Origin: Clytia hemisphaerica
Taxonomy: Eukaryota > Cnidaria > Hydrozoa > Leptothecata > Clytiidae
DNA length: 64,000 nucleotides
Direction: 5' to 3'
NCBI GenBank assembly: GCA_902728285.1
Contig: CACVBU010000615.1
Location: forward strand, 2,713,736-2,777,735
Position numbers and translations under genes: made by a program
In this document: positions 1 through 64,000 of the stretch, in pieces
How the letters are laid out: the number at the start of each line of letters is the position of its first letter
Position numbering within the stretch: position 1 is the stretch's first letter
The notes under the pieces: generated by a model
Database searches by the model: none
Seen by the model: only the letters and a program-made list of their open reading frames with translations
What the model was told of the DNA's origin: nothing

Positions 1-264
1 ACAAATGACATCTAATCAACGTATGTTTCTACTGTAATGGTTACTCATTTAGTTTTTCAACCCTCATTGCTTTTTCATTTAAGAATTCAATGGTTCTCGG
101 TACTTTTACAGTGTTTTACACTTGCTTTGTCATTGATTTTCATGCTTAAGATTCTAGTAAGTTGATTTGCTGAATCACATTCTATCAAAACATGTGAAAT
201 CATGTAATAGATTGGCCTGACATGGGCCGGACTGCAAAAATTTTTGGAAGAGAAAAAAATGGCA

Positions 265-590
265 TAAAAAAATCCCTTCCACCCTAAGGGATTTTTTTGG
301 CAGACTTCTTATTTTCATACCTTATTAAAGTTCTCAAATAAATTTCATACCCTACCAAAAATTGGATGAACATTTTCGTACCCTACCCCTTACCAGATGG
401 CAGCTTTATGTCACTTTAAAATTTCTCAGATTTCAGGGAATTGACAAAATTGAAATTTTTGTTAAAATAAAATTCAGCTCAAAATATTTTTGTACCCTAC
501 CCAATAAAGCCTTCAAGTTTTTTTCATACCCTACCCAAAAGAGGGGAAAAAAAATTCATGCCCTATTCAAATCCCTTCCACCTCGGTTTA
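265..590. repeat. CATACCCTACC minisatellite-like repeat
   Basis: About six degenerate copies of a short unit resembling TTTTCATACCCTACCC occur at roughly 312, 343, 371, 484, 519 and 553. The block is bounded by direct copies of AAATCCCTTCCACC at 270-283 and 569-582. The left copy is also the arm of a small hairpin (ATCCCTT...AAGGGAT). There is no convincing coding potential; the short ORF across it only reads the repeat. It is probably a decayed non-autonomous element or minisatellite. Confidence 0.55.
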
Positions 591-681
591 TGCTATACTT
601 AATGACTGCTCCCTAAAAGGATAACTATTTACCAGGTCATAGTATAAAAATACTTTTTTAATAAAGATTCTTTTTTAAAAG

Positions 682-812
682 GTATGAGCTAGTTGCTGAA
701 GATGATTATATTGCAAAACTCATTTCACTGGATTCAATCCCTGTCAATAATTTGGATTCGATTGAATTCGATGGACCTATGGATGCTTCTGATAATTTCC
801 CAGACTACACAG
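682..812 (+). pseudogene. orphan plus-strand copy of exon 14 of the modular secreted-protein gene
   Basis: The segment is preceded by a T-rich tract and an AAAAG acceptor and followed by the donor-like CACAG/GTATCG. It is 131 bp, exactly the length of exon 14 of the minus-strand gene at 7715-7845, and has the same splice phases (2 in, 1 out). The translation runs from YELVAEDDYIAKL to DNFPDYTG and differs from exon 14 at about 7 of 44 residues. No homologue of exon 13 or exon 15 was found around it by eye. It is either one exon of a paralogous gene that extends outside or is interrupted here, or a solitary duplicated exon. The intact frame and preserved splice sites argue against long neutral decay. 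Confidence 0.65.
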
Positions 813-1336
813 GTATCGGTATCACACTTCTTTTCTAGCAACAAATTCCATTTATTTAAGAGAAAGATTTTTGAAAATACCATACACTGTCTTGTAAAGG
901 GATGGAAAAACAGCTTTTCTGATTACTCAAAGTTCAACGATCACTTTCTATTAAAAGCTCTATCGAAAAAAAAAACATTGTTGATTAGGTCATTAAATGA
1001 AAGTCCAGAAAAGACTTGCCATACAAATCAGACGGTTTCGACATCATTTGACGATATCAATGAAAATTTATTTTTTTCCTTTTTCGCCGATTACTAGTTC
1101 AATTTTTAAGAATAAGGAGCAATGGGTGTTTTTCCACTGACAGATTAGAGAAGGATAATCCGAAGTCGTTAACTCGACAACAAAAGAATCAATTAAATAA
1201 ATCCCGATTATGTTGGAAACACAAACTCTATCCATTGAAAGTTAAACCAAATTGAAATATCGTTAATCTCCCATTGTTTTATTCGTGAAATTTTGCGTAG
1301 CAACTATTTAATAACTCTTCCTCAGTAACCGAAAAC

Positions 1337-1816
1337 TTGTCTTTGGAAGCCTGTTATGACAGTTCTGTGACAAAAATGGAGAATGTTTTAACAATGTACG
1401 CAGCAAGTAAAGTTTTTCAAGGCAATAGAGAAAGGCGTCGGCGAAATTTTTTACAAAACTTGTACTTTTACTACAGACGTAGTAAACTGAAAACCCAACT
1501 GATATTATTTCTTCTCTCCTCAAGAATGGCTCAAAGGAGATATTGGATGACCTGTTATGATCAAAACTGGTTTAGGAATCTTTGGGCGATACGAAATAAT
1601 CAAATTGCTGCTGAATTATTTAAAAAGGAATTCCGTGTTAGTCCACAAACATTTCAAGAAATCATTAACATAGTAACACGGCCCATGATACGACAGAACA
1701 CAATGTTACGTGACGCCATTCCTCTTGAAAAACGGGTTGCAGTTGCTATTTGGCGTTTATCTACTGGTAATAGTTACAGAGTAGTGGCAAAAGCCTTCGG
1801 TGCTATGTTGTTGTAA
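1337..1816 (+). pseudogene. N-terminal part of a PIF/Harbinger (HARBI1-like) transposase
   Basis: The reading frame carries the region that precedes the DDE nuclease in HARBI1-like proteins. It includes RVSPQTFQEIINIV, followed by IPLEKRVAVAIWRLSTGNSY and RVVAKAFG, which is the usual run-up to the helix-turn-helix-like segment. The frame stops just after this, so all catalytic residues of the DDE nuclease are absent. Recognisable homology starts at about 1526. The upstream 60 codons may be non-coding. It is broken by the internal deletion that fuses it tail-to-tail to the Myb-like gene. Confidence 0.75.
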
Positions 1817-2160
1817 AATGCGTCATTCAAGATTTTACCGTAGTTGTTTCTCCACATTGACACCAACATGTCGGATTCTCCGGCGGTCCAGGTACAGCGT
1901 TCGCCCTGATGTGGTTCTTGCTGCCGTTCCTGCCTTTTCTGAGAATTCATTTGTTGACCTTGTGTATTCAGTTGTTGAAAAAATGTTTGGTTGGGAGCCT
2001 GATGCCTGTGACTTCCAATTAGTTGTGGATAAGAATGATTGTACACCCACTCTTCAAAAGAAGGAGGTCGAATATAGCCATATTTTTGATGAAAGTATAC
2101 CAAAAAATCTTGATATGCTGCTCTTTGATCCATCTTCGAACATATGCATACATATGACAC
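1774..2160 (-). pseudogene. Myb/SANT-like DNA-binding protein of the Harbinger element
   Basis: The minus-strand frame has a glutamine-rich linker followed by a Myb/SANT-like trihelix start (RCTWTAGESDMLVSMWRNNYG). PIF/Harbinger elements commonly encode such a second protein, which helps nuclear import and DNA binding of the transposase. The domain is cut off after KILNDAFYNN, at the deletion junction with the transposase fragment. The upstream part (SFEEWVYNHSYPQLIG) is unassigned. I judge it non-functional as a full protein. Confidence 0.6.
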
Positions 2161-2417
2161 TTCAGTGAAAGAAATTGTCCTATTTATTGCTAATCCACTA
2201 AAACTTGCTCAGGGGCATGTATGAAGTTACAAAAGATTTTACGATCAAAGCCTGATGTTGATGTGGGAATTAAAGCCCTCCTCTGAAAAGAAACCATTAT
2301 CGTGTTGCATGCTTCTTTTCATTTCTTTTTACGAACTATAGAATTAACCTTTTCACAGTTTAACAACCATTTCATTAAGTATATTAGCTTGATTTTGTCA
2401 GTGGAAAAACACCCAAT

Positions 2418-3152
2418 ATGTTTACCAATGTATAGCAAAAGAAATTCTTAACGCGATGATATTAAATCGATTCTTGTAAAACTATCAGAAATCGAGTAAA
2501 TTCAAGATGAAGTTATAATTTTCTCGAGCTCTAGCTAAAAGTTTGCGCATGACCAGGCTTGAAACAAAAGAATTTTGTCACAATACGCTAATTACGCAGA
2601 TTTAGTATAGCGACAACAAAAGAAACCTATTAACTCGACATAAACTCCCTTAAGGGCAAGAGACCTGGTATATTGCGAGCCGTTTTTTCATTGTTTTCCA
2701 GAAGCTGTTTTTCCATCTCTTTTTTCCTCTGTGTCAACTATCTCCAATTCGAATCTACCGTAATTCGAACCAAAACATTGGTCCCCTCAGCTGGAAAGTG
2801 GTTTAAACTACTCTTTTTCTGTAATTCGAATAACGTTTTTGGTTCCTTGAAGATCGAATAAGAGAGAATTTATTTGCAGACTTTTTGGGGGTTCCATAAA
2901 CTGGACTCGTTTGAGTGAAACAATAGAGCTATTTGTTTATACATTTTAATTTTCTATTACTTTTTAGTTTCTGGTACAGACATCTTCAAATCGGGCAACA
3001 GAATATTGAGTTTTGGTCTAAGTGGATAATGAAAACTAATTTCATCATGGGAGAGACGTTCAAAGAGTGTACGCCATGTTTGTTTGAATTGAGTATGGTT
3101 ACTGGGTCATTTAGCACAGCTTGGCATTCTTTTAACGAATTTTAAAAGACTT
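2418..3152. other. intergenic, nothing recognised
   Basis: AT-rich sequence between the Harbinger element and the first ACGTT palindrome. Only short ORFs are present, with no domain signature, splice-consistent exon or inverted repeat that I could support. Confidence 0.4.
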
Positions 3153-3252
3153 ACCCAGCCAGCACACAACGTCAAAACAACGTCCATTTGACATTCATAA
3201 CGTCCAAATAACGTTATTTGAACGTTAAAACAACGTTGTGTGCCAGATGGGT
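3153..3252. mobile_element. ACGTT-family palindromic MITE, copy A
   Basis: A 100-bp near-palindrome begins ACCCAGCCAGCACACAACGT and ends with the inverse GTTGTGTGCCAGATGGGTA. The interior consists of several AACGT/ACGTT boxes. The same unit recurs at 12185-12285 and 26171-26271, with half copies at 3409 and 53517, so it is a dispersed family of small fold-back elements with no coding capacity. Confidence 0.75.
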
Positions 3253-3408
3253 ATTGTGGTTGCAACTTCTTTGGATTTGTAAAAGAGGAAACCTGTTTTG
3301 AACGAAGAGAAATTCTGTTAAATATCAAATATAAGTTGAGAATATATCACAAGAACCAAGACATTTTGCTCATCAACCAATCTCAAAGCATGATTTTTCT
3401 AAAAGGAC

Positions 3409-3463
3409 AACCCAGCTGACACACAACAGCGTTTCAGCGTTATAATATAATATGAACGTTTCC
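3409..3463. mobile_element. ACGTT-family MITE, partial copy B
   Basis: It begins AACCCAGCTGACACACAACA and continues with GCGTTTCAGCGTT, the left arm of the ACGTT family. The matching right arm is missing, so this is a truncated copy. Confidence 0.5.
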
Positions 3464-3991
3464 TTAAGTGGAATCATGAATGATTGTTTGCTGTTTTGCA
3501 GGTTTTGTTTTTATACAAGTGTCTCCGTTTCCTATCAGACACATATTTCATATCAGGACAGTGTCTACCTATTGTTATATCGTGCTGATATAAGCAGAAA
3601 ATATTTTTCTTTCCCTCTTTTTAATCAATCTTGCTCCACATTCGTGTCAGTTCAGTACAAAAATGCTTGTAAATTAAGGTTGACGAGTAAGCAAACGCTA
3701 TCAATCTTATTTAAAAACAAAACCTTTACTGTATTTGAATTTGTTTATTTCCCGAAAAAGGGAGTTTTTTTTATTGTTTCAAAAGCTGAATTTAGAAGAG
3801 AACTTTTTTACAAAAAGAAAAATACTGCCTTAAAATTCATGTCATTCTTCTTCCAAATCATCAATAAATCTCAAAAGAACGGTTTTATTTGTCTTTGTTA
3901 CTAGTACCGATATTTAAAAATGAGTGGTATACAAAAAAATCCTGTACAAATTACAGATCGCGTAACGGCCCAAAGTAAAAAAAAGTACTTT

Positions 3992-4414
3992 AGGCATACA
4001 AACTTTCACGAGCAGAAACTTTTGCGAGGTCGAAAATTCGTGAAATTCGCGACATTTACTTTCGCGAATTTAACGAAAAAGTATTTTTCGCGAGCATAAA
4101 CTTTCGCGAATCAAGACATAAAAATGAAAAATTGCACATGAAAAAATGGCTTTGAGGGACAAATACTTCTTCATTTCGATTGAAACTTTTGTCTTGTGAT
4201 TTCTGAGGCTTTAAAAGGCTGAAAAGTGCCATAAATCTTACATTTTATTCGAAGTTTTAAGTTTTACAGATTTTCTTATTTGTCAAGAATTTTTCACGAG
4301 CATAAACTTTCGCGAATGGCCCTTCCAAGAATTTTCAAAGACACTTACTTCCGTGAAAAGAGCTAACATTCGCGAAAATCGGGAAAGTTTCTGCTCGCGA
4401 AAGTTTGTACGCCT
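3992..4414. mobile_element. TTCGCGAA-rich MITE with about 28-bp TIRs
   Basis: The left end (AGGCATACAAACTTTCACGA) and the right end, the reverse complement AAAGTTTGTACGCCT preceded by TTTCTGCTCGCG, match over roughly 28 bp with two mismatches. The interior repeats the palindromic box TTCGCGAA or close variants many times. A related TTCGCG-rich relic lies at about 10435-10590. No ORF. The superfamily is not assigned. Confidence 0.65.
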
Positions 4415-4853
4415 TGTTTGTATATAAAAAGTTTATGGATGGAAAAAGTAAAAAGTTCCGTTTTTTTAACTAAAAAGAAGTCTGTTTTCGGCCTTCGACT
4501 AGTCTTTTAATATTGTATTATCGATATTACGACATTTTAGTTGTCTATGTCATATAATATACATTGAAAATATTAAAATGGACGTGAAAGGGTGTTGTGA
4601 TAAATAATATTAATATACTTATGAAATTATGTACAATATATTGTAAATGAAAGACCTGCTTTTATGTTACGTCAAGGACAAGTTTTTGACCCTCAAATTC
4701 GAGAACTAACGAAAATAAAAAAGGTATAAAAGACAACTTGGTCTTAGAGTTGTTCTCATTTGATCAGGATCTAAAGCAAGAAAAACTAACCGTCTGTCAT
4801 CAAAATAAACTTGGTTTAGGATACACAACTCTGTAGTGTTTGATAAAAGGCTG
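4415..4853. other. AT-rich spacer, nothing recognised
   Basis: About 440 bp with AT-rich dyads such as ATATTGTATTATCGATATTA near 4510. No gene, exon or element border could be supported. Confidence 0.35.
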
Positions 4854-5215
4854 TACACGCTTTATTTTTTTACAAGAATAAACTTTATAAGAATGTCCAT
4901 ATGATGAAAATGGCCAAAAAACTAAGAATATGCTAAGAATATCACCATCATGGAATTTTGCTACTAAAATTAAGAATGCCATTTTAACAAAATTTTCAAT
5001 TATAAATTATCAATTATCCCCAAGTTAGGCTCACGCCTTTTACAAAAGTGCCATTCTATGCTTGAGATATATATGTACTAAATGTTAAATCTAATATGAA
5101 TTAGGATCCTAACCTAAGAATGTGCTGTAAGAATATTTTAGGATGATTTTCCCAAAAAAGTTAAGAATATCCATGATGAAATGGATTTACACCATTCTTA
5201 TAAAAAAAGCGTGTA
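4854..5215. mobile_element. TACACGC-family MITE, copy 1
   Basis: The termini TACACGCTTTATTTTTTTA and, inverted at the right end, TATAAAAAAAGCGTGTA form imperfect TIRs. A second copy in the same orientation, about 85-90% similar by eye, is at 59919-60270, and a partial inverted relic is at 25927-26045. The interior has the recurring words AAGAATGTCCAT, AGGATCCTAACCTAAGAATG and ATGATGAAATGG. No coding capacity. It ends about 25 bp downstream of the last exon of the minus-strand gene. Confidence 0.75.
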
Positions 5216-5239
5216 TATCAACATTACTTTTGAGTCAAA

Positions 5240-5462
5240 TCATGTCCGTCTACACCAAGGTTTAACTCCAGAAGTATCAATGAATGTCAGTTTTGATATT
5301 TTCGTTATCATCATCGTCGTGTTTTGATTGCCGTCGAATAAACCATGACATTGGCATTCCATCCCCAAACATGTCTTTCCGTCATAACTGTTTTTTTTGG
5401 TATGTCTGAGACATTCATTTGGTGCTTCATAGGCCCTTCTCCCGTTTACAAAATATTTAAAC
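5240..5462 (-). CDS. candidate exon 16, alternative cysteine-rich C-terminus
   Basis: Behind the acceptor TTTTCCAG an open frame of 73 codons runs to TGA at 5242-5240. It has a cysteine cluster (CLRHT...CLGMECQCHG) and then a hydrophilic tail. It needs phase 2 at its 5' side. The only upstream donor giving phase 2 is the weak AA/GTCTGG inside exon 15 (5798/5797). If used, the protein gains this cysteine-rich end. If not, the segment is a chance ORF or belongs to an alternative transcript. The frame and cysteine content favour it being real, while the donor quality counts against it. Confidence 0.4.
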
Positions 5463-5757
5463 CTGGAAAATAAGTTCTTATTTATGACCCAAAAAACTTT
5501 ACTTTATTTGATAATTTTTACAATTGTCAAAAGAAAAATAGTTTGATTTTAGTCTATTTTTACCATATTTTAGGTACAAATTTCAACATTCTTCCAAACC
5601 CCAGTTTATCCCACCCTCCCTGTTTCTCAGACACCTGAGAGTAATCGTCCGATAAAAGCTCCAAATACATCCATCAGCTTTCAAACCATTCTATGGTCTG
5701 TTATAAGGTTATGAGGGACCTTTAAGAGTGGTGGTTTCCATGCATGTTCGGTTTTTA

Positions 5758-5819
5758 TTATCCGTTCATTCCGAAGGTTAAGATTCTTCCTCCAGACTTA
5801 AAGATATCTTTTCCATCGA
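5758..5819 (-). CDS. exon 15 (probable terminal exon)
   Basis: The acceptor TTATTTTTCAG precedes TC GAT GGA, completing a valine codon with the single base left by exon 14. The frame reads VDGKDIFKSGGRILTFGMNG and stops at TAA (5760-5758). AATAAA overlaps the stop (5759-5754) and could act as a polyadenylation signal. The only GT in the exon is AA/GTCTGG, which would cut it to 22 bp and join it in phase to exon 16. Confidence 0.6.
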
Positions 5820-5855
5820 CTGAAAAATAACAAAAGGAAAATTAGTTTAGATACA

Positions 5856-6012
5856 ATTCATGATATTCATGACGTAATGTTTTCTACGGAAGTACCCCAG
5901 TTTTAACCAGTAGTGGCAAATTTGAACTAGTTAAAAGTTGTATAAAATTTGCCACTACTGGCAAAAACTGGGGCCTTTCCGTAGAAAACATTACGTCATG
6001 AATATCATGAAT
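5856..6012. mobile_element. fold-back MITE ATTCATGATATTCATGACG, copy 1
   Basis: An almost perfect palindrome of 157 bp. Both ends read ATTCATGATATTCATGACGT outward-in, continuing through TTTTCTACGGAAAG and the box CCAGTAGTGGCAAATTT to a short loop near 5935. A second copy is at 30954-31102. Both lie in or next to the same gene. The terminal word is shared with the element at 8265-9768 and resembles the ends of those at 13947 and 19727. Confidence 0.85.
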
Positions 6013-6052
6013 CAAAGTCATAATATTTAAGAAAAAATTTTACGAAATCTTA

Positions 6053-6222
6053 TAACCACAAACGATTTGGAAGTGCTTTAACTTAGGTTGGAAGGGTAGA
6101 GTTTTAACTCTAAGTTTTAGAATTGAAATATTCGAATAAATTTATCAATTAGCCCAAAAGCAACTTTCTCGCCCGAACTTTAAATTGCTAAAAACGAGGA
6201 ATTAACCAAAATTCTCAATATT
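6053..6222 (-). repeat. dispersed repeat, inverted relative to 14238-14512
   Basis: The segment from AACCACAAACGATTTGGAAG to TTAACCAAAATTCTCAATA matches the reverse complement of the stretch immediately left of the LINE at 14.5 kb. Shared words include TTGGAAGGGTAGAGTTTTAA and CGGGCGAGAAAGTTG. It has no coding capacity and its type is unknown. Confidence 0.55.
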
Positions 6223-6237
6223 TTGACTGAGATTGTA

Positions 6238-6478
6238 CAGTGTGTCCCAAAAAAAGCGGACACATTTTTATATAAAGTAAAATCCTTACAACGCATTATC
6301 TAAATTGGGCTTAGAATAATCGAAATAAGAGTTTCTTTGTAATCAAAAGATATCCCATTCCCAAGATGATTACATAGGTTTTTGAGGTATAAATATTAAG
6401 TCTGCAAGCCATAAAATTTGGGACAAATTATGATGGTTTTACTTTATATAATTTGTCCGCTTTTTTTGGCACTCACTG
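6238..6478. mobile_element. Tc1/mariner-like MITE with TA target duplication
   Basis: The termini CAGTGTGTCCCAAAAAAAGC and GCTTTTTTTGGCACTCACTG are inverted repeats, continued by TTATATAAAGTAAAA on both sides, and the element is flanked by TA (6236-6237 and 6479-6480). At 241 bp it has no coding capacity. The CAGT...ACTG ends and TA target are typical of Tc1/mariner derivatives. A larger relative with similar ends is at 17836-19632. Confidence 0.8.
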
Positions 6479-6710
6479 TATGTGTTACAAAGTATAAGTA
6501 TAAGTCCTCGACCTGTTCTTTTTTAACAGAAGGATTTGGAAAATCTATAAATAACAATGCGGAGACAGCGAGGTGGTTGGAATAGAGAACAACTTTTTTA
6601 TTTTATTCGCCTCCAATTTAATCACCCATTCCTTTTCGGTAATATTTCACTCTTGAATATCTTTTCAACAAGCTTAAAATCGCTATCTAATTCGATATTT
6701 TTGTTTTACT

Positions 6711-6840
6711 TCGAATAAACGCCCCCCTTCTTTTAAACGCCCCCTCGAATAAACGCCCCTCCTAAAAGGAAAATTATTTAATAAACGCCCCCTCAAATAA
6801 ACGCCCCCTTCGAATGAACGCCCCCTCTAGAGGAGGGCGT
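6711..6840. repeat. AATAAACGCCCCC tandem minisatellite
   Basis: Six or so copies of a 13-20 bp unit containing AATAAACGCCCCC or variants (TTTAAACGCCCCC, GAATGAACGCCCCC) occur in tandem, ending with an inverted copy GAGGGCGTTTATTA. Strong C/T strand bias on the plus strand. It lies downstream of exon 14 in an intron. Confidence 0.75.
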
Positions 6841-7714
6841 TTATTAGAAACATATGACTTTATTACTTCAATATCAGTGTTGATTGGGTTTGAAAAGGAA
6901 AATTTTAGTCATTTCTTGTAACCAAAGCAGTTTTCGATGCAATTTCAATCGTTGAACCAAAGAAATTTTGCACTAAAATCCTGATAAAGAACTAAAACAA
7001 AGGGTATATTTGTTCTAAATATTCGACTTTAGACTAAAATAACTCACACACAAATGCCGGATGGAAAGTAAAATTAATGCAAGATTTAAAAAAATCTATC
7101 ACACAAAGACAAAGAAATTGCTTGATGCCAACATCAAAAGTATGACGCACATTTTAGAGGTTTCACTTTTTCTTGCTTGAGAAAGGTTAAAGGTTCGCTT
7201 CTAGCTTCGGGCTTTTACTTCATTGGTCTTAAATGAGACAGTTTTAGATTTCTTTTGTAGTGCGTACGATTGTTTTTCGGTGCTTCACGTTTTTTTTTAT
7301 AAAAACATCCAAAACTTTTGAAGCCTTCGAATCTTCTGAACTTTTTGATTTTGAAGACTAAAAATGTTCTTAATATGTTCTTACTTTCAGCACTGTGTGC
7401 GTATTCTTGTCCGTTTTACTAAGAAATCTGGTGTCCCAAAAGCCTTAAAATGTTCTTAACATTTTGGCCATCGAAACCTTATGTTCTTTTATATGGTTTG
7501 TTCTTATAAAAAACGTGTAAACGAATAAGATCGAGACCATCGAATAAAGCATTAAATTCTGAGCAAAAAAGTATACTACAACAAGTATTGAACAGTTCAG
7601 TTCAGGTCCTATGAAGGGCCTTTTAAATGAGAAAGTTTTGGATATCTTTCGTAGGACACACGAATTTTTATGGGCGCTAATAAAGTTGTTGAAGATGTAT
7701 TGTAGTTGATATAC
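6841..7714. other. intron 14 remainder, nothing recognised
   Basis: AT-rich intronic sequence between the minisatellite and exon 14. The short minus-strand ORFs running from exon 14 into it are read-through past the splice donor. No further exon was found. Confidence 0.4.
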
Positions 7715-7845
7715 CTGTGTAGTCAGGGAAATTATCATAAGCATCCATCGGTCCAGTGAATTCAGTCGAATCCAAATTATTGACTGGGCTTGAATCCAGT
7801 GAAATGAGTTTTGCAATATAGTCGGCTTCAGATACCAGTTCATTT
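7715..7845 (-). CDS. exon 14
   Basis: The acceptor TTGTTTTTCTTCAAAG precedes an exon of 131 bp ending ACACAG/GTATATC, phase 2 in and 1 out. It encodes RNELVSEADYIAKLISLDSS through FPDYTG. The segment is acidic, rich in Asp, Ser and Asn, with no cysteine. The plus-strand copy at 682-812 has the same length and phases, which confirms both exon borders. A longer ORF covers it, but homology starts exactly at this acceptor. Confidence 0.85.
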
Positions 7846-8264
7846 CTTTGAAGAAAAACAATTTTTGGTTGCAATTTAAATTCATCAGAAAGGAGAACAT
7901 AAACAACAATGGAGCGACTGGTACGTGTAGCCCTTAAGGGTTGTTTTTTGGAACTTTTTAAATTTAAATTATATTTAAAGGCGACAGTAACCAAAAAAAA
8001 TCTAAAAGCCTATCTAATGATCAGTTTTATCAACTTTTTTTGGATTACTTTGATTTTACCTTCAAAAAACACAAGAAAAGTCAACTAAACTTCGAACATC
8101 ATCAAGGGTGAATTTTTCATCGACTTTCTAAGGGTGATTTTCTTTTCAAACACACAACCGACGTTTCTTCAAACATATCTATCTCCGTTAATTCATGATA
8201 TACAACATTACAATGTCTTGATTGACGTATTGACTGATTTTACGTCACTTACAACCAATCAGCT

Positions 8265-9768
8265 ATTCATGAAATTCATGATGTAATCTTTGCGCCTAAA
8301 CAATAGATGTGATGTAACAACTTTGCCGTGGCAAAAAAATTGTCCCGCTAACCTATTTTGTATTGAAACCGGTGTCACAGTAAAATATTACTCCCCAAAA
8401 TTTATACTCTCCAGTCATTATTTACTGGGAAATAATTACTCCCCAGTAATCTTTTCCCAGGAAATTATTACTTCCGGGAGTATAAATTTACGCAAAAATA
8501 ATGACCCCCTTCGGGAAATCTTTACTCCCCTGATAGTATACCAAAAAACTGGCATAGATCACGATCAACATTCGGTTTCCTAATCTTTTTTTTCCTGTTT
8601 ATCATGAATAAATAACAAAAACAATATGGAAACTTTTACTGTTATTTTGACATTTAAGTTGAATTTAAACTTTTTTCTTGAGTGCGATTTGCTTGGGTTA
8701 GAAAATTGAGAGATATTTTAAAAACCTGGTACATCTTGACACTGCAACACTGTTTTCTTTATTTTGAAATAATTCTTGAAATTTAATTCAAAAAATTCTT
8801 GTTTGTAGAGCTTTTTCTTGGCCCAATAAAAATTCTAATAAAAAGGAGTATACTGATTCCCCCCCCCCGTTTATTCAACCCCCCGTCTATTATATTTTAC
8901 AGAAATTTCGGACCTCCTCCCCCTTTTATATTTGGACCCCTCTATTATTCGGGTCCTTAGAGTAGAATATTTCAAAAGGAAAATAAACATAAAAAATCGC
9001 TACAGTGGGGATAGCATTCTTTGATTTTTCCCCGAACGGATGAAAATATTCTTGGCGTCACCAGGTGTACAGTTCAACGGGATGGGTGGGGGTAACAACG
9101 GGTCACTTTAACTTGTAGATGATTTTATGGCTAGGTTTTCTTTTACAACAACCACAACAATAAAGTTTATGGATTACAGTATGCATACATTTTTAAAACT
9201 TCTCTACTTAGCAAGTGACTTCATTGATTGGAATGTCCAAATCGAATGTTTAATTCGAATATGCAATAGCCGGAATTCACCAGGGAGTCATAATTTACTG
9301 GGAAAATAACACTCCCCCCTAATTAGAGCAAATAAATTTGCAATTTGAAAGGGAGTAATTTTTTCCACGGGGGAGTAATAATTTCTCAGGTAATTATTAC
9401 TCCGGGGGTCATTTTTTCCCGGGAAATTATAACTGAGGGAGTGATTTTTTCAGGGGAGTAAAGATTTACGGTTACACCGGGGGTTTACAAAAAAGAAAGC
9501 TTAATATCTTGTGACGTAATATAATAGAATTAAATATCTTTTGGAAATCTATTGCAGATAATTAAAGAATTTCAATGAAAGAGTTTTTTCTTTGATTTGG
9601 AGTATTTGGACTTCTGTATTAATCTTTTCTTATTTTTCCGGGGGTCCTTGCTTGGAAAACATTGGGGAACGCATTTGTTTTGCCACCAATAATGGCGGCC
9701 AAATGTTTTGATTCGGAGTGTCAATCAACGAAAAGATTACATAAGATTACATCATGAATATCATGAAT
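8265..9768. mobile_element. 1.5-kb non-autonomous DNA element with ATTCATGA ends
   Basis: The left end ATTCATGAAATTCATGATGT and the right end ACATCATGAATATCATGAAT are inverted repeats, continued by AATCTTTGCG / CATAAGATT with lower similarity. Another element (8369-9480) sits inside. No transposase frame is visible. The ends match those of the small palindromes at 5856 and 30954, suggesting one family mobilised by the same transposase. Confidence 0.6.
8369..9480. mobile_element. nested element with CCGGTGT ends and TTACTCCCC subterminal repeats
   Basis: The left end CCGGTGTCACAGTAAAATAT and the right end, inverted CCGGTGTAACCGTAAATCTT, are similar TIRs. Both arms carry many inverted copies of ATTACTCCCC / GGGGAGTAAT and TTACTGGGAA. 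Between the arms, 8590-9280 is ordinary AT-rich sequence with a C-run at about 8862. No ORF of note. It is nested in the 8265-9768 element. Confidence 0.65.
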
Positions 9769-9886
9769 TGGGTCCGTGATGTAATGTTAGAAGACATTAC
9801 AATGGTAATGAATAAGTCGATGAAAAGTGTTCATAAAAAAAATACAATTCGAACTAACATCAAATTTGTTTGAAAATGATTTTTAC

Positions 9887-10010
9887 CTTTGATCAGTCAA
9901 TGTATGTTCGATTTTCATTCTGCAATAATATTTGGCGTGCAAACATTTCCCATAAACATAATCCGTTGATGTTACGATGAATTCAAAATATGTGAAGAAG
10001 GGACTCAATC
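9887..10010 (-). CDS. exon 13
   Basis: The acceptor TTTTTGTTTTCAG and donor CAAAG/GTAAAA bound 124 bp, phase 1 in and 2 out. The translation GLSPFFTYFEFIVTSTDYV continues YGKCLHAKYYCRMKIEHTLTDQ and contains two cysteines. It joins exon 12 through a GGA codon and exon 14 through an AGA codon without breaking the frame. No family assigned. Confidence 0.8.
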
Positions 10011-10264
10011 CTGAAAACAAAAAAGAAAATAAACTTGCGGAATCAGATAAGCATTAAGGATGCGATGGTTAAGGATGCGATGGTCAATATTGCTCCACAT
10101 CTTTGTCAATTCAATGTGAAAAGCTTGTAATGTAGAATTGATGAGTAAGCGCGAACGAGATCAACTTAGTCTAAAAACAAAAAATAACATCCAAAAAAAA
10201 TTGAAAGCAGTGCTAGAAGGACCCGTTTTTTTCGTTAAAATTTGAATTGTGTTTGACTCATTAC

Positions 10265-10317
10265 CTTTCCACGATAGCCCTTGGTCAGTTGTCATAAAAC
10301 AATTCGATTTCTGTACC
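10265..10317 (-). CDS. exon 12, contains an Asp-box-like motif
   Basis: A 53-bp exon between TTTATTTTTCAG and GGAAAG/GTAATG, phase 2 in and 1 out, encodes LVQKSNCFMTTDQGLSWK. The TTDQGLSW core fits the Asp-box consensus (S/T-x-D-x-G-x-x-W) seen in sialidase-like and VPS10/sortilin propellers. One motif alone does not prove a propeller fold. The cysteine pairs plausibly with one in exon 11. Confidence 0.75.
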
Positions 10318-10893
10318 CTGAAAAATAAACACGATCAAATTAGACTTTTTCATAGTTTAAGTCGATGACTTTCATCTAAGAGAAAAAAAATCCAAAGACA
10401 GGAGTTTTTGCTTGGGAGTATCTTAAAGGGATTAATTTTCGCATGGACTTTTTTCACGAATTGAGTATCCAAATTTTTCGCATGGGAAATATTTCGCGAA
10501 TCGCCCTCTTTTTCACCTAATTGTTTTCATTTTCCTAGGGGTTTCTGCCAAAGTCTGGATTTTAAATATTTCACGAGGACTAATTTTCGTGACTTAGGGG
10601 AGGAATCTTCAACTTTTGCAAAGCAAGAAAAAGTGAAGCCTTACGATTTGCATCGCTTTCAGAATGAAGGATAGCGCTTTCATTATTTTCACGTGGCATA
10701 TCTTTTGAAATCAAGTGATGAATTTTACTGGTATTTGTAGAATCAGGCGGGTCGTATGTTTTGGATTGGAATTATAAGTTGCTTTATTTCCTATCCAAGA
10801 TTTTCATCTCTGGCCGCTTCGGGGCTTTGATCTCAACAAATGAGATTGAAAATGATGTTAAAACATTTTTATAAACAAATATAAGAGACTTAC

Positions 10894-10990
10894 AGGTCAG
10901 CTTTGAGAGCACAAACAAACATCGTTTCACCAAGAGATGTGGTTGCCATGACGATCCCTTTCAATATCATATTCTCCATCCCTGGCCATA
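10894..10990 (-). CDS. exon 11
   Basis: 97 bp between CTTTTTTTGCAG and GACCT/GTAAGT, phase 1 in and 2 out. Of three frames only one is open, reading VWPGMENMILKGIVMATTSL and then GETMFVCALKAD. The hydrophobic beta-like stretch followed by the Asp-box-like exon 12 resembles a blade of a BNR/VPS10-type repeat, but this is inference. It joins exon 10 directly, skipping the Penelope-like fragment at 11.3 kb. Confidence 0.8.
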
Positions 10991-11305
10991 CTGCAAAAAA
11001 AGTAGAAACAAAGAATTACCTGAAGGGAAATAACTTTCGCTTATATCGCGGCTTTTTGGCAAAACCACGAAAATTAGAATCCGCAAATTAAAAATTTGGC
11101 CGTTATTTATATGCGTTCAAATGGTCATTCTTCATACAGTATAAATTTATTCTAAACCTCTTAAGTAAAGTTTTTCATCAGGTTCACCAAATGTTCAGTT
11201 GAGATCATCGTTTTGACGTCAGATGACATCAATGCAATAATAACCTCTACCTGATATGCGAGAGCATTGGTTTCCAGAACCTAGACGTCACATACTAACC
11301 ATCGT

Positions 11306-11539
11306 CTAGATTTGAACATGTTCACTATGTCTTATCGTCTCCAATGCTTCTCGCACCTTCCTATCAAATTTATTTTCCTCTTTTTTAAGGAGCGATACAT
11401 CATCCCAGTTCAGTCCCTCTTTACATATCCTCGCTTGATTCGTAATACCAAATAAATACCACTTTTCGTCCTTGACATTTTTCTCATGTTGATTCACTCG
11501 TGTGGATACTTTAAGCCCTGTTTCACCATGGTATACCAC
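11306..11539 (-). pseudogene. GIY-YIG endonuclease fragment of a Penelope-like retroelement
   Basis: The frame begins VYHGETGLKVSTRVNQHEKN and continues through LFGITNQARICKEGLNWDDV and NKFDRKVREALE to a stop. This matches the body of the GIY-YIG nuclease domain that follows reverse transcriptase in Penelope-like elements (the YIGETG motif, catalytic Arg, and the later EALE segment with Glu). The GIY strand is degraded and no reverse transcriptase is nearby. It lies in intron 10 on the host gene's strand. I rejected it as an exon because exons 10 and 11 join in frame without it. Confidence 0.6.
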
Positions 11540-11599
11540 ATTTGGCCATTTTTCATAAAAAAGGAAAACTTATTATATAAGGATTGAGTACATGCATAC

Positions 11600-12034
11600 C
11601 TGGCAGCTTAAGAAAATCATTGTCCTCATTAGATTTGTCGTCGAACAATTCATTTGCAAATTCGGGTATCTGTGTCCCAGTATGTCTCCACTGTCCATCT
11701 ACATTTCGAAGGTGAGCAAGAGATCCAGTTCTTTCTTTTCTCCAACATGTCAAAATTTTGCCACTTTCAATTCCTGTTGTTTGATTCAAACGTTTGGTTA
11801 TGTAAAGATTAAACAAATCTGCTTTAGAAGTAGTTTTCTTTATATCGTTGTTAAAACTGGATAAGAAAGTTTCCTCCGAACTCCCATCATCAATGAACTT
11901 CATACGTCCTGCTTGATCGTAAAAGAATTTGGAGTTTTTGCATCTTGATGTTGATTGCTTCAGGAAGTAAGCGGTTGTTGATTTGTCCATGTAAAGACAG
12001 GCCCCTGTCTTCGCATGCCGTAATCGGAAACGCT
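11600..12034 (-). CDS. exon 10, 145-residue module, possibly beta-trefoil-like
   Basis: The largest exon, 435 bp, phases 1-1, between TCGTATTTTAG and CCAG/GTATGC. It starts KRFRLRHAKTGACLYMDKST and has internal echoes about every 45-50 residues: a hydrophobic strand, a G-x-L or G-R-M turn and an aromatic (AGRMKFID, TGSLAHLRNVDGQWRH). Together with CLYMD near the start, these recall ricin-type or FGF-like trefoils. That is a guess from pattern only. Four cysteines. Symmetric phase 1-1 makes it a potential shuffled module. Confidence 0.8.
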
Positions 12035-12184
12035 CTAAAATACGAAATGATTTAAAATTTTGCTTAAAACGATACTTTTGTTGATTTTTTTTTCTAAGAT
12101 ACTTCAAAGTCTATTCTGCGAATCCTATTAGTATTTTTGTTCAATTTCAAGTGTTTTACAGACCATAAAAAATAAGATGTTCTT

Positions 12185-12285
12185 ACCCAGCTGGCACACA
12201 ACGTTGTTTCAACGTTTAATTAACGTTCACAACGTCCATATAATGTTAAATGAACATTGAAACAACGTTTTATGCTGGCTAGGTA
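12185..12285. mobile_element. ACGTT-family palindromic MITE, copy C
   Basis: 101 bp from ACCCAGCTGGCACACAACGT to the inverse ACGTTTTATGCTGGCTAGGT, containing internal AACGTT boxes. It lies in the intron between exons 9 and 10. Confidence 0.75.
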
Positions 12286-12370
12286 ACTTGTTGTCGATAT
12301 TTTAGCCACCGAAGCCTTCATGTCCTAATATTAAGTTTTTCGTTAGAAAAACATGTGTATGTAGCCTTAC

Positions 12371-12620
12371 TTTGATTCAAATCCATGAAAAATTCTTGGC
12401 CTCCATAAATAACTTCCGGTTCTGATTCTTCACTTTTTGTCTCAAAATGAAATTTATAAACATCACTGCAAATGTCATCGCCATGCACACAGTAGGTATA
12501 ATCCATGAAATTACGCATGGTATGACTCTTTCCAACAAAAAGTGTCATCTCGTTCAATGGGTAGTCAAATTGGAAATCGAGAAAACGGCTCGATGTAAAT
12601 GTCGGGTCCATGTATTTGTA
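12371..12620 (-). CDS. exon 9
   Basis: 250 bp between ACCTTTAATTTCAG and AATCAAA/GTAAGG, phase 0 in and 1 out. It encodes YKYMDPTFTSSRFLDFQFDY followed by an aromatic-rich beta-type segment, a cysteine pair (YCVHGDDICSDVY) and a Glu/Ser-rich linker ending FFMDLNQ. It is not recognised as a known domain. It may continue the fold begun in exons 7-8. Confidence 0.8.
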
Positions 12621-12724
12621 CTGAAATTAAAGGTAAAAGTAAAATAATTTAGTTCAAGTGTACATATACGAGACCCTTTCCTCAGTAGACCTTCAGTTCA
12701 AGCAATTACGCATTTTTTTTCTTC

Positions 12725-12845
12725 AAAATTCATGAAATTTCTGTTTACGTAAAGTTTTAAATTTCACGCATTCACGCAGCTTTTTTTTAATTTTTACGCG
12801 TTCACATAAGTGAAAGAGCCCCTTCGCGTATTCACGCAAAACCAC
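12725..12845. repeat. ACGCATTCACGCAGC dispersed repeat
   Basis: Words such as TTTACGTAAAGTTTTAAATT, ACGCATTCACGCAGC and GCGTATTCACGCAAAACC recur here. A shorter related copy is at about 25828-25895 (GTTCACGCAAAGTTTTCCAA, ACGCATTCACGCAGC). Non-coding. Confidence 0.5.
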
Positions 12846-13070
12846 TGGGGACCCACACATATGTAATAAAATCTTTGGTCCAGGTCTTCTGACATGGATT
12901 GAGATTTGTCATAAAAGTTCCCGAAACACGTTTTCTAAAGTGACATCGTATGGTTCTTAAGAGCTCTCAAAATTGTCAGCGGGTAGTTTTCTGTGTAATT
13001 TCTAACCTGACTACAAGTGATACTTAAATTAGCTGTCACAAAATGTAACTGTAGCTGTAGTTCAAGCCCA

Positions 13071-13429
13071 CCCTGGTATTCAAATCAAGGAGAATCATTG
13101 TTTATCCTTTGGACAAATCAAGAACAAAACAACGTACACCTTGAACTCCATTCATGTCCAGTACTATGACATTTACACCTTGGGAGCAAAACCCCTGGAT
13201 ATTAGGGATAATTTGGAATGTACTGGAATTGTACTTGATTAAGAAAACTCTATCCAAAGTTGTCCATAGTGTACTTAGCTTAGATTGTACAAGATTGGGC
13301 TGGTCCAGATTGTCCACAGTTTATATCTAATTTTATTTCCATTATACTGTACTCTTAAAAATTTAGGTATAAAGTACACCCTGGTTGATCGTAGTGTGCT
13401 TAGTTTTGTCCTTGATTTGAATACCAGGG
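13071..13429. mobile_element. MITE with CCCTGGTATTCAAATCAAGG TIRs
   Basis: The 20-bp left end CCCTGGTATTCAAATCAAGG (13071-13090) is present as an exact inverted copy, CCTTGATTTGAATACCAGGG, at the right. The interior contains repeated GTACTGGA and TTGTCCA words. No coding capacity. It is located in the intron between exons 8 and 9, about 150 bp from exon 8. Confidence 0.75.
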
Positions 13430-13577
13430 CCAACGCCGAGGTCGGCTTTTTCATCGATTATAACCTCAAAGTGACAGCTCGGGTCACAGGAAGAGCTAGC
13501 CCTTCAGAGAATGGATTTGAGTTTGAAAACATAAAAAATCAAATAAATCAAAAAGGAAAAAAAGAATACAATCTTAC

Positions 13578-13764
13578 CATGTATGTCATCGGTCCTCTTG
13601 GGTTGTGGAAGTGCTGTGATTCGCCTATTTCACCTGCTGGTACTACCAAAGATGTTTTATCCAATAGGATTTGTGGAGAGTAAACTTTACTAACGATATT
13701 CCAAACGCGTGTTGTTCCGGCGTTTCCTTGTCGATGGTACTCAAATCGCATCCAAAACAAAAAC
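13578..13764 (-). CDS. exon 8
   Basis: 187 bp, phase 2 in and 0 out, between CAAATCATAAAG and TACATG/GTAAGA. It encodes GFLFWMRFEYHRQGNAGTTR and later LVVPAGEIGESQHFHNPRGP. The VPAG turn also occurs in exon 5 (INVPAGTTITAS), so exons 5-9 may contain two related beta-sandwich modules. That is inference. The pyrimidine tract of the acceptor is poor, but the phase fits exon 7 exactly. Confidence 0.75.
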
Positions 13765-13946
13765 CTTTATGATTTGAATAAAATATATTGTAAGTGAACT
13801 GTATAACTTTCACCCTGAATTGAGGTATCAACTTTTTATAGAAAATTATTTTTGGATTTTTCAAAACATACGAGAGCCGATCACTCTTCGAGACTCTTGG
13901 GACTCTATTTTTCAAATCCTGCATGTAAGGGAACTTCGAACAGGCT

Positions 13947-14036
13947 ATTTATGATATGCACCACTGGAGAGCCTTCTGAAAACTTTTTAAATTTTCCACC
14001 CAATACAAGTCATTGCAGTGGTGCATATCATGAATA
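13947..14036. mobile_element. MITE with ATGATATGCACCACTGG ends, copy 1
   Basis: About 90 bp with the ends ATTTATGATATGCACCACTG and CAGTGGTGCATATCATGAAT forming an inverted repeat, and an internal TTTTCCACCCAATAC. A longer copy is at 19727-19881 with the same interior words. No ORF. Confidence 0.75.
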
Positions 14037-14237
14037 AACCCTGCCAGTGCCTATAAAATTACCTGGGGTAGATTATAAAGTGTCTGACGTCATCATACAA
14101 ACGACAAATTGATAAACATAGGAAGGAATTCAGTGTTTTTTTTCAAATCATTCATCGATCTCAATTTTTTAGGACTATCCCCAATCTCCTTTAAAACCTC
14201 AAGAATTAAAATGCTACAATCATGGTCGTAATCTATT

Positions 14238-14512
14238 GAGAATTAAGCTTATTTTTGTTATTTCCTCGTTTTTCGAAATTTGGAGTTCGGGCGAGAAAGT
14301 TGATTTTGGACCATCTCTGAAATATAATCGGATATTTCAATTAGGCTCGGGTTTATAGACCCCCAGGCTATATCATGAGCCTTATTGGACCATTTTTGAA
14401 CATTTGGATCTGAGGTTGATCTTTTGAAGTCTTATAAGTCTCATGTTAAAACTCAGAGTTAAAACTCTACCCTTCCAACCTACTTTAGAGCACTTACAAA
14501 TCGATTGTGGTT
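14238..14512 (+). repeat. dispersed repeat left of the LINE (partner of 6053-6222)
   Basis: It carries TATTGAGAATT...CGGGCGAGAAAGTTG and AACTCTACCCTTCCAACCTA, the reverse complement of the 6053-6222 copy, with an extra central segment (TCGGGTTTATAGACCCCCAG) not seen in the other copy. Confidence 0.5.
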
Positions 14513-14544
14513 TCAAAACTTCCCTATACTATACTACTTCCCTA

Positions 14545-15130
14545 ACTATTATTTTATTAATATAAATTCTGCACGACATAAGTTAAAAGATCTCCATAGT
14601 TTTTTGGGACAAAACATAGATGTTTTAGCAATTTCTGAAACTAAGCTTGATGAATCTTACACAACCAGTACTTTACTTCTTCCTGGTTACAAGACACCTC
14701 TGAGGCTAGATTATACTGACACCAGTGGTGGTCTTTTAGTCTATCCAAGATCTGACATTTTAATCCATCAGCTAACATCCTTTGTTTTTCCCAAAGGTTT
14801 GGAGGTCATTCCCTTTGAAATCAATCTCAGGAAAACTAAGTGGTGCATTTTTATGATTTATAGGAACCCTACTATTTATAAAACTAAGGAAAGATTGATC
14901 AATTTTTTTCTTCTTTGTCTTCTGGATTAGATTTCTATAGTCAAACTTATGACAATTTTATGGTAGTAGGTGATTTTAACTTAGAACCCCAATAACCAAG
15001 TAATTTAAGAATTTCATGGATGCACATAACCTTTATAATTTGGTCAAACAACAAAACCTGCTTCAAGTCAAAAAATGGCACTTGTATTGACTTGATTCTA
15101 ACGAAAGGAAGCATTCTTTTCAATTCACTG
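14545..15130 (+). pseudogene. LINE AP-endonuclease domain, frameshifted
   Basis: The first frame gives ININSARHKLKDLHSFLGQ and VLAISETKLDES, with the catalytic Glu of the SETKLD motif, and then FMIYRNP. After a frameshift near 14925 come VVGDFNLEP and GTCIDLILT, the later AP-endonuclease motifs, separated by stop codons. The frame is broken at least twice. Confidence 0.8.
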
Positions 15131-15472
15131 GTGCTTTAGAAACGGGTTCTAGTGATTATCACTTGCTAATTCATACTATGATGAAATCTACATTTGAGAA
15201 ATTACCACCTGTGAAAAAAGAAGTACAGAGACTATAAAAATTTTGACTCAGTTTTATTTCTTAACGAGCTAAATTGTCAACTTAAAAATAGAAATATTGT
15301 TGATTATAGTGTATTTGATAAGATTTTGTTACATTATTAGATGAGCATGCACCTCAAAAAACAAAGTTTGTCCGCGCTAATAATAAGCAACATGTAACTA
15401 AGGATCTCAGGAAAGCTATTATGCTCCGTTCCCAACTTAAACGCACTGCTAATAAAACAAAGAATCCTGAGG

Positions 15473-17065
15473 ATGTTGCTCGTTATAATCGTCAGAGAAA
15501 CTTTGTTTGTTAATAAAATAGGAAAGCTAAGAAATCTTTCTTCCTCAAAAATGACCCAAAACAATCTCCCAAGGGATTTTGGGACACCTTTAAACCTTTG
15601 TTCTCAAATAGGTCAATATTGCGGGGGGGAAAGAATTCAGCTCGTTGAAAATGGAAGTATTTTATCTAATGACTTGGATATTGCTGAAACTTTCAACGAT
15701 CATTACAATACTGTTACTGACAGATTGGACGTTCCAAGTTGGAACAATGTTACAGGTGACGGCTCTGATAGTGTCAATTCCGCCATAAATAAATTTGCTG
15801 ATCATCCAAGTATAATCAAATTCTTGAAAAAGGCGTGATGTTGATAAATTTGAGCTCTCACCTGTGACAAATTCAGATATGCTTAAAGCCTTAAATCATC
15901 TGATGAATCCAAGTCAGTCAGTGGTAGCATTCCTACTAAAATCATAAGTTAGCCAAATTTGTTTGTGCTCCAACTTTGACATCCATGCTTCAATCACTCT
16001 CTTCAATCTCAAAACTTTCCTGACAGCTTGAAGCTTGCTGATATAATTCCAGTCCATAAGAAAAACAGCAAACATGACAAGGATAATTACAGGCCCGTCA
16101 GTCTCCTCCCCTCTGGCTAAAATCTTTGAAAAACTTATTTCAAATCAACTCAACACCTTCTTTGAATCATTTTTCTCTAACGGACTCTGTGGTTTTCGTA
16201 AACAGTATAGCACGCAGAGTGCTTACTAATATGTTACGAAAATGGCAGAATTCACTGTCAAAATCAAAAAAGATTGGAGCAATTCTGATGGATCTGTCTA
16301 AAGCCTTTGACTGTTTGCCTCATGATCTTCTGATCGCAAAACTTTATGCATAGGATTGGATTGTAGAAGCCTAGCTTTTATGCAAAGTTATTTAAAAAAC
16401 AGAAAGCATAGGGTCAGAGTTGGTTCATCGTTCAGTAATTGGCTACCTTTGCTATTTGGTGTGCCTCAGGGATCTATTTTAGGACCTATTCTTTTCAATG
16501 TTTTTATCAATGATTTGTTTTTCTTTGTTAATGAAGACGACCTCTGTAACTTCGCTGATGACGATACTCTGCACATAGTGCTTCGTCTCTAGATGAGGCC
16601 CTCGAAGCTTTAATTCTAGACCTAGAAATCATTCTAGCTTGGTTTAAACACAACTCCCTTGTTGCAAATCCAGAGAAGTTTCAGGTGTTGTTTCCAGGCA
16701 CAAAGAATGCAAATATAGTTTTCAATGTTGGAAATATTACATTAGAGTCTTCCGAGCGTGAAACTGCTTGGAGTAACTATCGACAGTGGCCTCCTCACTT
16801 TTTTAATCACTACAGGACATCTGCAAAAAAGCTGCACAGAAGACCAAAAACTATTTTTAGAATTAGAGCATATTTAAACCAAGAGCAAGCAGATTTATTA
16901 TTTAATAGTTTTTTTTTATCTGCTTTTAGATATTGTCCTCTCATCTGGATGTTTTGTAGTAAATTGGCTCACAACCTTCTTAACGAAACTCATTGTAGGG
17001 CCCTCAAGGCTAAGCAAAATTCTATCAATCTTAACTATGATGAACTTTTGAAGAAAGAAAGCTAA
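15473..17065 (+). pseudogene. LINE reverse transcriptase, frameshifted
   Basis: Pieces in several frames cover the palm ([19 protein letters not shown]), the motif [18 protein letters not shown] and the catalytic box as FADDD in place of YADD. The thumb-like part (FRIRAYLNQEQADLLFNSFF, FRYCPLIWMF) follows. Frameshifts lie near 15840, 16350 and 16600, with several in-frame stops. The order of motifs is intact, so decay is by point lesions rather than rearrangement. Confidence 0.8.
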
Positions 17066-18210
17066 ATGTGAGTCAATCCATACTAAAATCTCCAGTTTAT
17101 GCTTGTGGAGTTTATAAAGCGTCAATAAAATCGGCAATAAATTAGGCTGGGACCAATTTGAATTCATCCAAAGTCATTTAGATACGGATGAAGATGTAAA
17201 TGAAAACGGGACGACAATTCCAACGAACGTCCTCGTCTTCGAAGAGGCGCTCAAATTAGACTTCCACTTCCCAGGAACACAGTTTGCTTGAATTCCTTTA
17301 ATTTCCGAGCTGGCCAAGCTTGGAATAGACTACCGTTAGAATTCAAACTATTGAATCTTTGGCTGAATTAAAAGAAAAATTATCAAGGCCAAAATCTATT
17401 GTTCATGCAAAACTCTGTTCTATATTCTAGTATTTTTAAATTTTAAAATATTATTTACTATATAGTAAATATTCGAATGTCATGTTGGATTTAATTAGTA
17501 CTTGTAACTATTTTTTATTACCAACGTTAAATAAAGAACAAATAAATAAATAAATAAATAAATCCCGGTGGATTTCCCTTTTTTCTCAAATATGACGACC
17601 ATGATTGTAGATCCTATCCATCGGCAAAAAATTTAAAAAGTTAAATTTTTGCTTCATTTTTTTTGCTGGAGAAAGCTTAAAGTTGCCTATCTAGCCTTTC
17701 GGGCTTTACAGATCTGTGGGTTACACTCAGAATAATTTATGACAAGGCCTATCAGCTTCATATCCGAGCCAATAGACCTTATCGGATTTTTTGATTTTTC
17801 TAAAAAACGATAAATGTTTTGAGTGTATTACAATACAGTGTGTCCGGAAGAAAGGTATCGAGTCGTACCACTTCTATAGAAAAAAAGTTCTTGTGTGTGT
17901 TTCACTAAATTTTTTATCAAAGTTTCTCTCTGCCGTGTAATATTAATTGTCAAGAGACATCTTTTATGATTTACTTTTACAAAAAACAATACTCAATAAC
18001 CTTAACGTCATAAAAATTATAAAGAAAGTTGATTCTTTTTAATCATAATGACTGTTGTAAAAACAATTATTATGTATATATATTTTCTTATAATAAAGAG
18101 TTGACACAATATCTTTGTTTCAAACTCAGAGTCCCACATGGTGCTCAGGCACCAATCTTCAGTGAAACGAGATAACGTTAGAAAATAAAATACATTATTA
18201 TCCATATAGC

Positions 18211-18941
18211 GGTCATTAAGGAGTTTAAGGGCTCTGACCATAGTCAGAAAATTGATTTTAGTATCTGAACATAAAAGTTATGTTTTAGATTCTTTAGCAC
18301 TTTTAACAAAGAATTGCCTTTATAAATTGCTTTTTAATCAAACCCCTTAAGAGTAATTAAGAACTTGATTGCCGTTATGAACTTTAAAAAGACGTTAAAA
18401 ATATGTTGCATCACCTTCTTTTATAAAAAGTGCTAAGTTTTAATGGGTAATTAACCTTTTTGTTTCGAACTATTTTCAAACTGTCCGCAAAGAATTGAAT
18501 TATTTCAAATCTTGCGGAAAATTTTTCTAAAAAGATGTGTCAAAAGTTATGACTGTTTTTTTAAACAAAATCCAGATGAAAAATTGATGAAAAACCACTA
18601 TTTTCAAGATTTCGAGACAAAGAAGTATTTACAAAAAATTTCCGCAAAAATTTTTATTGTTCGGTAAAAGATACACCATCTACTGCGAAAATGTTTTCAA
18701 AATGTTTTGTCTTCGCCGAAAGTAAGCTCTTCAAAGTTGAAATAATCTTCCTCGCAAAAGTCTTCATTCAATTTTTTTTCAATGCAATTTTCGAATTTTC
18801 AGATTGAGGAATAGTTTGTCTAACAGAAAATGTATAACATGCAATAGTTTTGTTGGTTGCATCAGTCAGAAAACACATTCTAAACACGGCAATTATGAAA
18901 ATTTCACTATGGTCAGAGCCCTTAAGTAAGCCATTAAAGAT
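18211..18941. mobile_element. inner inverted-repeat element AAGGGCTCTGACCATAG
   Basis: Arms of about 37 bp containing TTTAAGGGCTCTGACCATAG (left) and CTATGGTCAGAGCCCTTAAG (right) enclose about 650 bp of AT-rich sequence with no ORF. Probably another MITE nested in the mariner-like element. Confidence 0.6.
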
Positions 18942-19063
18942 TCGAACGGCGGGCGGTATTGAAATGTTCTATGACTCAAATAGTCATACCCGCGCTGAGA
19001 AAACTAAGGCGTCGCGCTTCAGAGGGCTGAAATATCATTAACCACCCTGGTTATAGGGCGATA

Positions 19064-19240
19064 ACGTCATTTGCGGCCCGCTCAGAATTTTATTGAAGTC
19101 GTTGCATTGAAGCGAAAAGACTAAACTGATGTCAGAAAGAAACACTTTTTGGTCATTAGCGGCCCGCTCGCAAGGGTACTCAAAACTTGTTAAAGTCATT
19201 GCATTGAAGCGAAAAGACTTGGCTGACGCTAGAAAAAAAC
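19064..19240. repeat. two-copy tandem repeat, about 87-bp unit
   Basis: Two units share GCGGCCCGCTC and GCATTGAAGCGAAAAGACT with the intervening TGTTAAAGTCATT / TTGAAGTCGTT, starting at about 19064 and 19151. The sequence is more GC-rich than its surroundings. Confidence 0.7.
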
Positions 19241-19289
19241 GTTGTTTGAATGTCCGATATGGATAATAATAGTAATAGCGTTAAGCTTT

Positions 19290-19430
19290 CGTTCGTTGTT
19301 GTCATTAATTCTGCCCTTGCAGTTTGATTATTAGCCCTTTAGTGCCATTCTCGCCCTCCGCTTCGCGTCGGGCCCAAATGACACTCTCGGGCTAATAATC
19401 AAACTGCGCGGGCAGAAAATAACAACAAAG
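19290..19430. repeat. long palindrome GCAGTTTGATTATTAGCCC
   Basis: Left arm TTGTTGTCATTAATTCTGCC then GCAGTTTGATTATTAGCCC. Right arm GGGCTAATAATCAAACTGC then GGGCAGAAAATAACAACAA. The loop is GC-rich (CGCCCTCCGCTTCGCGTCGG). It could extrude as a cruciform and is probably a small fold-back MITE. Confidence 0.75.
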
Positions 19431-19726
19431 ACCTCAAACTGAACGCTATTGTTATAATATGTTTTTGACGTCACATTTGAACGTCATCGGGTGGTTCAAA
19501 GATATCAAGCTGAAATTTTCGTCTGTGTCTACATTAAAAATATATATTTTCTTACCTTTTGTTAAACACACGCAATAACCTTCTACTTCTCAGAATCATG
19601 TTCAAACTCGATACTTTTTTCCGGACACCCTGTAGGAATTCCTCGAGGGAATTATATTGTAATACACTCGAAACTATCCCACAATGCATCGCTTTTTTAG
19701 AAAAATCAAAAACTCCGATGAGGTCT

Positions 19727-19881
19727 ATTCATGATATGCAATACTGGAGAGTCTTCTGAGAACTTTTATTAAAATTTTCCACCCAATACGTCATTTAAAC
19801 AATAGAAAAAGTGACGTATTGGGTGGAACAAAAACAGAAAAGTTGCATAATTTCGTCATTGCAGTGGTGCATATCATGAAT
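19727..19881. mobile_element. MITE with ATTCATGATATGCA ends, copy 2
   Basis: Ends ATTCATGATATGCAATACTG and CAGTGGTGCATATCATGAAT. The inner arms TTTTCCACCCAATACGTCA / TGACGTATTGGGTGGAA form a second inverted repeat. It abuts the fold-back element on its left and lies 125 bp from exon 7. Confidence 0.75.
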
Positions 19882-20005
19882 TGGTCGTGGACCACATGGA
19901 AAAGTGAAAGATTTTCATAAAAGTTTCAATTACTGGGCCATCTACGTAAAAATAGATTCGAATGCTCTGTTCGCAAGAGGTTATATGATGTTCAATACTT
20001 CTTAC

Positions 20006-20193
20006 CCGGGCGCAAAATGGTTGTTATGCCTCATGAATTTTGCACGAAAACTATAAATCTGTTGAACTGGAGAGGAAATATCAAGTTTGTGAGCAAACTG
20101 TTTGACAAAAATTCGTTCCATCTTTGAAGTTTGATCTTTCATGTGGAAAATTGTAGTTATGTAGCGTTCTTGTCTTTCAGTAGCAGCGGTCAT
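20006..20193 (-). CDS. exon 7
   Basis: 188 bp, phase 0 in and 2 out, between TTATGATTTTAG and GCCCGG/GTAAGA. It encodes MTAATERQERYITTIFHMKD and ends FRAKFMRHNNHFAP. The ATG at its start is internal: exon 6 ends in phase 0 directly before it. Basic, without cysteine, no known domain. Confidence 0.75.
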
Positions 20194-20561
20194 CTAAAAT
20201 CATAAATTTTAAAATACACGCTTTTTTATAGGAACGGTTTTTTTTTCATTTCATCATCGATATTCTTTTCTTTTTGGGGAAAATAACCCTAAAATATTTT
20301 TACGGTATCGAAATTCAATTTATTGAGCTAGTTTGTTTTTCGTTTTTCTTTTCAGTTACTTTTATTGTTGTTTTTTTTTTCTCACAAAGTAACATTCGAA
20401 TGGAATCAACACGTTCGAAGAAAGAACGATGTGAAAAATGTTAAACTCATTTTGAAGAAATTGGCACCCCTTCGAGAGTGTGATTAATAATTAATTACCT
20501 CTTTGAAGGCACGGCAAATAAGAAAAAAAATAATCGTGCGATTAAAGATGGTTATTTTTAT

Positions 20562-20827
20562 TGGGCTTTTCCAGAAAAAAACCGTGCACCCCCAGTTGAG
20601 GAGTCCATTTCCATTCCAAGGGGGTATGGTTTGAAATGCAGTGGAATTCCATAGCAGTAGACAAAAATCCGTCAAAAATAAGTGGAATTCCATGGGGGTA
20701 ATGAACGAAAATCTGTAAGAATTCGGAATTCCAGAGGGTTATGATCCTAAAATTGCCTGGAATTCCAAGGGGGTAGTTCACAAAAGGTTGCAGCTTCTCA
20801 ACTACGGTTTTTTTCTGGAAAAGCCCA
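20562..20827. mobile_element. TGGGCTTTTCCAG MITE, copy 1
   Basis: TIRs TGGGCTTTTCCAGAAAAAAA and the inverse at the right. The interior has four direct copies of a unit like GGAATTCCATGGGGGTA spaced about 55-60 bp. The other copy is at 52229-52502 in opposite orientation and keeps a longer terminal match (GTGCACCCCCTGTTGAGGAG). No ORF of its own; the ORFs reading through it are repeat shadows. Confidence 0.85.
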
Positions 20828-21416
20828 TTCACTCTCGTGTTTCTCGGTGTTTCTCAAGCCTGATTTTCGCAGGTCCATCATGACCATAACTGTATCAGTG
20901 ACAAACAGACAAAATAATATACAAATGTATATAAGCTGATGCCTAGTTGGAAATTGGACAAAGTTATAAGTATATATCTAATGCGAAGTATAGAGAGTTC
21001 TTTCCCATACTAGCTTTTTCGGTTGACGAACAACACACTGACTTAGTATTTAGTCTATCAAGCTAGACGACTAATTCAAACATAGTTGAAATAAAGCAAA
21101 AAGTAATGGAGGGAACAAATTGTAGTCAATTTTTATACAAACTAAATCCTATCCTCCTACCAAATTATCATACTACTGTATTAAAAGCATTATAAAACGA
21201 CTCCAGTCTACCTAGTATTAGAAAACGTGTATCGAATAAATATTAAATACAGGGGGTAGGTTATTAGATTTATTAACCCTCGGTGATGTATAATCATAAG
21301 GAGGAAGGACTATTTTTGCATCTATTGTTTCATTTTCAAAACGCGTGCGTAAGATATTAATATTATTGTTCTATGTTCTGCATGCTTGTTATTTATAATA
21401 CAGGAATAGTCAATCC

Positions 21417-21875
21417 GAAAGCAGCCGGCGAGGCGACCTTTTTTTACGATGTGTTCTGAGAGCATATTCCAGCTAGAAAGTTTGATCTGTTCTTATCAGA
21501 ACTTCGAAAATTAATCAGCTAGAAATAATGATGTGTTCTGATGAGACAGGGGTATAATGAAATTCACCTAACGTGTTTTTGCTGTCTAGGTAACGCTAGA
21601 AAGCTTCAGAACACATCTTTTAAGGGGACAGGGGTATAATCAAGAGAAAAATGATGTAATCTTGTTGCCTAGTAACCTTGGAACACATCTTTCGTGGAGA
21701 AAAACAAATATCTTTCAGGTTTATCTTGGCAAACTGTTTTTCCTAGATTTTAGCACCCTTTAGAACACATCAAAGCATAAAGTAATGATAAGTTTAGGGA
21801 GACAAATAGTGTGATAAAAGTTTCCTAGAAATAAGAACACATCATTTGTATTAAAATCTCTCCGCCGGCTGCTTC
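21417..21875. mobile_element. MITE with six AGAACACATC boxes
   Basis: The ends GAAAGCAGCCGGCGAGG and, inverted, GAAGCAGCCGGCGGAG are 14-16 bp TIRs. Inside, GATGTGTTCTGA occurs twice in forward sense (21448, 21530) and AGAACACATC or GGAACACATC four times in reverse (about 21607, 21680, 21763, 21835). The boxes are thus oriented outward from each half. It ends 50 bp from the donor of exon 6. Family unknown. Confidence 0.75.
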
Positions 21876-21924
21876 TGTCAGTCGAACTCACCGATACCCA
21901 AAAATCAAAATCAAATTTACTTAC

Positions 21925-22127
21925 TTTATAATTGTAGTCCCAAGTAAGTTTGTGATCAGTTTCAACCATGGTTGTCGATTTAAAAGTATCCTTTTTTGTT
22001 ATCCTCCTATAAACTTGATCGTTAGAATCTTTCTCTACGCTTGAAAGGCAAAAATCCTCATTGGGTAAATCTAAACTTTCTGAAGCCGATTTCACACAAC
22101 CAAAATTTCCAAGAACAAGTCCAAGTT
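21925..22127 (-). CDS. exon 6
   Basis: 203 bp, phase 1 in and 0 out, between TTGTTTTTTCAG and TATAAA/GTAAGT. It encodes ELGLVLGNFGCVKSASESLD, a second cysteine (EDFCLSS) and a charged stretch ending KLTWDYNYK. The long ORF past the donor is read-through. No domain is recognised. Confidence 0.8.
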
Positions 22128-22762
22128 CTGAAAAAACAAAATTTGGACTTACTACATGTGTCTAGGGAGCCAAAGTGAAGGTACGCAATTTTTTATAAGG
22201 GCCGTTAAATTTTACTCAGGCATGGTGCTGTTCTTGATTTTTCAGGCTTAATTGTTCTTGCGATTTTCTTAATACGCTTGTTTTTTCTACTAAAAACTTA
22301 AAATGGGTTAAAATCAGAGAAACTTCAGTAAACTGAGGCTCAGGGTTATTTTTAATTTATTATTTATTTATTTATAAAAGTGCATTTCTCAGGTCTATTG
22401 ACCTCTATGAAACAATCTTACATCTTTACAATTTATAACGTGAGGCTCTGAGTATGTTAAACCTCATAAAATTCATAAAAGTTCACGCGGAATTTTTTTC
22501 AAGGTCAACTTTTATTTCTGCCAGACTGTTATAGATTATAGAGTTTTCTGGGCCTCTAACCCGCTCTTCGTATAATCATGTTGTTTCCGTCGTAAATTTC
22601 TTTAAATTGAGTTTACTCCTAGGACTACCTCTCACTTTCCATATATAACTCTTGTGTTTTTCTTTCGATGTTTTTTCTTTTGCTTTATGATGCCATTGTT
22701 TTATTATTAAAATGAATATTACAGGTTGTAGGCACTCAGTGGGCCTCTAAACCGATCTCAAT

Positions 22763-23852
22763 TTACAAATTTCGTGTAACGAATTTCTTTGGATGGCTTT
22801 TCCATGCTTCTTTCAACTTTTCTATGAAGCCTTTTATGAAAACAGCAGCTACCACCGGCAATTTATTCCACGTAGGGATGGTTCTGTAGTAGAACGACTT
22901 TGTTTGCGGGCCGCGGAATCCATCACTTGCAAAGTTCGGCTGGAGTTCATCTTTGTGTTGTCGATTCGGACGTGGTCGATGGGTAGTTTTCTTTGGAATC
23001 GTAGCTTTATCGTAGAAGTGAAGATGCTTATAGACCTGCGCCATATCACAAAAAGTTCTACGAAACTCTAGTGTTGGCAATTGTAAGCTTCGTAGTCTAT
23101 CCTCATAAGAGAGATTTTTGTAAAGTTTGACGAATAGGTTGACGTGTTTCCTTAGTTTCGGTGACCAGACTGATTGGGCATATTCAAGATGTGGTCGAAC
23201 GAAAGTACAGTACAAAGTAAGAAAAATCTGTGGGCTAAGGTTTTGGAAGCCACGGTTAATAACTCCAAGCATCAAATTGGCCTTGTAGACTTGCTTAGAG
23301 ATATGTTCCTCGAAACTCAACTCTGCATCAATAACAACACCAAGATCTTTCTCTATGAAAACGTGTTCCAGTTGATTTTCATTTAGAGTATATGGATGTG
23401 CATGTTTAATGTTTGTAAACTTTCCGATTGTAAGTACATGGCACTTGTCTGGATGGAACTGAAGCAACCAGTCTTTAGACCATTTCTCCAGCTCCTCGAT
23501 ATCTTTTTGTATGATAAGAGAGTTAGTCATCGATGGAGTCAACTTCTTTAAATATCTTTGTATCATCAGCAAAGAGTAGTATGGATGAGATGATTTTATC
23601 AGGAAGATCGTTGATATATAGAACAAAAAGTAGCGGCCCAAGTATACTACCCTGTGGTATTCCACTTACTACATCATTTGTTGTTGATTTTGACTGATTC
23701 ACTTTTACCTGTTGTTTACGTCCGTTAAGGAATGCTCTTATCCAATCAAGTGTAGGTCCTTTTAGTCCATATCCCATTAGTTTTTTGCACAATCGACGGT
23801 GTGGCACGGTATCAAATGCCTTTGCAAAATCGAAATAGATACAATCTACCAC
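22763..23852 (-). pseudogene. LINE reverse transcriptase (palm to C-terminus), frameshifted
   Basis: The upstream frame carries [31 protein letters not shown] and FADDTKIF. A frameshift near 23530 leads to the second frame with EKWSKDWLLQFHPDKCHVL, IEKDLGVVIDAELSFEEHI, RPHLEYAQSVWSP and, at the end, TIPTWNKLP. These are the ordered motifs of CR1/L2-type reverse transcriptases and their C-terminal thumb region. About 25 residues are lost or shifted after NLFVKLYKNLSYEDR compared with the paralogue at 49-50 kb. Confidence 0.85.
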
Positions 23853-24185
23853 TTTTCCTTCTGACGTACTTTCACAGCATCTATCGATGTATGTTAGCAG
23901 TTGGGTAACTGTCGAGCGTTTGCTAATGAAACCATATTGTTTAGATGCTTTGTAATGTGCGCTCGTAGAATTGTTTCCATCAGCTTACAAACGATCGATG
24001 TCAAACTTACAGGTCGGTAGTTAACAGCCAAATTTTGTGCTCCTTTGCTCTTATAAATTGGAGTTACATATGCTAATTTCCATTCTTCCGGTAGGACTCA
24101 CGTCGATAACGATTTGATCATTAAAAGTGCAATTATCTCGTGTTCTTTCCTTGAAAAATCGTCTGATTCTCTGAATCATCTTTAT

Positions 24186-24404
24186 CTAGTTTGTGGGCTG
24201 ATGCAAGGATTCTAATCCTTTCCTCTTCACTCTCCATCGTTCAGTTGTATACATTTCATCTTTACGAGCAGCTATGCGTTCTACCTTGATTATCGTCACA
24301 TCGAAACCCATTTGTTTTTTCAGCATTCTTTCTATAAAATCTTTGTCACCAACTCGTTGCTCTTTTTCATTTTCGTGCTTGTTTTCACCTAAATAATGCA
24401 CCAT
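24186..24404 (-). pseudogene. LINE ORF1 fragment
   Basis: Short frame with VGDKDFIERMLKKQMGFDVT and VERIAARKDE, resembling the RNA-binding region of LINE ORF1 proteins. It lies in the expected place between the PHD-like part and the reverse transcriptase of the same element. Confidence 0.5.
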
Positions 24405-24755
24405 GATGTTGCACTTAGTTGATTTGAGCCATACGCTCCTCTTTGTTAACTGATTTGATGAAACATTTTATGGTAACCTCTTGTCTTTGTAGATCTTCTT
24501 CGGTGACTTCTGCATATGATTGTTTTTTTTGTTTCTGTTTTGTTGAGCTGTGTTTCAGATGGTTTCAGATCGTTTGTTGTTCCGTTCTTTGTTGACGTCT
24601 TTTTTATTCATTAGCTTCTCGACTTTCCTTTCTAGAGAGGTTATATTCTCTCGTTGAAACCTAATTTTAATTCATGATGTCCATCTTTATCTGCTTCTTT
24701 CGTTGTGAAGTTACTGCGAGTTTTTTATCTGCTTATTCTAATCTCTATTAAGATT

Positions 24756-25010
24756 CTAATCCTCTCTAGTAAGAGTGGCGTTCTTGTAAAACAATTTCCA
24801 TAATTCGAAGTGCCAGCTTTTATATTGCAGACACAGCTGAATCTGATAGGCCGGGAGCTCAGAGCAAGCATAATGGACAAGTCTATCACATCTCCTACAT
24901 TGTAAGGTGTCGTTATCTGCTATGATGGTGTTTGTTAAACAGTTATTGGGTGTGCAATATCCATAATTTTGTTGAATTTCCTTGTTAAAATTTTCGTTGA
25001 TTTCCGCCAT
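24756..25010 (-). pseudogene. LINE ORF1 start with PHD-like zinc finger
   Basis: MAEINENFNKEIQQNYGYCT, then cysteine pairs in NCL, LQCRRC and HYACSELP. The C-x2-C...H-x2-C layout matches the PHD-like finger found at the start of ORF1 in many CR1 elements. It starts with an ATG close to the 5' edge of the element, and the frame is lost after LPAYQ. Confidence 0.6.
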
Positions 25011-25579
25011 ATTGTTGCATTTTCAGGATCGTGACAGCACAGAAAATATTTGACGTTATTCTTAGGTTTTGACAGATGTTCAGCCTCGTGTTCTTATAAA
25101 ACTGTTCTTTTAAAAAGAGCGGGTACAGTATCATATTTTTGGCTATTTCGGTGATTCAAGCTGAGAATTTCAGCTATAGTCTTAAAATTTGAAACGTTTA
25201 TCTAGATTTTATATTTTTCATTTTTTTAAAGAAAATTCTTTCCCAGCCTTCCCAACTGGCACACGAACGTGTGTTGGTCACTCGATTTAAAAAAGACGGC
25301 ATGTGCGTGCCGCCAAAATATTGTCTTTCAAGATCGGACCCTACAGTGCAGCTCTTAAACAGTTAAAAGGTACCTTTACAGTGATATTTATAACGAAAGT
25401 TTCTCATCCATACAGTGCAGTTTGATTGAATATCTTATTTTGCTGAAGCCACCCAAAAGTGAGGTCAGCACAATGTGCAAAAAAATCAAAATGAGTGCGA
25501 GTCAAAACTTTAAAGATACATCAGATTTGCGATTCAGCAGTCCTCGAGCACATCCTATCCAGCTAAAAGAAGACCCTTA

Positions 25580-25650
25580 CAGTACATTCCAAGGATATCG
25601 GAACGTGGCAAATGCCGTGGGTCGGACCATATGAGTGCCCCTCCCTGTAT
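25580..25650 (+). repeat. dispersed repeat with ATGCCGTGGGTCGGACCATA
   Basis: CAGTACATTCCAAGGATATC, AATGCCGTGGGTCGGACCAT and ATGAGTGCCCC match a second copy at about 27390-27475. Non-coding, type unknown. The following 25660-25770 resembles the CACCCCTGTCTCA-type elements further right. Confidence 0.5.
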
Positions 25651-25926
25651 GGAGTTTATGGATGCTAGATACACCCTTGTCTCGCAGCCTCATCAGAACT
25701 TCTTCCTACAGTAGGGATGGAAATTTCCATCGAAATCCCAATGGGGATAGAACGTCTAATGCACTCATAAACCATACCCACTGGATTTTTTTACCTTGTT
25801 ATTTAAGCGATTTTTTTTGGAAATTCAGGAAAATTCTGTTCACGCAAAGTTTTCCAATTCACGCATTCACGCAGCTTTCTTTAAATTTGTGAATATTTTC
25901 TTGGTGCATGTAATTTACTAAAGGAA

Positions 25927-26045
25927 TACACGTTTTTTTATAAGAATGGTGTTTATTTCAATTCACCATGAATATGCTTAAATTTTTGAGGAAACTTGTT
26001 CTGAAATATTCTTACGGTATTCTTAAGTTTGGATCCTATTCCAGC
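25927..26045. mobile_element. TACACGC-family MITE, partial inverted copy
   Basis: It starts TACACGTTTTTTTATAAGAA and runs to AAGTTTGGATCCTATTC, the reverse complement of the right third of the copies at 4854 and 59919. The rest is missing. Confidence 0.6.
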
Positions 26046-26170
26046 CAAAATCTAGCATATAATGTAATACATACATGAAGCAAATCTTTGCCCCCCCCGG
26101 ATTTTTTTACAGTCGGAATAGCCTGAAAATATACTTAACTTGTTCTTAATGATTTGGCCATCGAAACCTT

Positions 26171-26271
26171 ACCCAGCTGACACACAACGTTATTTCAACG
26201 TTTATCTAATGTTCAAAACGTCCATATAACGTTAGATGAACGTTGGAACAACGTTGTGTACCAGTTGGGTA
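26171..26271. mobile_element. ACGTT-family palindromic MITE, copy D
   Basis: 101 bp from ACCCAGCTGACACACAACGT to ACGTTGTGTACCAGTTGGGT. It directly abuts the MULE-like element on its right. Confidence 0.8.
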
Positions 26272-26283
26272 AGTTCTTCTATA

Positions 26284-27010
26284 GGGAGTTTCTAAACATC
26301 GACCAGAAATGGCGACCACGACCTGCGACCACGACCGGCAACAAGATAAATTTGGATTATCGAGTTTATCTGCTCTCTCCACCGTAGAGAATTTTTAAAT
26401 CAAGTCCTCGGAATCCCGGCTCGGAATACTAAAAAGTGACCATTGAAGTAACCAGCCATTTTCTTGACAAAGTGACGCTATTTGACAAAAATATCATAGG
26501 GTCATTAAATATGATGTCTGTAAGTTTAGTTAAACGAAATATTTTAATTATGCTGAATGAGATGCCTTTAGTATGGATAGATAGAACTTGTCAGTAGGAA
26601 AAAATTGGGAAAGCCAGTTTTAGAGATATGAATCTAATCAATTATTCTATTGTCTTTATGCTGACAAAATGACTAATTTCAACAGAAATAACAATCTGAT
26701 GATGAAATACAAAGCTTCTCAAACCATTTTCAAAAAATTTTGTGTCACTAATTATTGTGATGCTGATAATACAAAAGGATCGAAATTGACACCATAATCA
26801 AGCTCCAAGAGCGTCGAAATGGTTGTTTTACGTATTTGGCACGTGGCTTTAATTAATTAGATGAAACAGGGGTGAGCTTACTCTTCAATATTAAATATAT
26901 TCAAATGCACGTTGGATAAAGAGAAAAAACTCGATAACCCAAATTTATCTGGTCGCTGGTCGTGGTCGCCGGTCGTGGTCGTCATTTCTGTTTGACGTTT
27001 AGAAACTCCC
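26284..27010. mobile_element. MULE-like MITE with 9-bp target duplication
   Basis: Long inverted ends (about 75 bp) start GGGAGTTTCTAAAC and contain GACCACGACCTGCGACCACG-type repeats (left) and the inverse (right). The element is flanked by the exact 9-bp duplication TCTTCTATA (26275-26283 and 27011-27019). Nine-bp duplications and long TIRs are typical of Mutator-like elements. At 727 bp it has no transposase. It lies in intron 5, 60 bp from the donor of exon 5. Confidence 0.85.
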
Positions 27011-27070
27011 TCTTCTATAGTTTGTTGTCATATAAAAAAACGTGTCTTGGCAAAAAAAAACGCGTGTTAC

Positions 27071-27235
27071 CTGCAGCAGTCTGATTGGCATTCATCTTCT
27101 TTGCTGATACATAAAGGGAGAATTCTTGGTCATTATTTTCCTCGATCAACTTGTACTCAAATGCAAATGACGCCGTGATTGTAGTTCCAGCAGGAACGTT
27201 TATGCCTTGATTTTTGGTGACGTAATAATCCATCT
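27071..27235 (-). CDS. exon 5
   Basis: 165 bp, phases 1-1, between TTTTGTTTTATAG and GCTGCAG/GTAACA. It encodes KMDYYVTKNQGINVPAGTTI and then FEYKLIEENNDQEFSLYVSA. Beta-rich, no cysteine. The VPAG turn recurs in exon 8. Symmetric phases fit a shuffled extracellular module. No known family. Confidence 0.8.
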
Positions 27236-27384
27236 CTATAAAACAAAATCGAATTTAGAAAAACTTAAAATGAATGAAAACAGTGGATTCTCAGCAACTC
27301 GAACATGGGAATTCATAGGGTCCGGATAACTTTGTTCGATTTAAGGAGACTCTACTGTATTTCACTAGTTGCAACAACTTTCTA

Positions 27385-27480
27385 CACATTACAGTGCATT
27401 TCGAGGATCTCGAAAAACCTACTCTTAATGTGCCGCCCCATGCCGTGGGTCGGACCATATGAGTGCCCCCCGGGCATTTT
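27385..27480 (+). repeat. dispersed repeat, second copy of the GTCGGACCATATGAGTGCC unit
   Basis: CAGTGCATTTCGAGGATCTC, CCATGCCGTGGGTCGGACCA and ATGAGTGCCCCC match the copy at 25580-25650. Located in intron 4. Confidence 0.5.
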
Positions 27481-28179
27481 TTCTATAAAAAACATCAGAA
27501 AAAGTAGAAATCTGTTTTCCTTTATTCTATCCCTAGCCCGGGGGCAAATCCATACCACTAGATCCAGTCTCTTTTTGGAGAAAAAATAAACAGAGAACCA
27601 AAGACCAACTTTTTCCAAATTTGGGAGGTATTTTATGTTTTTCTTATAGTTTCATAAACTTTTATAGGGTTTTAGAATAAAATTCATTGTTGTTGTTTTC
27701 ATATAATTTTTGTAAACGAAAGTTAAAAAATTCTAAGATGGCGATATCCACTGGTTTACTTCACTGGAATCAGCGCCATTAAATGGGGGTCGAATCCATT
27801 GAGTTTAAAGCCTGAAGGACCTTTCTCAGGCAAGAAAAAGTGAAGCCACTTATTTCCCATCCAGAACGCGCCTAGAACGCGCCACAATCATATTTACCAA
27901 ATTGGCTGGGAGGTCGAATTGATATTATTTTAATGGGCATGAAATGGGCATTTCTTTATGAAAAATTTATTATAATAATTCTCGCAAGTGAATAAATTTT
28001 GGCGTTTTCTAAATAAGGCGATCGTTCAAAATTGGATTTTTACCGGATTTACTTTGGCTAAAACTCAATTTTAATAAAAATTTAATTCTGCAAATGTTGG
28101 AATTTTTTAATTTTGATCTCTGCATTCGGTAAAATTCAAAAAAAAATAAACAATCGACTTAAGGTAATTTTACACTTAC

Positions 28180-28365
28180 TTGATTCGAGGCAAGCTCCTC
28201 CCCTAACATTATCTACGCTTGATCCACCACAAGAACTTCTGCCAGAATTGTAACTGGGTGGAAATTTATTGCAGAGGCGGGTACGTTTCATTTGAGGATT
28301 AGTGGAGGTGCTCTTCAAAGCGCATTTTCCAGTCCACGTGGTCCACGGTGACCATTGTCCATTAA
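28180..28365 (-). CDS. exon 4, thrombospondin type 1 repeat
   Basis: 186 bp, phases 1-1, between TTATGTTTAAG and ATCAA/GTAAGT. VNGQWSPWTTWTGKC opens with the W-x2-W-x2-W ladder of TSP1 repeats, followed by KRTRLC (the Arg layer strand) and further cysteines in SSCGG and GGACLE. There are four cysteines. The usual CS-x-TCG segment is replaced by GKCALKST. TSP1 repeats are extracellular, often C-mannosylated on these tryptophans. One exon per module with symmetric phase is the usual arrangement. Confidence 0.85.
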
Positions 28366-28396
28366 CTTAAACATAAAATTATCGGTTATTAAGCTT

Positions 28397-28505
28397 CCGG
28401 AGGGGGGGGGGGTACTTAGGCAAAATGGGTGCTAGGTATGTGCAGACGGTAAGGGTCGGTTTTTTCACCTTTTAAAGTCTCTCTAAAGGTCGCAAAAATC
28501 AGAAA
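28397..28505 (+). repeat. direct repeat, unit 1 of a pair about 2 kb apart
   Basis: A G-run then GTACTTAGGC, GGGTGCTAGGTATGTGCA and AAAGTCTCTCTAAAGG. A second copy in the same orientation is at 30462-30560. The pair flanks the 1.1-kb fold-back element, but nothing LTR-like (no TG...CA ends) was seen. Confidence 0.5.
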
Positions 28506-28939
28506 AATTTAAACTATTAATTTAGAGCGAAACAATTGTAAAAAAGTCTCTCTAAGGGTAGGAAATTTTGCAAAAATCGAAAAATTTTTCAATAAAACCA
28601 CTCTTCACCTTTTTATAAACGCTCATTTTGAAATCTAATTCTTTGCACTACGATTCTTGTACATAAATTTAAAGGTTTGGGAGCTACTTTTATCATTCTT
28701 AGATATGTTGTAGATAGAGTAAAGACGATTCCATGGTGATAGCTTGCTTAAACTTATCTTAATAAAATCGAATCTCCTGCAGTTTTCGAGTGAATAGATT
28801 TTTAGTTAATCGATAGAGCTTATCAAAAGCTTATCCCCCTTCCCTTCACTAACGGTTTTTTCGAAGTCTGAAAATCAAATATCTGAGGCTACCAACGGAT
28901 TCAGCGTGAAAAGTAGATAAAGAAAATGGGGTTATTTGT

Positions 28940-30062
28940 TAAGTTTCGACCACGTTGTGCCGAGAAATGGCATTTTAAGGCGAAAAATCGACGTTTTTGG
29001 CGTTTTCCGATGACGTCAGCAAAAACAGAGGCATTTTCAGAAAAAATCATTCCCACAGCTGGATAGCCCTGGATTAGTAGTATTTGAAAATGGTATGGTT
29101 TGATGGTTTGTTAACTTTCGATGTTCCGATCAAGAGATATTTCATTTTTACAATTTCTTCAAGACTCTCCTTTAATTCTAACTCAGGTGGATAGATATCT
29201 TTTAAGGATACATCAATGTTCTTCTTCAAATTAATCAATGTTTTTATGAGATAGATGCTTTTTTTGCTCATGAGGGCTTACTATACTTTTGAAGAATATG
29301 TGTGTTTAGACATGAAATTTTGGTTGCTTGGTGTGTTTTTATAGAAAAACTGGCCAAAATCGATATTTTTTTATAAGCACATTATCAATTACTTATGTTA
29401 GCTTTTCTCGACATTGGCTCTTTCATTCTTTATGATTTTTTGCACAAAGATGCCTAACTTTAAACCTTCGAATGTGACGGAGCCCCATTTTCGAAAGAAA
29501 ATGTTTTTGGGCAAATTTGGGCCAAAAAACGGCTAAAAAAACGGGGTTTTTGGACACTGAAAAATTGGATCATTAATTTTTTCAGATTTTTTGTATGAAA
29601 GTAGGTAAAAGATGGCTCAAGCAGATTTTTGCAAAAAAAATTTGTTGGCTCAAAAAACGCATGTTTATCTATAAGAATCACTATTAAGAAGCATACATCA
29701 ATGTTCTTAGTCAAATTACTCGATTCTTTGTTGAGATATATGTTTATTTTGCTCACGAACTCTTGAATATGAAAGAATATTTCAAGATCATGAAATTTTG
29801 GTTTCTAAACGTTTTTTTTAATAAGAAACAAACGACTAATTTTATTAGATCGTCACTATTTGTGTTCTGAATGATTGTTTAACGGTCATGCTCACGTAGA
29901 TATCAATTATATGTGTTAGATTCATAACCAAGTAGGTCCATAAAAGTATCACTTGTTTCTGAAAATGCTCCTAGAAAAATGCTGACGTCATCGGGAAACG
30001 CCAAAAACGTTGATTTTCCGCCTTAAGGAAGCCATTTCTCGGCACCAGGTGGTCAAAACTTA
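28940..30062. mobile_element. 1.1-kb fold-back element with about 85-bp TIRs
   Basis: The left arm TAAGTTTCGACCACGTTGTG...GGCGTTTTCCGATGACGTCA and the right arm, the inverse TGACGTCATCGGGAAACGCC...GGTGGTCAAAACTTA, match over about 85 bp. The interior carries two related halves (around 29230 and 29700: AATCAATG / ATGAAATTTTGGTT), giving two similar minus-strand ORFs that I take as repeat shadows. No transposase. Confidence 0.7.
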
Positions 30063-30063
30063 G

Positions 30064-30290
30064 CTCTAGTTTAGACGGACCCCTTTTCGCCCTGCCTATT
30101 CTAATTGTGAATTAAAGTAGGCTTAAAGTATGCTGTCTAAAGTCAATGCATTGCCCTCTTTTGACGTCAATGCAATGTCTTCTTTTAATCTTTTTCAAGC
30201 AAAGATTTTAACTGCCAACTTTGTGCCCACTTTCTGCTTACTCTAACAATTAGAATAGGCAGGGCAGAAAGTCGGCCGTCTAAACTAGAG
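30064..30290. mobile_element. CTCTAGTTTAGACGG MITE, copy 1, 5-bp target duplication
   Basis: Inverted ends CTCTAGTTTAGACGGAC and GGCCGTCTAAACTAGAG, with GCCCTGCCTATTCTAATTGT mirrored at the right. Flanked by CTTAG on both sides (30059-30063 and 30291-30295). 227 bp. The interior has TTGACGTCAATGCAATG. The second copy is at 31998-32222. Confidence 0.85.
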
Positions 30291-30461
30291 CTTAGAGATT
30301 TTCGAGGGTGTGAAAAAGGATCCTTATGGCTTGCATATACCCAGTACCCAGACTTTTTGACTCCAATATTATTCCTTCTTGAAGCTGTAATGTTTTATGT
30401 AAGAATTTTACGGAAAAATATTTTTATAAATTTCTATGCAATAACTCTTGAAAAATACCCG

Positions 30462-30560
30462 GGGGTGGTACTTAGGCAGGGTACTGGGTATGTGCAAGCC
30501 AGAAGGGTCCCTTTTTTACACCCTTAAAAGTCTCTAAAAGGGGTACAAAAATTAGGAGTC
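30462..30560 (+). repeat. direct repeat, unit 2 (partner of 28397-28505)
   Basis: GGTACTTAGGCAGGGTACTG, GGGTATGTGCAAGC and TTAAAAGTCTCTAAAAGG correspond to the first unit. Confidence 0.5.
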
Positions 30561-30953
30561 AGGTATCTGTATACCAAAACTGCAATTTTTAGCACCAAAT
30601 AAAAGAAGGTTTTTTTCTTCATTTTTTATCTGCATTCTTTGAATTTTTTTAGAATTATTTTCGCAGAAATTAGAGGGCTCTAAATTATTTTTGCAACGGT
30701 AAATAATATGTCAGAATTGAAACATTCTTTGAGAAAATGGCAAGCAATTGACAAAGATGAGTGCACAGTTAAAGCCATATGGCCTCTGATCTCGGACCAG
30801 GTAATAGTGAAGTTACGGACGTTTTAATGTTTACCGTAACTAACGTAAAACGTCAGAAGACGCTTCGATTGGTATGTAAAATTATTATTTTAACTCTCAA
30901 AAATTGTACTGTACTTTTTATTATACTGCAGGACTTAAAAGCATATACGACAT

Positions 30954-31102
30954 ATTCATGATATTCATGACGTAATGTTTTCTACGGAAAGACCCCGGTT
31001 TTAGCCAGTAGTGGCAAATTTAAACTAGAAAAGGGTTGTACAAGATTTGCCACTACTGGCGAAAACCGGGGTCTTTCCCATTACGTCATGAATATCATGA
31101 AT
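30954..31102. mobile_element. fold-back MITE ATTCATGATATTCATGACG, copy 2
   Basis: 149-bp near-perfect palindrome with the same arms as the copy at 5856-6012 (CTACGGAAAGACCCCGG, CCAGTAGTGGCAAATTT). The right arm lacks the short GTAGAAAA segment. It lies in intron 3, about 150 bp from exon 3. Confidence 0.85.
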
Positions 31103-31249
31103 ACATAGTTAGTACCTTCTGAAATAATGTATTTTCTTTGTTTTTAAATTCAAGCGGAATTATAATATTTAGACACTCCCCACCACACAATCTTTTTGAT
31201 GTGTTCAAAAAGATACGAAAAGAGTTTAAAACAAGAAATATAGTTTTAC

Positions 31250-31504
31250 CAGCACCGGTGCCATAAGAGCTCATTTGGCAATAAATTCCTCTGCTTGCGA
31301 ATGTTGTACCAGCAATATTTCCAAGACAAACACAGTTTCCTGTCCCACCAGCAATAGCAGTCGGCTCTTCGTCATACCACCATTGCATATGGTTTCGGCC
31401 AGTCGCTTGACATTGTTGAGAACATGCCATATAAGTCAATCCATTATACCCTGAAAAGTCACTTGATCCGTACTCGCGTGTATGTCTTTGAGGATTGGTG
31501 CAAA
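31250..31504 (-). CDS. exon 3, WSC-like module
   Basis: 255 bp, phases 1-1, between TTTTTATCATCTAG and GGTGCTG/GTAAAA. It encodes CTNPQRHTREYGSSDFSGYN, TYMACSQQCQATGRNHMQWW and GGTGNCVCLG. The MACSQQC, aromatic, then NCVCLG order resembles the WSC domain (C-x3-C and C-x-C after a G-rich turn), a putative carbohydrate-binding extracellular module. Five to six cysteines. Moderately confident of the family, highly confident of the exon. Confidence 0.8.
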
Positions 31505-31997
31505 CTAGATGATAAAAATAATAGATGATAATAATATTAGGGAACAATTAAACAATGTGCTCTCAAAAATATATTTAGGTGTGTCATCCACAGTGTATTG
31601 GGGCTGTATAAGCCTTTGTTAACCGGTTACTTTTTCGAAGTGGGCTACACGGCTTTTTGCGCAATGTAATTGGTTCTTTTCGCATGACGACGGGCCTGCA
31701 TTGTCCAGAGTTGCCCGTCGTTAGGAAAATTCATTGTGACGTCACTTTTTCAAAGGAAAATGAACAATGCATTGACAATAACCAAATAAGAATTTTTCAA
31801 TACGTATTTTTGGACATTTTTTTGAGTTTTCCACACTGGTCCTTGCAGGGTTTCAGTTTCATGTTTGCCTTTTCTTTTTCCTATTGGTCATTGCTCACTG
31901 TTTTTCAGATTCTTCATCTTAAAATAGATTTGATTTCTATATCCAAATAAATTTGTGATTTATCTTATTTAAATATGACTTAACGAAGATTATTGAG

Positions 31998-32222
31998 CTC
32001 TAGTTTAGACGGCCCACTTTTTACCCTGCCTATTCTAATTGTGAATTAAAGAGGGCACAAAGTTGGCTTTCTAAAGTGATGCATAGCCCTCTTTTGACGT
32101 CAATGCAATGTCTTCAATCAAACCTTTCCAAGCAAAGATTTTAACAACCAACTTTGTGCCCTCTTTCTGCTTACTCTAACGATTAGAATAGGCAGGGCAG
32201 AAAGTCGGCCATCTTAACTAGA
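31998..32222. mobile_element. CTCTAGTTTAGACGG MITE, copy 2
   Basis: Left end CTCTAGTTTAGACGGCCC, right end GGCCATCTTAACTAGA, slightly decayed. The interior is the same as copy 1 (CCTGCCTATTCTAATTGTGA and the inverse). No clear target duplication. Located in intron 2. Confidence 0.8.
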
Positions 32223-32390
32223 TTTGAATGACAATGCATTGACATCATTCCTCTCATTTTTTATTTCTGACTTCAGAAATTATAACAATTTTTTATCTCT
32301 TTTCTCTTGTTTTTTTTTCGCTTTATTTCGCTATTTTGCCTGGATAAAGCGCTAAAAATCAATCGAAGCTGAAGGAAATGGTTAACAAAT

Positions 32391-32523
32391 ACAATAATGA
32401 CCGTTTTTTAGGGCTGTACTGAAAATGTTGCCCTCAGTCGACGCAACAACCTCGTAAGGTCGGTCGTTACTTGACCTCGGGCAATATTTATCAGTACAGC
32501 CCTCACTAACCGGTCATTATTGT
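32391..32523. mobile_element. palindromic MITE AGGGCTGTACTGA
   Basis: ACAATAATGACCG at the left and CGGTCATTATTGT at the right, followed inward by AGGGCTGTACTGA / TCAGTACAGCCCT and TTGCCC / GGGCAA. 133-bp fold-back, no ORF. Confidence 0.8.
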
Positions 32524-32581
32524 GTTAAATTATAATAATTAGTGCTTTACAGAGGCCAACAGCAATGGAAAAAAGGATTTG

Positions 32582-32816
32582 AATAGATCTTTTCATAAAT
32601 TACTTAATGAACATCACTTGCCTCGTTTTGAAATGATTGTCATGATGTCATGATTTACTCCCAGCGGATTTTATCGTAACTACTTTCTATTCATAAAAAA
32701 TTCATTTGTCTCATATATATCTATCATTTGTCTCAAGGGACATAATATCACCATATGACAATTGTTTAAATACGAGGCAAGTGATGTTTGTGACGTAATT
32801 TATGTAAAGGTCTATT
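32582..32816. mobile_element. palindromic MITE CATCACTTGCCTCG
   Basis: Left arm AATAGATCTTTTCATAAATT then AACATCACTTGCCTCG. Right arm CGAGGCAAGTGATGTT then AATTTATGTAAAGGTCTATT. Arms about 65 bp, 235 bp in all. Confidence 0.8.
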
Positions 32817-34140
32817 CCCTAGTCAGTTGAACGATTATAAAAAATATATTTTTTCCTCAGGTAAGTTAGACATGTTGCGAAATTATGAAAATTACCGTAA
32901 TTTTTAGAAAGCATTAGACAGCAGAAAATGAGCAAACCAATGATTTAATACGGAGGGTACCATGATGAAGTTCCCCTGAAGGGGTGTTACCTAATTGTTT
33001 ACGCCCACATATTTGGTGAAAAACCGCAAAGCAAAAAAGCTAAAAAAGTGCTGACGCCTGCAAAACTTGTTTTTTAAATAACTCCAGTTTGGGTAATGAT
33101 AGAGCATGGGTAGAGACATGAGATTTGAGAGAGAGATTGAGGTAGAGATTGAGATTGATGTACATCATTAAAAGGATCATTTTGCAAAAATAAAATTTTG
33201 AATTTTTGCTGACGTCAGTATTTTTTTGCAAAATTTTGCTGATTTCTGCAGACAACAGCAAAATTTGAAAAGAAAATTCGCAAAAAGATCCTTTAAATGA
33301 TGTCTAACTTTAGTCCAAATGTCATGTTTCTACTAGTAGCCAAACTAGAGTTAGTTAACCCTTTAAGTGCCACGGTCCTTTTATTTCTAAGTTTTTAAAA
33401 AAAATCGCAAGTTTAAACTTTAAAGGCTTTTATCTCCGGATCTAGAAGGAGTTAGAAGCTCGTTCATAGCTTGTTCATAGCTTGGAGTCTCCTCTTTCTT
33501 TTAGGCTCCTTTGGCGCTGCTTGATTTAGGAAGGCAGGGTGGACAGCGGCTAAGGGGGGTGGGGGGTTAGGTTAGGGGACGCTGCTTGAAGTATTTCAGA
33601 TTAATTTGCTAGAAGACAGAATAAAGTATAACCAGGCCAAATTTGGAGGATATTGGATCACTTGTTCACCAAAAATGTCAAAAACGGCCAAAATCTCAAA
33701 AAGTGGATTTTTCAGAAATGAGCCAGAATGCTAAAGCAGCCCCAGTCCTGATCCGAAAATTGGAGTTGCTTATAAAAAAGTGTATTCCCCATCAACAACC
33801 TTTAGTGATGAGTTTTTGAAGATTGGTTAACATGTGATGCTAGTAAGTGACCAAATCCCTTGGGGGTTGGGGGTCTCACTCAAGGTCTTGTTTCCAGAAT
33901 AGACGGGGGGGATCCGAATAAGAAGGAGGTTAGGAAAATTTTCTAAATTCTAATAAGAGGGGGGGTAATTTGAAGACAGAATTTTTTTAAACTGATATCA
34001 ATTTCAACACCAAGAAAGGAACTTTAACAAACGAACACGTAAAATAAGAGCCAATACTTACAAAAAGGAAAATATTAACAAGTTTAAGGTTTATCTACAC
34101 TGAAATAAAATATTGAATTATTTGAATTTAATTAGCGGGG
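32817..34140. other. intron 2 remainder, no gene seen
   Basis: AT-rich sequence with GA-rich runs near 33110-33150 and G-runs near 33555 and 33905. The words AACCCTTTAAGTGCCA (33357) and AACCCTTTAAGTACCA (34287) may mark the ends of a decayed repeat. No exon found. Confidence 0.35.
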
Positions 34141-34275
34141 TCTTAATAAGAGCGGGGGATGGATTTTTTTTCTCTTAACAATTAGCGGGGGGGGACGTCT
34201 TTTCGGGTCTTAATAAGAGCGGGGGATGGATTTTTTTTCTCTTAACAATTAGCGGGGGGGGGGCGTCTTTTCGGG
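34141..34275 (+). repeat. two-copy tandem repeat, 67-bp unit
   Basis: Two nearly identical units TCTTAATAAGAGCGGGGGAT...CTCTTAACAATTAGCGGGG...CGTCTTTTCGGG in tandem. They differ mainly in the length of the T and G runs, so the duplication is recent. Confidence 0.85.
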
Positions 34276-34528
34276 AGACAAGAGTAACCCTTTAAGTACC
34301 AATGTCGAGTATACTGTCGAGTTAGAAATCGTCATTTTTGGTCTAACTCTTAGGAATTGGATTGGGTTTCATGGTCAAGCAAAAAAAAAATCAAAAGTGA
34401 CCAACGACCGACCGACCCATATTTTTTTGAAGGTCTTCCCGTAGAAGGATAGATAAGAATAAGTTTTCTAGCCTAATTCGATGCAAAATAAGCCATCAAA
34501 ATAATGCAATATTAAATTATTAACTTAC

Positions 34529-34571
34529 TGTGTTGATGACTTCCTTGAACTTGAAGATAATAACATGCAAA
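34529..34571 (-). CDS. exon 2, end of signal peptide
   Basis: 43-bp exon between CATTTCTTTTTCAG and AACACA/GTAAGT, phase 0 in and 1 out, encoding FACYYLQVQGSHQH. With exon 1 it completes a hydrophobic signal peptide with likely cleavage after VQG. Only this frame gives the phase needed by exon 3. Confidence 0.75.
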
Positions 34572-35302
34572 CTGAAAAAGAAATGCAAAAATATGAAAGA
34601 AATAGTTCGTGCCCCTCCCCCTGTTGAGGATATCGGATATCCATGGGGTTAAATATCTACACGGGAGCGGATATCCAGGGAATAAAGTGTATATTCAAGT
34701 AAAAAATACGATATCCAGGGGTAAGCATCTTTATAAGAGAAGATATCAAGCGAAAGGTAAGATTTGGTGGAGAGGTTAATCTCATAATCCATTCTGCTCG
34801 CGTCAAGCTCTGTGGTCTAAACTCGCATCACGCTGTGGTGGAATGTGGTGGATATGACAGAGCCATGACCTTTAGAGTGAATACATGCTTGGTGATTAGA
34901 TGGAGGATTTCTGCATAACACGTTGCTTTAACATTCGTTTAATGCTAGGTACATAAAGCTAGCTGAGATCAACTATATTTCAACGTTTAAACCTGTCTAC
35001 TCAAGGTTATGTTTCCAACAAATATTAATGAAAATATTTTATCAAACTTGGAAAAAGATATAAAATTTGTGAACCATAACAGACAGAAAATATGCTTCTA
35101 TTAAGATTACTTGCATTGAACAACTGGCTCTTTTTTCTGAGTCTTGTGATCATACAACATGCTACAAAAAAGTTTATAACCACTTGGCCAGAAAAGCTCA
35201 CCCTTATACCCCTTCTTCCATAGCCAGGCTTCTAAAATAAAATATTGGTTTATTTGGTTATTGGTTCATGTGAAACATACATTAATAAAGATAAAAAGTT
35301 AC

Positions 35303-35347
35303 CGATATCATGAACAAAAAAGGTGCTGCATGCTTGAGATTGATCAT
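35303..35347 (-). CDS. exon 1, start of signal peptide
   Basis: ATG at 35347 opens MINLKHAAPFLFMIS, ending TATCG/GTAACT in phase 0. It joins exon 2 to give a typical n-region (Lys5) and hydrophobic core (FLFMISFACYYL). TATAAAA lies directly against the ATG (35354-35348), so it is unlikely to be the TATA box of this exon; the transcript probably starts further upstream. The choice rests on phase and signal-peptide character. Confidence 0.65.
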
Positions 35348-35906
35348 TTTTATACTGTAACTGTCAGATCTGCTTGTTGATTTTTAAGGTCACATTCTGT
35401 TTTTTAATAAGCAAGAAAAAAAATTAAAATAAAATTTATTGATAACAACAAGTTCATGACAAAACTACGATGACATACGAAAAAATATTTTTTCAGAGCT
35501 AAATAAAATTTCAATTTCAAATTGAATTCAAATTAAGAGTTTTTTGAATCGGTCTTTGATGATTGATTACATGAACCATATTTTTCAAAATAAATAATTT
35601 ATATGTAACTATAACGAATATAATATTTTAAAATTAATAAAAAGGTTTTTGCATTCATTTTTGTCAAGGAATAAACAATATCTTTCGTTTCTGCACTTGA
35701 CAACAGATAAACAAAAAAATCTCTAACTGTTACTTTACTATATACTGAATACTTTTTTGAACTAACTTAAAAACGTATTCCGACTATAAATTTGAATATA
35801 AATAAAACCATATATAAAACACTCCTATAACAATCATATAACTCCGGAGGCTTTCCCGGCACGCTATAAAATAAATCTAATTTTTTATAACAAATATACG
35901 ACTAGT
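35348..35906. other. upstream region of the modular gene
   Basis: Very AT-rich; the promoter and 5' UTR of the minus-strand gene should lie here. I see no specific conserved site I can name. Confidence 0.3.
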
Positions 35907-36389
35907 CTAGTCCCGTTTTAGACAAATTCTAGATATATGTGTTTTTGTATGTGTGTTCCTATTTTTTACCATAAATATTTCAATGTTGTCAATTTTATTT
36001 TGTTGTAATAATGCTCTTTTATTGTTTCGGGATCCCCGTAAACAGAGGATTGCCGATCTCAGTAATTCGAACGACAACTTCGCGTTTACCCATTGTCCCA
36101 TTATGGATCTTTCAATGTCTCTTTTTTCAAAGAGTTTATTTATAAGCACTGTAATGGCTTTCGAAGTTTCGTGCCCAAAACCTCCATATGGAGTAAAAAC
36201 TAGGGGTGTGAATGAGCCGTGCTCAACTTCGACTACCCGTCTTCCATAACTTCTCTTCTTCTCTTTTTCGTTGGCTCGAAAAACTTTGTCTAGGTCCCTG
36301 TTAACGTGAGTCGGTGCAAATGGATTGAAAATCCTTACCAACAAAGAATGCACATTCTCTGCGTTTATTAGGGGGCCAAGCCTTGGCAA
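35907..36389 (-). pseudogene. retroelement C-terminal fragment
   Basis: The frame carries RRVVEVEHGSFTPLVFTPYG, then FGHETSKAITVLINKL and LSFELLRSAILCLRGSR. This block is a recurrent C-terminal segment of retrotransposon-derived proteins in invertebrate genomes (reverse transcriptase is normally upstream). No reverse transcriptase, LTR or tail is visible here. The fragment starts at a non-conserved N-terminus and its last 40 residues are probably not part of the family. Confidence 0.6.
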
Positions 36390-37587
36390 AACTGCAAGGG
36401 AAAATATACGATATGGATCAAACGTTCAGTGATATGACTCTACTGCATAGTTTTATTTTACAAGTATTGAATATTTTAACTCGTTTAACACCTCTTCAAG
36501 CGATGGTTTTCTCACCCAGTAACACCAATAGAAGCAATATGCAAAGCAGAAGACTTTTGGCATCTCTTTTTATGACACAGAGGTCTTCAAAAAGGTTTGT
36601 CACGCAATATTTATTGGAATTTTTAAACTGCATTAAAGTGATTCTTATTATTTACACAATCTTTGGGGTACGTAGGTGGTGTGAACTTTTGTAGTTTTTG
36701 GTGGAGAGTGGGAGTCTTTTCTGACAAAAAATAGATAGGGAGATTGATTAACACTTTTCAAGCTGACTTGATGATTATCTGGTCAACCCCCTATGTAAAC
36801 AAATTACTTAAACTTTGTTCAACTGCAGATGCATGGGGTCAAGCAATCATTTTTCTACAAAGGCATCTGAAAAGTGAATTGCTTTGGTTCTGTTTTATAG
36901 CTCCAGATTAAAAGCATAGATATACTAGCAAGAATGCATAGAAAATTTGCTTAAGGTTTGACTACTACTGTCTCTATGTTTTTGACCAAGAGGGCTAGAA
37001 AAAAGGCAGCAAGGTACAGTTTTTTACCTTTGAGAAGTGGAGAGGATTATTTTTTATTTTGAAAATCGAAAAAGACTTTGAAAATCGTTCGGAGAATTAC
37101 CAAAATCTGAGTGTGGCCTTACGCGAATCTTACTCGGCAATATGATTCCACGTAAATTTATTTTAGTAACACAATCCATGGTTTTTTCAGAAATATCTCA
37201 AAAAGTGAAGCGAAAAAAAGATGTTTCAATCCCCTTATTAAATATTTCCTATTATATAGGAAATATTTGTTAAAACGGTAAAATTTCTTCTCCTTCTCCT
37301 TCTCCTTCTCCTCCAAGTCTAACGCTCGGTTTTGGTCAATTTCGTGAGTTTGTACATGAGTCTCTTTTTAAATCAAGCTCCGGCGGTAAAAACAGTAGGA
37401 TGTTATTTTTTCGAGGCGGAAGACGTCATTTCTCCGAGAAACGTCTGTGGTAAATATCCGTACGATGCTCTATTCTCCTTGTCGATCGGGCAACGTCGGC
37501 CGTTTGAGAAGCGTATTGTTGGTCGGACCATACTGCTTTGTTTCTAACTGTCAAAACAAAGATGGCAGAAAATAGACAACAACAGAA
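36390..37587. other. intergenic, nothing recognised
   Basis: AT-rich with a short CTTCTC microsatellite at about 37286-37315. Small ORFs lack domain signatures. Confidence 0.35.
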
Positions 37588-38059
37588 GCGGCTAAATCCT
37601 GACAATGCGGAAACTTTAAATTTTTATTTTTTGGCGTCTCGATGTAGGGCCAGGGTTTCTAGTAACGGCTTGTCACTGTGCCGGGTGCATACTCGGCGCC
37701 TTGGGCCCCGCAGGGTTGCTAGTAACGGCTCGAATTTCAGGTTAAAAAAGGGGTACTTTTACCCATATTATAATAAGATTACCCCCGTATTTTGCCAGTT
37801 TGGTATAAAATGTTATGAATTGCGTGGTTTTGCTGTGCGGCGATGGCTCAAGGGATAGAGCGCTGGCTTCCGGATCCGAAGGTCTTTCTTTGGTGGTGGT
37901 TCGAATCCCACTCGGTGCGAAAATTAGACTGGTCGAAATTGATGAACAAATGATTGACAGGTATGAAAACTCAGTCAGAAATGAGAAACTAGAAAATAGA
38001 AAAGGAGATCGAGGGATAGGAAGTGGAAGATAGATCCGCATTGTCAGGATTTAGCCGCA
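37588..38059. mobile_element. element with 23-bp inverted ends enclosing a tRNA-like SINE head
   Basis: The ends contain GCGGCTAAATCCTGACAATG (from 37588) and its exact inverse, ending at about 38059, 23 bp in all. Inside, two copies of a word with CTAGTAACGGCT (37650-37735) are followed by the tRNA-Arg-like sequence. TIRs around a Pol III-type head suggest either a SINE inserted in a MITE or a composite element. Confidence 0.6.
37837..37920 (+). tRNA. tRNA-Arg(CCG)-like pseudogene or SINE head
   Basis: Box A TGGCTCAAGGGATAGAG at 37844-37860 and a perfect box B GGTTCGAATCC at 37898-37908. The anticodon loop region CTTCCGGAT matches tRNA-Arg with anticodon CCG. The acceptor ends do not pair and the anticodon and T stems are imperfect, so it is not a functional tRNA. 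It could still be a Pol III promoter of a SINE. Confidence 0.6.
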
Positions 38060-38749
38060 CTTGACAACAACTTTTGCTCTTTCGCTACTTTTCTTTGCTT
38101 TGGTTTATTGTTTATATGCTTTGATGAGTTGAATTGGATCATGATTTTCGTACGATTGTCACAAGGAATGGTCGATAGTGAACTTTTCTTAATATTCCTT
38201 TCTGGATTTGATGTTTCGTTTACATTCTGTTGGTTCGGAATGAGCTGGTGGAATGAGAGATGATACAATCTCTTGGTCTTGGAAAAACAGGACATTTTAT
38301 CAACTTTCACAACAAACTAATTCAATTTTGTTTGTATATTTGCATAAATTGTACGAAGGCAAGTGACTGTGAATAAATCTGACCATGTTATACCTGAAAA
38401 ATTACATAGACTACTTGCAATATGAAAAAAGTTTGCACCCAACGGCAATGCCGTCAATGCAACAATTAATGGGAATGGTTGATGAACTGATTTTAGCTAA
38501 AAAATTTTAACATGGAGCAAAATTGACTGGTTAATGATTGAATTTCCCTTGGTTTTTTTATCTACAACAATGAATTAACTGCTGGGGTTAGTGACAGTTA
38601 GTGAAAACTCGTTGCGGTTATAAATTTCAAATTTTAAAGCTGATAACCGGATCCAGAACACCACGGCCCCAATATGAAGAATGTTATGTTATACTTCTTA
38701 AAAGGTTTATTGCATTGAATATGGATGTAAATAATTTGAAATCACGTCA

Positions 38750-39370
38750 CATGTACAATTAAAATTGTTCTTGAACTTGGAGATTTTCTTCCCCGCGTGC
38801 ATTTTAAAACGTGGAAAACTTTAGTTGTGAATTTAGAGATCTTTTGCAACGTGTGTTTTAAACGTGGAAACTTTTGTCGTGAATTTGGAGATTTTCTTAC
38901 CATCAACTGCTCCAACTTGGGACTATCTGACAAAACATGGGACGGCGATTTGGTCACCATTTCTTCACCGAACCTCCAAAGTCATTTGATTTGAGTTAAT
39001 GAACGGTGTATTGAAAAAATGGCAAAACGATGGAGCGTTTGACATCACTCGCGCGGCAAGTTACACACGCGTTATTTGTTAATCCCATCGGGCGATAGGC
39101 GGTTAGGCAGCATGTGTTCTCTATTCTCCAAACGTCGCTATCAGTAAAAGTTATCGTGACATGTTATGAAAGGAAGTATGATTGATAAACTTGGTGGAGT
39201 TATCAAAACAAATTTGTTGTCAAAGAGATTTAACAAGTTAGTGAAAATACAGACCAGATACCAAACAGTCCCATGTTTCAACCAATCGTCCCAAGTTAAA
39301 GCAGTTGACGGTATGTACATTTAAAACGTGGAAAACTTTTGTCGTGAACTTGACATTTTCTTCCACATGC
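38750..39370. repeat. AACGTGGAAAACTTTTGTCG repeat with inverted ends
   Basis: Three units with ACGTGGAAAACTTTAGTTGTG-type words are at 38810, 38865 and 39325. ATCAACTGCTCCAACTTGGG at 38903 is inverted at about 39280-39313 (CCCAAGTTAAAGCAGTTGAC). Probably a decayed TIR element. The short ORFs here are repeat shadows. Confidence 0.55.
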
Positions 39371-40322
39371 ATTTAAAAAATGAAGAAAATTCATTTCCTG
39401 GCATGACAATTTATTTTATTTTCTGACATTCTTTTGGAAATTTTGATTGTTTCCAAGTATGTGACATTTTTTGCTCTTGCAGCATGCTTTTGGAAATCAT
39501 AAAATGGCTTCTGTTAGGGGAATTTTTTCCTATCGACATTCTTTCAGATTATGAAATGTTTCCCAGTATATAAAAATGAGATTTTTTTTTTTTGCATTCT
39601 GTCGGAAAATATGAAATTGTTTCCCTGTTTTGAAATATTTTTACTTTTTAGCATGTACATTATTTCAAAAAACTCCAAAAGTTACTTTAAATTTTTATAT
39701 TTTTTACAATATTTTATATATATGAAAGTATAATGCAAAATATTTCATCTCATTATTTTGAAAATATATAAAACTTTCTTTGCTTTTCTTACTGTGAAAT
39801 ATTCTCCTTTTTGTCAGTTTTTGTCATTCTTTCATTTTAAATATTTGCCCTTTTTGGCTATATAATATTTCTGGAAATCAGCGCTTAAAATAATAATTAT
39901 ATAATCAGGTCTTTTGATGTGTTCAACAACACTCTACTTGGCTCTACTCTACTTTGAACCTACAGTCATCTTATGAATAATCCTGTAAATACTGGCAATA
40001 ACATAAATGGAATTTTGAAATTCTTAGGGACTTGTGTTGCTTGATGTTATCTGAGATGTAAAGCACTTTGAAATCTTTTGAGGACATTAATTATTATTTT
40101 AACATTTGTAAAGGAAATATTTATCCGCATCTTTGCGGCTCTTGTTTTGATTGAGAAGGTGTGGAATTATCGGACAGAGGTGTTCGTAACGTTATATGAA
40201 TTGATTGATATGGAATTGTGACAAAGTATGTTCAAACTGAAAATGAAAATGATACAAATTGATCTAAGTTGAGAAATTACAAATTTGATTGAAATGTACT
40301 TTAGAAAAATTGAGTTGACAAA
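39371..40322. other. AT-rich spacer, nothing recognised
   Basis: Long AT-rich stretch with repeated words such as GAAATTTTGATTGTTTCC and ATGAAATTGTTTCCC; low-complexity character, no gene. Confidence 0.35.
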
Positions 40323-40489
40323 CCCAGTAAACACATGACGTAAATTTGACGTTCAGATTACATCAATTTTATCTCACATCCTAATGTGATGTAATATTAG
40401 CGTATTTTAAACGTTGCATTACCTGATGTTTAAAGACGAATATTGAAATGATGTCAAATTGACGTTTCTTTTACAGACATAATTTTTAA

Positions 40490-40850
40490 GTTTAGGTATG
40501 GATGTTGAAATAACGTCATGAAAAGATATGTCAAAATTAAGATATCATTTTTATGTTGAAATGATGTCAATTTTTTTACGTTATAGTTAGACATTAATAT
40601 CGATGTCAAAATAACGTAATGCAAAAGAACATCACAATCAAGATGTCATTTTTATATTGATATGATGTTCATAATTTTACGTTTAATTTTGACATGGATA
40701 TCAATGTCAAAATAACGTCACGAAAGAGAACATTAAAATCTATATATTATTTTCATGTTGATTTGATGTTCATTATTTTATGTTATGAATTGACCCATGT
40801 TATGACATCATATAAATGTACGAGTGGAGAATATTACGATGCAAACATTG
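40490..40850 (+). repeat. tandem array of about 118-bp units
   Basis: The words ATGTCAAAATAACGTCA, AAGATGTCATTTTTAT and TTGATATGATGTTCAT recur in order three times. Subterminal to the left end of the 8.8-kb block. Confidence 0.65.
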
Positions 40851-41098
40851 ATATGATATTTAATCGATATTGCAACCAAATATTTTAATGTAGTCAATTA
40901 ATGGACATCAGAAGAATGTCTGCAATGATACATAATTCTGAAAGTATAATTTTGATGTTTATTCGATCACATTCATTTTGAATTGTTTTAAGCATCTCTG
41001 TATCCAAATGGGTCTATTAAACCCCATTCCAAAAGTTAAAAAAATTATCTAAAATGATCTTTCCAACGGTGTATAACTGTTTGTTATAGCATATAAAC

Positions 41099-41329
41099 GT
41101 CCCTGTCTCACAGCCCGGTGAAACTTTTTCCTACAGCGGAAATAAAAATTGTGATGGTTCCAAGGTAAAATATCCAATGGGGATGGTTTTGGAGTGCAAT
41201 TTTTAAACATTGAGTTTTGAACGGGGACGAAATCAAAGTCAATTTCTCAGTGTTGCTTAAATTCTAGGGTATTTTTCCCACCGGGGACAAAATTTCTGCC
41301 AAATTTTCCAGTGGGGCACAGGGGTGTAT
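41099..41329. mobile_element. CCCCTGTCTCA-family MITE, copy a
   Basis: Starts CCCTGTCTCACAGCCCGGTG and ends in the inverse GGGGCACAGGGGTGT. Interior CCAATGGGGATGG and CCGGGGACAAAAT. Related elements are at 44738-45568, 61408-61904 and possibly 47536-47830. Confidence 0.6.
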
Positions 41330-44300
41330 ATATGGGTGCTGAGAAAAGTTAAGTGTCCAAATACTTTTGGAACAAGTTTTCGTTCCTTCGCTACCTAGCA
41401 GAGGTTACCTTCCTTGAATTGATAAAAAATTCTTGCGGGACGAATCAGTCCGTTACCTTTAATTTCAAAGTTTGGTGAAAATTAATTCAGCCATTTTGGC
41501 AATTGTGGGCTTTTCTAATCGGACAGATATGATACTGATAGTCATATTAACTTTATTGTTTTTTTTCCAGGGGGGGGGGACTTCATAATTTTTGTTTATG
41601 ATTAAAAATCTCAAAAACACCCACGAATTTTGCGGATAGGAGATATAAAAACTTATGGCGGTGAGCTTTCAATTATCACCTAGCTTTTAAAGGAGAATTA
41701 AAGTATATTAATCACATAGAGGGTCAGATTCATTAATCTAGCCTTAAGTAAGCCATCAGCCGAGCTTTTAAATAAAGTAAATAATGTTCCTTTGCAAATC
41801 TGATTTGCGATTCAAGAGAGTACTCTGCACTGTCATTGAATAAAAGACATGAATAAAAATATTTATTTAGGTTTTGAAAACTACAAAATCTTTTTCAGCA
41901 GGGTTTAAAATACAGTTGAATGTATCTACACTTTTTTAATTTTCAATAACTTTACATCTTAGCACTGATAGAATGGTATTTTACCGAAAAGCTTTTGTTT
42001 TATTCAAGTAAGATTCCAATTATTGAAGTTGCGTGTTGTATCAAAACCCCTCTGTCTCTATGAACCTTATGAGAATTTTATGGCCATTTGGGATAATATG
42101 AGGACCTAAGTAAATGCCAATTTGCTTTTAATGAGTGGACTTGCAAATTCTATATTGGTTACAGTTAAAAAATCCTCAGAGGATGCCAAAAATGTCTGTG
42201 TTTTTTCAATAAGAATAAGGGTACTTGCAGTACTCAAAAAATACAAAAACTTTAGGGTATTTTAGTCACCAGGGACGATTATTTGGCTGATTTTTCACTC
42301 ACTAACCCCAAAATATCGCTATATGCAAGAATGTATATTGAAAATACTGTTTTTATTCAGCTGGTCCACAAATAAGGGGGAGATCTCGCTAAAACTTGAG
42401 AAACTTTTCTCCATAACTCGGACGATTGGTTTGAGCTATGGAGACTTTACTGTACTACGTTTTCTCTTCAAAAAGTGTTATTTGAAACCTTTCCAATTGT
42501 GAAATAAAGAAGAACCCTGCAGGAAATTTAATTAATTTGACTTTAAAAGAAACAATAAGTAACCTGTGGATAAAAATTTCAGCACATTTTCGTGTCTCGT
42601 TTGAAACAAGCGATAGCCTAATTAGATATAAAAAAATCACGAATATTTCAAAAGGCCAGTTGCAATTCCGTCATTACCCCTGCATTAGCCTGACAAAATT
42701 CTTGTAGACTCGTTGAAAAATAAATTTTCAACTCTAAAAATGGTTCATTCTTGGCATGAAGGTTTTCTTATCTTGTCTAATTTCTTTTCACAATTTGGGG
42801 AAAATAAGAAAATCTCAATTCCAAGGGTGTAGTCACGAAAACAGCACTGCATGGTGTCCTTAAATCTATCCTATTATTAAAGGCTCTTCCGAAATTTGAG
42901 TTTGATATCTATCAACATAGTATAAGAATACTATGCTATCAAAGACCAAAAGACTTCGTCTCAAGTAATATTTCGCCACTGGCAGATTCAGTGTTTCCGG
43001 GTTAGTGAAACAGGGGTGTCTACTAACCACAAAAAACAAACCAAAGAATCGACAAGGTTTTACTACAGTGATAAGCGGACACCATCATGGAAAAGGGTTA
43101 AGCGTCTACCCTTTAGAAACTTTTGAATTATGAGCTCTAATTTTGGTATTAGACAATGTCAAGGTATCAAAAATATAAATTTTCTGTCCGAAGTGCTTTT
43201 CTAGAGACAAGACATAGGTCACGAAAGAGCTTGAAAAGAAAGGTTGTCGAGACGAGAAAATCTAGTTTTCATGAATCAAATGAGTCTTAGGAGAAATGTC
43301 GATGGTTTACCAATTTTTTTGACCCAGGCAAAATCATTGACGAGATAGCGTTTCAAACATATGTAGAATCAATTTGTACAATCAAACTAAAATCTGTTAA
43401 AAATAATTTAAATTAATCACTTGTAAACTATCACTCGTCCGCTAATTAGAGAAGAAAATATAGGGTTTTGGCCATTTCGTACTAAAATCCTTGCCTGCTG
43501 TGAGTCCGATGTATGTTCGCCTTTTTTATAAGGATCTGGCTAGGCAACGGCCGGGGAAAATAGATTTGTCTAGCTGCAGGAAAATGAAACTAGAATTTTT
43601 CAACGGTTCCAGGTGCTTTAAAATGCTAAAATTATTTTTCATATCCATCTGAGGGAGTCCCATCAGAGGGCTGTCTCACTGTTCTGAACGTGAGATTTTC
43701 ACAAGTGTAGGTCTGCTCGATCCACCTGCAATAAAATGAGGCATATCCTTTTCTTTTCCTTTCAAATAGAAGACGAAAAAATTTAAAACATCATAGCTCT
43801 AAAGATTGATACTTTGGGCTCACCCATATGAATTTTGAATTTGATTGGCCCACTGATACAGGGATTTATTAAACAATTTATGATATTTAATTTCAAAATT
43901 TAATCTTTTAAATTCCTTTTAAGGATACTTAGGATACTTATGTTACAGGAAAAAATCCTCTGGTGAAACATCTTTTTTTCGGGTGATTTCCATTTTACCT
44001 AAGCAAAACGTTTTGAAAAATTCAAACTCATTCTCCAGCAGACTCAAACTCAATATCATGAGAAAAAGATTACCTTTTCGGGGAAAAAAATGTCTGGGTA
44101 TTAATTAGTCAGTCATTAATTTTCGTCACTTTTCCCCAACCAAAATTTGAATTCGTAAATTCGAAGCCAAATATTTATCACAATCTTGTGATCTCACAGG
44201 ACCGTTTTTCCCGTTTCTCTGGCAGACCTCTAAGCCCCGAAAAATTGACGAAAAATGACAAAAATTTAAAACCCGTAAACCACTTAGCAATGCGAAATGC

Positions 44301-44737
44301 GAAAGTCGTGAGTTCGAATCTCAATCCAGTCCTTAGTTTAGTAGTTCGCGTCTTACGTAGGAGATTCACTTTTAGCCCTTCGGGTTTTAACTTTTTTTGT
44401 TAGTCCCTGTCTAAATTAGGACCCGAAATAGTCCACCCAGCGGTACTCTGGGACTGAATAAGTTATCTCTTGTAGAATTGTTGCTGCTGGATGAATTGTG
44501 ATATTTCTAATGTAAACCAATCAATATTGCTAAAAAAATTATGAACACCCCCTGTTATGACCTATTCCCTGTTCAGAAATGCCCTTTTGTTCTTGGCCCT
44601 CTTCATTTTTCTTTAGTTAAAACTAGAATCTCAGAACAGCGATAAATTTTGAAAATCGATGCTGAAAGTGCCAATTTTTTCTGGCGTTAAATGACGTGAA
44701 GTTAAGAGTGAAAATCCTTAATAACTGCTAATTTAAG
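41330..44737. other. interior of the 8.8-kb block, no gene
   Basis: AT-rich; isolated CACCCCTGTCTC-type ends (42052, and inverted at about 43000). A box-B-like GAGTTCGAATCTC at about 44310 hints at another tRNA-derived SINE fragment. No convincing coding exon. Confidence 0.35.
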
Positions 44738-45568
44738 ACACCCCTGTCTCAATGACACAGTGGAAGGGGGTGAAAAATTCACAGGGGTGTCTCTGAACAA
44801 AATGAAATTTCCCCGGGCCCGATTGTAAAATTCTAAAAAGTCACCGGGTTGAAAAGTTTTCACGGGGTAAGAACAAAATTTGGATCAAGTATTGGCATGT
44901 GTGCTTTGATTTTCTAACTATAAAACTGGCACCTCTGGTATATCTTGGCGTTTTTGGATTTCTCTCTCGTTGTATTAATTTTAGGGTTGTTATGATATTT
45001 AAAGCTACAGAAGCATAGCCACAAGCTTTCGTTTCCGGGGAGGGTCAAGAGGGGAAAGATTTTACCTTTTTTAAAAGGGAGTTCACCCCTTGTTTACTAA
45101 ATTGCTGACCTTTTTATATCTTGCGCGCTCGCTTAATACTTTAGAACATTAGTGTTTACCCAAAGTGACGGGCTAACTCCTCTGACATTAAATCTTTTTG
45201 ATTAAATCTGATACAAAGACGATAATAGATGATGAAGTTGATAAAAACTAAATGAAAGCACCGCAAGCAAAAAGTTTTACAACTTTATGGATTATGTGGA
45301 AGGGAAAGCAACCAATAAAGAAATTCTTGATGTTTACCGGGCTTTTACTGTCGATGGATTTTTTGACCGAGGTAATCTGAATAGTGCAAGATTTGAATGG
45401 GGTTGGACTTTAACTTTCCAAACTTTGACCGGGTTTGAAATATTCAATTAATTTTGACCGGGTCACTCATTTTTTCATCGGGGCTTGAAATTAGACTATT
45501 TTTTGCAATTTGTTCTATCGGGTTAACCACCGTGGTGGATCTGACCGGGTCACTGACACAAGGGTGTT
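44738..45568. mobile_element. CCCCTGTCTCA-family element, copy b
   Basis: Left end ACACCCCTGTCTCAATGACA, right end GACCGGGTCACTGACACAAG then GGTGT, inverted relative to each other. Several internal TTTGACCGGGT words. No ORF. Confidence 0.6.
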
Positions 45569-48500
45569 TAAAGCACGAAGAAAAGGAAAAAGTCATACTG
45601 GGTTTTTCGTGGTTAGACGTAATTTAACTCCACGAAAATTCTTTGAAACACGTCGGTAAAGATACTTGAAATTTCTGATATAACAAGATTTTGGGATAAA
45701 ACCAAAACCTGGGTTAATTTTGGCATTTGTTGTTTATCGGTTTCTTTTGATTTTTTCTTATCTTTTATCATTAAACCCTGCATGTTAGAGCTTAGAGAGA
45801 AACTTTTATACTCCATGCTAGTATTATACCACCTCTTTTTATTCTGTTTCATTTCAACAATTTTGGTTAGAGGATTTCGTTCACACCTGACCGAGAATGT
45901 AGGTGAATTTTGAATCATACTTGAAAGATGTAGATTTGAACGAAATTGTGAATTTCCAAAATCCTTTCCCGAGATTTTGATCGATATGCTAATTTTTTTT
46001 TGTCCCTGAAGTTGACTCCCATTTTCGTTATGACCCCCGGAATGTAGGTTTGGTTCTATGGCTTTAAATCTAATAGTAAAATGTTGATATTTTTTCAATT
46101 GGATTAATTATAACAGCAAATTTTAGAAATATTTTGTGGCAAAACAATATTCTCAAGAGCATTTTGTTATTCTGAATTTTTTTTTGTATTTTAACCCCCC
46201 CTAATGTAGGAGAAAAAAATCGGTTGTTGAGTATTCATAGGAAATTATTGTTCTCTAATTGAAATTCGTGCATATTAAAAACAGCGCTCTCATAAAGTCA
46301 TAAGAAATCTTTACTTTTTCAGTAATGATAACTTCAGATTAAACTAATGGAATTGCTTCAAATCTGAAAAACAAAACCGTACATCGAGACAGACCTTTGA
46401 AAGCAGAAAGAAAACCGCTTTTGGCGGACCCTCTATAATTTTCTTGTAAATTTAGGTCAATAGCTCGAAACAATGTTTGCCACATAGGGGGTGGAGATTT
46501 TTTTCTAAATAATTTGGTTGGAACTTTGCATATGAAAAAGATTTCAAAATAATTCCATCATGAATTTCCATGGAAAGTCGATCATTTAGAGACAAGCACT
46601 TCCTAATATACAGGTAAAGAATTATTTCCTTTTTTCAAATTTTCCCTGTTTATAAAAAAAGCCAGTCGTGATAAAACCTGAGACTTCGAAAAAAGAATTC
46701 CTACTGTGAAAATGTTGTTCGTGTTTTACGGAGCCCTTAATTAGATTCATCCACAGCCTGCCCATCTGCCATCTTTTAAACGCTAATTGGATCGTTCAAA
46801 ACCGACACAGAAAGCTCACTTGAGTCCCCCTCGTTCTTTCTCTAAAACATATCGGCCTGTGCTGAGAAGTTTTGATTACTCCTTTTCAGAAAGGTAAACT
46901 CATTGATAATTATTCTCTCATTACTTCCCTTCTCCAAAATAACCTTAATAAGGCTTTTCGATACAGTTTTGAATCTAAAGCAATGAATATATTTCTGAAG
47001 GGATGAGATAACGGTTTTATTATTACCTAGTAAACACAAGTATCGTCAGTGGCCAATGGCATAAAAAAAGTGGATTTCTTTTAATATGGGTACTGATATT
47101 ACATAACTTTCAGGTTAGCAAGTATAGTGAAGATCATGACTCAAGATACTAAGAAGTCTTCAAACGGAATGAGGGGTTTGTAAATATTTCCAATAATAGG
47201 GATAAAGTCAAATGGTGTTTTTAACACTGGAGACGATTCGGGAGGCCTTACCCATCTAGTCCAAGACACGTATATATCATTATGGAAATGATCTCTATCG
47301 ATATCTACTTTTCCATTTTAGGGATGATGGTACTCTCAGAAACAACATAATGAATAACATCGGAGAAAATAAATATATATTCTTTGGTAAGTTGACCATC
47401 TTTCTCGTTTGATTGATAACATAATTACAAAAAATCAGATCTGATTTGCGGAAGAGCAAAGAAAGGGCTGCAAAAACAAATAAATGAAGCCCTATAGCTA
47501 TGGTAGGTAAAGTTCGTTAAATTGAGTAGTCTACCCCTAACACCCCTTTCTCAGTGACCCGGTGAGAGTTTTAAGCTAGTGTGGATAACTGGAATGTGCT
47601 AAAATTCCAAAAAGGGTAGAAGAACTTTTGTTGTTATGGATATAAGTTTTAGCTTAACAGCTCATACATTCAGTGCACTGTCCAAAAATTTCAAAGTTTT
47701 TCCCGATAGAGATGGGATTTCGGTGAAGAATTCCCACTAGGGAAGAAATTTAAGGGTATTTTTATCACAGGGACAACAGTTGTTAAAAAGTTTCTGTAGT
47801 GGGGAGGGAGGTCACCGGGTCCGCAAAGTCTCCTAATTTTTAATTCGAGAAAAAGGAGGGAAAATGAAAGAGATCGTCATATTATGATAAAAACCCGACA
47901 GCATTCCCTCAACGGGGAGAAACACGAGGATAATGTTATCCGGGGAAAATGTTTATTGTTGAAAAATTCATTCACATCAAGAAATTTCGGGTATATTCAC
48001 TTGCATTTGCTCGATCATATTTTGAATTACCAAAGTCTGCAAAACTAACTTTTAGAATACCGTAGATGCACGGATATACGTTTTAATCCTTTAAAACAAA
48101 ATCATTTCATATTCAGATTTGGCAAAATAAAGTTAAATTACGAAAATAATATTTTGGTCAGTGTAGTTGAAGGCCGTGAAATGTTCCCTGGTAAAATTTA
48201 CCTATGGAATTATTTGTCAATTCACATTTTTGTGATTCTTTTATTATTTTTTTCTACTTTAGATAACGAAGTAGCCAACCAAGACTTGCTTGAACGAGTT
48301 GAAAGTGATTATGTGGGTGATTGTGGTGATTACTATGAGACTTAATATTGTAGTTAGTTTTTTATCAAATATTTAATTGTCATCGACATTTTTATCATAA
48401 CTCTATTATTAAAAAAGAAGAATGAACTTGGAAAATAAAATCTTTTCGTTCTTGCTTGCAATAATACCTTCTACACCCAGACTTCAACTTTCCGTGTATT

Positions 48501-48690
48501 CCAAAAGGAATAAAACTCAAGTCTAGATCAAACATAGAATCAAAACTTGAGCCAGAACAAAAATAACATCCAAATGTGCAATCGAAATTTCGGCAAAACT
48601 TAACGTTCAAGAAACACCAAAACTATAAGATATCTGTGATGTTAGAAAAAGGACAAATGAACACGTCAAATCAAGATACCCTCATACACG
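45569..48690. other. interior of the 8.8-kb block, no gene
   Basis: AT-rich sequence. The longest minus-strand ORF (45613-46098) has no domain signature and biased low-complexity composition. A further CACCCCTTTCTCAGTGACCC end lies at 47539. Confidence 0.35.
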
Positions 48691-48725
48691 TTAAATCTAT
48701 GTTAACATATATCATAGGATTGATG

Positions 48726-48938
48726 TCAAAATGAAACGTAAAATCGATGTCTAAAAGAAATGTTAAAATGATACTCGAGGGATATGTTAAAATGATGTTC
48801 AAAAAATAAGTTAAAATGATGTTCGAATGAAATGTTAAAATGATGTTCAAGGGATATTTTAAAATGATGTTCGAATGAAATGTTAAAACTATATTCTAAC
48901 GAAATGTTTAAATTATGTTTGCAAGTAACATTTAACAA
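48726..48938. repeat. 30-bp tandem repeat TTAAAATGATGTTCGAATGA
   Basis: About seven copies of a 30-bp unit with AAATGTTAAAATGATGTTC. In the reverse strand it reads as a repeated ten-residue pattern (HFNISFEH), which is why an ORF appears; I regard this as non-coding. It forms the right subterminal array of the 8.8-kb block. Confidence 0.75.
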
Positions 48939-49239
48939 ATCTCTGGGTGAAACATTGAAATGATATTTCAGAATAACATCAAATTGACATCAAGAACAGA
49001 CATAATAAAAATTTGCAAACTAGATGTGAATGTGATGTTAAGATATAACATTATTTCAATGTAAAATTAACGTTATTTTGTTTACTGGGAAGCCTTGATA
49101 TAAAAAAATAAAGTTTAGAAAATATTAGCTTATCAGCCTGCCAAATGTGAATTGATGTGTAAAAATAATTCCAAATGTTCAATCTAAATGTTCAAATGAA
49201 TGTAGAAAACTTGATTCAACTTTGTTCACATATTTCTTG

Positions 49240-50275
49240 AAAACATTTTTTCATTATTATTATTATTATAATGTAACAAAGTTCTAGGCGCACGAGGGCC
49301 TCTGGAACTGATCGTGATTATACGTATTTTACAATTGTCTTGTGTTGAATCTTTTCGGGTGTTTACTCCATGCAGTGTTGAGTCTTTCTTTGAAGACTTT
49401 GACTGTCTTTGCCTCAGCGACATCTTTTGGCAATTTATTCCAGGTTGGTATAGTTCGATAAAAGAAGGAATTCGTTTGTACACCACGGAGTCCATCGCTT
49501 CCAAAGTTTGGAATCATCTCAAAGTTGTGCCTTCTGTTTGGTCGCGTTCGACGGGCTATCTTGTTTGGGATGGTATCTTTTTCATAATAGTTGATGTGCT
49601 TGTAAAGTTGGACCATGTCACAAAAGTGTCTTCTAAACTCGAGCGTAGGAAGATCTAGTTCACGCAATCGTTCTTCATAAGACATATCACGACATTTTTG
49701 AACAAGTTTTGTTGCCCGTCTTTGTACTCTTTCAATCAGATTTACGTGTTTACGTAGAAACGGAGACCATACTGACTGAGCGTACTCCAGATGCGGGCGA
49801 ACAAACGCACACTTCAATGTTTTAAATGTACTTGTACTCATATTTACAAATCCTCGATTGATTATGCCAAGTATCGCGTTTGCTTTTTTGACTTGCTTTG
49901 CAATGTGTTCTTCAAATGTAAGTTCTGAGTCAATGAGGATTCCAAGATCTTTTTCTTCAAAGACGTGTTCCAATTGGCGTCCATCTAGGGAATATGGATG
50001 AGCATGTTTGATGTTTCCAAACTTTCCTAGCGTCAGAACGTAACACTTTTCAGGATGGAATAGTAATAGCCAGTCTTTCGACCATTCTACAAGTGTGTCT
50101 ATATCATTCTGAAGGGAAATAGAGTCTTCGATGCAATTGACTTCTTTGAAGATTTTGGTATCATCAGCAAACAGTAGGATCAATGAGATGACCTTTTCTG
50201 GAAGATCACTGATGTATAGCACGAACAGCATTGGTCCCAGTACACTACCCTGTGGAATACCACTCACAACAGGGT
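49240..50275 (-). mobile_element. 5'-truncated CR1/L2-like LINE with open reverse-transcriptase C-terminal half
   Basis: The element starts at the catalytic-region motif and ends in an ATT-type tail (49244-49266 in plus-strand view). 5' truncation is typical of LINE insertions. It is related to the copy at 22.3-25 kb, same strand. Confidence 0.85.
49329..50267 (-). pseudogene. LINE reverse transcriptase, C-terminal half (312 codons open)
   Basis: [84 protein letters not shown] and TIPTWNKLPKDVAEAKTV give the complete series from the motif before the catalytic Asp pair to the C-terminus. There is no stop or frameshift over 312 codons, so this is younger than the copy at 22-25 kb, but the finger and endonuclease parts are absent. 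Confidence 0.85.
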
Positions 50276-50776
50276 CTGTTCATCTCATCTCTTCATACCA
50301 CACTCACGCCTTATGATATGTGATTGAATGAGAGTGCAAAAAGCTGAAAAGTGAGATATCTGATATGCGAGCTCTCGAATGCTCACGGGAGACATTAATT
50401 GATAAATATAAAAAACTAATTGACAAGTGACGTTATAATGACCTATGCGTATAATGAATTTTTTTTAATTGCTTTTCTTATAAATAAAATGATATCTTTT
50501 GCACGTTCGTGCTACATTCCCCCAACGTGGAAAAGTGAAATGTGAATCCATCCAGAAACAGTTCAGTTCTTAAACATTGCATTGAGTTCTTGCAAAATGT
50601 CCATTTCATCAACATGATTAATGACAACTAAATCTCTGACACATCTGGTAGTTTTGCAGTTTCATTTGAATTGACATACTCAACATCAACTTTACGAAAT
50701 TTACCGTCCTTACTAACATGAACATTTCGTATTCTTCCAAGATGATACGTCTTGGCAATGGAAGAATCGTTCTTAA

Positions 50777-51335
50777 CCCTATTCATACTAGGCTTTTAGG
50801 GGCGGTTCAGAACTAGGGGGGGGGGCTTTTCCTGTACCACCCCTTAACATTTGATCTAGTGGGTCTTTTTGGATGAAATTTGGCACACAAGATCCTTGTG
50901 ACGTAAGGTAAATTATGACAAAAAATTTTTTTGATGACGTCACTCATTATGCCCAAAGTGAGCAAAAACCGAAAATTTCCTTTGTTCTTATAAATAGCTA
51001 TTGTATTCTAACAAAGGCTTTAGAAAAAAGTTGCCTGAGTTTAAAATGCTTATTTTATCCTAAATATTCAATAAATTACGGTTTAAACGATATATTTGAC
51101 AATGAAAATAAATTTGTATTGGAAAAGTGTCAATTTTTGTGACACCTTACTGTCAGAAATGTCATCATGCTCAAGGTGTGAAAATATTTAGGTGTCAAAT
51201 TTTTTTTTATTTTGAAGCTAAATAAAAGTTAGGAATTTACAGAAAATTTCACGGCAAAAGCTCTATTATTTCAGGGGCTATTAGCAATAGTTTGACCTCC
51301 GAACAGAAAGAGCCCCCCCCCTAGTACGAATAGGG
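50777..51335. mobile_element. piggyBac-like MITE, TTAA target, inside BEL/Pao
   Basis: The ends CCCTATTCATACTAGG and, inverted, CCCTATTCGTACTAGG are flanked by TTAA on both sides (50773-50776, 51336-51339). TTAA duplication with CCC...GGG ends is the hallmark of piggyBac. Runs of G (50816) and C (51313) are part of the arms. 559 bp, no transposase. Removing it with one TTAA joins the BEL/Pao frame (GDIVLF and KNDSSIAKTYH). Confidence 0.9.
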
Positions 51336-51339
51336 TTAA

Positions 51340-52119
51340 GGAAAAGAACAATATCACCCTTTTTCAAGTGCTTGTCGTTCTTAAACCAATTTGGTTGTGA
51401 ATTAAGCTTTGGAACATGTGAGATCAACCAATTTTCGAACCACGTGTTGAAGATGTTGATATTCTGTGGATCTTGTTGAATGTTGATGGAACGTTGACTG
51501 GACCGATGGGATCCCTCTCGTTGTTACGTCCGAGAAGAAGTCTGTTGGGTGTAATAAGGTCCATGCTCTCGAAATCAGATGTGATGGAACCAAGTGCGAG
51601 AGGCATGTTGTTGAGACTGTTCGAAATCTCTGATATCATCGTTTCCCATTGAAGGATTGATAGTCGTGAAATCGTCCTCTCGATAGATCTTGAAATCTCC
51701 TTGATTTTGTGTTCAACCTTTCCTTGGTAGTTGTGTGCACCAACTGGACTGATGTCGAATTCAATGGAGTAGTTGTGATGAAGTCTGGCTCGTAAGTCGT
51801 GGAAGTCGATTTTGACGTCTTCACATCCTTTGATGATTCGGTTACCAGAGTCGATGAAGAGCTTCTGAGGATAACCATGGTGAGATGCAAATCCTACGAA
51901 CGCTTGAATGAAGGCGACAATACTGTAGTCGTCCATGATCTTGATTGACGTAGCTGAAGTGGTCATGCAACAGAAAACTGTCAACCAAAGCCTGATTGTT
52001 GATCGTCTGTGGTGATTACAGTATGCCTTTACAGGCCCTGCAAGATCAATCTGAGAATAATAAAATGCACGGGCAATTGTTAATTGAGGAGACGAGAGCT
52101 TGCCCATTTCAATGCTCAC
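51340..52119 (-). pseudogene. BEL/Pao integrase and C-terminal region
   Basis: The integrase core shows IDLAGPVKAY (first Asp), LFIDSGNRI (second Asp) and GKVEHKIKE (Glu) in the right order, then NNMPLALGS and TPNRLLLGR. A TGA lies just upstream in the zinc-binding part (RNCT-stop-CRYIEKK). After 51424 the frame passes, with shifts, into the DUF5641-like tail (KHLKKGDIVLF). The integrase core itself is uninterrupted. Confidence 0.8.
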
Positions 52120-52228
52120 AGTCTTCTTCTCGATGTACCGACATCAAGTACAGTTTCGTTTGATACGTTTGACAATTTCACCTCTGGAGGCACCAATGGT
52201 CTTCGTTCAATTTAACCGTATTATACAT

Positions 52229-52502
52229 TGGGCTTTTCCAGAAAAAAAACGTGCACCCCCTGTTGAGGAGGTCCAACCTTTTCTGACCTACCCCATGGAA
52301 TTCCAGGCAATTTTAGGATCATACCCCTCTGGAATTCCGAATTTTTACAAATTTTCAATCATTACCCCCTTGGAATTCCGCTTATTTTTGACGGATTTTC
52401 GTCTACCCTTATGGAATTCCACTGCATTTCAAACCTTACCCCCTTGGAATGGAAATGGACCTCCTCAACAGGGGGTGCACGATTCTTTTCTGGAAAAGCC
52501 CA
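52229..52502. mobile_element. TGGGCTTTTCCAG MITE, copy 2, inside BEL/Pao
   Basis: Same family as 20562-20827, inverted. TIRs extend from TGGGCTTTTCCAGAAAAAAA through GTGCACCCCCTGTTGAGGAG, mirrored at the right. Four internal GGAATTCC units. It disrupts the region between protease and integrase. Confidence 0.85.
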
Positions 52503-52812
52503 TTTTACTTACATCTGTATGATAACCAATGCGTCCGATACTCCAACGGATGAGGATTTCAATCATCTTATTCATGTTCTTGCGACCCTTGGCACATATG
52601 TTGTTGAGGCTATATCCACTGCTAGTAGGCTGGGAGGCGTCAAACACTACTCGACAGGGTGTTGAGATGGAATTGGTCTTCCAAACTGCCCTCCATGGAA
52701 TGAAATTCTGGACTGGGTTGTTACATAGTTTGATTTGTTGTTCGTTAGATAGATTTTTGACAAAATCGACATGTCCTAAGTCGTGGAGCTTTTGCTCGGA
52801 GGCGATATGACG

Positions 52813-53490
52813 TCATTCTTGTCGATTGGAAAATTTGAGTGCTTTCCATCGATTGGGATTATGTTTGACTGTCGGGTCGTGTAACAAAGATCCGATGGTT
52901 TGATGCTTTTCGAAGTCGACTTTAACGGATTGATCGATAAGATTTTGTTCGACTTCCTCTTGGATGCTTATGGATTCAATGGTTTCATGATTTTTGCAAT
53001 CTTCGTACGATCGACATTTGATGCAACGATAACTCACTTCGGAACCGGCAGATTCGACCTCGTGGAATCTATTCTCTGCATTGGAGACGAAGATTTGATC
53101 ATTGTGGACGTGGTAGGTGTCTATCACCGAGTCTTTAAAGCCGAATAATGATACATCTGGGTTGATTCGATAGGCAGCTTGATACGCTTTGACCTGACTG
53201 GAGATGAAGCTTGTTTGATTTGTGATACCAACGTGGGCAGCAATTTGATTGAAGACACTATGTGGACCACCGATGACACCACGAGATCCATCACTGTTTT
53301 TGAAGAATGAACGATAGATTGTTAAACCTGATGGAAATTGGAAAATTATCACTGGGTGGTAACGCAGATACTTGATTCCGATGATAAAATCAACATCACC
53401 TCCAATGGATCTTGGAAGTTTTGGTAGTAAGCTGACGTCTTGGTTGGTTTTTCTGAATTTGTCTTGGATATCTTTTTCGACTTCTTCCAA
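52813..53490 (-). pseudogene. BEL/Pao protease region
   Basis: The frame reads LPKLPRSIGGDVDFIIGIKY, IIFQFPSGLTIYRSFFKNSD and GVIGGPHSVF, a segment typical of BEL/Pao polyproteins around the aspartic protease, followed by a linker with CIKCRSYEDCKNH and KHNPNRWKALKF. The active-site triplet of an aspartic protease is not clearly visible. Open over 225 codons. Confidence 0.7.
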
Positions 53491-53516
53491 TTGATGAGTT
53501 GGGAAGGTAGCTGTTA

Positions 53517-53574
53517 GTCGTTATTTGGACGTTATGAATGTCACGCGCACGTTGTTTTGACGTTGTGTGCTGCC
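53517..53574. mobile_element. ACGTT-family MITE, half copy E
   Basis: GTCGTTATTTGGACGTTATG and ACGTTGTTTTGACGTTGTGT are the reverse complement of the left arm of copy A at 3153. Only one arm is present, at the 5' border of the BEL/Pao protease fragment. Confidence 0.65.
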
Positions 53575-53640
53575 TTGTGGTTTCCCCTGAACAACAGTAT
53601 GGGATGTATGAAAAATATAAACTATTACAAGCAGTCAGCA

Positions 53641-54350
53641 TTTAGCTCCTTCATTTTATCTCCACTGTTGAGAATTCTCACTAGGTCACTGAGTCAGGTG
53701 TTACCTACTTAATGATTGATTAATTTAGCGGTCAATGGTCAAATAGTATAATTTATGGAAAGCCCTGGAGTTCATTTCATCCCTTTTTAAAACCTTCAAC
53801 ATGTTATTAAGGACCTAATACATAAAACTTTGTAATCTATGGATAATGACTGGACATTGAAACTGAAACTGTATCGGAAAGCATTCATAACGCAATCAAA
53901 ATACAATCGGGTATTCACTTCCCAGACGCCCTTTGTCAGAGAAAGATCCTCCTTGCTAAGCTTTTTTGAATGTGAGATTATGGTTTCCCATGGAATTTCA
54001 GTCTGTACCACTCCGTACCTACTCTGGAACAAAGTGTATTTCACGTACCCTGAGTATCAGAGGTGGAGTTTTCAAAGAATATAATCAACCTCTATGCAGA
54101 TCAATAATAGAAATTTTATCGCGCATGTGTCAATCTAATCACTGTAGAAAGAATCAAAGATGAAGAGCAAATATTACCTTATTAATGTCTAGCAGACTGT
54201 ATCAGTATGCAGTTTACTATTTACGAATTCCCCAGAAACCTCCAAGTGTAATTGGTATCGAATTTCCTTCAAAAGAAATATTCTAAACCATTCCCAAATG
54301 TATAACAGTAATTACTAAAATATTAATTATGGTAATGTCACTTCAATCGG
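53641..54350. other. spacer, nothing recognised
   Basis: AT-rich, with an ACTAGGTCACTGAGTCAGGT word at 53682 resembling the CCCCTGTCTCA-family ends. No gene. Confidence 0.35.
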
Positions 54351-54509
54351 ATGAGCTGGAGTTTTTACAACGTCGGCCATGATTTTTTATGTGTATTTCA
54401 CAGAATGCAAAAACAGAACCATAAGTTAAGATATTTAATCTCAATATTCTATCTGAAAATAAAATTCACCAACCGAATTGAAATATATCAAATTTCTATC
54501 AGAAAAAAT

Positions 54510-55030
54510 TTTTACACTAGCCCAAAGTCCCGCGGTCCCGAAGTCCCGAAATATCAAACTTATGAAATAAAAATTACACCAACCAAAAGTCCCGAGGTCC
54601 CAAAGTCCCGAATTGAAATATATCAAATTTCTATCAGAAAATTTTTTTTACACTAACCCAAAGTCCCGAGGTCCCGAAGTTCCGAATTATAATATATCAA
54701 AATTCTATCAGAAAAAAAAATTTACACCTACCTAAAGTCCCGATGTCCCAAAGTCCCGAAATATCGAACTTATGAAAGAAAAATTACACCAACCAAAAGT
54801 CCCGAGGTCCCGAAGTCCCGAATTGAAATATATCAAATTTCTGAGAAAAAAAATTACACAAACCTAAAGTCCCGAGGTCCCGAAGTCCCAAATTTCAATA
54901 AATCAAATTCAGAGAAAAAAAATTACACCAACCTAAAGTCCCGAAGTCCCGAAGTTCCGAATGGAAATTTACCAAAGTATAATCTGAAAAAAAGTTACCC
55001 CAATCAAAAATCCCAAGGTCCCGATGGAAA
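54510..55030 (-). repeat. left satellite array, about 7-8 units of roughly 65 bp
   Basis: Each unit has AAAGTCCCGAGGTCCCGAAG and TCCCGAA then a spacer such as TTGAAATATATCAAATTTCT and TTACACCAACC. The core is a 9-10-bp subrepeat, GTCCCGAGG/AAG. One ORF across it is a repeat shadow. Confidence 0.85.
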
Positions 55031-55117
55031 TATGAAAACTCAAGTAGAAAGAGGACCGGGGGAAATGACTGATTGATTAAATTTGATTGGGCAGGGGTGA
55101 TTGATGATAAATAGTAT

Positions 55118-55715
55118 GAAGTTAGATCGCCGCCAAAATTCGATCCTTCAAGTCGTCCCGTCGTACTAAAAGTTGTCCCGTCGCACTAGAAGCCCACAGG
55201 TCACATTAGAAGTTCGCAAGGCGAAATCTTTTGAAAGTCGAAACATTCCAAATTTTAAGTCAAGTCGTTGCCTCAGAAGTTGACTCGTCGCAAATTTCGG
55301 CAGTCGACTCATCCCAAAGAGTTGGACTATAGGCTATTCCGAAAAAAAACTTTATTGTTTCGTATATCGAAAATCAAAATATTGTGGAGATAATGTTATG
55401 TTCGTGTGGTGTGCAATGTGAATGTATATTTATATTTTTATCTCCATAATATACCTGATGGATGACATGAACACTTATGAAAACAGTTAAACCTACATGA
55501 TTGGAACATGTATCAAGTTCCGACGAGTTAACTTCTGATAGGAACCATTAGAAACTTGGTATGGTTCGACTTAAAAGAATTACGACCTACGAACTTCTAG
55601 TGCGACGGGACGACTTGAAACTTTGGATGATTCGACTACCGAAAATTGCGACGGGATGACTTCTAGTACGACGGAACGACTTGAAGGATCGAATTTTGGC
55701 GGCGATCTAACTTCA
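55118..55715. repeat. inner inverted repeat with GTCGTCCCGTCG units
   Basis: Left arm GTTAGATCGCCGCCAAAATT then TCAAGTCGTCCCGTCGTACT; right arm the inverse, ending GGCGGCGATCTAAC. Each arm carries two or three GTCGTCCCGTCG boxes, and GTCG/CGAC words recur every 15-25 bp. The loop at 55320-55560 is AT-rich. Confidence 0.75.
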
Positions 55716-55734
55716 TAAAATAGACAAGGGTGTA

Positions 55735-56270
55735 ATTTCCACATAAAGTTGGGGGAAACTCGAGTGGAAAGAGGGGAGGGTTTAGTGAAATTCACATAAA
55801 GAAAGATTGGAAATCTATCAAAAAGGGTGGGGTGAAAGAGGGGCGGAGACAATGAATGATAAATTGAATACAGTGAGACAGGGGTGAGATTAATGAAATG
55901 GACATGGATAAAATTTTCACACAAGGAAGGAAAACGGCTGGGGTAGAACTAAAGTTGAAAAAGAGCCGGAGAAAAAGAATGATAGATTAGACATGGTGAA
56001 ACAGGGGATCGGATTGTTGAATTAGGCAAGGGAAAAATATTCACACACAGAAGAAAACGGGTGGAATGAAACTCAAGCAAAAAGAGGGGCTTGGATAAAT
56101 GATTGATGAAACACGAGGGTGAGATGACGCGTAAAGAGGGGACAAAAGTATACATGAAGACAGGGGTGAGATAGATGCAAAGGGAGGGTGAGAAAGGGGT
56201 GAGATGGATGTAAAGGGAGGTGACAGAGATAGTATGAAAAGAGTAGGGGCGGGAGTAAGGGTAAAAATCA
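55735..56270. repeat. purine-rich degenerate repeat
   Basis: Long GA-rich strand with repeated AAAGAGGGG, GAAACAGGGGTGAGAT and TGAATGATAAATTG-type words spaced about 60-90 bp. A shorter related stretch is at 55030-55100. The minus-strand ORFs here are low-complexity shadows. Confidence 0.6.
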
Positions 56271-56299
56271 ATTAAGACGAGACATGGGTGGAAACTTTC

Positions 56300-57535
56300 T
56301 CTCTTAGAAATTCGGGACTTCGAGACCTCGGGACTTTAGGTTTGTGTAATTTTTTTCTCTCAGAAATATGATTTATTGAAATTCGGGACTTCGGGACCTC
56401 GGGACTTTAGGTTGATGTAATTTTTTTTTGGATAGAATTTGATTTATCGAAATTCGGGACTTCGGGACCTCGGGACTTTAGGTTATTGTAATTTTTTTTT
56501 GGATAGAATTTTGACATATTTCAATTCGGGACTTCGGGACCTCGGGACTTTAGGTTTTTGCTTTTTTTTTTCTTTTTGAAATTTGATTTATTGAAATTCG
56601 GGACTTCGGAAGCTCGGGACTTTACGTTGGTGTAATATTTTTTTTCTCTGAATTTGATTTATTTCAATTCGGGACTTCGGGACATCGGGACATCGGGACA
56701 TAGGTATGGTGTGATTCTTTTTAACAGATTTTCGATATTTTGCTATTCGGGACTTCGGGACCTCGGGATTTTGGGTTGGTGTAATATTTTTTTCAGAAAG
56801 TTGATGTATTTCAATTCGGGACTTCGGGACTTCGGGACTTTGGTATGGTGCGATATTTTTTTAAATGGACTTTCGATATTTTGCAATTCGGGATTTCGGG
56901 ACCTCGCGACTTTGGGTTGGTGTAATATTGTTTTCAGAAAATTGATGTATTTCAATTCGGGACTTCGGGACATCGGGACTTAGGTATGGTTCGATATTTA
57001 TTTTAATAGACTTTCGATTATTTGCGATTCGGGATTTCGGGACCTCGCGACTTTGGGTTGGTGTAAAATTGTTTTCAGAAAGTTGATATATTTCAATTCG
57101 GGACTTCGGGACTTAGGTAAGGTGTGGTTTTTTTAAACAGATTTTCGATACTTTGCAATTCGGGACTTCGGGACTTCGGGACTTTGGGTTGGTGTAATAT
57201 TTTTTTTCAGAAAGTTGATGTATTTCAATTGGGGACTTCGGAACCTCGGGACTTAGGTATAGTGTGATTTCTTTAAAGTAGACTTTCGATATTTTGCTAT
57301 TCGGGACCTCGCGACTTTGGGTTGGTGTAAAATTTTTTTCAGAAAGTTGATATATTTCAATTCGGGACTTAGGTAAGGTGTGATTTTTTAAAATAGACTT
57401 TCGATATTTTGCAATTCGGGACTTCGGGACCTCGCGACTTTGGGTTGGTGTAAATTTTTTTTCAGAAAGTTGATGTATTTCAATTCGGGACTTTGGGACT
57501 TGAGTATGGTGTAATTCTTTTTGATAGAATTTCGA
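56300..57535 (+). repeat. right satellite array with monomer and dimer organisation
   Basis: The first part (56300-56680) has monomers of about 70 bp (AATTCGGGACTTCGGGACCT, CGGGACTTTAGGTTGGTGTA). From about 56690 it changes to a dimer of about 125 bp, in which one half carries GGTATGGTGTGATTCTTTTT and TTTCGATATTTTGC and the other GGGTTGGTGTAATATTTT and GAAAGTTGATGTATTTC. Some dimers lack a GGGACTTCG subunit, indicating unequal exchange. Confidence 0.85.
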
Positions 57536-57645
57536 TATATTCAGTATTTCAATGACTGTAACTTTGTAATTTTAAACATTATAGAAAGAAAGGATGAATC
57601 TATCAGCATTTCTCTATCTTATAAAAACTCCAGCTTGTCCCACTT

Positions 57646-58520
57646 CAATGGAATCGATAATAATAATAAAAATAATATGCAGATCTTTAGGTTATAATTC
57701 TCTATCACTGACTCTTTTTACAAAGCATTAATGACATTTTTAAGCTGGTTTTTCAACAACGGGAATAAATATATAAACTTTGAACTTAATCCAAGATCTT
57801 GGCTAGTCGTCATGGTTACTTTTCTCTGCGTTGATTGCGCGCTGAATAGAATCTCGATTGGTCGGCACAGGTCAATATATGATTTTGACCTGTGTTTTTT
57901 ACGCTATATTTCACATTTATCGCTTCGTAGTACACTCTGTGCACATTTTCTGTTTGATATAAAAATTTCCGTATCTCTGCGCTGTTCTTTTTTTCTATTT
58001 TTAACAATGCAGGATTTTTTAGATAACCCCCCCTCCTTCTGGGTTTGTGTGCAGACAAGCGGCCGTTCTTTTATTTTCTTTTTTATTTCGTGTTTCGGCT
58101 AGCGAGATTCTGTGCCTCAGACAATAGGAATGTTGTCTAACCGTAACAAATCGAACTTCCCGTTTATCTTTTCAGTCAGTAAAGAAGAGTTTCGTACAGG
58201 CTAAGGGAATATTTTCGTCTATTTCATTTCAAGGAATTTTCAAAACGAAGTTTGTCTACGCAAAAATAAATTTTTAATTAGGAATTTTCAATTTTATTTT
58301 TGTAAATAGAGTATAACTTTTTTTACACAATTAGGGAAAAGGTTGACTGGGATACAAATTCCTGCAATTGGTAATCTTAGTTCGACTAATGCTTCCGGGA
58401 AATGCAATTTACCATTTGTAATTCTTTATTCCTCAAAATCATAAATTCAAACTAATTTCAATAACGTTTGTTTGTTTGTTTCAAATATTCACCAGCTTTG
58501 GCTGGAGAAATGCGTTCTAT
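57646..58520. other. downstream flank of GPCR 1
   Basis: AT-rich; a plus-strand ORF at 57731-58102 has no domain signature. No poly(A) site was assigned for the GPCR gene. Confidence 0.35.
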
Positions 58521-58521
58521 T

Positions 58522-59595
58522 TTAAAAAGTATTAAAGTCATTTCTTAATCCATTCTGACCTTCAAAACTAACCATTGCCATAATATGCTCTTTCCTTAAA
58601 TGTTTTGTCCCGCGCTCTCTGTTGTTAAAAGAATTTCTGAAGCTGTTTCTAAGCGATCTGCGAAATCGTCGGTGGACTCTTGCGTAAATGAAAACATTAC
58701 AAACGCTATTGATTGATTGTATAAATTTCAACAAGGAATTGATACTTCTCAGCGTATCGTTGGACAATATCCCATTCTCTGGTTGAACAGCCCAAGATCC
58801 TTCATAGATAATATGAAAAATATCTCTTGGGAATACCAAAATGATAAAAGCAGCTGATATCATAGTGAGAGTTCTCAATACTCGGCGATTTTCCCGACAT
58901 CTTTCACGTTTACTCGATGTTGAAATAATACCGGGTAAAGTTTCTTTGGATATTAGCTCCTGTCTCACTGTCCATATTGTTGCCATAAAAACAAACATGA
59001 ATGTAATATCTCTTATACAGCACGTCACAACAACAGCAATAGAATATTTTTGAATCCGAAAAGGTGTAGTACACGTTCCTTCATTACTTACATACCACCT
59101 TAAGGGGCTGTAAAAATTCAAAAGTATGCTGACTAATACTATTGCAAAAAGAATAAGATTCGCTTTTTTCGTGCTCCATTTCAAATTGAATGGTCGAGAT
59201 ATAGCAATGCATCGATTAATGTTTATAACCATCACTATACCAAAGGAAATCGTCTTCAAAAATTTCGGAGTAGATGATACGAATTTGCAAGCGAATGTGC
59301 CGCCAAAATCAGTTTCATTTTTGGTGACGATTAGCGCAATAAATTTAATTGGATCTAAAATACTTGTTAAACAATCTGTAACAGCGAGATATATAATCCA
59401 TTTTCTGATCTGCCTCAATGTTTTTGTTTCTAATGTGAAATATTTACAAACTAAAAAGTTTCCAGTAGTACCAACGATGAAAATTATACTGTGTAGCAAA
59501 ATTAGTATGTAATCTTTCCAGACTAGTGAGTTCTGCTCAATGTTTTCGTCAAGGTTTCTGTGGTTTGATAATGTAGTATTATTCATATTATTCAA
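58522..59595 (-). CDS. rhodopsin-class (class A) GPCR, intronless, paralogue 1
   Basis: A 357-residue seven-transmembrane receptor encoded by one exon. TM1 carries TTGN (Asn46) and TM2 LAVTD (Asp74). The conserved disulphide pair is Cys103 and Cys175. The DRY position reads NRC (127-129), TM6 has VFPRD (Pro256) instead of CWxP, and the NPxxY position reads NVFIY (300-304), followed by a basic helix 8 (RVHRRFRRSLR). The N-terminus has an NTT glycosylation site. Lineage-specific class A receptors often show such loosened motifs; the ligand cannot be inferred. The first of two possible ATGs is used (MNNMNN). Its divergent partner is at 62334-63353. Confidence 0.9.
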   Translation of the reverse strand: MNNMNNTTLSNHRNLDENIEQNSLVWKDYILILLHSIIFIVGTTGNFLVCKYFTLETKTLRQIRKWIIYLAVTDCLTSILDPIKFIALIVTKNETDFGGTFACKFVSSTPKFLKTISFGIVMVININRCIAISRPFNLKWSTKKANLILFAIVLVSILLNFYSPLRWYVSNEGTCTTPFRIQKYSIAVVVTCCIRDITFMFVFMATIWTVRQELISKETLPGIISTSSKRERCRENRRVLRTLTMISAAFIILVFPRDIFHIIYEGSWAVQPENGILSNDTLRSINSLLKFIQSINSVCNVFIYARVHRRFRRSLRNSFRNSFNNRERGTKHLRKEHIMAMVSFEGQNGLRNDFNTF

Positions 59596-59918
59596 ATATT
59601 ATATACACAATAAACAACCTTAAAAACTCGAGAAAACGTGTAAATTTTCTTCTCTGCCTACTTCCAAACTAAACGAATTTGACTTTAGTGGTTCCTTTTT
59701 CGAATTTTTACAAAAGCTAGCTGGGGGTGATTGAAAAACAGAAGAAAGCATGGACTTCAGATTTCATCACGTCATTGCTGTTTTTTGTTCATGAATTAAT
59801 TTATTTATTAACTTATTATTGAATAAGTTTTCAATCTTTAAAAAAGTACTTTTTACCTTATTCAACATCTTGATTCAAAAAGGAACTAGCACATATGGTA
59901 GCCTAGAGATCTAAGCTG
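59596..59918. other. upstream region of GPCR 1
   Basis: AT-rich sequence 5' of the minus-strand GPCR; no identifiable promoter element. Confidence 0.3.
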
Positions 59919-60270
59919 CACGCTTTTTTTTATAATAATACACTTTATAAGAATGTCCATGATGAAAATAGCCAAAAAATTAAGAATAATGCTAAGAATA
60001 TTACCATCATGGAATTTGGCTACTCAAGCTAAGAATGCCATTTTGGTGCATTTTCAATTATAAATTGCCAATTACCCCTAAGTAAGGCTCACTCCTTTCA
60101 CAAAAATGCCATTTTATGCTTGAGACGTATGTACGAAATGTTGAATCTAGTCTGAATTAGGATCCTAACCTAAGAATGCTGTAAGAATATTTTAGGATGA
60201 TTCTCCCAAAAAAGTTAAGAATATCCATGATGAAATGGATTTACACCATTCTTATTAAAAAAAGCGTGTA
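59919..60270. mobile_element. TACACGC-family MITE, copy 2
   Basis: Same family and orientation as 4854-5215, sharing ACTTTATAAGAATGTCCAT, AATTAGGATCCTAACCTAAG and the end ACACCATTCTTAT...GCGTGTA. It lies about 320 bp upstream of the GPCR 1 start codon. Confidence 0.8.
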
Positions 60271-60540
60271 GTTTGATTCAGTCACCAGGATAAATCTGAT
60301 GGTAAGTTTTGACTGAATCACAGTATTCCTAAGAAAAACTTAAAAATCAGCAAATAAAAATCTTTGAAGGCCGAGAACGCTATATAATGCCTAAACCGTG
60401 TGTCTTAGCCTTTTGTTTTGGTGGCAATAATCAGTATATGAAGAAAGCAATACAGAGCTGTTGATGAAGGCCAAAACCTACCTTTAAAAAAGAAAAAGTT
60501 TAACAACTGAACCCAAAACTAGCAAATCAATCCAAAGAAT

Positions 60541-60721
60541 AGACCTTTTTTCAAAGAGGCAACCCTGTTGAATAATTATGTAGTCCAGCCATACAAACAA
60601 TGATACAGCAATGCATAATCACTGTTTCATGCATATTGTAATAATTATGCATGGGTGTATCATTGTTTTTCTGCTGGACTACATAATTATTCAACAGGGT
60701 GGCCTCTTTGAAAAAAGGTCT
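60541..60721. mobile_element. palindromic MITE AGACCTTTTTTCAAAGAGGC
   Basis: Left arm AGACCTTTTTTCAAAGAGGC and CAACCCTGTTGAATAATTAT then GTAGTCCAGC; the right arm is its inverse. Inner arms ATGATACA / TGTATCAT continue the fold. 181 bp, arms about 60-65 bp. Confidence 0.85.
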
Positions 60722-61407
60722 ATATGACAAAATCAATAGTAAAGATCATCGATGGAAATAGTTCAAAACAAATGCTCGAATACTGCCACTATCCAAACCT
60801 AGTGTAAAAACTGCCACTTAGTACACATCCATCGACCCAATGCCGCACACCATTTCCATCCGACATATACATTAAATGACAAATCCAGTACCAATATTGT
60901 AAGGGTACATAAGTAGCTCAGTTTCGATCCTTGCTGCTGGACTGAATTATGTACCAAGAAGAAAACAGGGTCACCTGCAACACCGAAGTGGTCATCAGCA
61001 GCAATTTTTTCTCTAACATACAATAAGGTAAACAAAAATAAAAATCGACAGGTCCAAAGTAAATAAAATAGAAAAAATAAATGCATATCTACTGAAAGAT
61101 TCAGTAGGCTATCACAAAATAATTTTGTCAGTAGGCTACCACAAAAAGATATCAAAACCCATCAACCTTTGGTTATATGTCACATTGTCTTGTACAGTTG
61201 TTTTAGCATAACAATCATATCATACACTCTACCCGCCAAAACTCTTTTCTGTTAATTATCTGACCTGCAGATTCATTGAAAATCTCTTACTTATTGCCTT
61301 TAGAGCAAAGTTATTATTGGGGTTTAATGAAAAGTTTTAATTGACATCAGATTTTAGTACTGTTTCGCTTCAGTCTATGGCTGTGGAACTTCATAGCAGA
61401 CCAACAA
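60722..61407. other. intergenic between the GPCRs, nothing recognised
   Basis: A minus-strand ORF of 118 codons (60799-61155) has no known domain and no splice support. Confidence 0.35.
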
Positions 61408-61904
61408 CACATCCCTGTATCAGTGACCCGGTGAGATCCACCAGTTGGATAACCCAGTGAAATGATTGCCAAAAATGACCAAGGTTTAAGCCTCGGTGAG
61501 ATAATGAGGGAACCGGCAAAAATTTATTGAAATTCTTTACCCCGGTCGAGATTCCGGGGGGGACACTATCCTTGACAGCCAACGAGGACTTGTCGCTGGA
61601 GTTTGAAAAGTGGACCCCTGTCAGATAAGAATTTTCGGAACATCGAGACCCTGTCAGAACGAAAAATGGAAATTTTTCTTATTTTCATCATAACAAGTGG
61701 CAAAAATTTGGGACCCTGTCAGATATCTTCAGAGTCTAAAAAAGTGACCCTGACCAGCGGCACGTCCCCGGAACCGCAATTTTGTCTAGTTGCAACTTGG
61801 AATTTTATCGTCTTACCCCGCTAAAAAATTGCATTAATTGGGGCAACCCGGTTAAAAAGAAAAAAATTATTCAAAACTTCACCGGGTCATTGATACAGGG
61901 GTGA
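61408..61904. mobile_element. CCCCTGTCTCA-family element, copy c
   Basis: Left end CATCCCTGTATCAGTGACCC then GGTGA; right end TCACCGGGTCATTGATACAG then GGGTGA, an inverted repeat of about 25 bp. About 500 bp, no transposase. It lies 430 bp upstream of the GPCR 2 start codon. Confidence 0.75.
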
Positions 61905-62333
61905 GTCAACTAATTGGGAAGTTCCTCTTACAAAACTGGCGTGGTAACAAGGGTCGCCCTCGTTTTATTACGACATCAAATTTTATATTCGTTGCTAGCA
62001 ATGATGCTCTTCAATGTTTAATGATTTTAGAAATAGAATCTTTACACGATTCAAAGTCAAGATGGTCAAATTGAGTAAAAATCTAAAGAGGAATGTTAAA
62101 ATAATATAAAATCTTTGAATAAATAAATCGTAAAATTTGTAAAAGAATAAAATGAGTGAATTTTATATTCACGAGAAAAGGGGCGAGCTCGAACTTTAAA
62201 TCTGTATCCGTGACTAGCTATTTGTAAAATCATATTTTCAAAAATCTATGCTAAATATAAAGCGGGATCAGCTAAATGATGAACACCTATACTGGGATAT
62301 TCAGGCTCTTGTTGATTTAATCAATCATTTAAC
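61905..62333. other. upstream region of GPCR 2
   Basis: AT-rich; no specific promoter motif identified. It should contain the promoter of the plus-strand GPCR. Confidence 0.3.
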
Positions 62334-63353
62334 ATGAATAATAGTACTTGTTGTAAGCCAAAGAGCTCCAACCACTCACTAGCCTGGAAAGATTACATAC
62401 TAATTTTATTGCACAGTTTAATTTTCATCGTTGGTACAACTGGGAATTTTTTAGTCTGCAAATATTTCACTTTGAAAACAAAAACATTGACACAGATTAG
62501 AAAATGGATAATATATTTGGCAGTTACAGATTTTTTAACAAGCATCATAGACCCTGTCATTTTCATAACCTTAATCTTGGCGGGCGGAGAGTCAGACTAT
62601 GGTGGTGTGGTTGGGTGTAAATTAGTCACACCCACATCCAAGGTTTTGAGAACAATTTCATTTAGTATTATTATGATTATCAACATGGATCGATGTATTA
62701 CCATATCACGACCTTACCGTTCAAAGTTGACTTCTCAAAAATCAAATTTAATTCTTTTAGCTGTTTTTGTGGTTAGTATAGTTTCAAACCTGCAACATTA
62801 CTTAAGAATGTATATTGACCATGAAGGATTTTGTACACATTTAATGGAACCGAAGTACGTTTACCCCGTTGTCGTTATATACAGCTCAAGAGATGTTATA
62901 TTTCTCTTGATTTTTATAGTGACCATATTGACAGTGAGACATGAGCTGGTTTTTAAAGAAACATACTCCGATATTGCCTCTTATTCCAGTAAACATGAAA
63001 GATGTCGTGAGAATCGTCGAGTGTTGAAATCACTTGTAGTGGTATCGGCAGCGTTCATCATTTTGGTTTTTCCACGGGATCTTTTACACATTATATATGA
63101 AGGAACGTGGCCTTATCTCACAAATGATGAGATTAAGGCAAGTGATACACTGAGAAGTATCAATTCCTTGTTGAAGTTTATACAATCAATCAATAGCGTT
63201 TGTAATGTTTTTATTTACGCAAGAGTCCACAGACGATTTCGCAGATCGCTTAGAAATAATTTTCAAAATACTTTCCATAGCAGTCGACAACATAGAATAC
63301 AACATTTGAAGAACGAACGTATGTCTATGAGAATGGTCAGTTTCAAGGGTTAA
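62334..63353 (+). CDS. rhodopsin-class (class A) GPCR, intronless, paralogue 2
   Basis: 339 residues in one exon, clearly paralogous to the minus-strand receptor. Both share DYILILLHS, FIVGTTGNFLVCKYFTL, RKWIIYLAVTD, ERCRENRRVL and INSLLKFIQSINSVCNVFIY. Key positions are Asn38, Asp66, Cys95 and Cys167, DRC at 119-121 (Asp retained, Tyr lost), VFPRD with Pro247, and NVFIY at 291-295. Helix 8 is identical to the paralogue (RVHRRFRRSLRN). Loops 1 and 2, TM4 and the N-terminus diverge most, as expected if the ligand changed. NNST is a possible N-glycosylation site. The start is the first ATG after an in-frame stop. Confidence 0.9.
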   Translation: MNNSTCCKPKSSNHSLAWKDYILILLHSLIFIVGTTGNFLVCKYFTLKTKTLTQIRKWIIYLAVTDFLTSIIDPVIFITLILAGGESDYGGVVGCKLVTPTSKVLRTISFSIIMIINMDRCITISRPYRSKLTSQKSNLILLAVFVVSIVSNLQHYLRMYIDHEGFCTHLMEPKYVYPVVVIYSSRDVIFLLIFIVTILTVRHELVFKETYSDIASYSSKHERCRENRRVLKSLVVVSAAFIILVFPRDLLHIIYEGTWPYLTNDEIKASDTLRSINSLLKFIQSINSVCNVFIYARVHRRFRRSLRNNFQNTFHSSRQHRIQHLKNERMSMRMVSFKG

Positions 63354-63542
63354 TATTGTTTTAAAATTTTGCCCTTATGTATCACAAGGAAATGAAAACA
63401 GTCGCTCTCATGTGTTTTTTTGACCAGCCACCAGAACTGTTGGAGCGCTCCGTTGGTTTTCCAATGGTTCTGGTGGCTGGCCAGAAGACAACATGAGAGC
63501 GACTGTATTCACTTCATTGTAAGGGTTAATATTGTTTTAAAA
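63345..63542. repeat. 22-bp direct repeat across the GPCR 2 stop codon
   Basis: AAGGGTTAATATTGTTTTAA occurs at 63345, where GGT TAA is the end of the gene, and again at 63521, on either side of a palindromic MITE. It looks like a duplicated segment or long target duplication. Confidence 0.7.
63398..63506. mobile_element. palindromic MITE ACAGTCGCTCTCATG
   Basis: ACAGTCGCTCTCATGT at the left and ACATGAGAGCGACTGT at the right, with CCAGCCACCAGAAC / GTTCTGGTGGCTGG inside. 109 bp, in the 3' flank of GPCR 2, about 45 bp past the stop. Confidence 0.85.
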
Positions 63543-64000
63543 GTTTGAGAGAAAATATATTTTTGGCATAATGTAAAGTATTTCATGTAAATGTTGTTCT
63601 CGGAATGATCCCTTTATTGAATTGCTACCGATCTGCACAAAGATAAACACTGCAGGGAGGAAAATTTTGCGACTTTAAGCATATACAATCAACGTCTGAA
63701 TAGGTATATTATAGGTATATATTGAGAATTTTTGGTATTTTTATTTATAACACTAAATGCAGAAAACCGCACAAAAATACGAACAAAATGGTAGAAATAA
63801 GAACCTTTTAAAAACATTTTAGACTTAAAGTTAAAAATTTTAGAACACTCGAAGGCTTAACATTTTTGAATGTTTTTATAAGCAAAATCTTGGATAGCTT
63901 AATTAAGTGCTTTTTGCTTTGATTTTAGCATGAATTTTATTTGGTGATCTAGCAAAGGCAGGACGCAAATGTGGCTTTTCACGAATTATTTTTAAATTTT
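63543..64000. other. downstream flank of GPCR 2, nothing recognised
   Basis: AT-rich sequence to the window end, without a supported gene or repeat border. Confidence 0.35.

What the first reader, a model, noticed from the sequence alone, without database searches (positions are those of the whole stretch)
5240..35347. A 15-16 exon gene for an unfamiliar secreted modular protein
All exon junctions can be joined in phase from a signal peptide through WSC-like and TSP1 modules to a long C-terminal part with no family I recognise, spread over 30 kb of transposon-filled introns. Seen directly: the splice sites, phases and frames. Established: WSC and TSP1 are extracellular modules and symmetric 1-1 exons are shuffled modules. 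Inference: secretion, and a beta-trefoil-like module and an Asp-box-like motif in the C-terminal half. The combination may be a new lineage-specific architecture.
Basis: partly seen in the sequence, partly recalled or inferred. Interest (0 to 1): 0.8.

Follow-up and report, generated by a model that had tools for sequence, protein, structure and literature searches.

The report
Hydrozoan secreted WSC-TSP1 orphan protein gene
This is a real, intact 15-exon gene, probably of a hydrozoan animal, for a secreted protein with two weakly recognisable recognition modules and a long unknown remainder, and it has close relatives in the same genome.

Summary
The proposed 16th exon (5463-5240) lies beyond a stop codon that a paralogue shares, and is dropped.

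The strongest proof is comparative. A tail-to-tail neighbour (gene A, last two exons in this window) gives all 15 exons in the same order and phases. A third gene, on contig C38, gives exons 1-14, several of them individually weak. In all three the WSC-like/TSP1-like front and the unknown part form one gene.

Relatives of the C-terminal four-cysteine, Asp-box-like module occur at 16 further places, 11 of them matched by its exon-13 part alone.

Module names are soft: WSC is the best Pfam match in 3 of 3 paralogues but under the cut-off; TSP1 is weak, beta-trefoil weaker; the rest has no match better than chance in Pfam or the PDB.

The mitochondrial contig points to a cnidarian, probably a hydrozoan. 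Best reading: a secreted glycan- or matrix-binding protein working like rhamnospondin, with a new module order. Function is inferred, not shown.

The parts
35303..35347 (-). exon 1: start codon and first half of signal peptide (phase 0 out)
   Evidence: exons 1+2 rank first of 12 two-exon candidates
34529..34571 (-). exon 2: second half of signal peptide (0-1)
   Evidence: C38 candidate shares QGSH near its end
31250..31504 (-). exon 3: WSC-like module, 6 Cys (1-1)
   Evidence: WSC best Pfam match in 3 of 3 paralogues, all under cut-off
28180..28365 (-). exon 4: TSP1-like module (1-1)
   Evidence: TSP1_CFP_C E 0.00056, under cut-off; exon-4 profile finds a TSP1-like exon on C869 at E 2.1e-6 in a small local ORF set
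27071..27235 (-). exon 5: unknown (1-1)
21925..22127 (-). exon 6: unknown (1-0); weakest conservation
   Evidence: (not above null alone)
20006..20193 (-). exon 7: unknown (0-2)
13578..13764 (-). exon 8: unknown (2-0)
12371..12620 (-). exon 9: unknown, two conserved Cys (0-1)
11600..12034 (-). exon 10: possible beta-trefoil (R-type lectin-like), ends DFLKLP (1-1)
   Evidence: AlphaFold2 without alignment uninformative
10894..10990 (-). exon 11: first part of C-terminal four-Cys module (1-2); 95/97 nt identical to gene A
10265..10317 (-). exon 12: Asp-box-like TTDQGLSW (2-1)
9887..10010 (-). exon 13: C-terminal module, YGKC...C (1-2); 122/124 nt identical to gene A
7715..7845 (-). exon 14: C-terminal stretch rich in Asp (2-1)
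5758..5819 (-). exon 15: last coding exon with stop codon
   Evidence: same end and stop in gene A
682..812 (+). gene A exon 14 (neighbouring paralogue, opposite strand)
2968..3029 (+). gene A exon 15 with stop codon

Best explanation
Shown: an intact 15-exon gene of a cnidarian-type animal, one of a tail-to-tail pair, encoding an 807-residue protein that starts with a signal-peptide-like stretch. Inferred: it is secreted. It carries a WSC-like and a TSP1-like module in front of about 630 residues of family-specific sequence: a roughly 330-residue unknown region, a possible beta-trefoil, and a four-cysteine module with an Asp-box-like motif. Inferred mechanism: it acts as a multivalent extracellular recognition protein. 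The front modules hold it on matrix or mucus glycans while the trefoil and the C-terminal module bind a further carbohydrate or protein target, such as a microbe or prey surface. This is how rhamnospondin/Tsrp2-type TSP1-plus-lectin proteins of hydrozoans are proposed to act.
For: Gene structure and open frame. Same exons, order and phases in gene A for 15 of 15 and in C38 for 14 of 14 exons looked for, exon 15 not looked for. These searches asked for the phases; phase-free listings gave C38 exons 6, 7, 8, 9, 11 and 3 and 4 with the same phases, but exons 5 and 14 with other ends. Signal peptides in 3 of 3. WSC as top Pfam match in 3 of 3. TSP1. Four cysteines of the C-terminal module invariant in 4 of 4 sequences aligned, two of which are near-identical. 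Relatives of that module at 19 places in all. [quoted passage not shown]
Against: No carbohydrate-binding domain passes its cut-off. The trefoil assignment rests on a 20-residue match in gene A alone. No transcript, tissue or binding data exist here. The highest hydropathy window (1.31, residues 661-679, exon 11) is a little above that of the signal region (1.18), though below the 1.6 usually taken for a membrane helix (recalled). Neither single-sequence model helps. A single Asp-box-like motif is not a propeller, and C38 has lost it.
Confidence: 0.45

Rival explanations
1. The protein is a venom or digestive-gland component, with the WSC and TSP1 parts serving delivery and the unknown C-terminal part acting on prey.
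For: A large secreted protein from a multigene family, with N-terminal WSC domains and about 80% unknown sequence, is known from bloodworm venom (glycerotoxin, PMC5336659, passages seen); cnidarians are venomous (general knowledge).
Against: The resemblance is of layout only; no glycerotoxin sequence was compared. Glycerotoxin has EGF and CCP domains that are not seen here, and the word thrombospondin does not occur in that paper's main text.
Confidence: 0.2
2. The protein is a structural matrix or periderm/mucus component whose modules cross-link extracellular polymers, without a recognition role.
For: TSP1 domains bind matrix components (PMC4820225); 22 cysteines and no catalytic domain found.
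Against: No collagen-like or low-complexity tract is seen on reading the sequence; the strong divergence between neighbouring paralogues (22-45% identity per exon in exons 3-10) suits a recognition role better (inference).
Confidence: 0.2
3. The model fuses two neighbouring genes: a short WSC-TSP1 gene and a separate C-terminal gene.
For: Introns of up to 6.2 kb and weak similarity of exon 6. The 16 further relatives of the C-terminal module have fronts that were not seen.
Against: The same fusion would have to arise in gene A and C38 with the same phases; phases run on through every junction.
Confidence: 0.05

Closest known systems
Rhamnospondin (Hydractinia) and Tsrp2 (Hydra)
   Same: Hydrozoan proteins that join TSP1 domains to a lectin domain; as described in PMC4820225 (results and discussion read)
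   Different: Those have eight or 11 TSP1 domains and a rhamnose- or galactose-binding lectin domain; here one TSP1-like module, a WSC-like module, a possible beta-trefoil and an unknown C-terminal module. Sequences not compared.
Hydra group E proteins with zinc metalloprotease, WSC, MAM and TSP1 (XM_002168659, XM_002157460)
   Same: WSC together with TSP1 in a hydrozoan head-expressed protein (PMC4820225)
   Different: They carry a metalloprotease and MAM; none was detected here. Sequences not compared.
Glycerotoxin (annelid)
   Same: Signal peptide, WSC domains in front, most of the length unknown, multigene family (PMC5336659, passages)
   Different: Two WSC, EGF and CCP domains, 1256 residues; homology of the unknown parts untested.

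Membership tests
WSC domain (PF01822) | score above the curated cut-off of 27.8 bits | tested here: not met
   13.7 bits for this gene, 16.2 for gene A; WSC matched by 3 of 3 paralogues, best E 0.013
WSC domain (PF01822) | eight conserved cysteines (recalled) | tested here: not met
   six cysteines invariant in 3 of 3 paralogues
TSP1 repeat | profile score above cut-off | tested here: not met
   TSP1_CFP_C 20.8 bits against a cut-off of 27 for this gene; none for gene A or C38
TSP1 repeat | WxxWxxW and basic motif with six cysteines (recalled) | tested here: inconclusive
   this gene has WSPWTTW and KRTRLC but four cysteines; the third W is lost in gene A and C38
R-type (ricin B) beta-trefoil lectin | three trefoil repeats / profile match / fold | tested here: inconclusive
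   RicinB_lectin_2 E 0.07 over 20 residues in gene A, none here; PDB profile search gave two unrelated matches, best E 0.036; model pLDDT 41
Asp-box / BNR beta-propeller (sialidase, VPS10) | several Asp-boxes in a propeller | tested here: not met
   one motif in 807 residues; no Pfam match and one chance-level PDB match, E 0.96
Rhamnospondin-like | multiple TSP1 plus rhamnose-binding lectin domain | tested here: not met
   no such lectin domain and one TSP1-like module by Pfam

The most novel reading that the evidence does not exclude
Exons 11-13 encode a new small disulphide-bonded extracellular module with relatives at 19 places in this genome and no relative found in Pfam, the PDB, or the prokaryote and viral collections, which defines a cnidarian-restricted family of secreted recognition proteins; the WSC-TSP1 branch (at least three genes) is one architecture of it.
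Probability: 0.35. Interest if true: 0.55.

Novelty: new variant of a known kind. Interest (0 to 1): 0.36.

Why it matters
Hydrozoans make many TSP1 and lectin proteins in the mouth region, some proposed to handle microbes. This family would add a module order, and perhaps a domain, that the profile libraries used here do not detect. The neighbouring pair, with near-identical exons 11 and 13 inside otherwise diverged genes, is also a clean case of exon-sized homogenisation.

Tried and rejected
The 16th exon: rejected. The long exon 14: replaced. Fusion of two genes: rejected by two paralogues. Pseudogene: no stop or frame break in this gene or gene A. PDB searches: the whole first model gave weak thrombospondin-1 (E 0.014) and otherwise E 0.088 or worse; profiles of four modules gave at most two chance-level matches each. 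AlphaFold2 on single exons 10 and 3: mean pLDDT 41 and 56; Foldseek with the exon 3 model gave 25 matches, 0 with E up to 0.001, none titled WSC. Prokaryote and viral collections searched with the C-terminal module: 152 and 88 pattern matches, none confirmed. GFP family in the own genome: no match, and the control did not ring either, so uninformative. Gene A exons 7-9 gave only DUF5335 at E 0.14. Papers on this architecture: searches gave 0, 0 and 1 (unrelated by its title) papers; one search gave four, of which I saw passages of two (PMC5336659, PMC6767649) and the listing of the other two; passages of PMC5446238 hold no WSC. Species: none of the hydrozoan assemblies whose figures I saw in passages fits 417 Mb in 951 contigs, and a search for that contig number found no paper with it among the 8 listed.
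Full report
What is there. On the minus strand, 15 exons from 35347 to 5758 join in phase through 14 GT/AG introns of 254 to 6241 bases into an open frame of 807 codons ending in TAA. The first 25 or so residues (MINLKHAAPFLFMISFACYYLQVQG) look like a signal peptide. No window of 19 residues exceeds 1.31 on the Kyte-Doolittle scale; the highest lie at residues 660-665 in exon 11, a little above the signal region (1.18), and below the usual membrane threshold of 1.6 (recalled). The introns contain repeats; some intron ORFs look like reverse transcriptases by eye (recalled likeness; of 8 window ORFs tested only one gave a Pfam match, a sub-threshold PHD finger).

Proof by relatives. A search of the own genome (417 Mb, 951 contigs) with my first 831-residue model found a second gene, here called gene A, on the plus strand of the same contig, ending inside this window. 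Its 15 exons (C431 2690970 to 2716764; window 682-812 and 2968-3029 for the last two) give an open 800-residue protein. Some boundaries are my choice among near-equal candidates; the exon 9 donor (GTTCGTT) is a poor one. Amino-acid identity per exon to the window gene is 35% (exon 3), 45% (4), 22% (5), 25% (6), 24% (7), 24% (8), 29% (9), 30% (10) and 92% over exons 11-14. The exon search asked for the expected phases. To judge chance, the search was repeated on 8 control pieces of 20-33 kb, of which two overlap by 20 kb and some are the opposite strand of family loci: gene A beat all 8 for exons 3, 4, 5, 7, 8, 9 and 10, not for exon 6.

A third gene on contig C38 has exons 1-14; exon 15 was not looked for, and only 92 residues of exon 10 were found. 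Its exons 3, 7 and 9 beat all 8 control pieces; exon 4 beat 6 of 8, the two better ones being real TSP1-like exons of C869 and C170; exons 5, 6, 8 and 10 did not beat all. Phase-free listings found seven C38 exons (3, 4, 6, 7, 8, 9, 11) with the expected phases, exon 4 with a later donor, and exons 5 and 14 with other ends. Taken as one block, exons 5-9 align between this gene and gene A with z = 18 and with C38 with z = 8.9 against shuffles; these shuffles do not correct for the picking of candidates.

The signal peptide. The C38 and window peptides share QGSH.

The modules. Exon 3: Pfam WSC is matched by 3 of 3 paralogues, with E 0.013 at best and 0.075 here, under the cut-off; six cysteines are invariant. 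Exon 4: TSP1_CFP_C at E 0.00056 here, under the cut-off, none for the other two; the three-sequence exon-4 profile finds a TSP1-like exon on C869 at E 2.1e-6 in a small local ORF set. Exon 10: RicinB_lectin_2 at E 0.07 in gene A alone, with similar short peptides (E 0.07 to 0.4) upstream of the C-terminal module at C240 and C873. Exons 11-13: four cysteines invariant in 4 of 4 sequences aligned; the Asp-box-like TTDQGLSW is exact here, TKDQGLSW in gene A, SLDDGAKW in the C240 type, lost in C38. Exons 5-9 match nothing in Pfam at E up to 1 or, as a profile, in the PDB.

The wider family. With the C240-type C-terminal module as query, 16 further places match at E up to 0.001 (C240 four, C905 four, C355 four, C873, C193, C242, C224; 23 rows listed, two of them above that threshold). 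Five of the 16 (C240 and C873) also match the exon 11-12 part; the other 11 match only the exon-13 and -14 part, and their link to this gene runs through the C240 type. With this gene, gene A and C38 that makes 19. A whole-genome WSC profile search listed 29 places, 8 over the cut-off, none at the three genes studied here, which shows how far below detection these exons are.

Exon-sized identity. Between gene A and this gene, exon 11 is 95/97 and exon 13 122/124 nucleotides identical, with 1 of 31 and 2 of 40 whole codons differing, all synonymous, while exon 12 between them is 42/53, exon 14 is 114/131, and the introns lose similarity within about 20-40 bases. Gene conversion between inverted neighbours, limited to exon-sized tracts because the introns no longer align, explains this best (inference).

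The organism. A 14.5 kb contig carries cob followed by cox1 running off the contig end; in cox1 all six AGR codons stand where arginine is expected and all four TGA where tryptophan is expected (expectation recalled), with ATA as Ile and AAA as Lys. This is genetic code 4, as in cnidarians and other non-bilaterians; cob next to a terminal cox1 is the hydroidolinan arrangement (recalled). A circular genome cut inside cox1 is not excluded. A window GC of 31-41% per 2 kb and 417 Mb fit hydrozoan assemblies seen in passages.

Function. [quoted passage not shown] I take the present protein to work in a similar way, with low to moderate confidence. It is not a rhamnospondin by domains.

Verdict. It is a new variant within the known cnidarian habit of combining WSC, TSP1 and lectin modules, with a possibly new C-terminal module.

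Noticed in passing
window 10894-10990 and 9887-10010 against C431:2710398-2710494 and 2713371-2713494: Exons 11 and 13 are almost identical in DNA between two tail-to-tail paralogues whose introns and exons 3-10 have diverged: probable exon-sized gene conversion.
   Followed up: partly
window 62316-63350 (+): Single-exon rhodopsin-type GPCR ORF, Pfam 7tm_1 E 1.1e-17.
   Followed up: no
window 54473-55024 and 56309-57370: Two large tandem arrays whose units (CCCGAAGTCC.. and GGACTTCGGG..) look like reverse complements of each other.
   Followed up: no
window 24759-25022 (-): ORF with a sub-threshold PHD finger (E 2.9e-4) beside a reverse-transcriptase-like stretch, probably part of a retrotransposon (recalled likeness).
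   Followed up: no
   Followed up: partly
C240:1299486-1299912 (-), L046: A fascin-like exon (Pfam Fascin E 1.2e-7 for a joined query) about 18 kb upstream of the C240 relative.
   Followed up: no
C900 (L052): Mitochondrial contig of 14.5 kb with cob followed by cox1 cut at the contig end, genetic code 4.
   Followed up: partly
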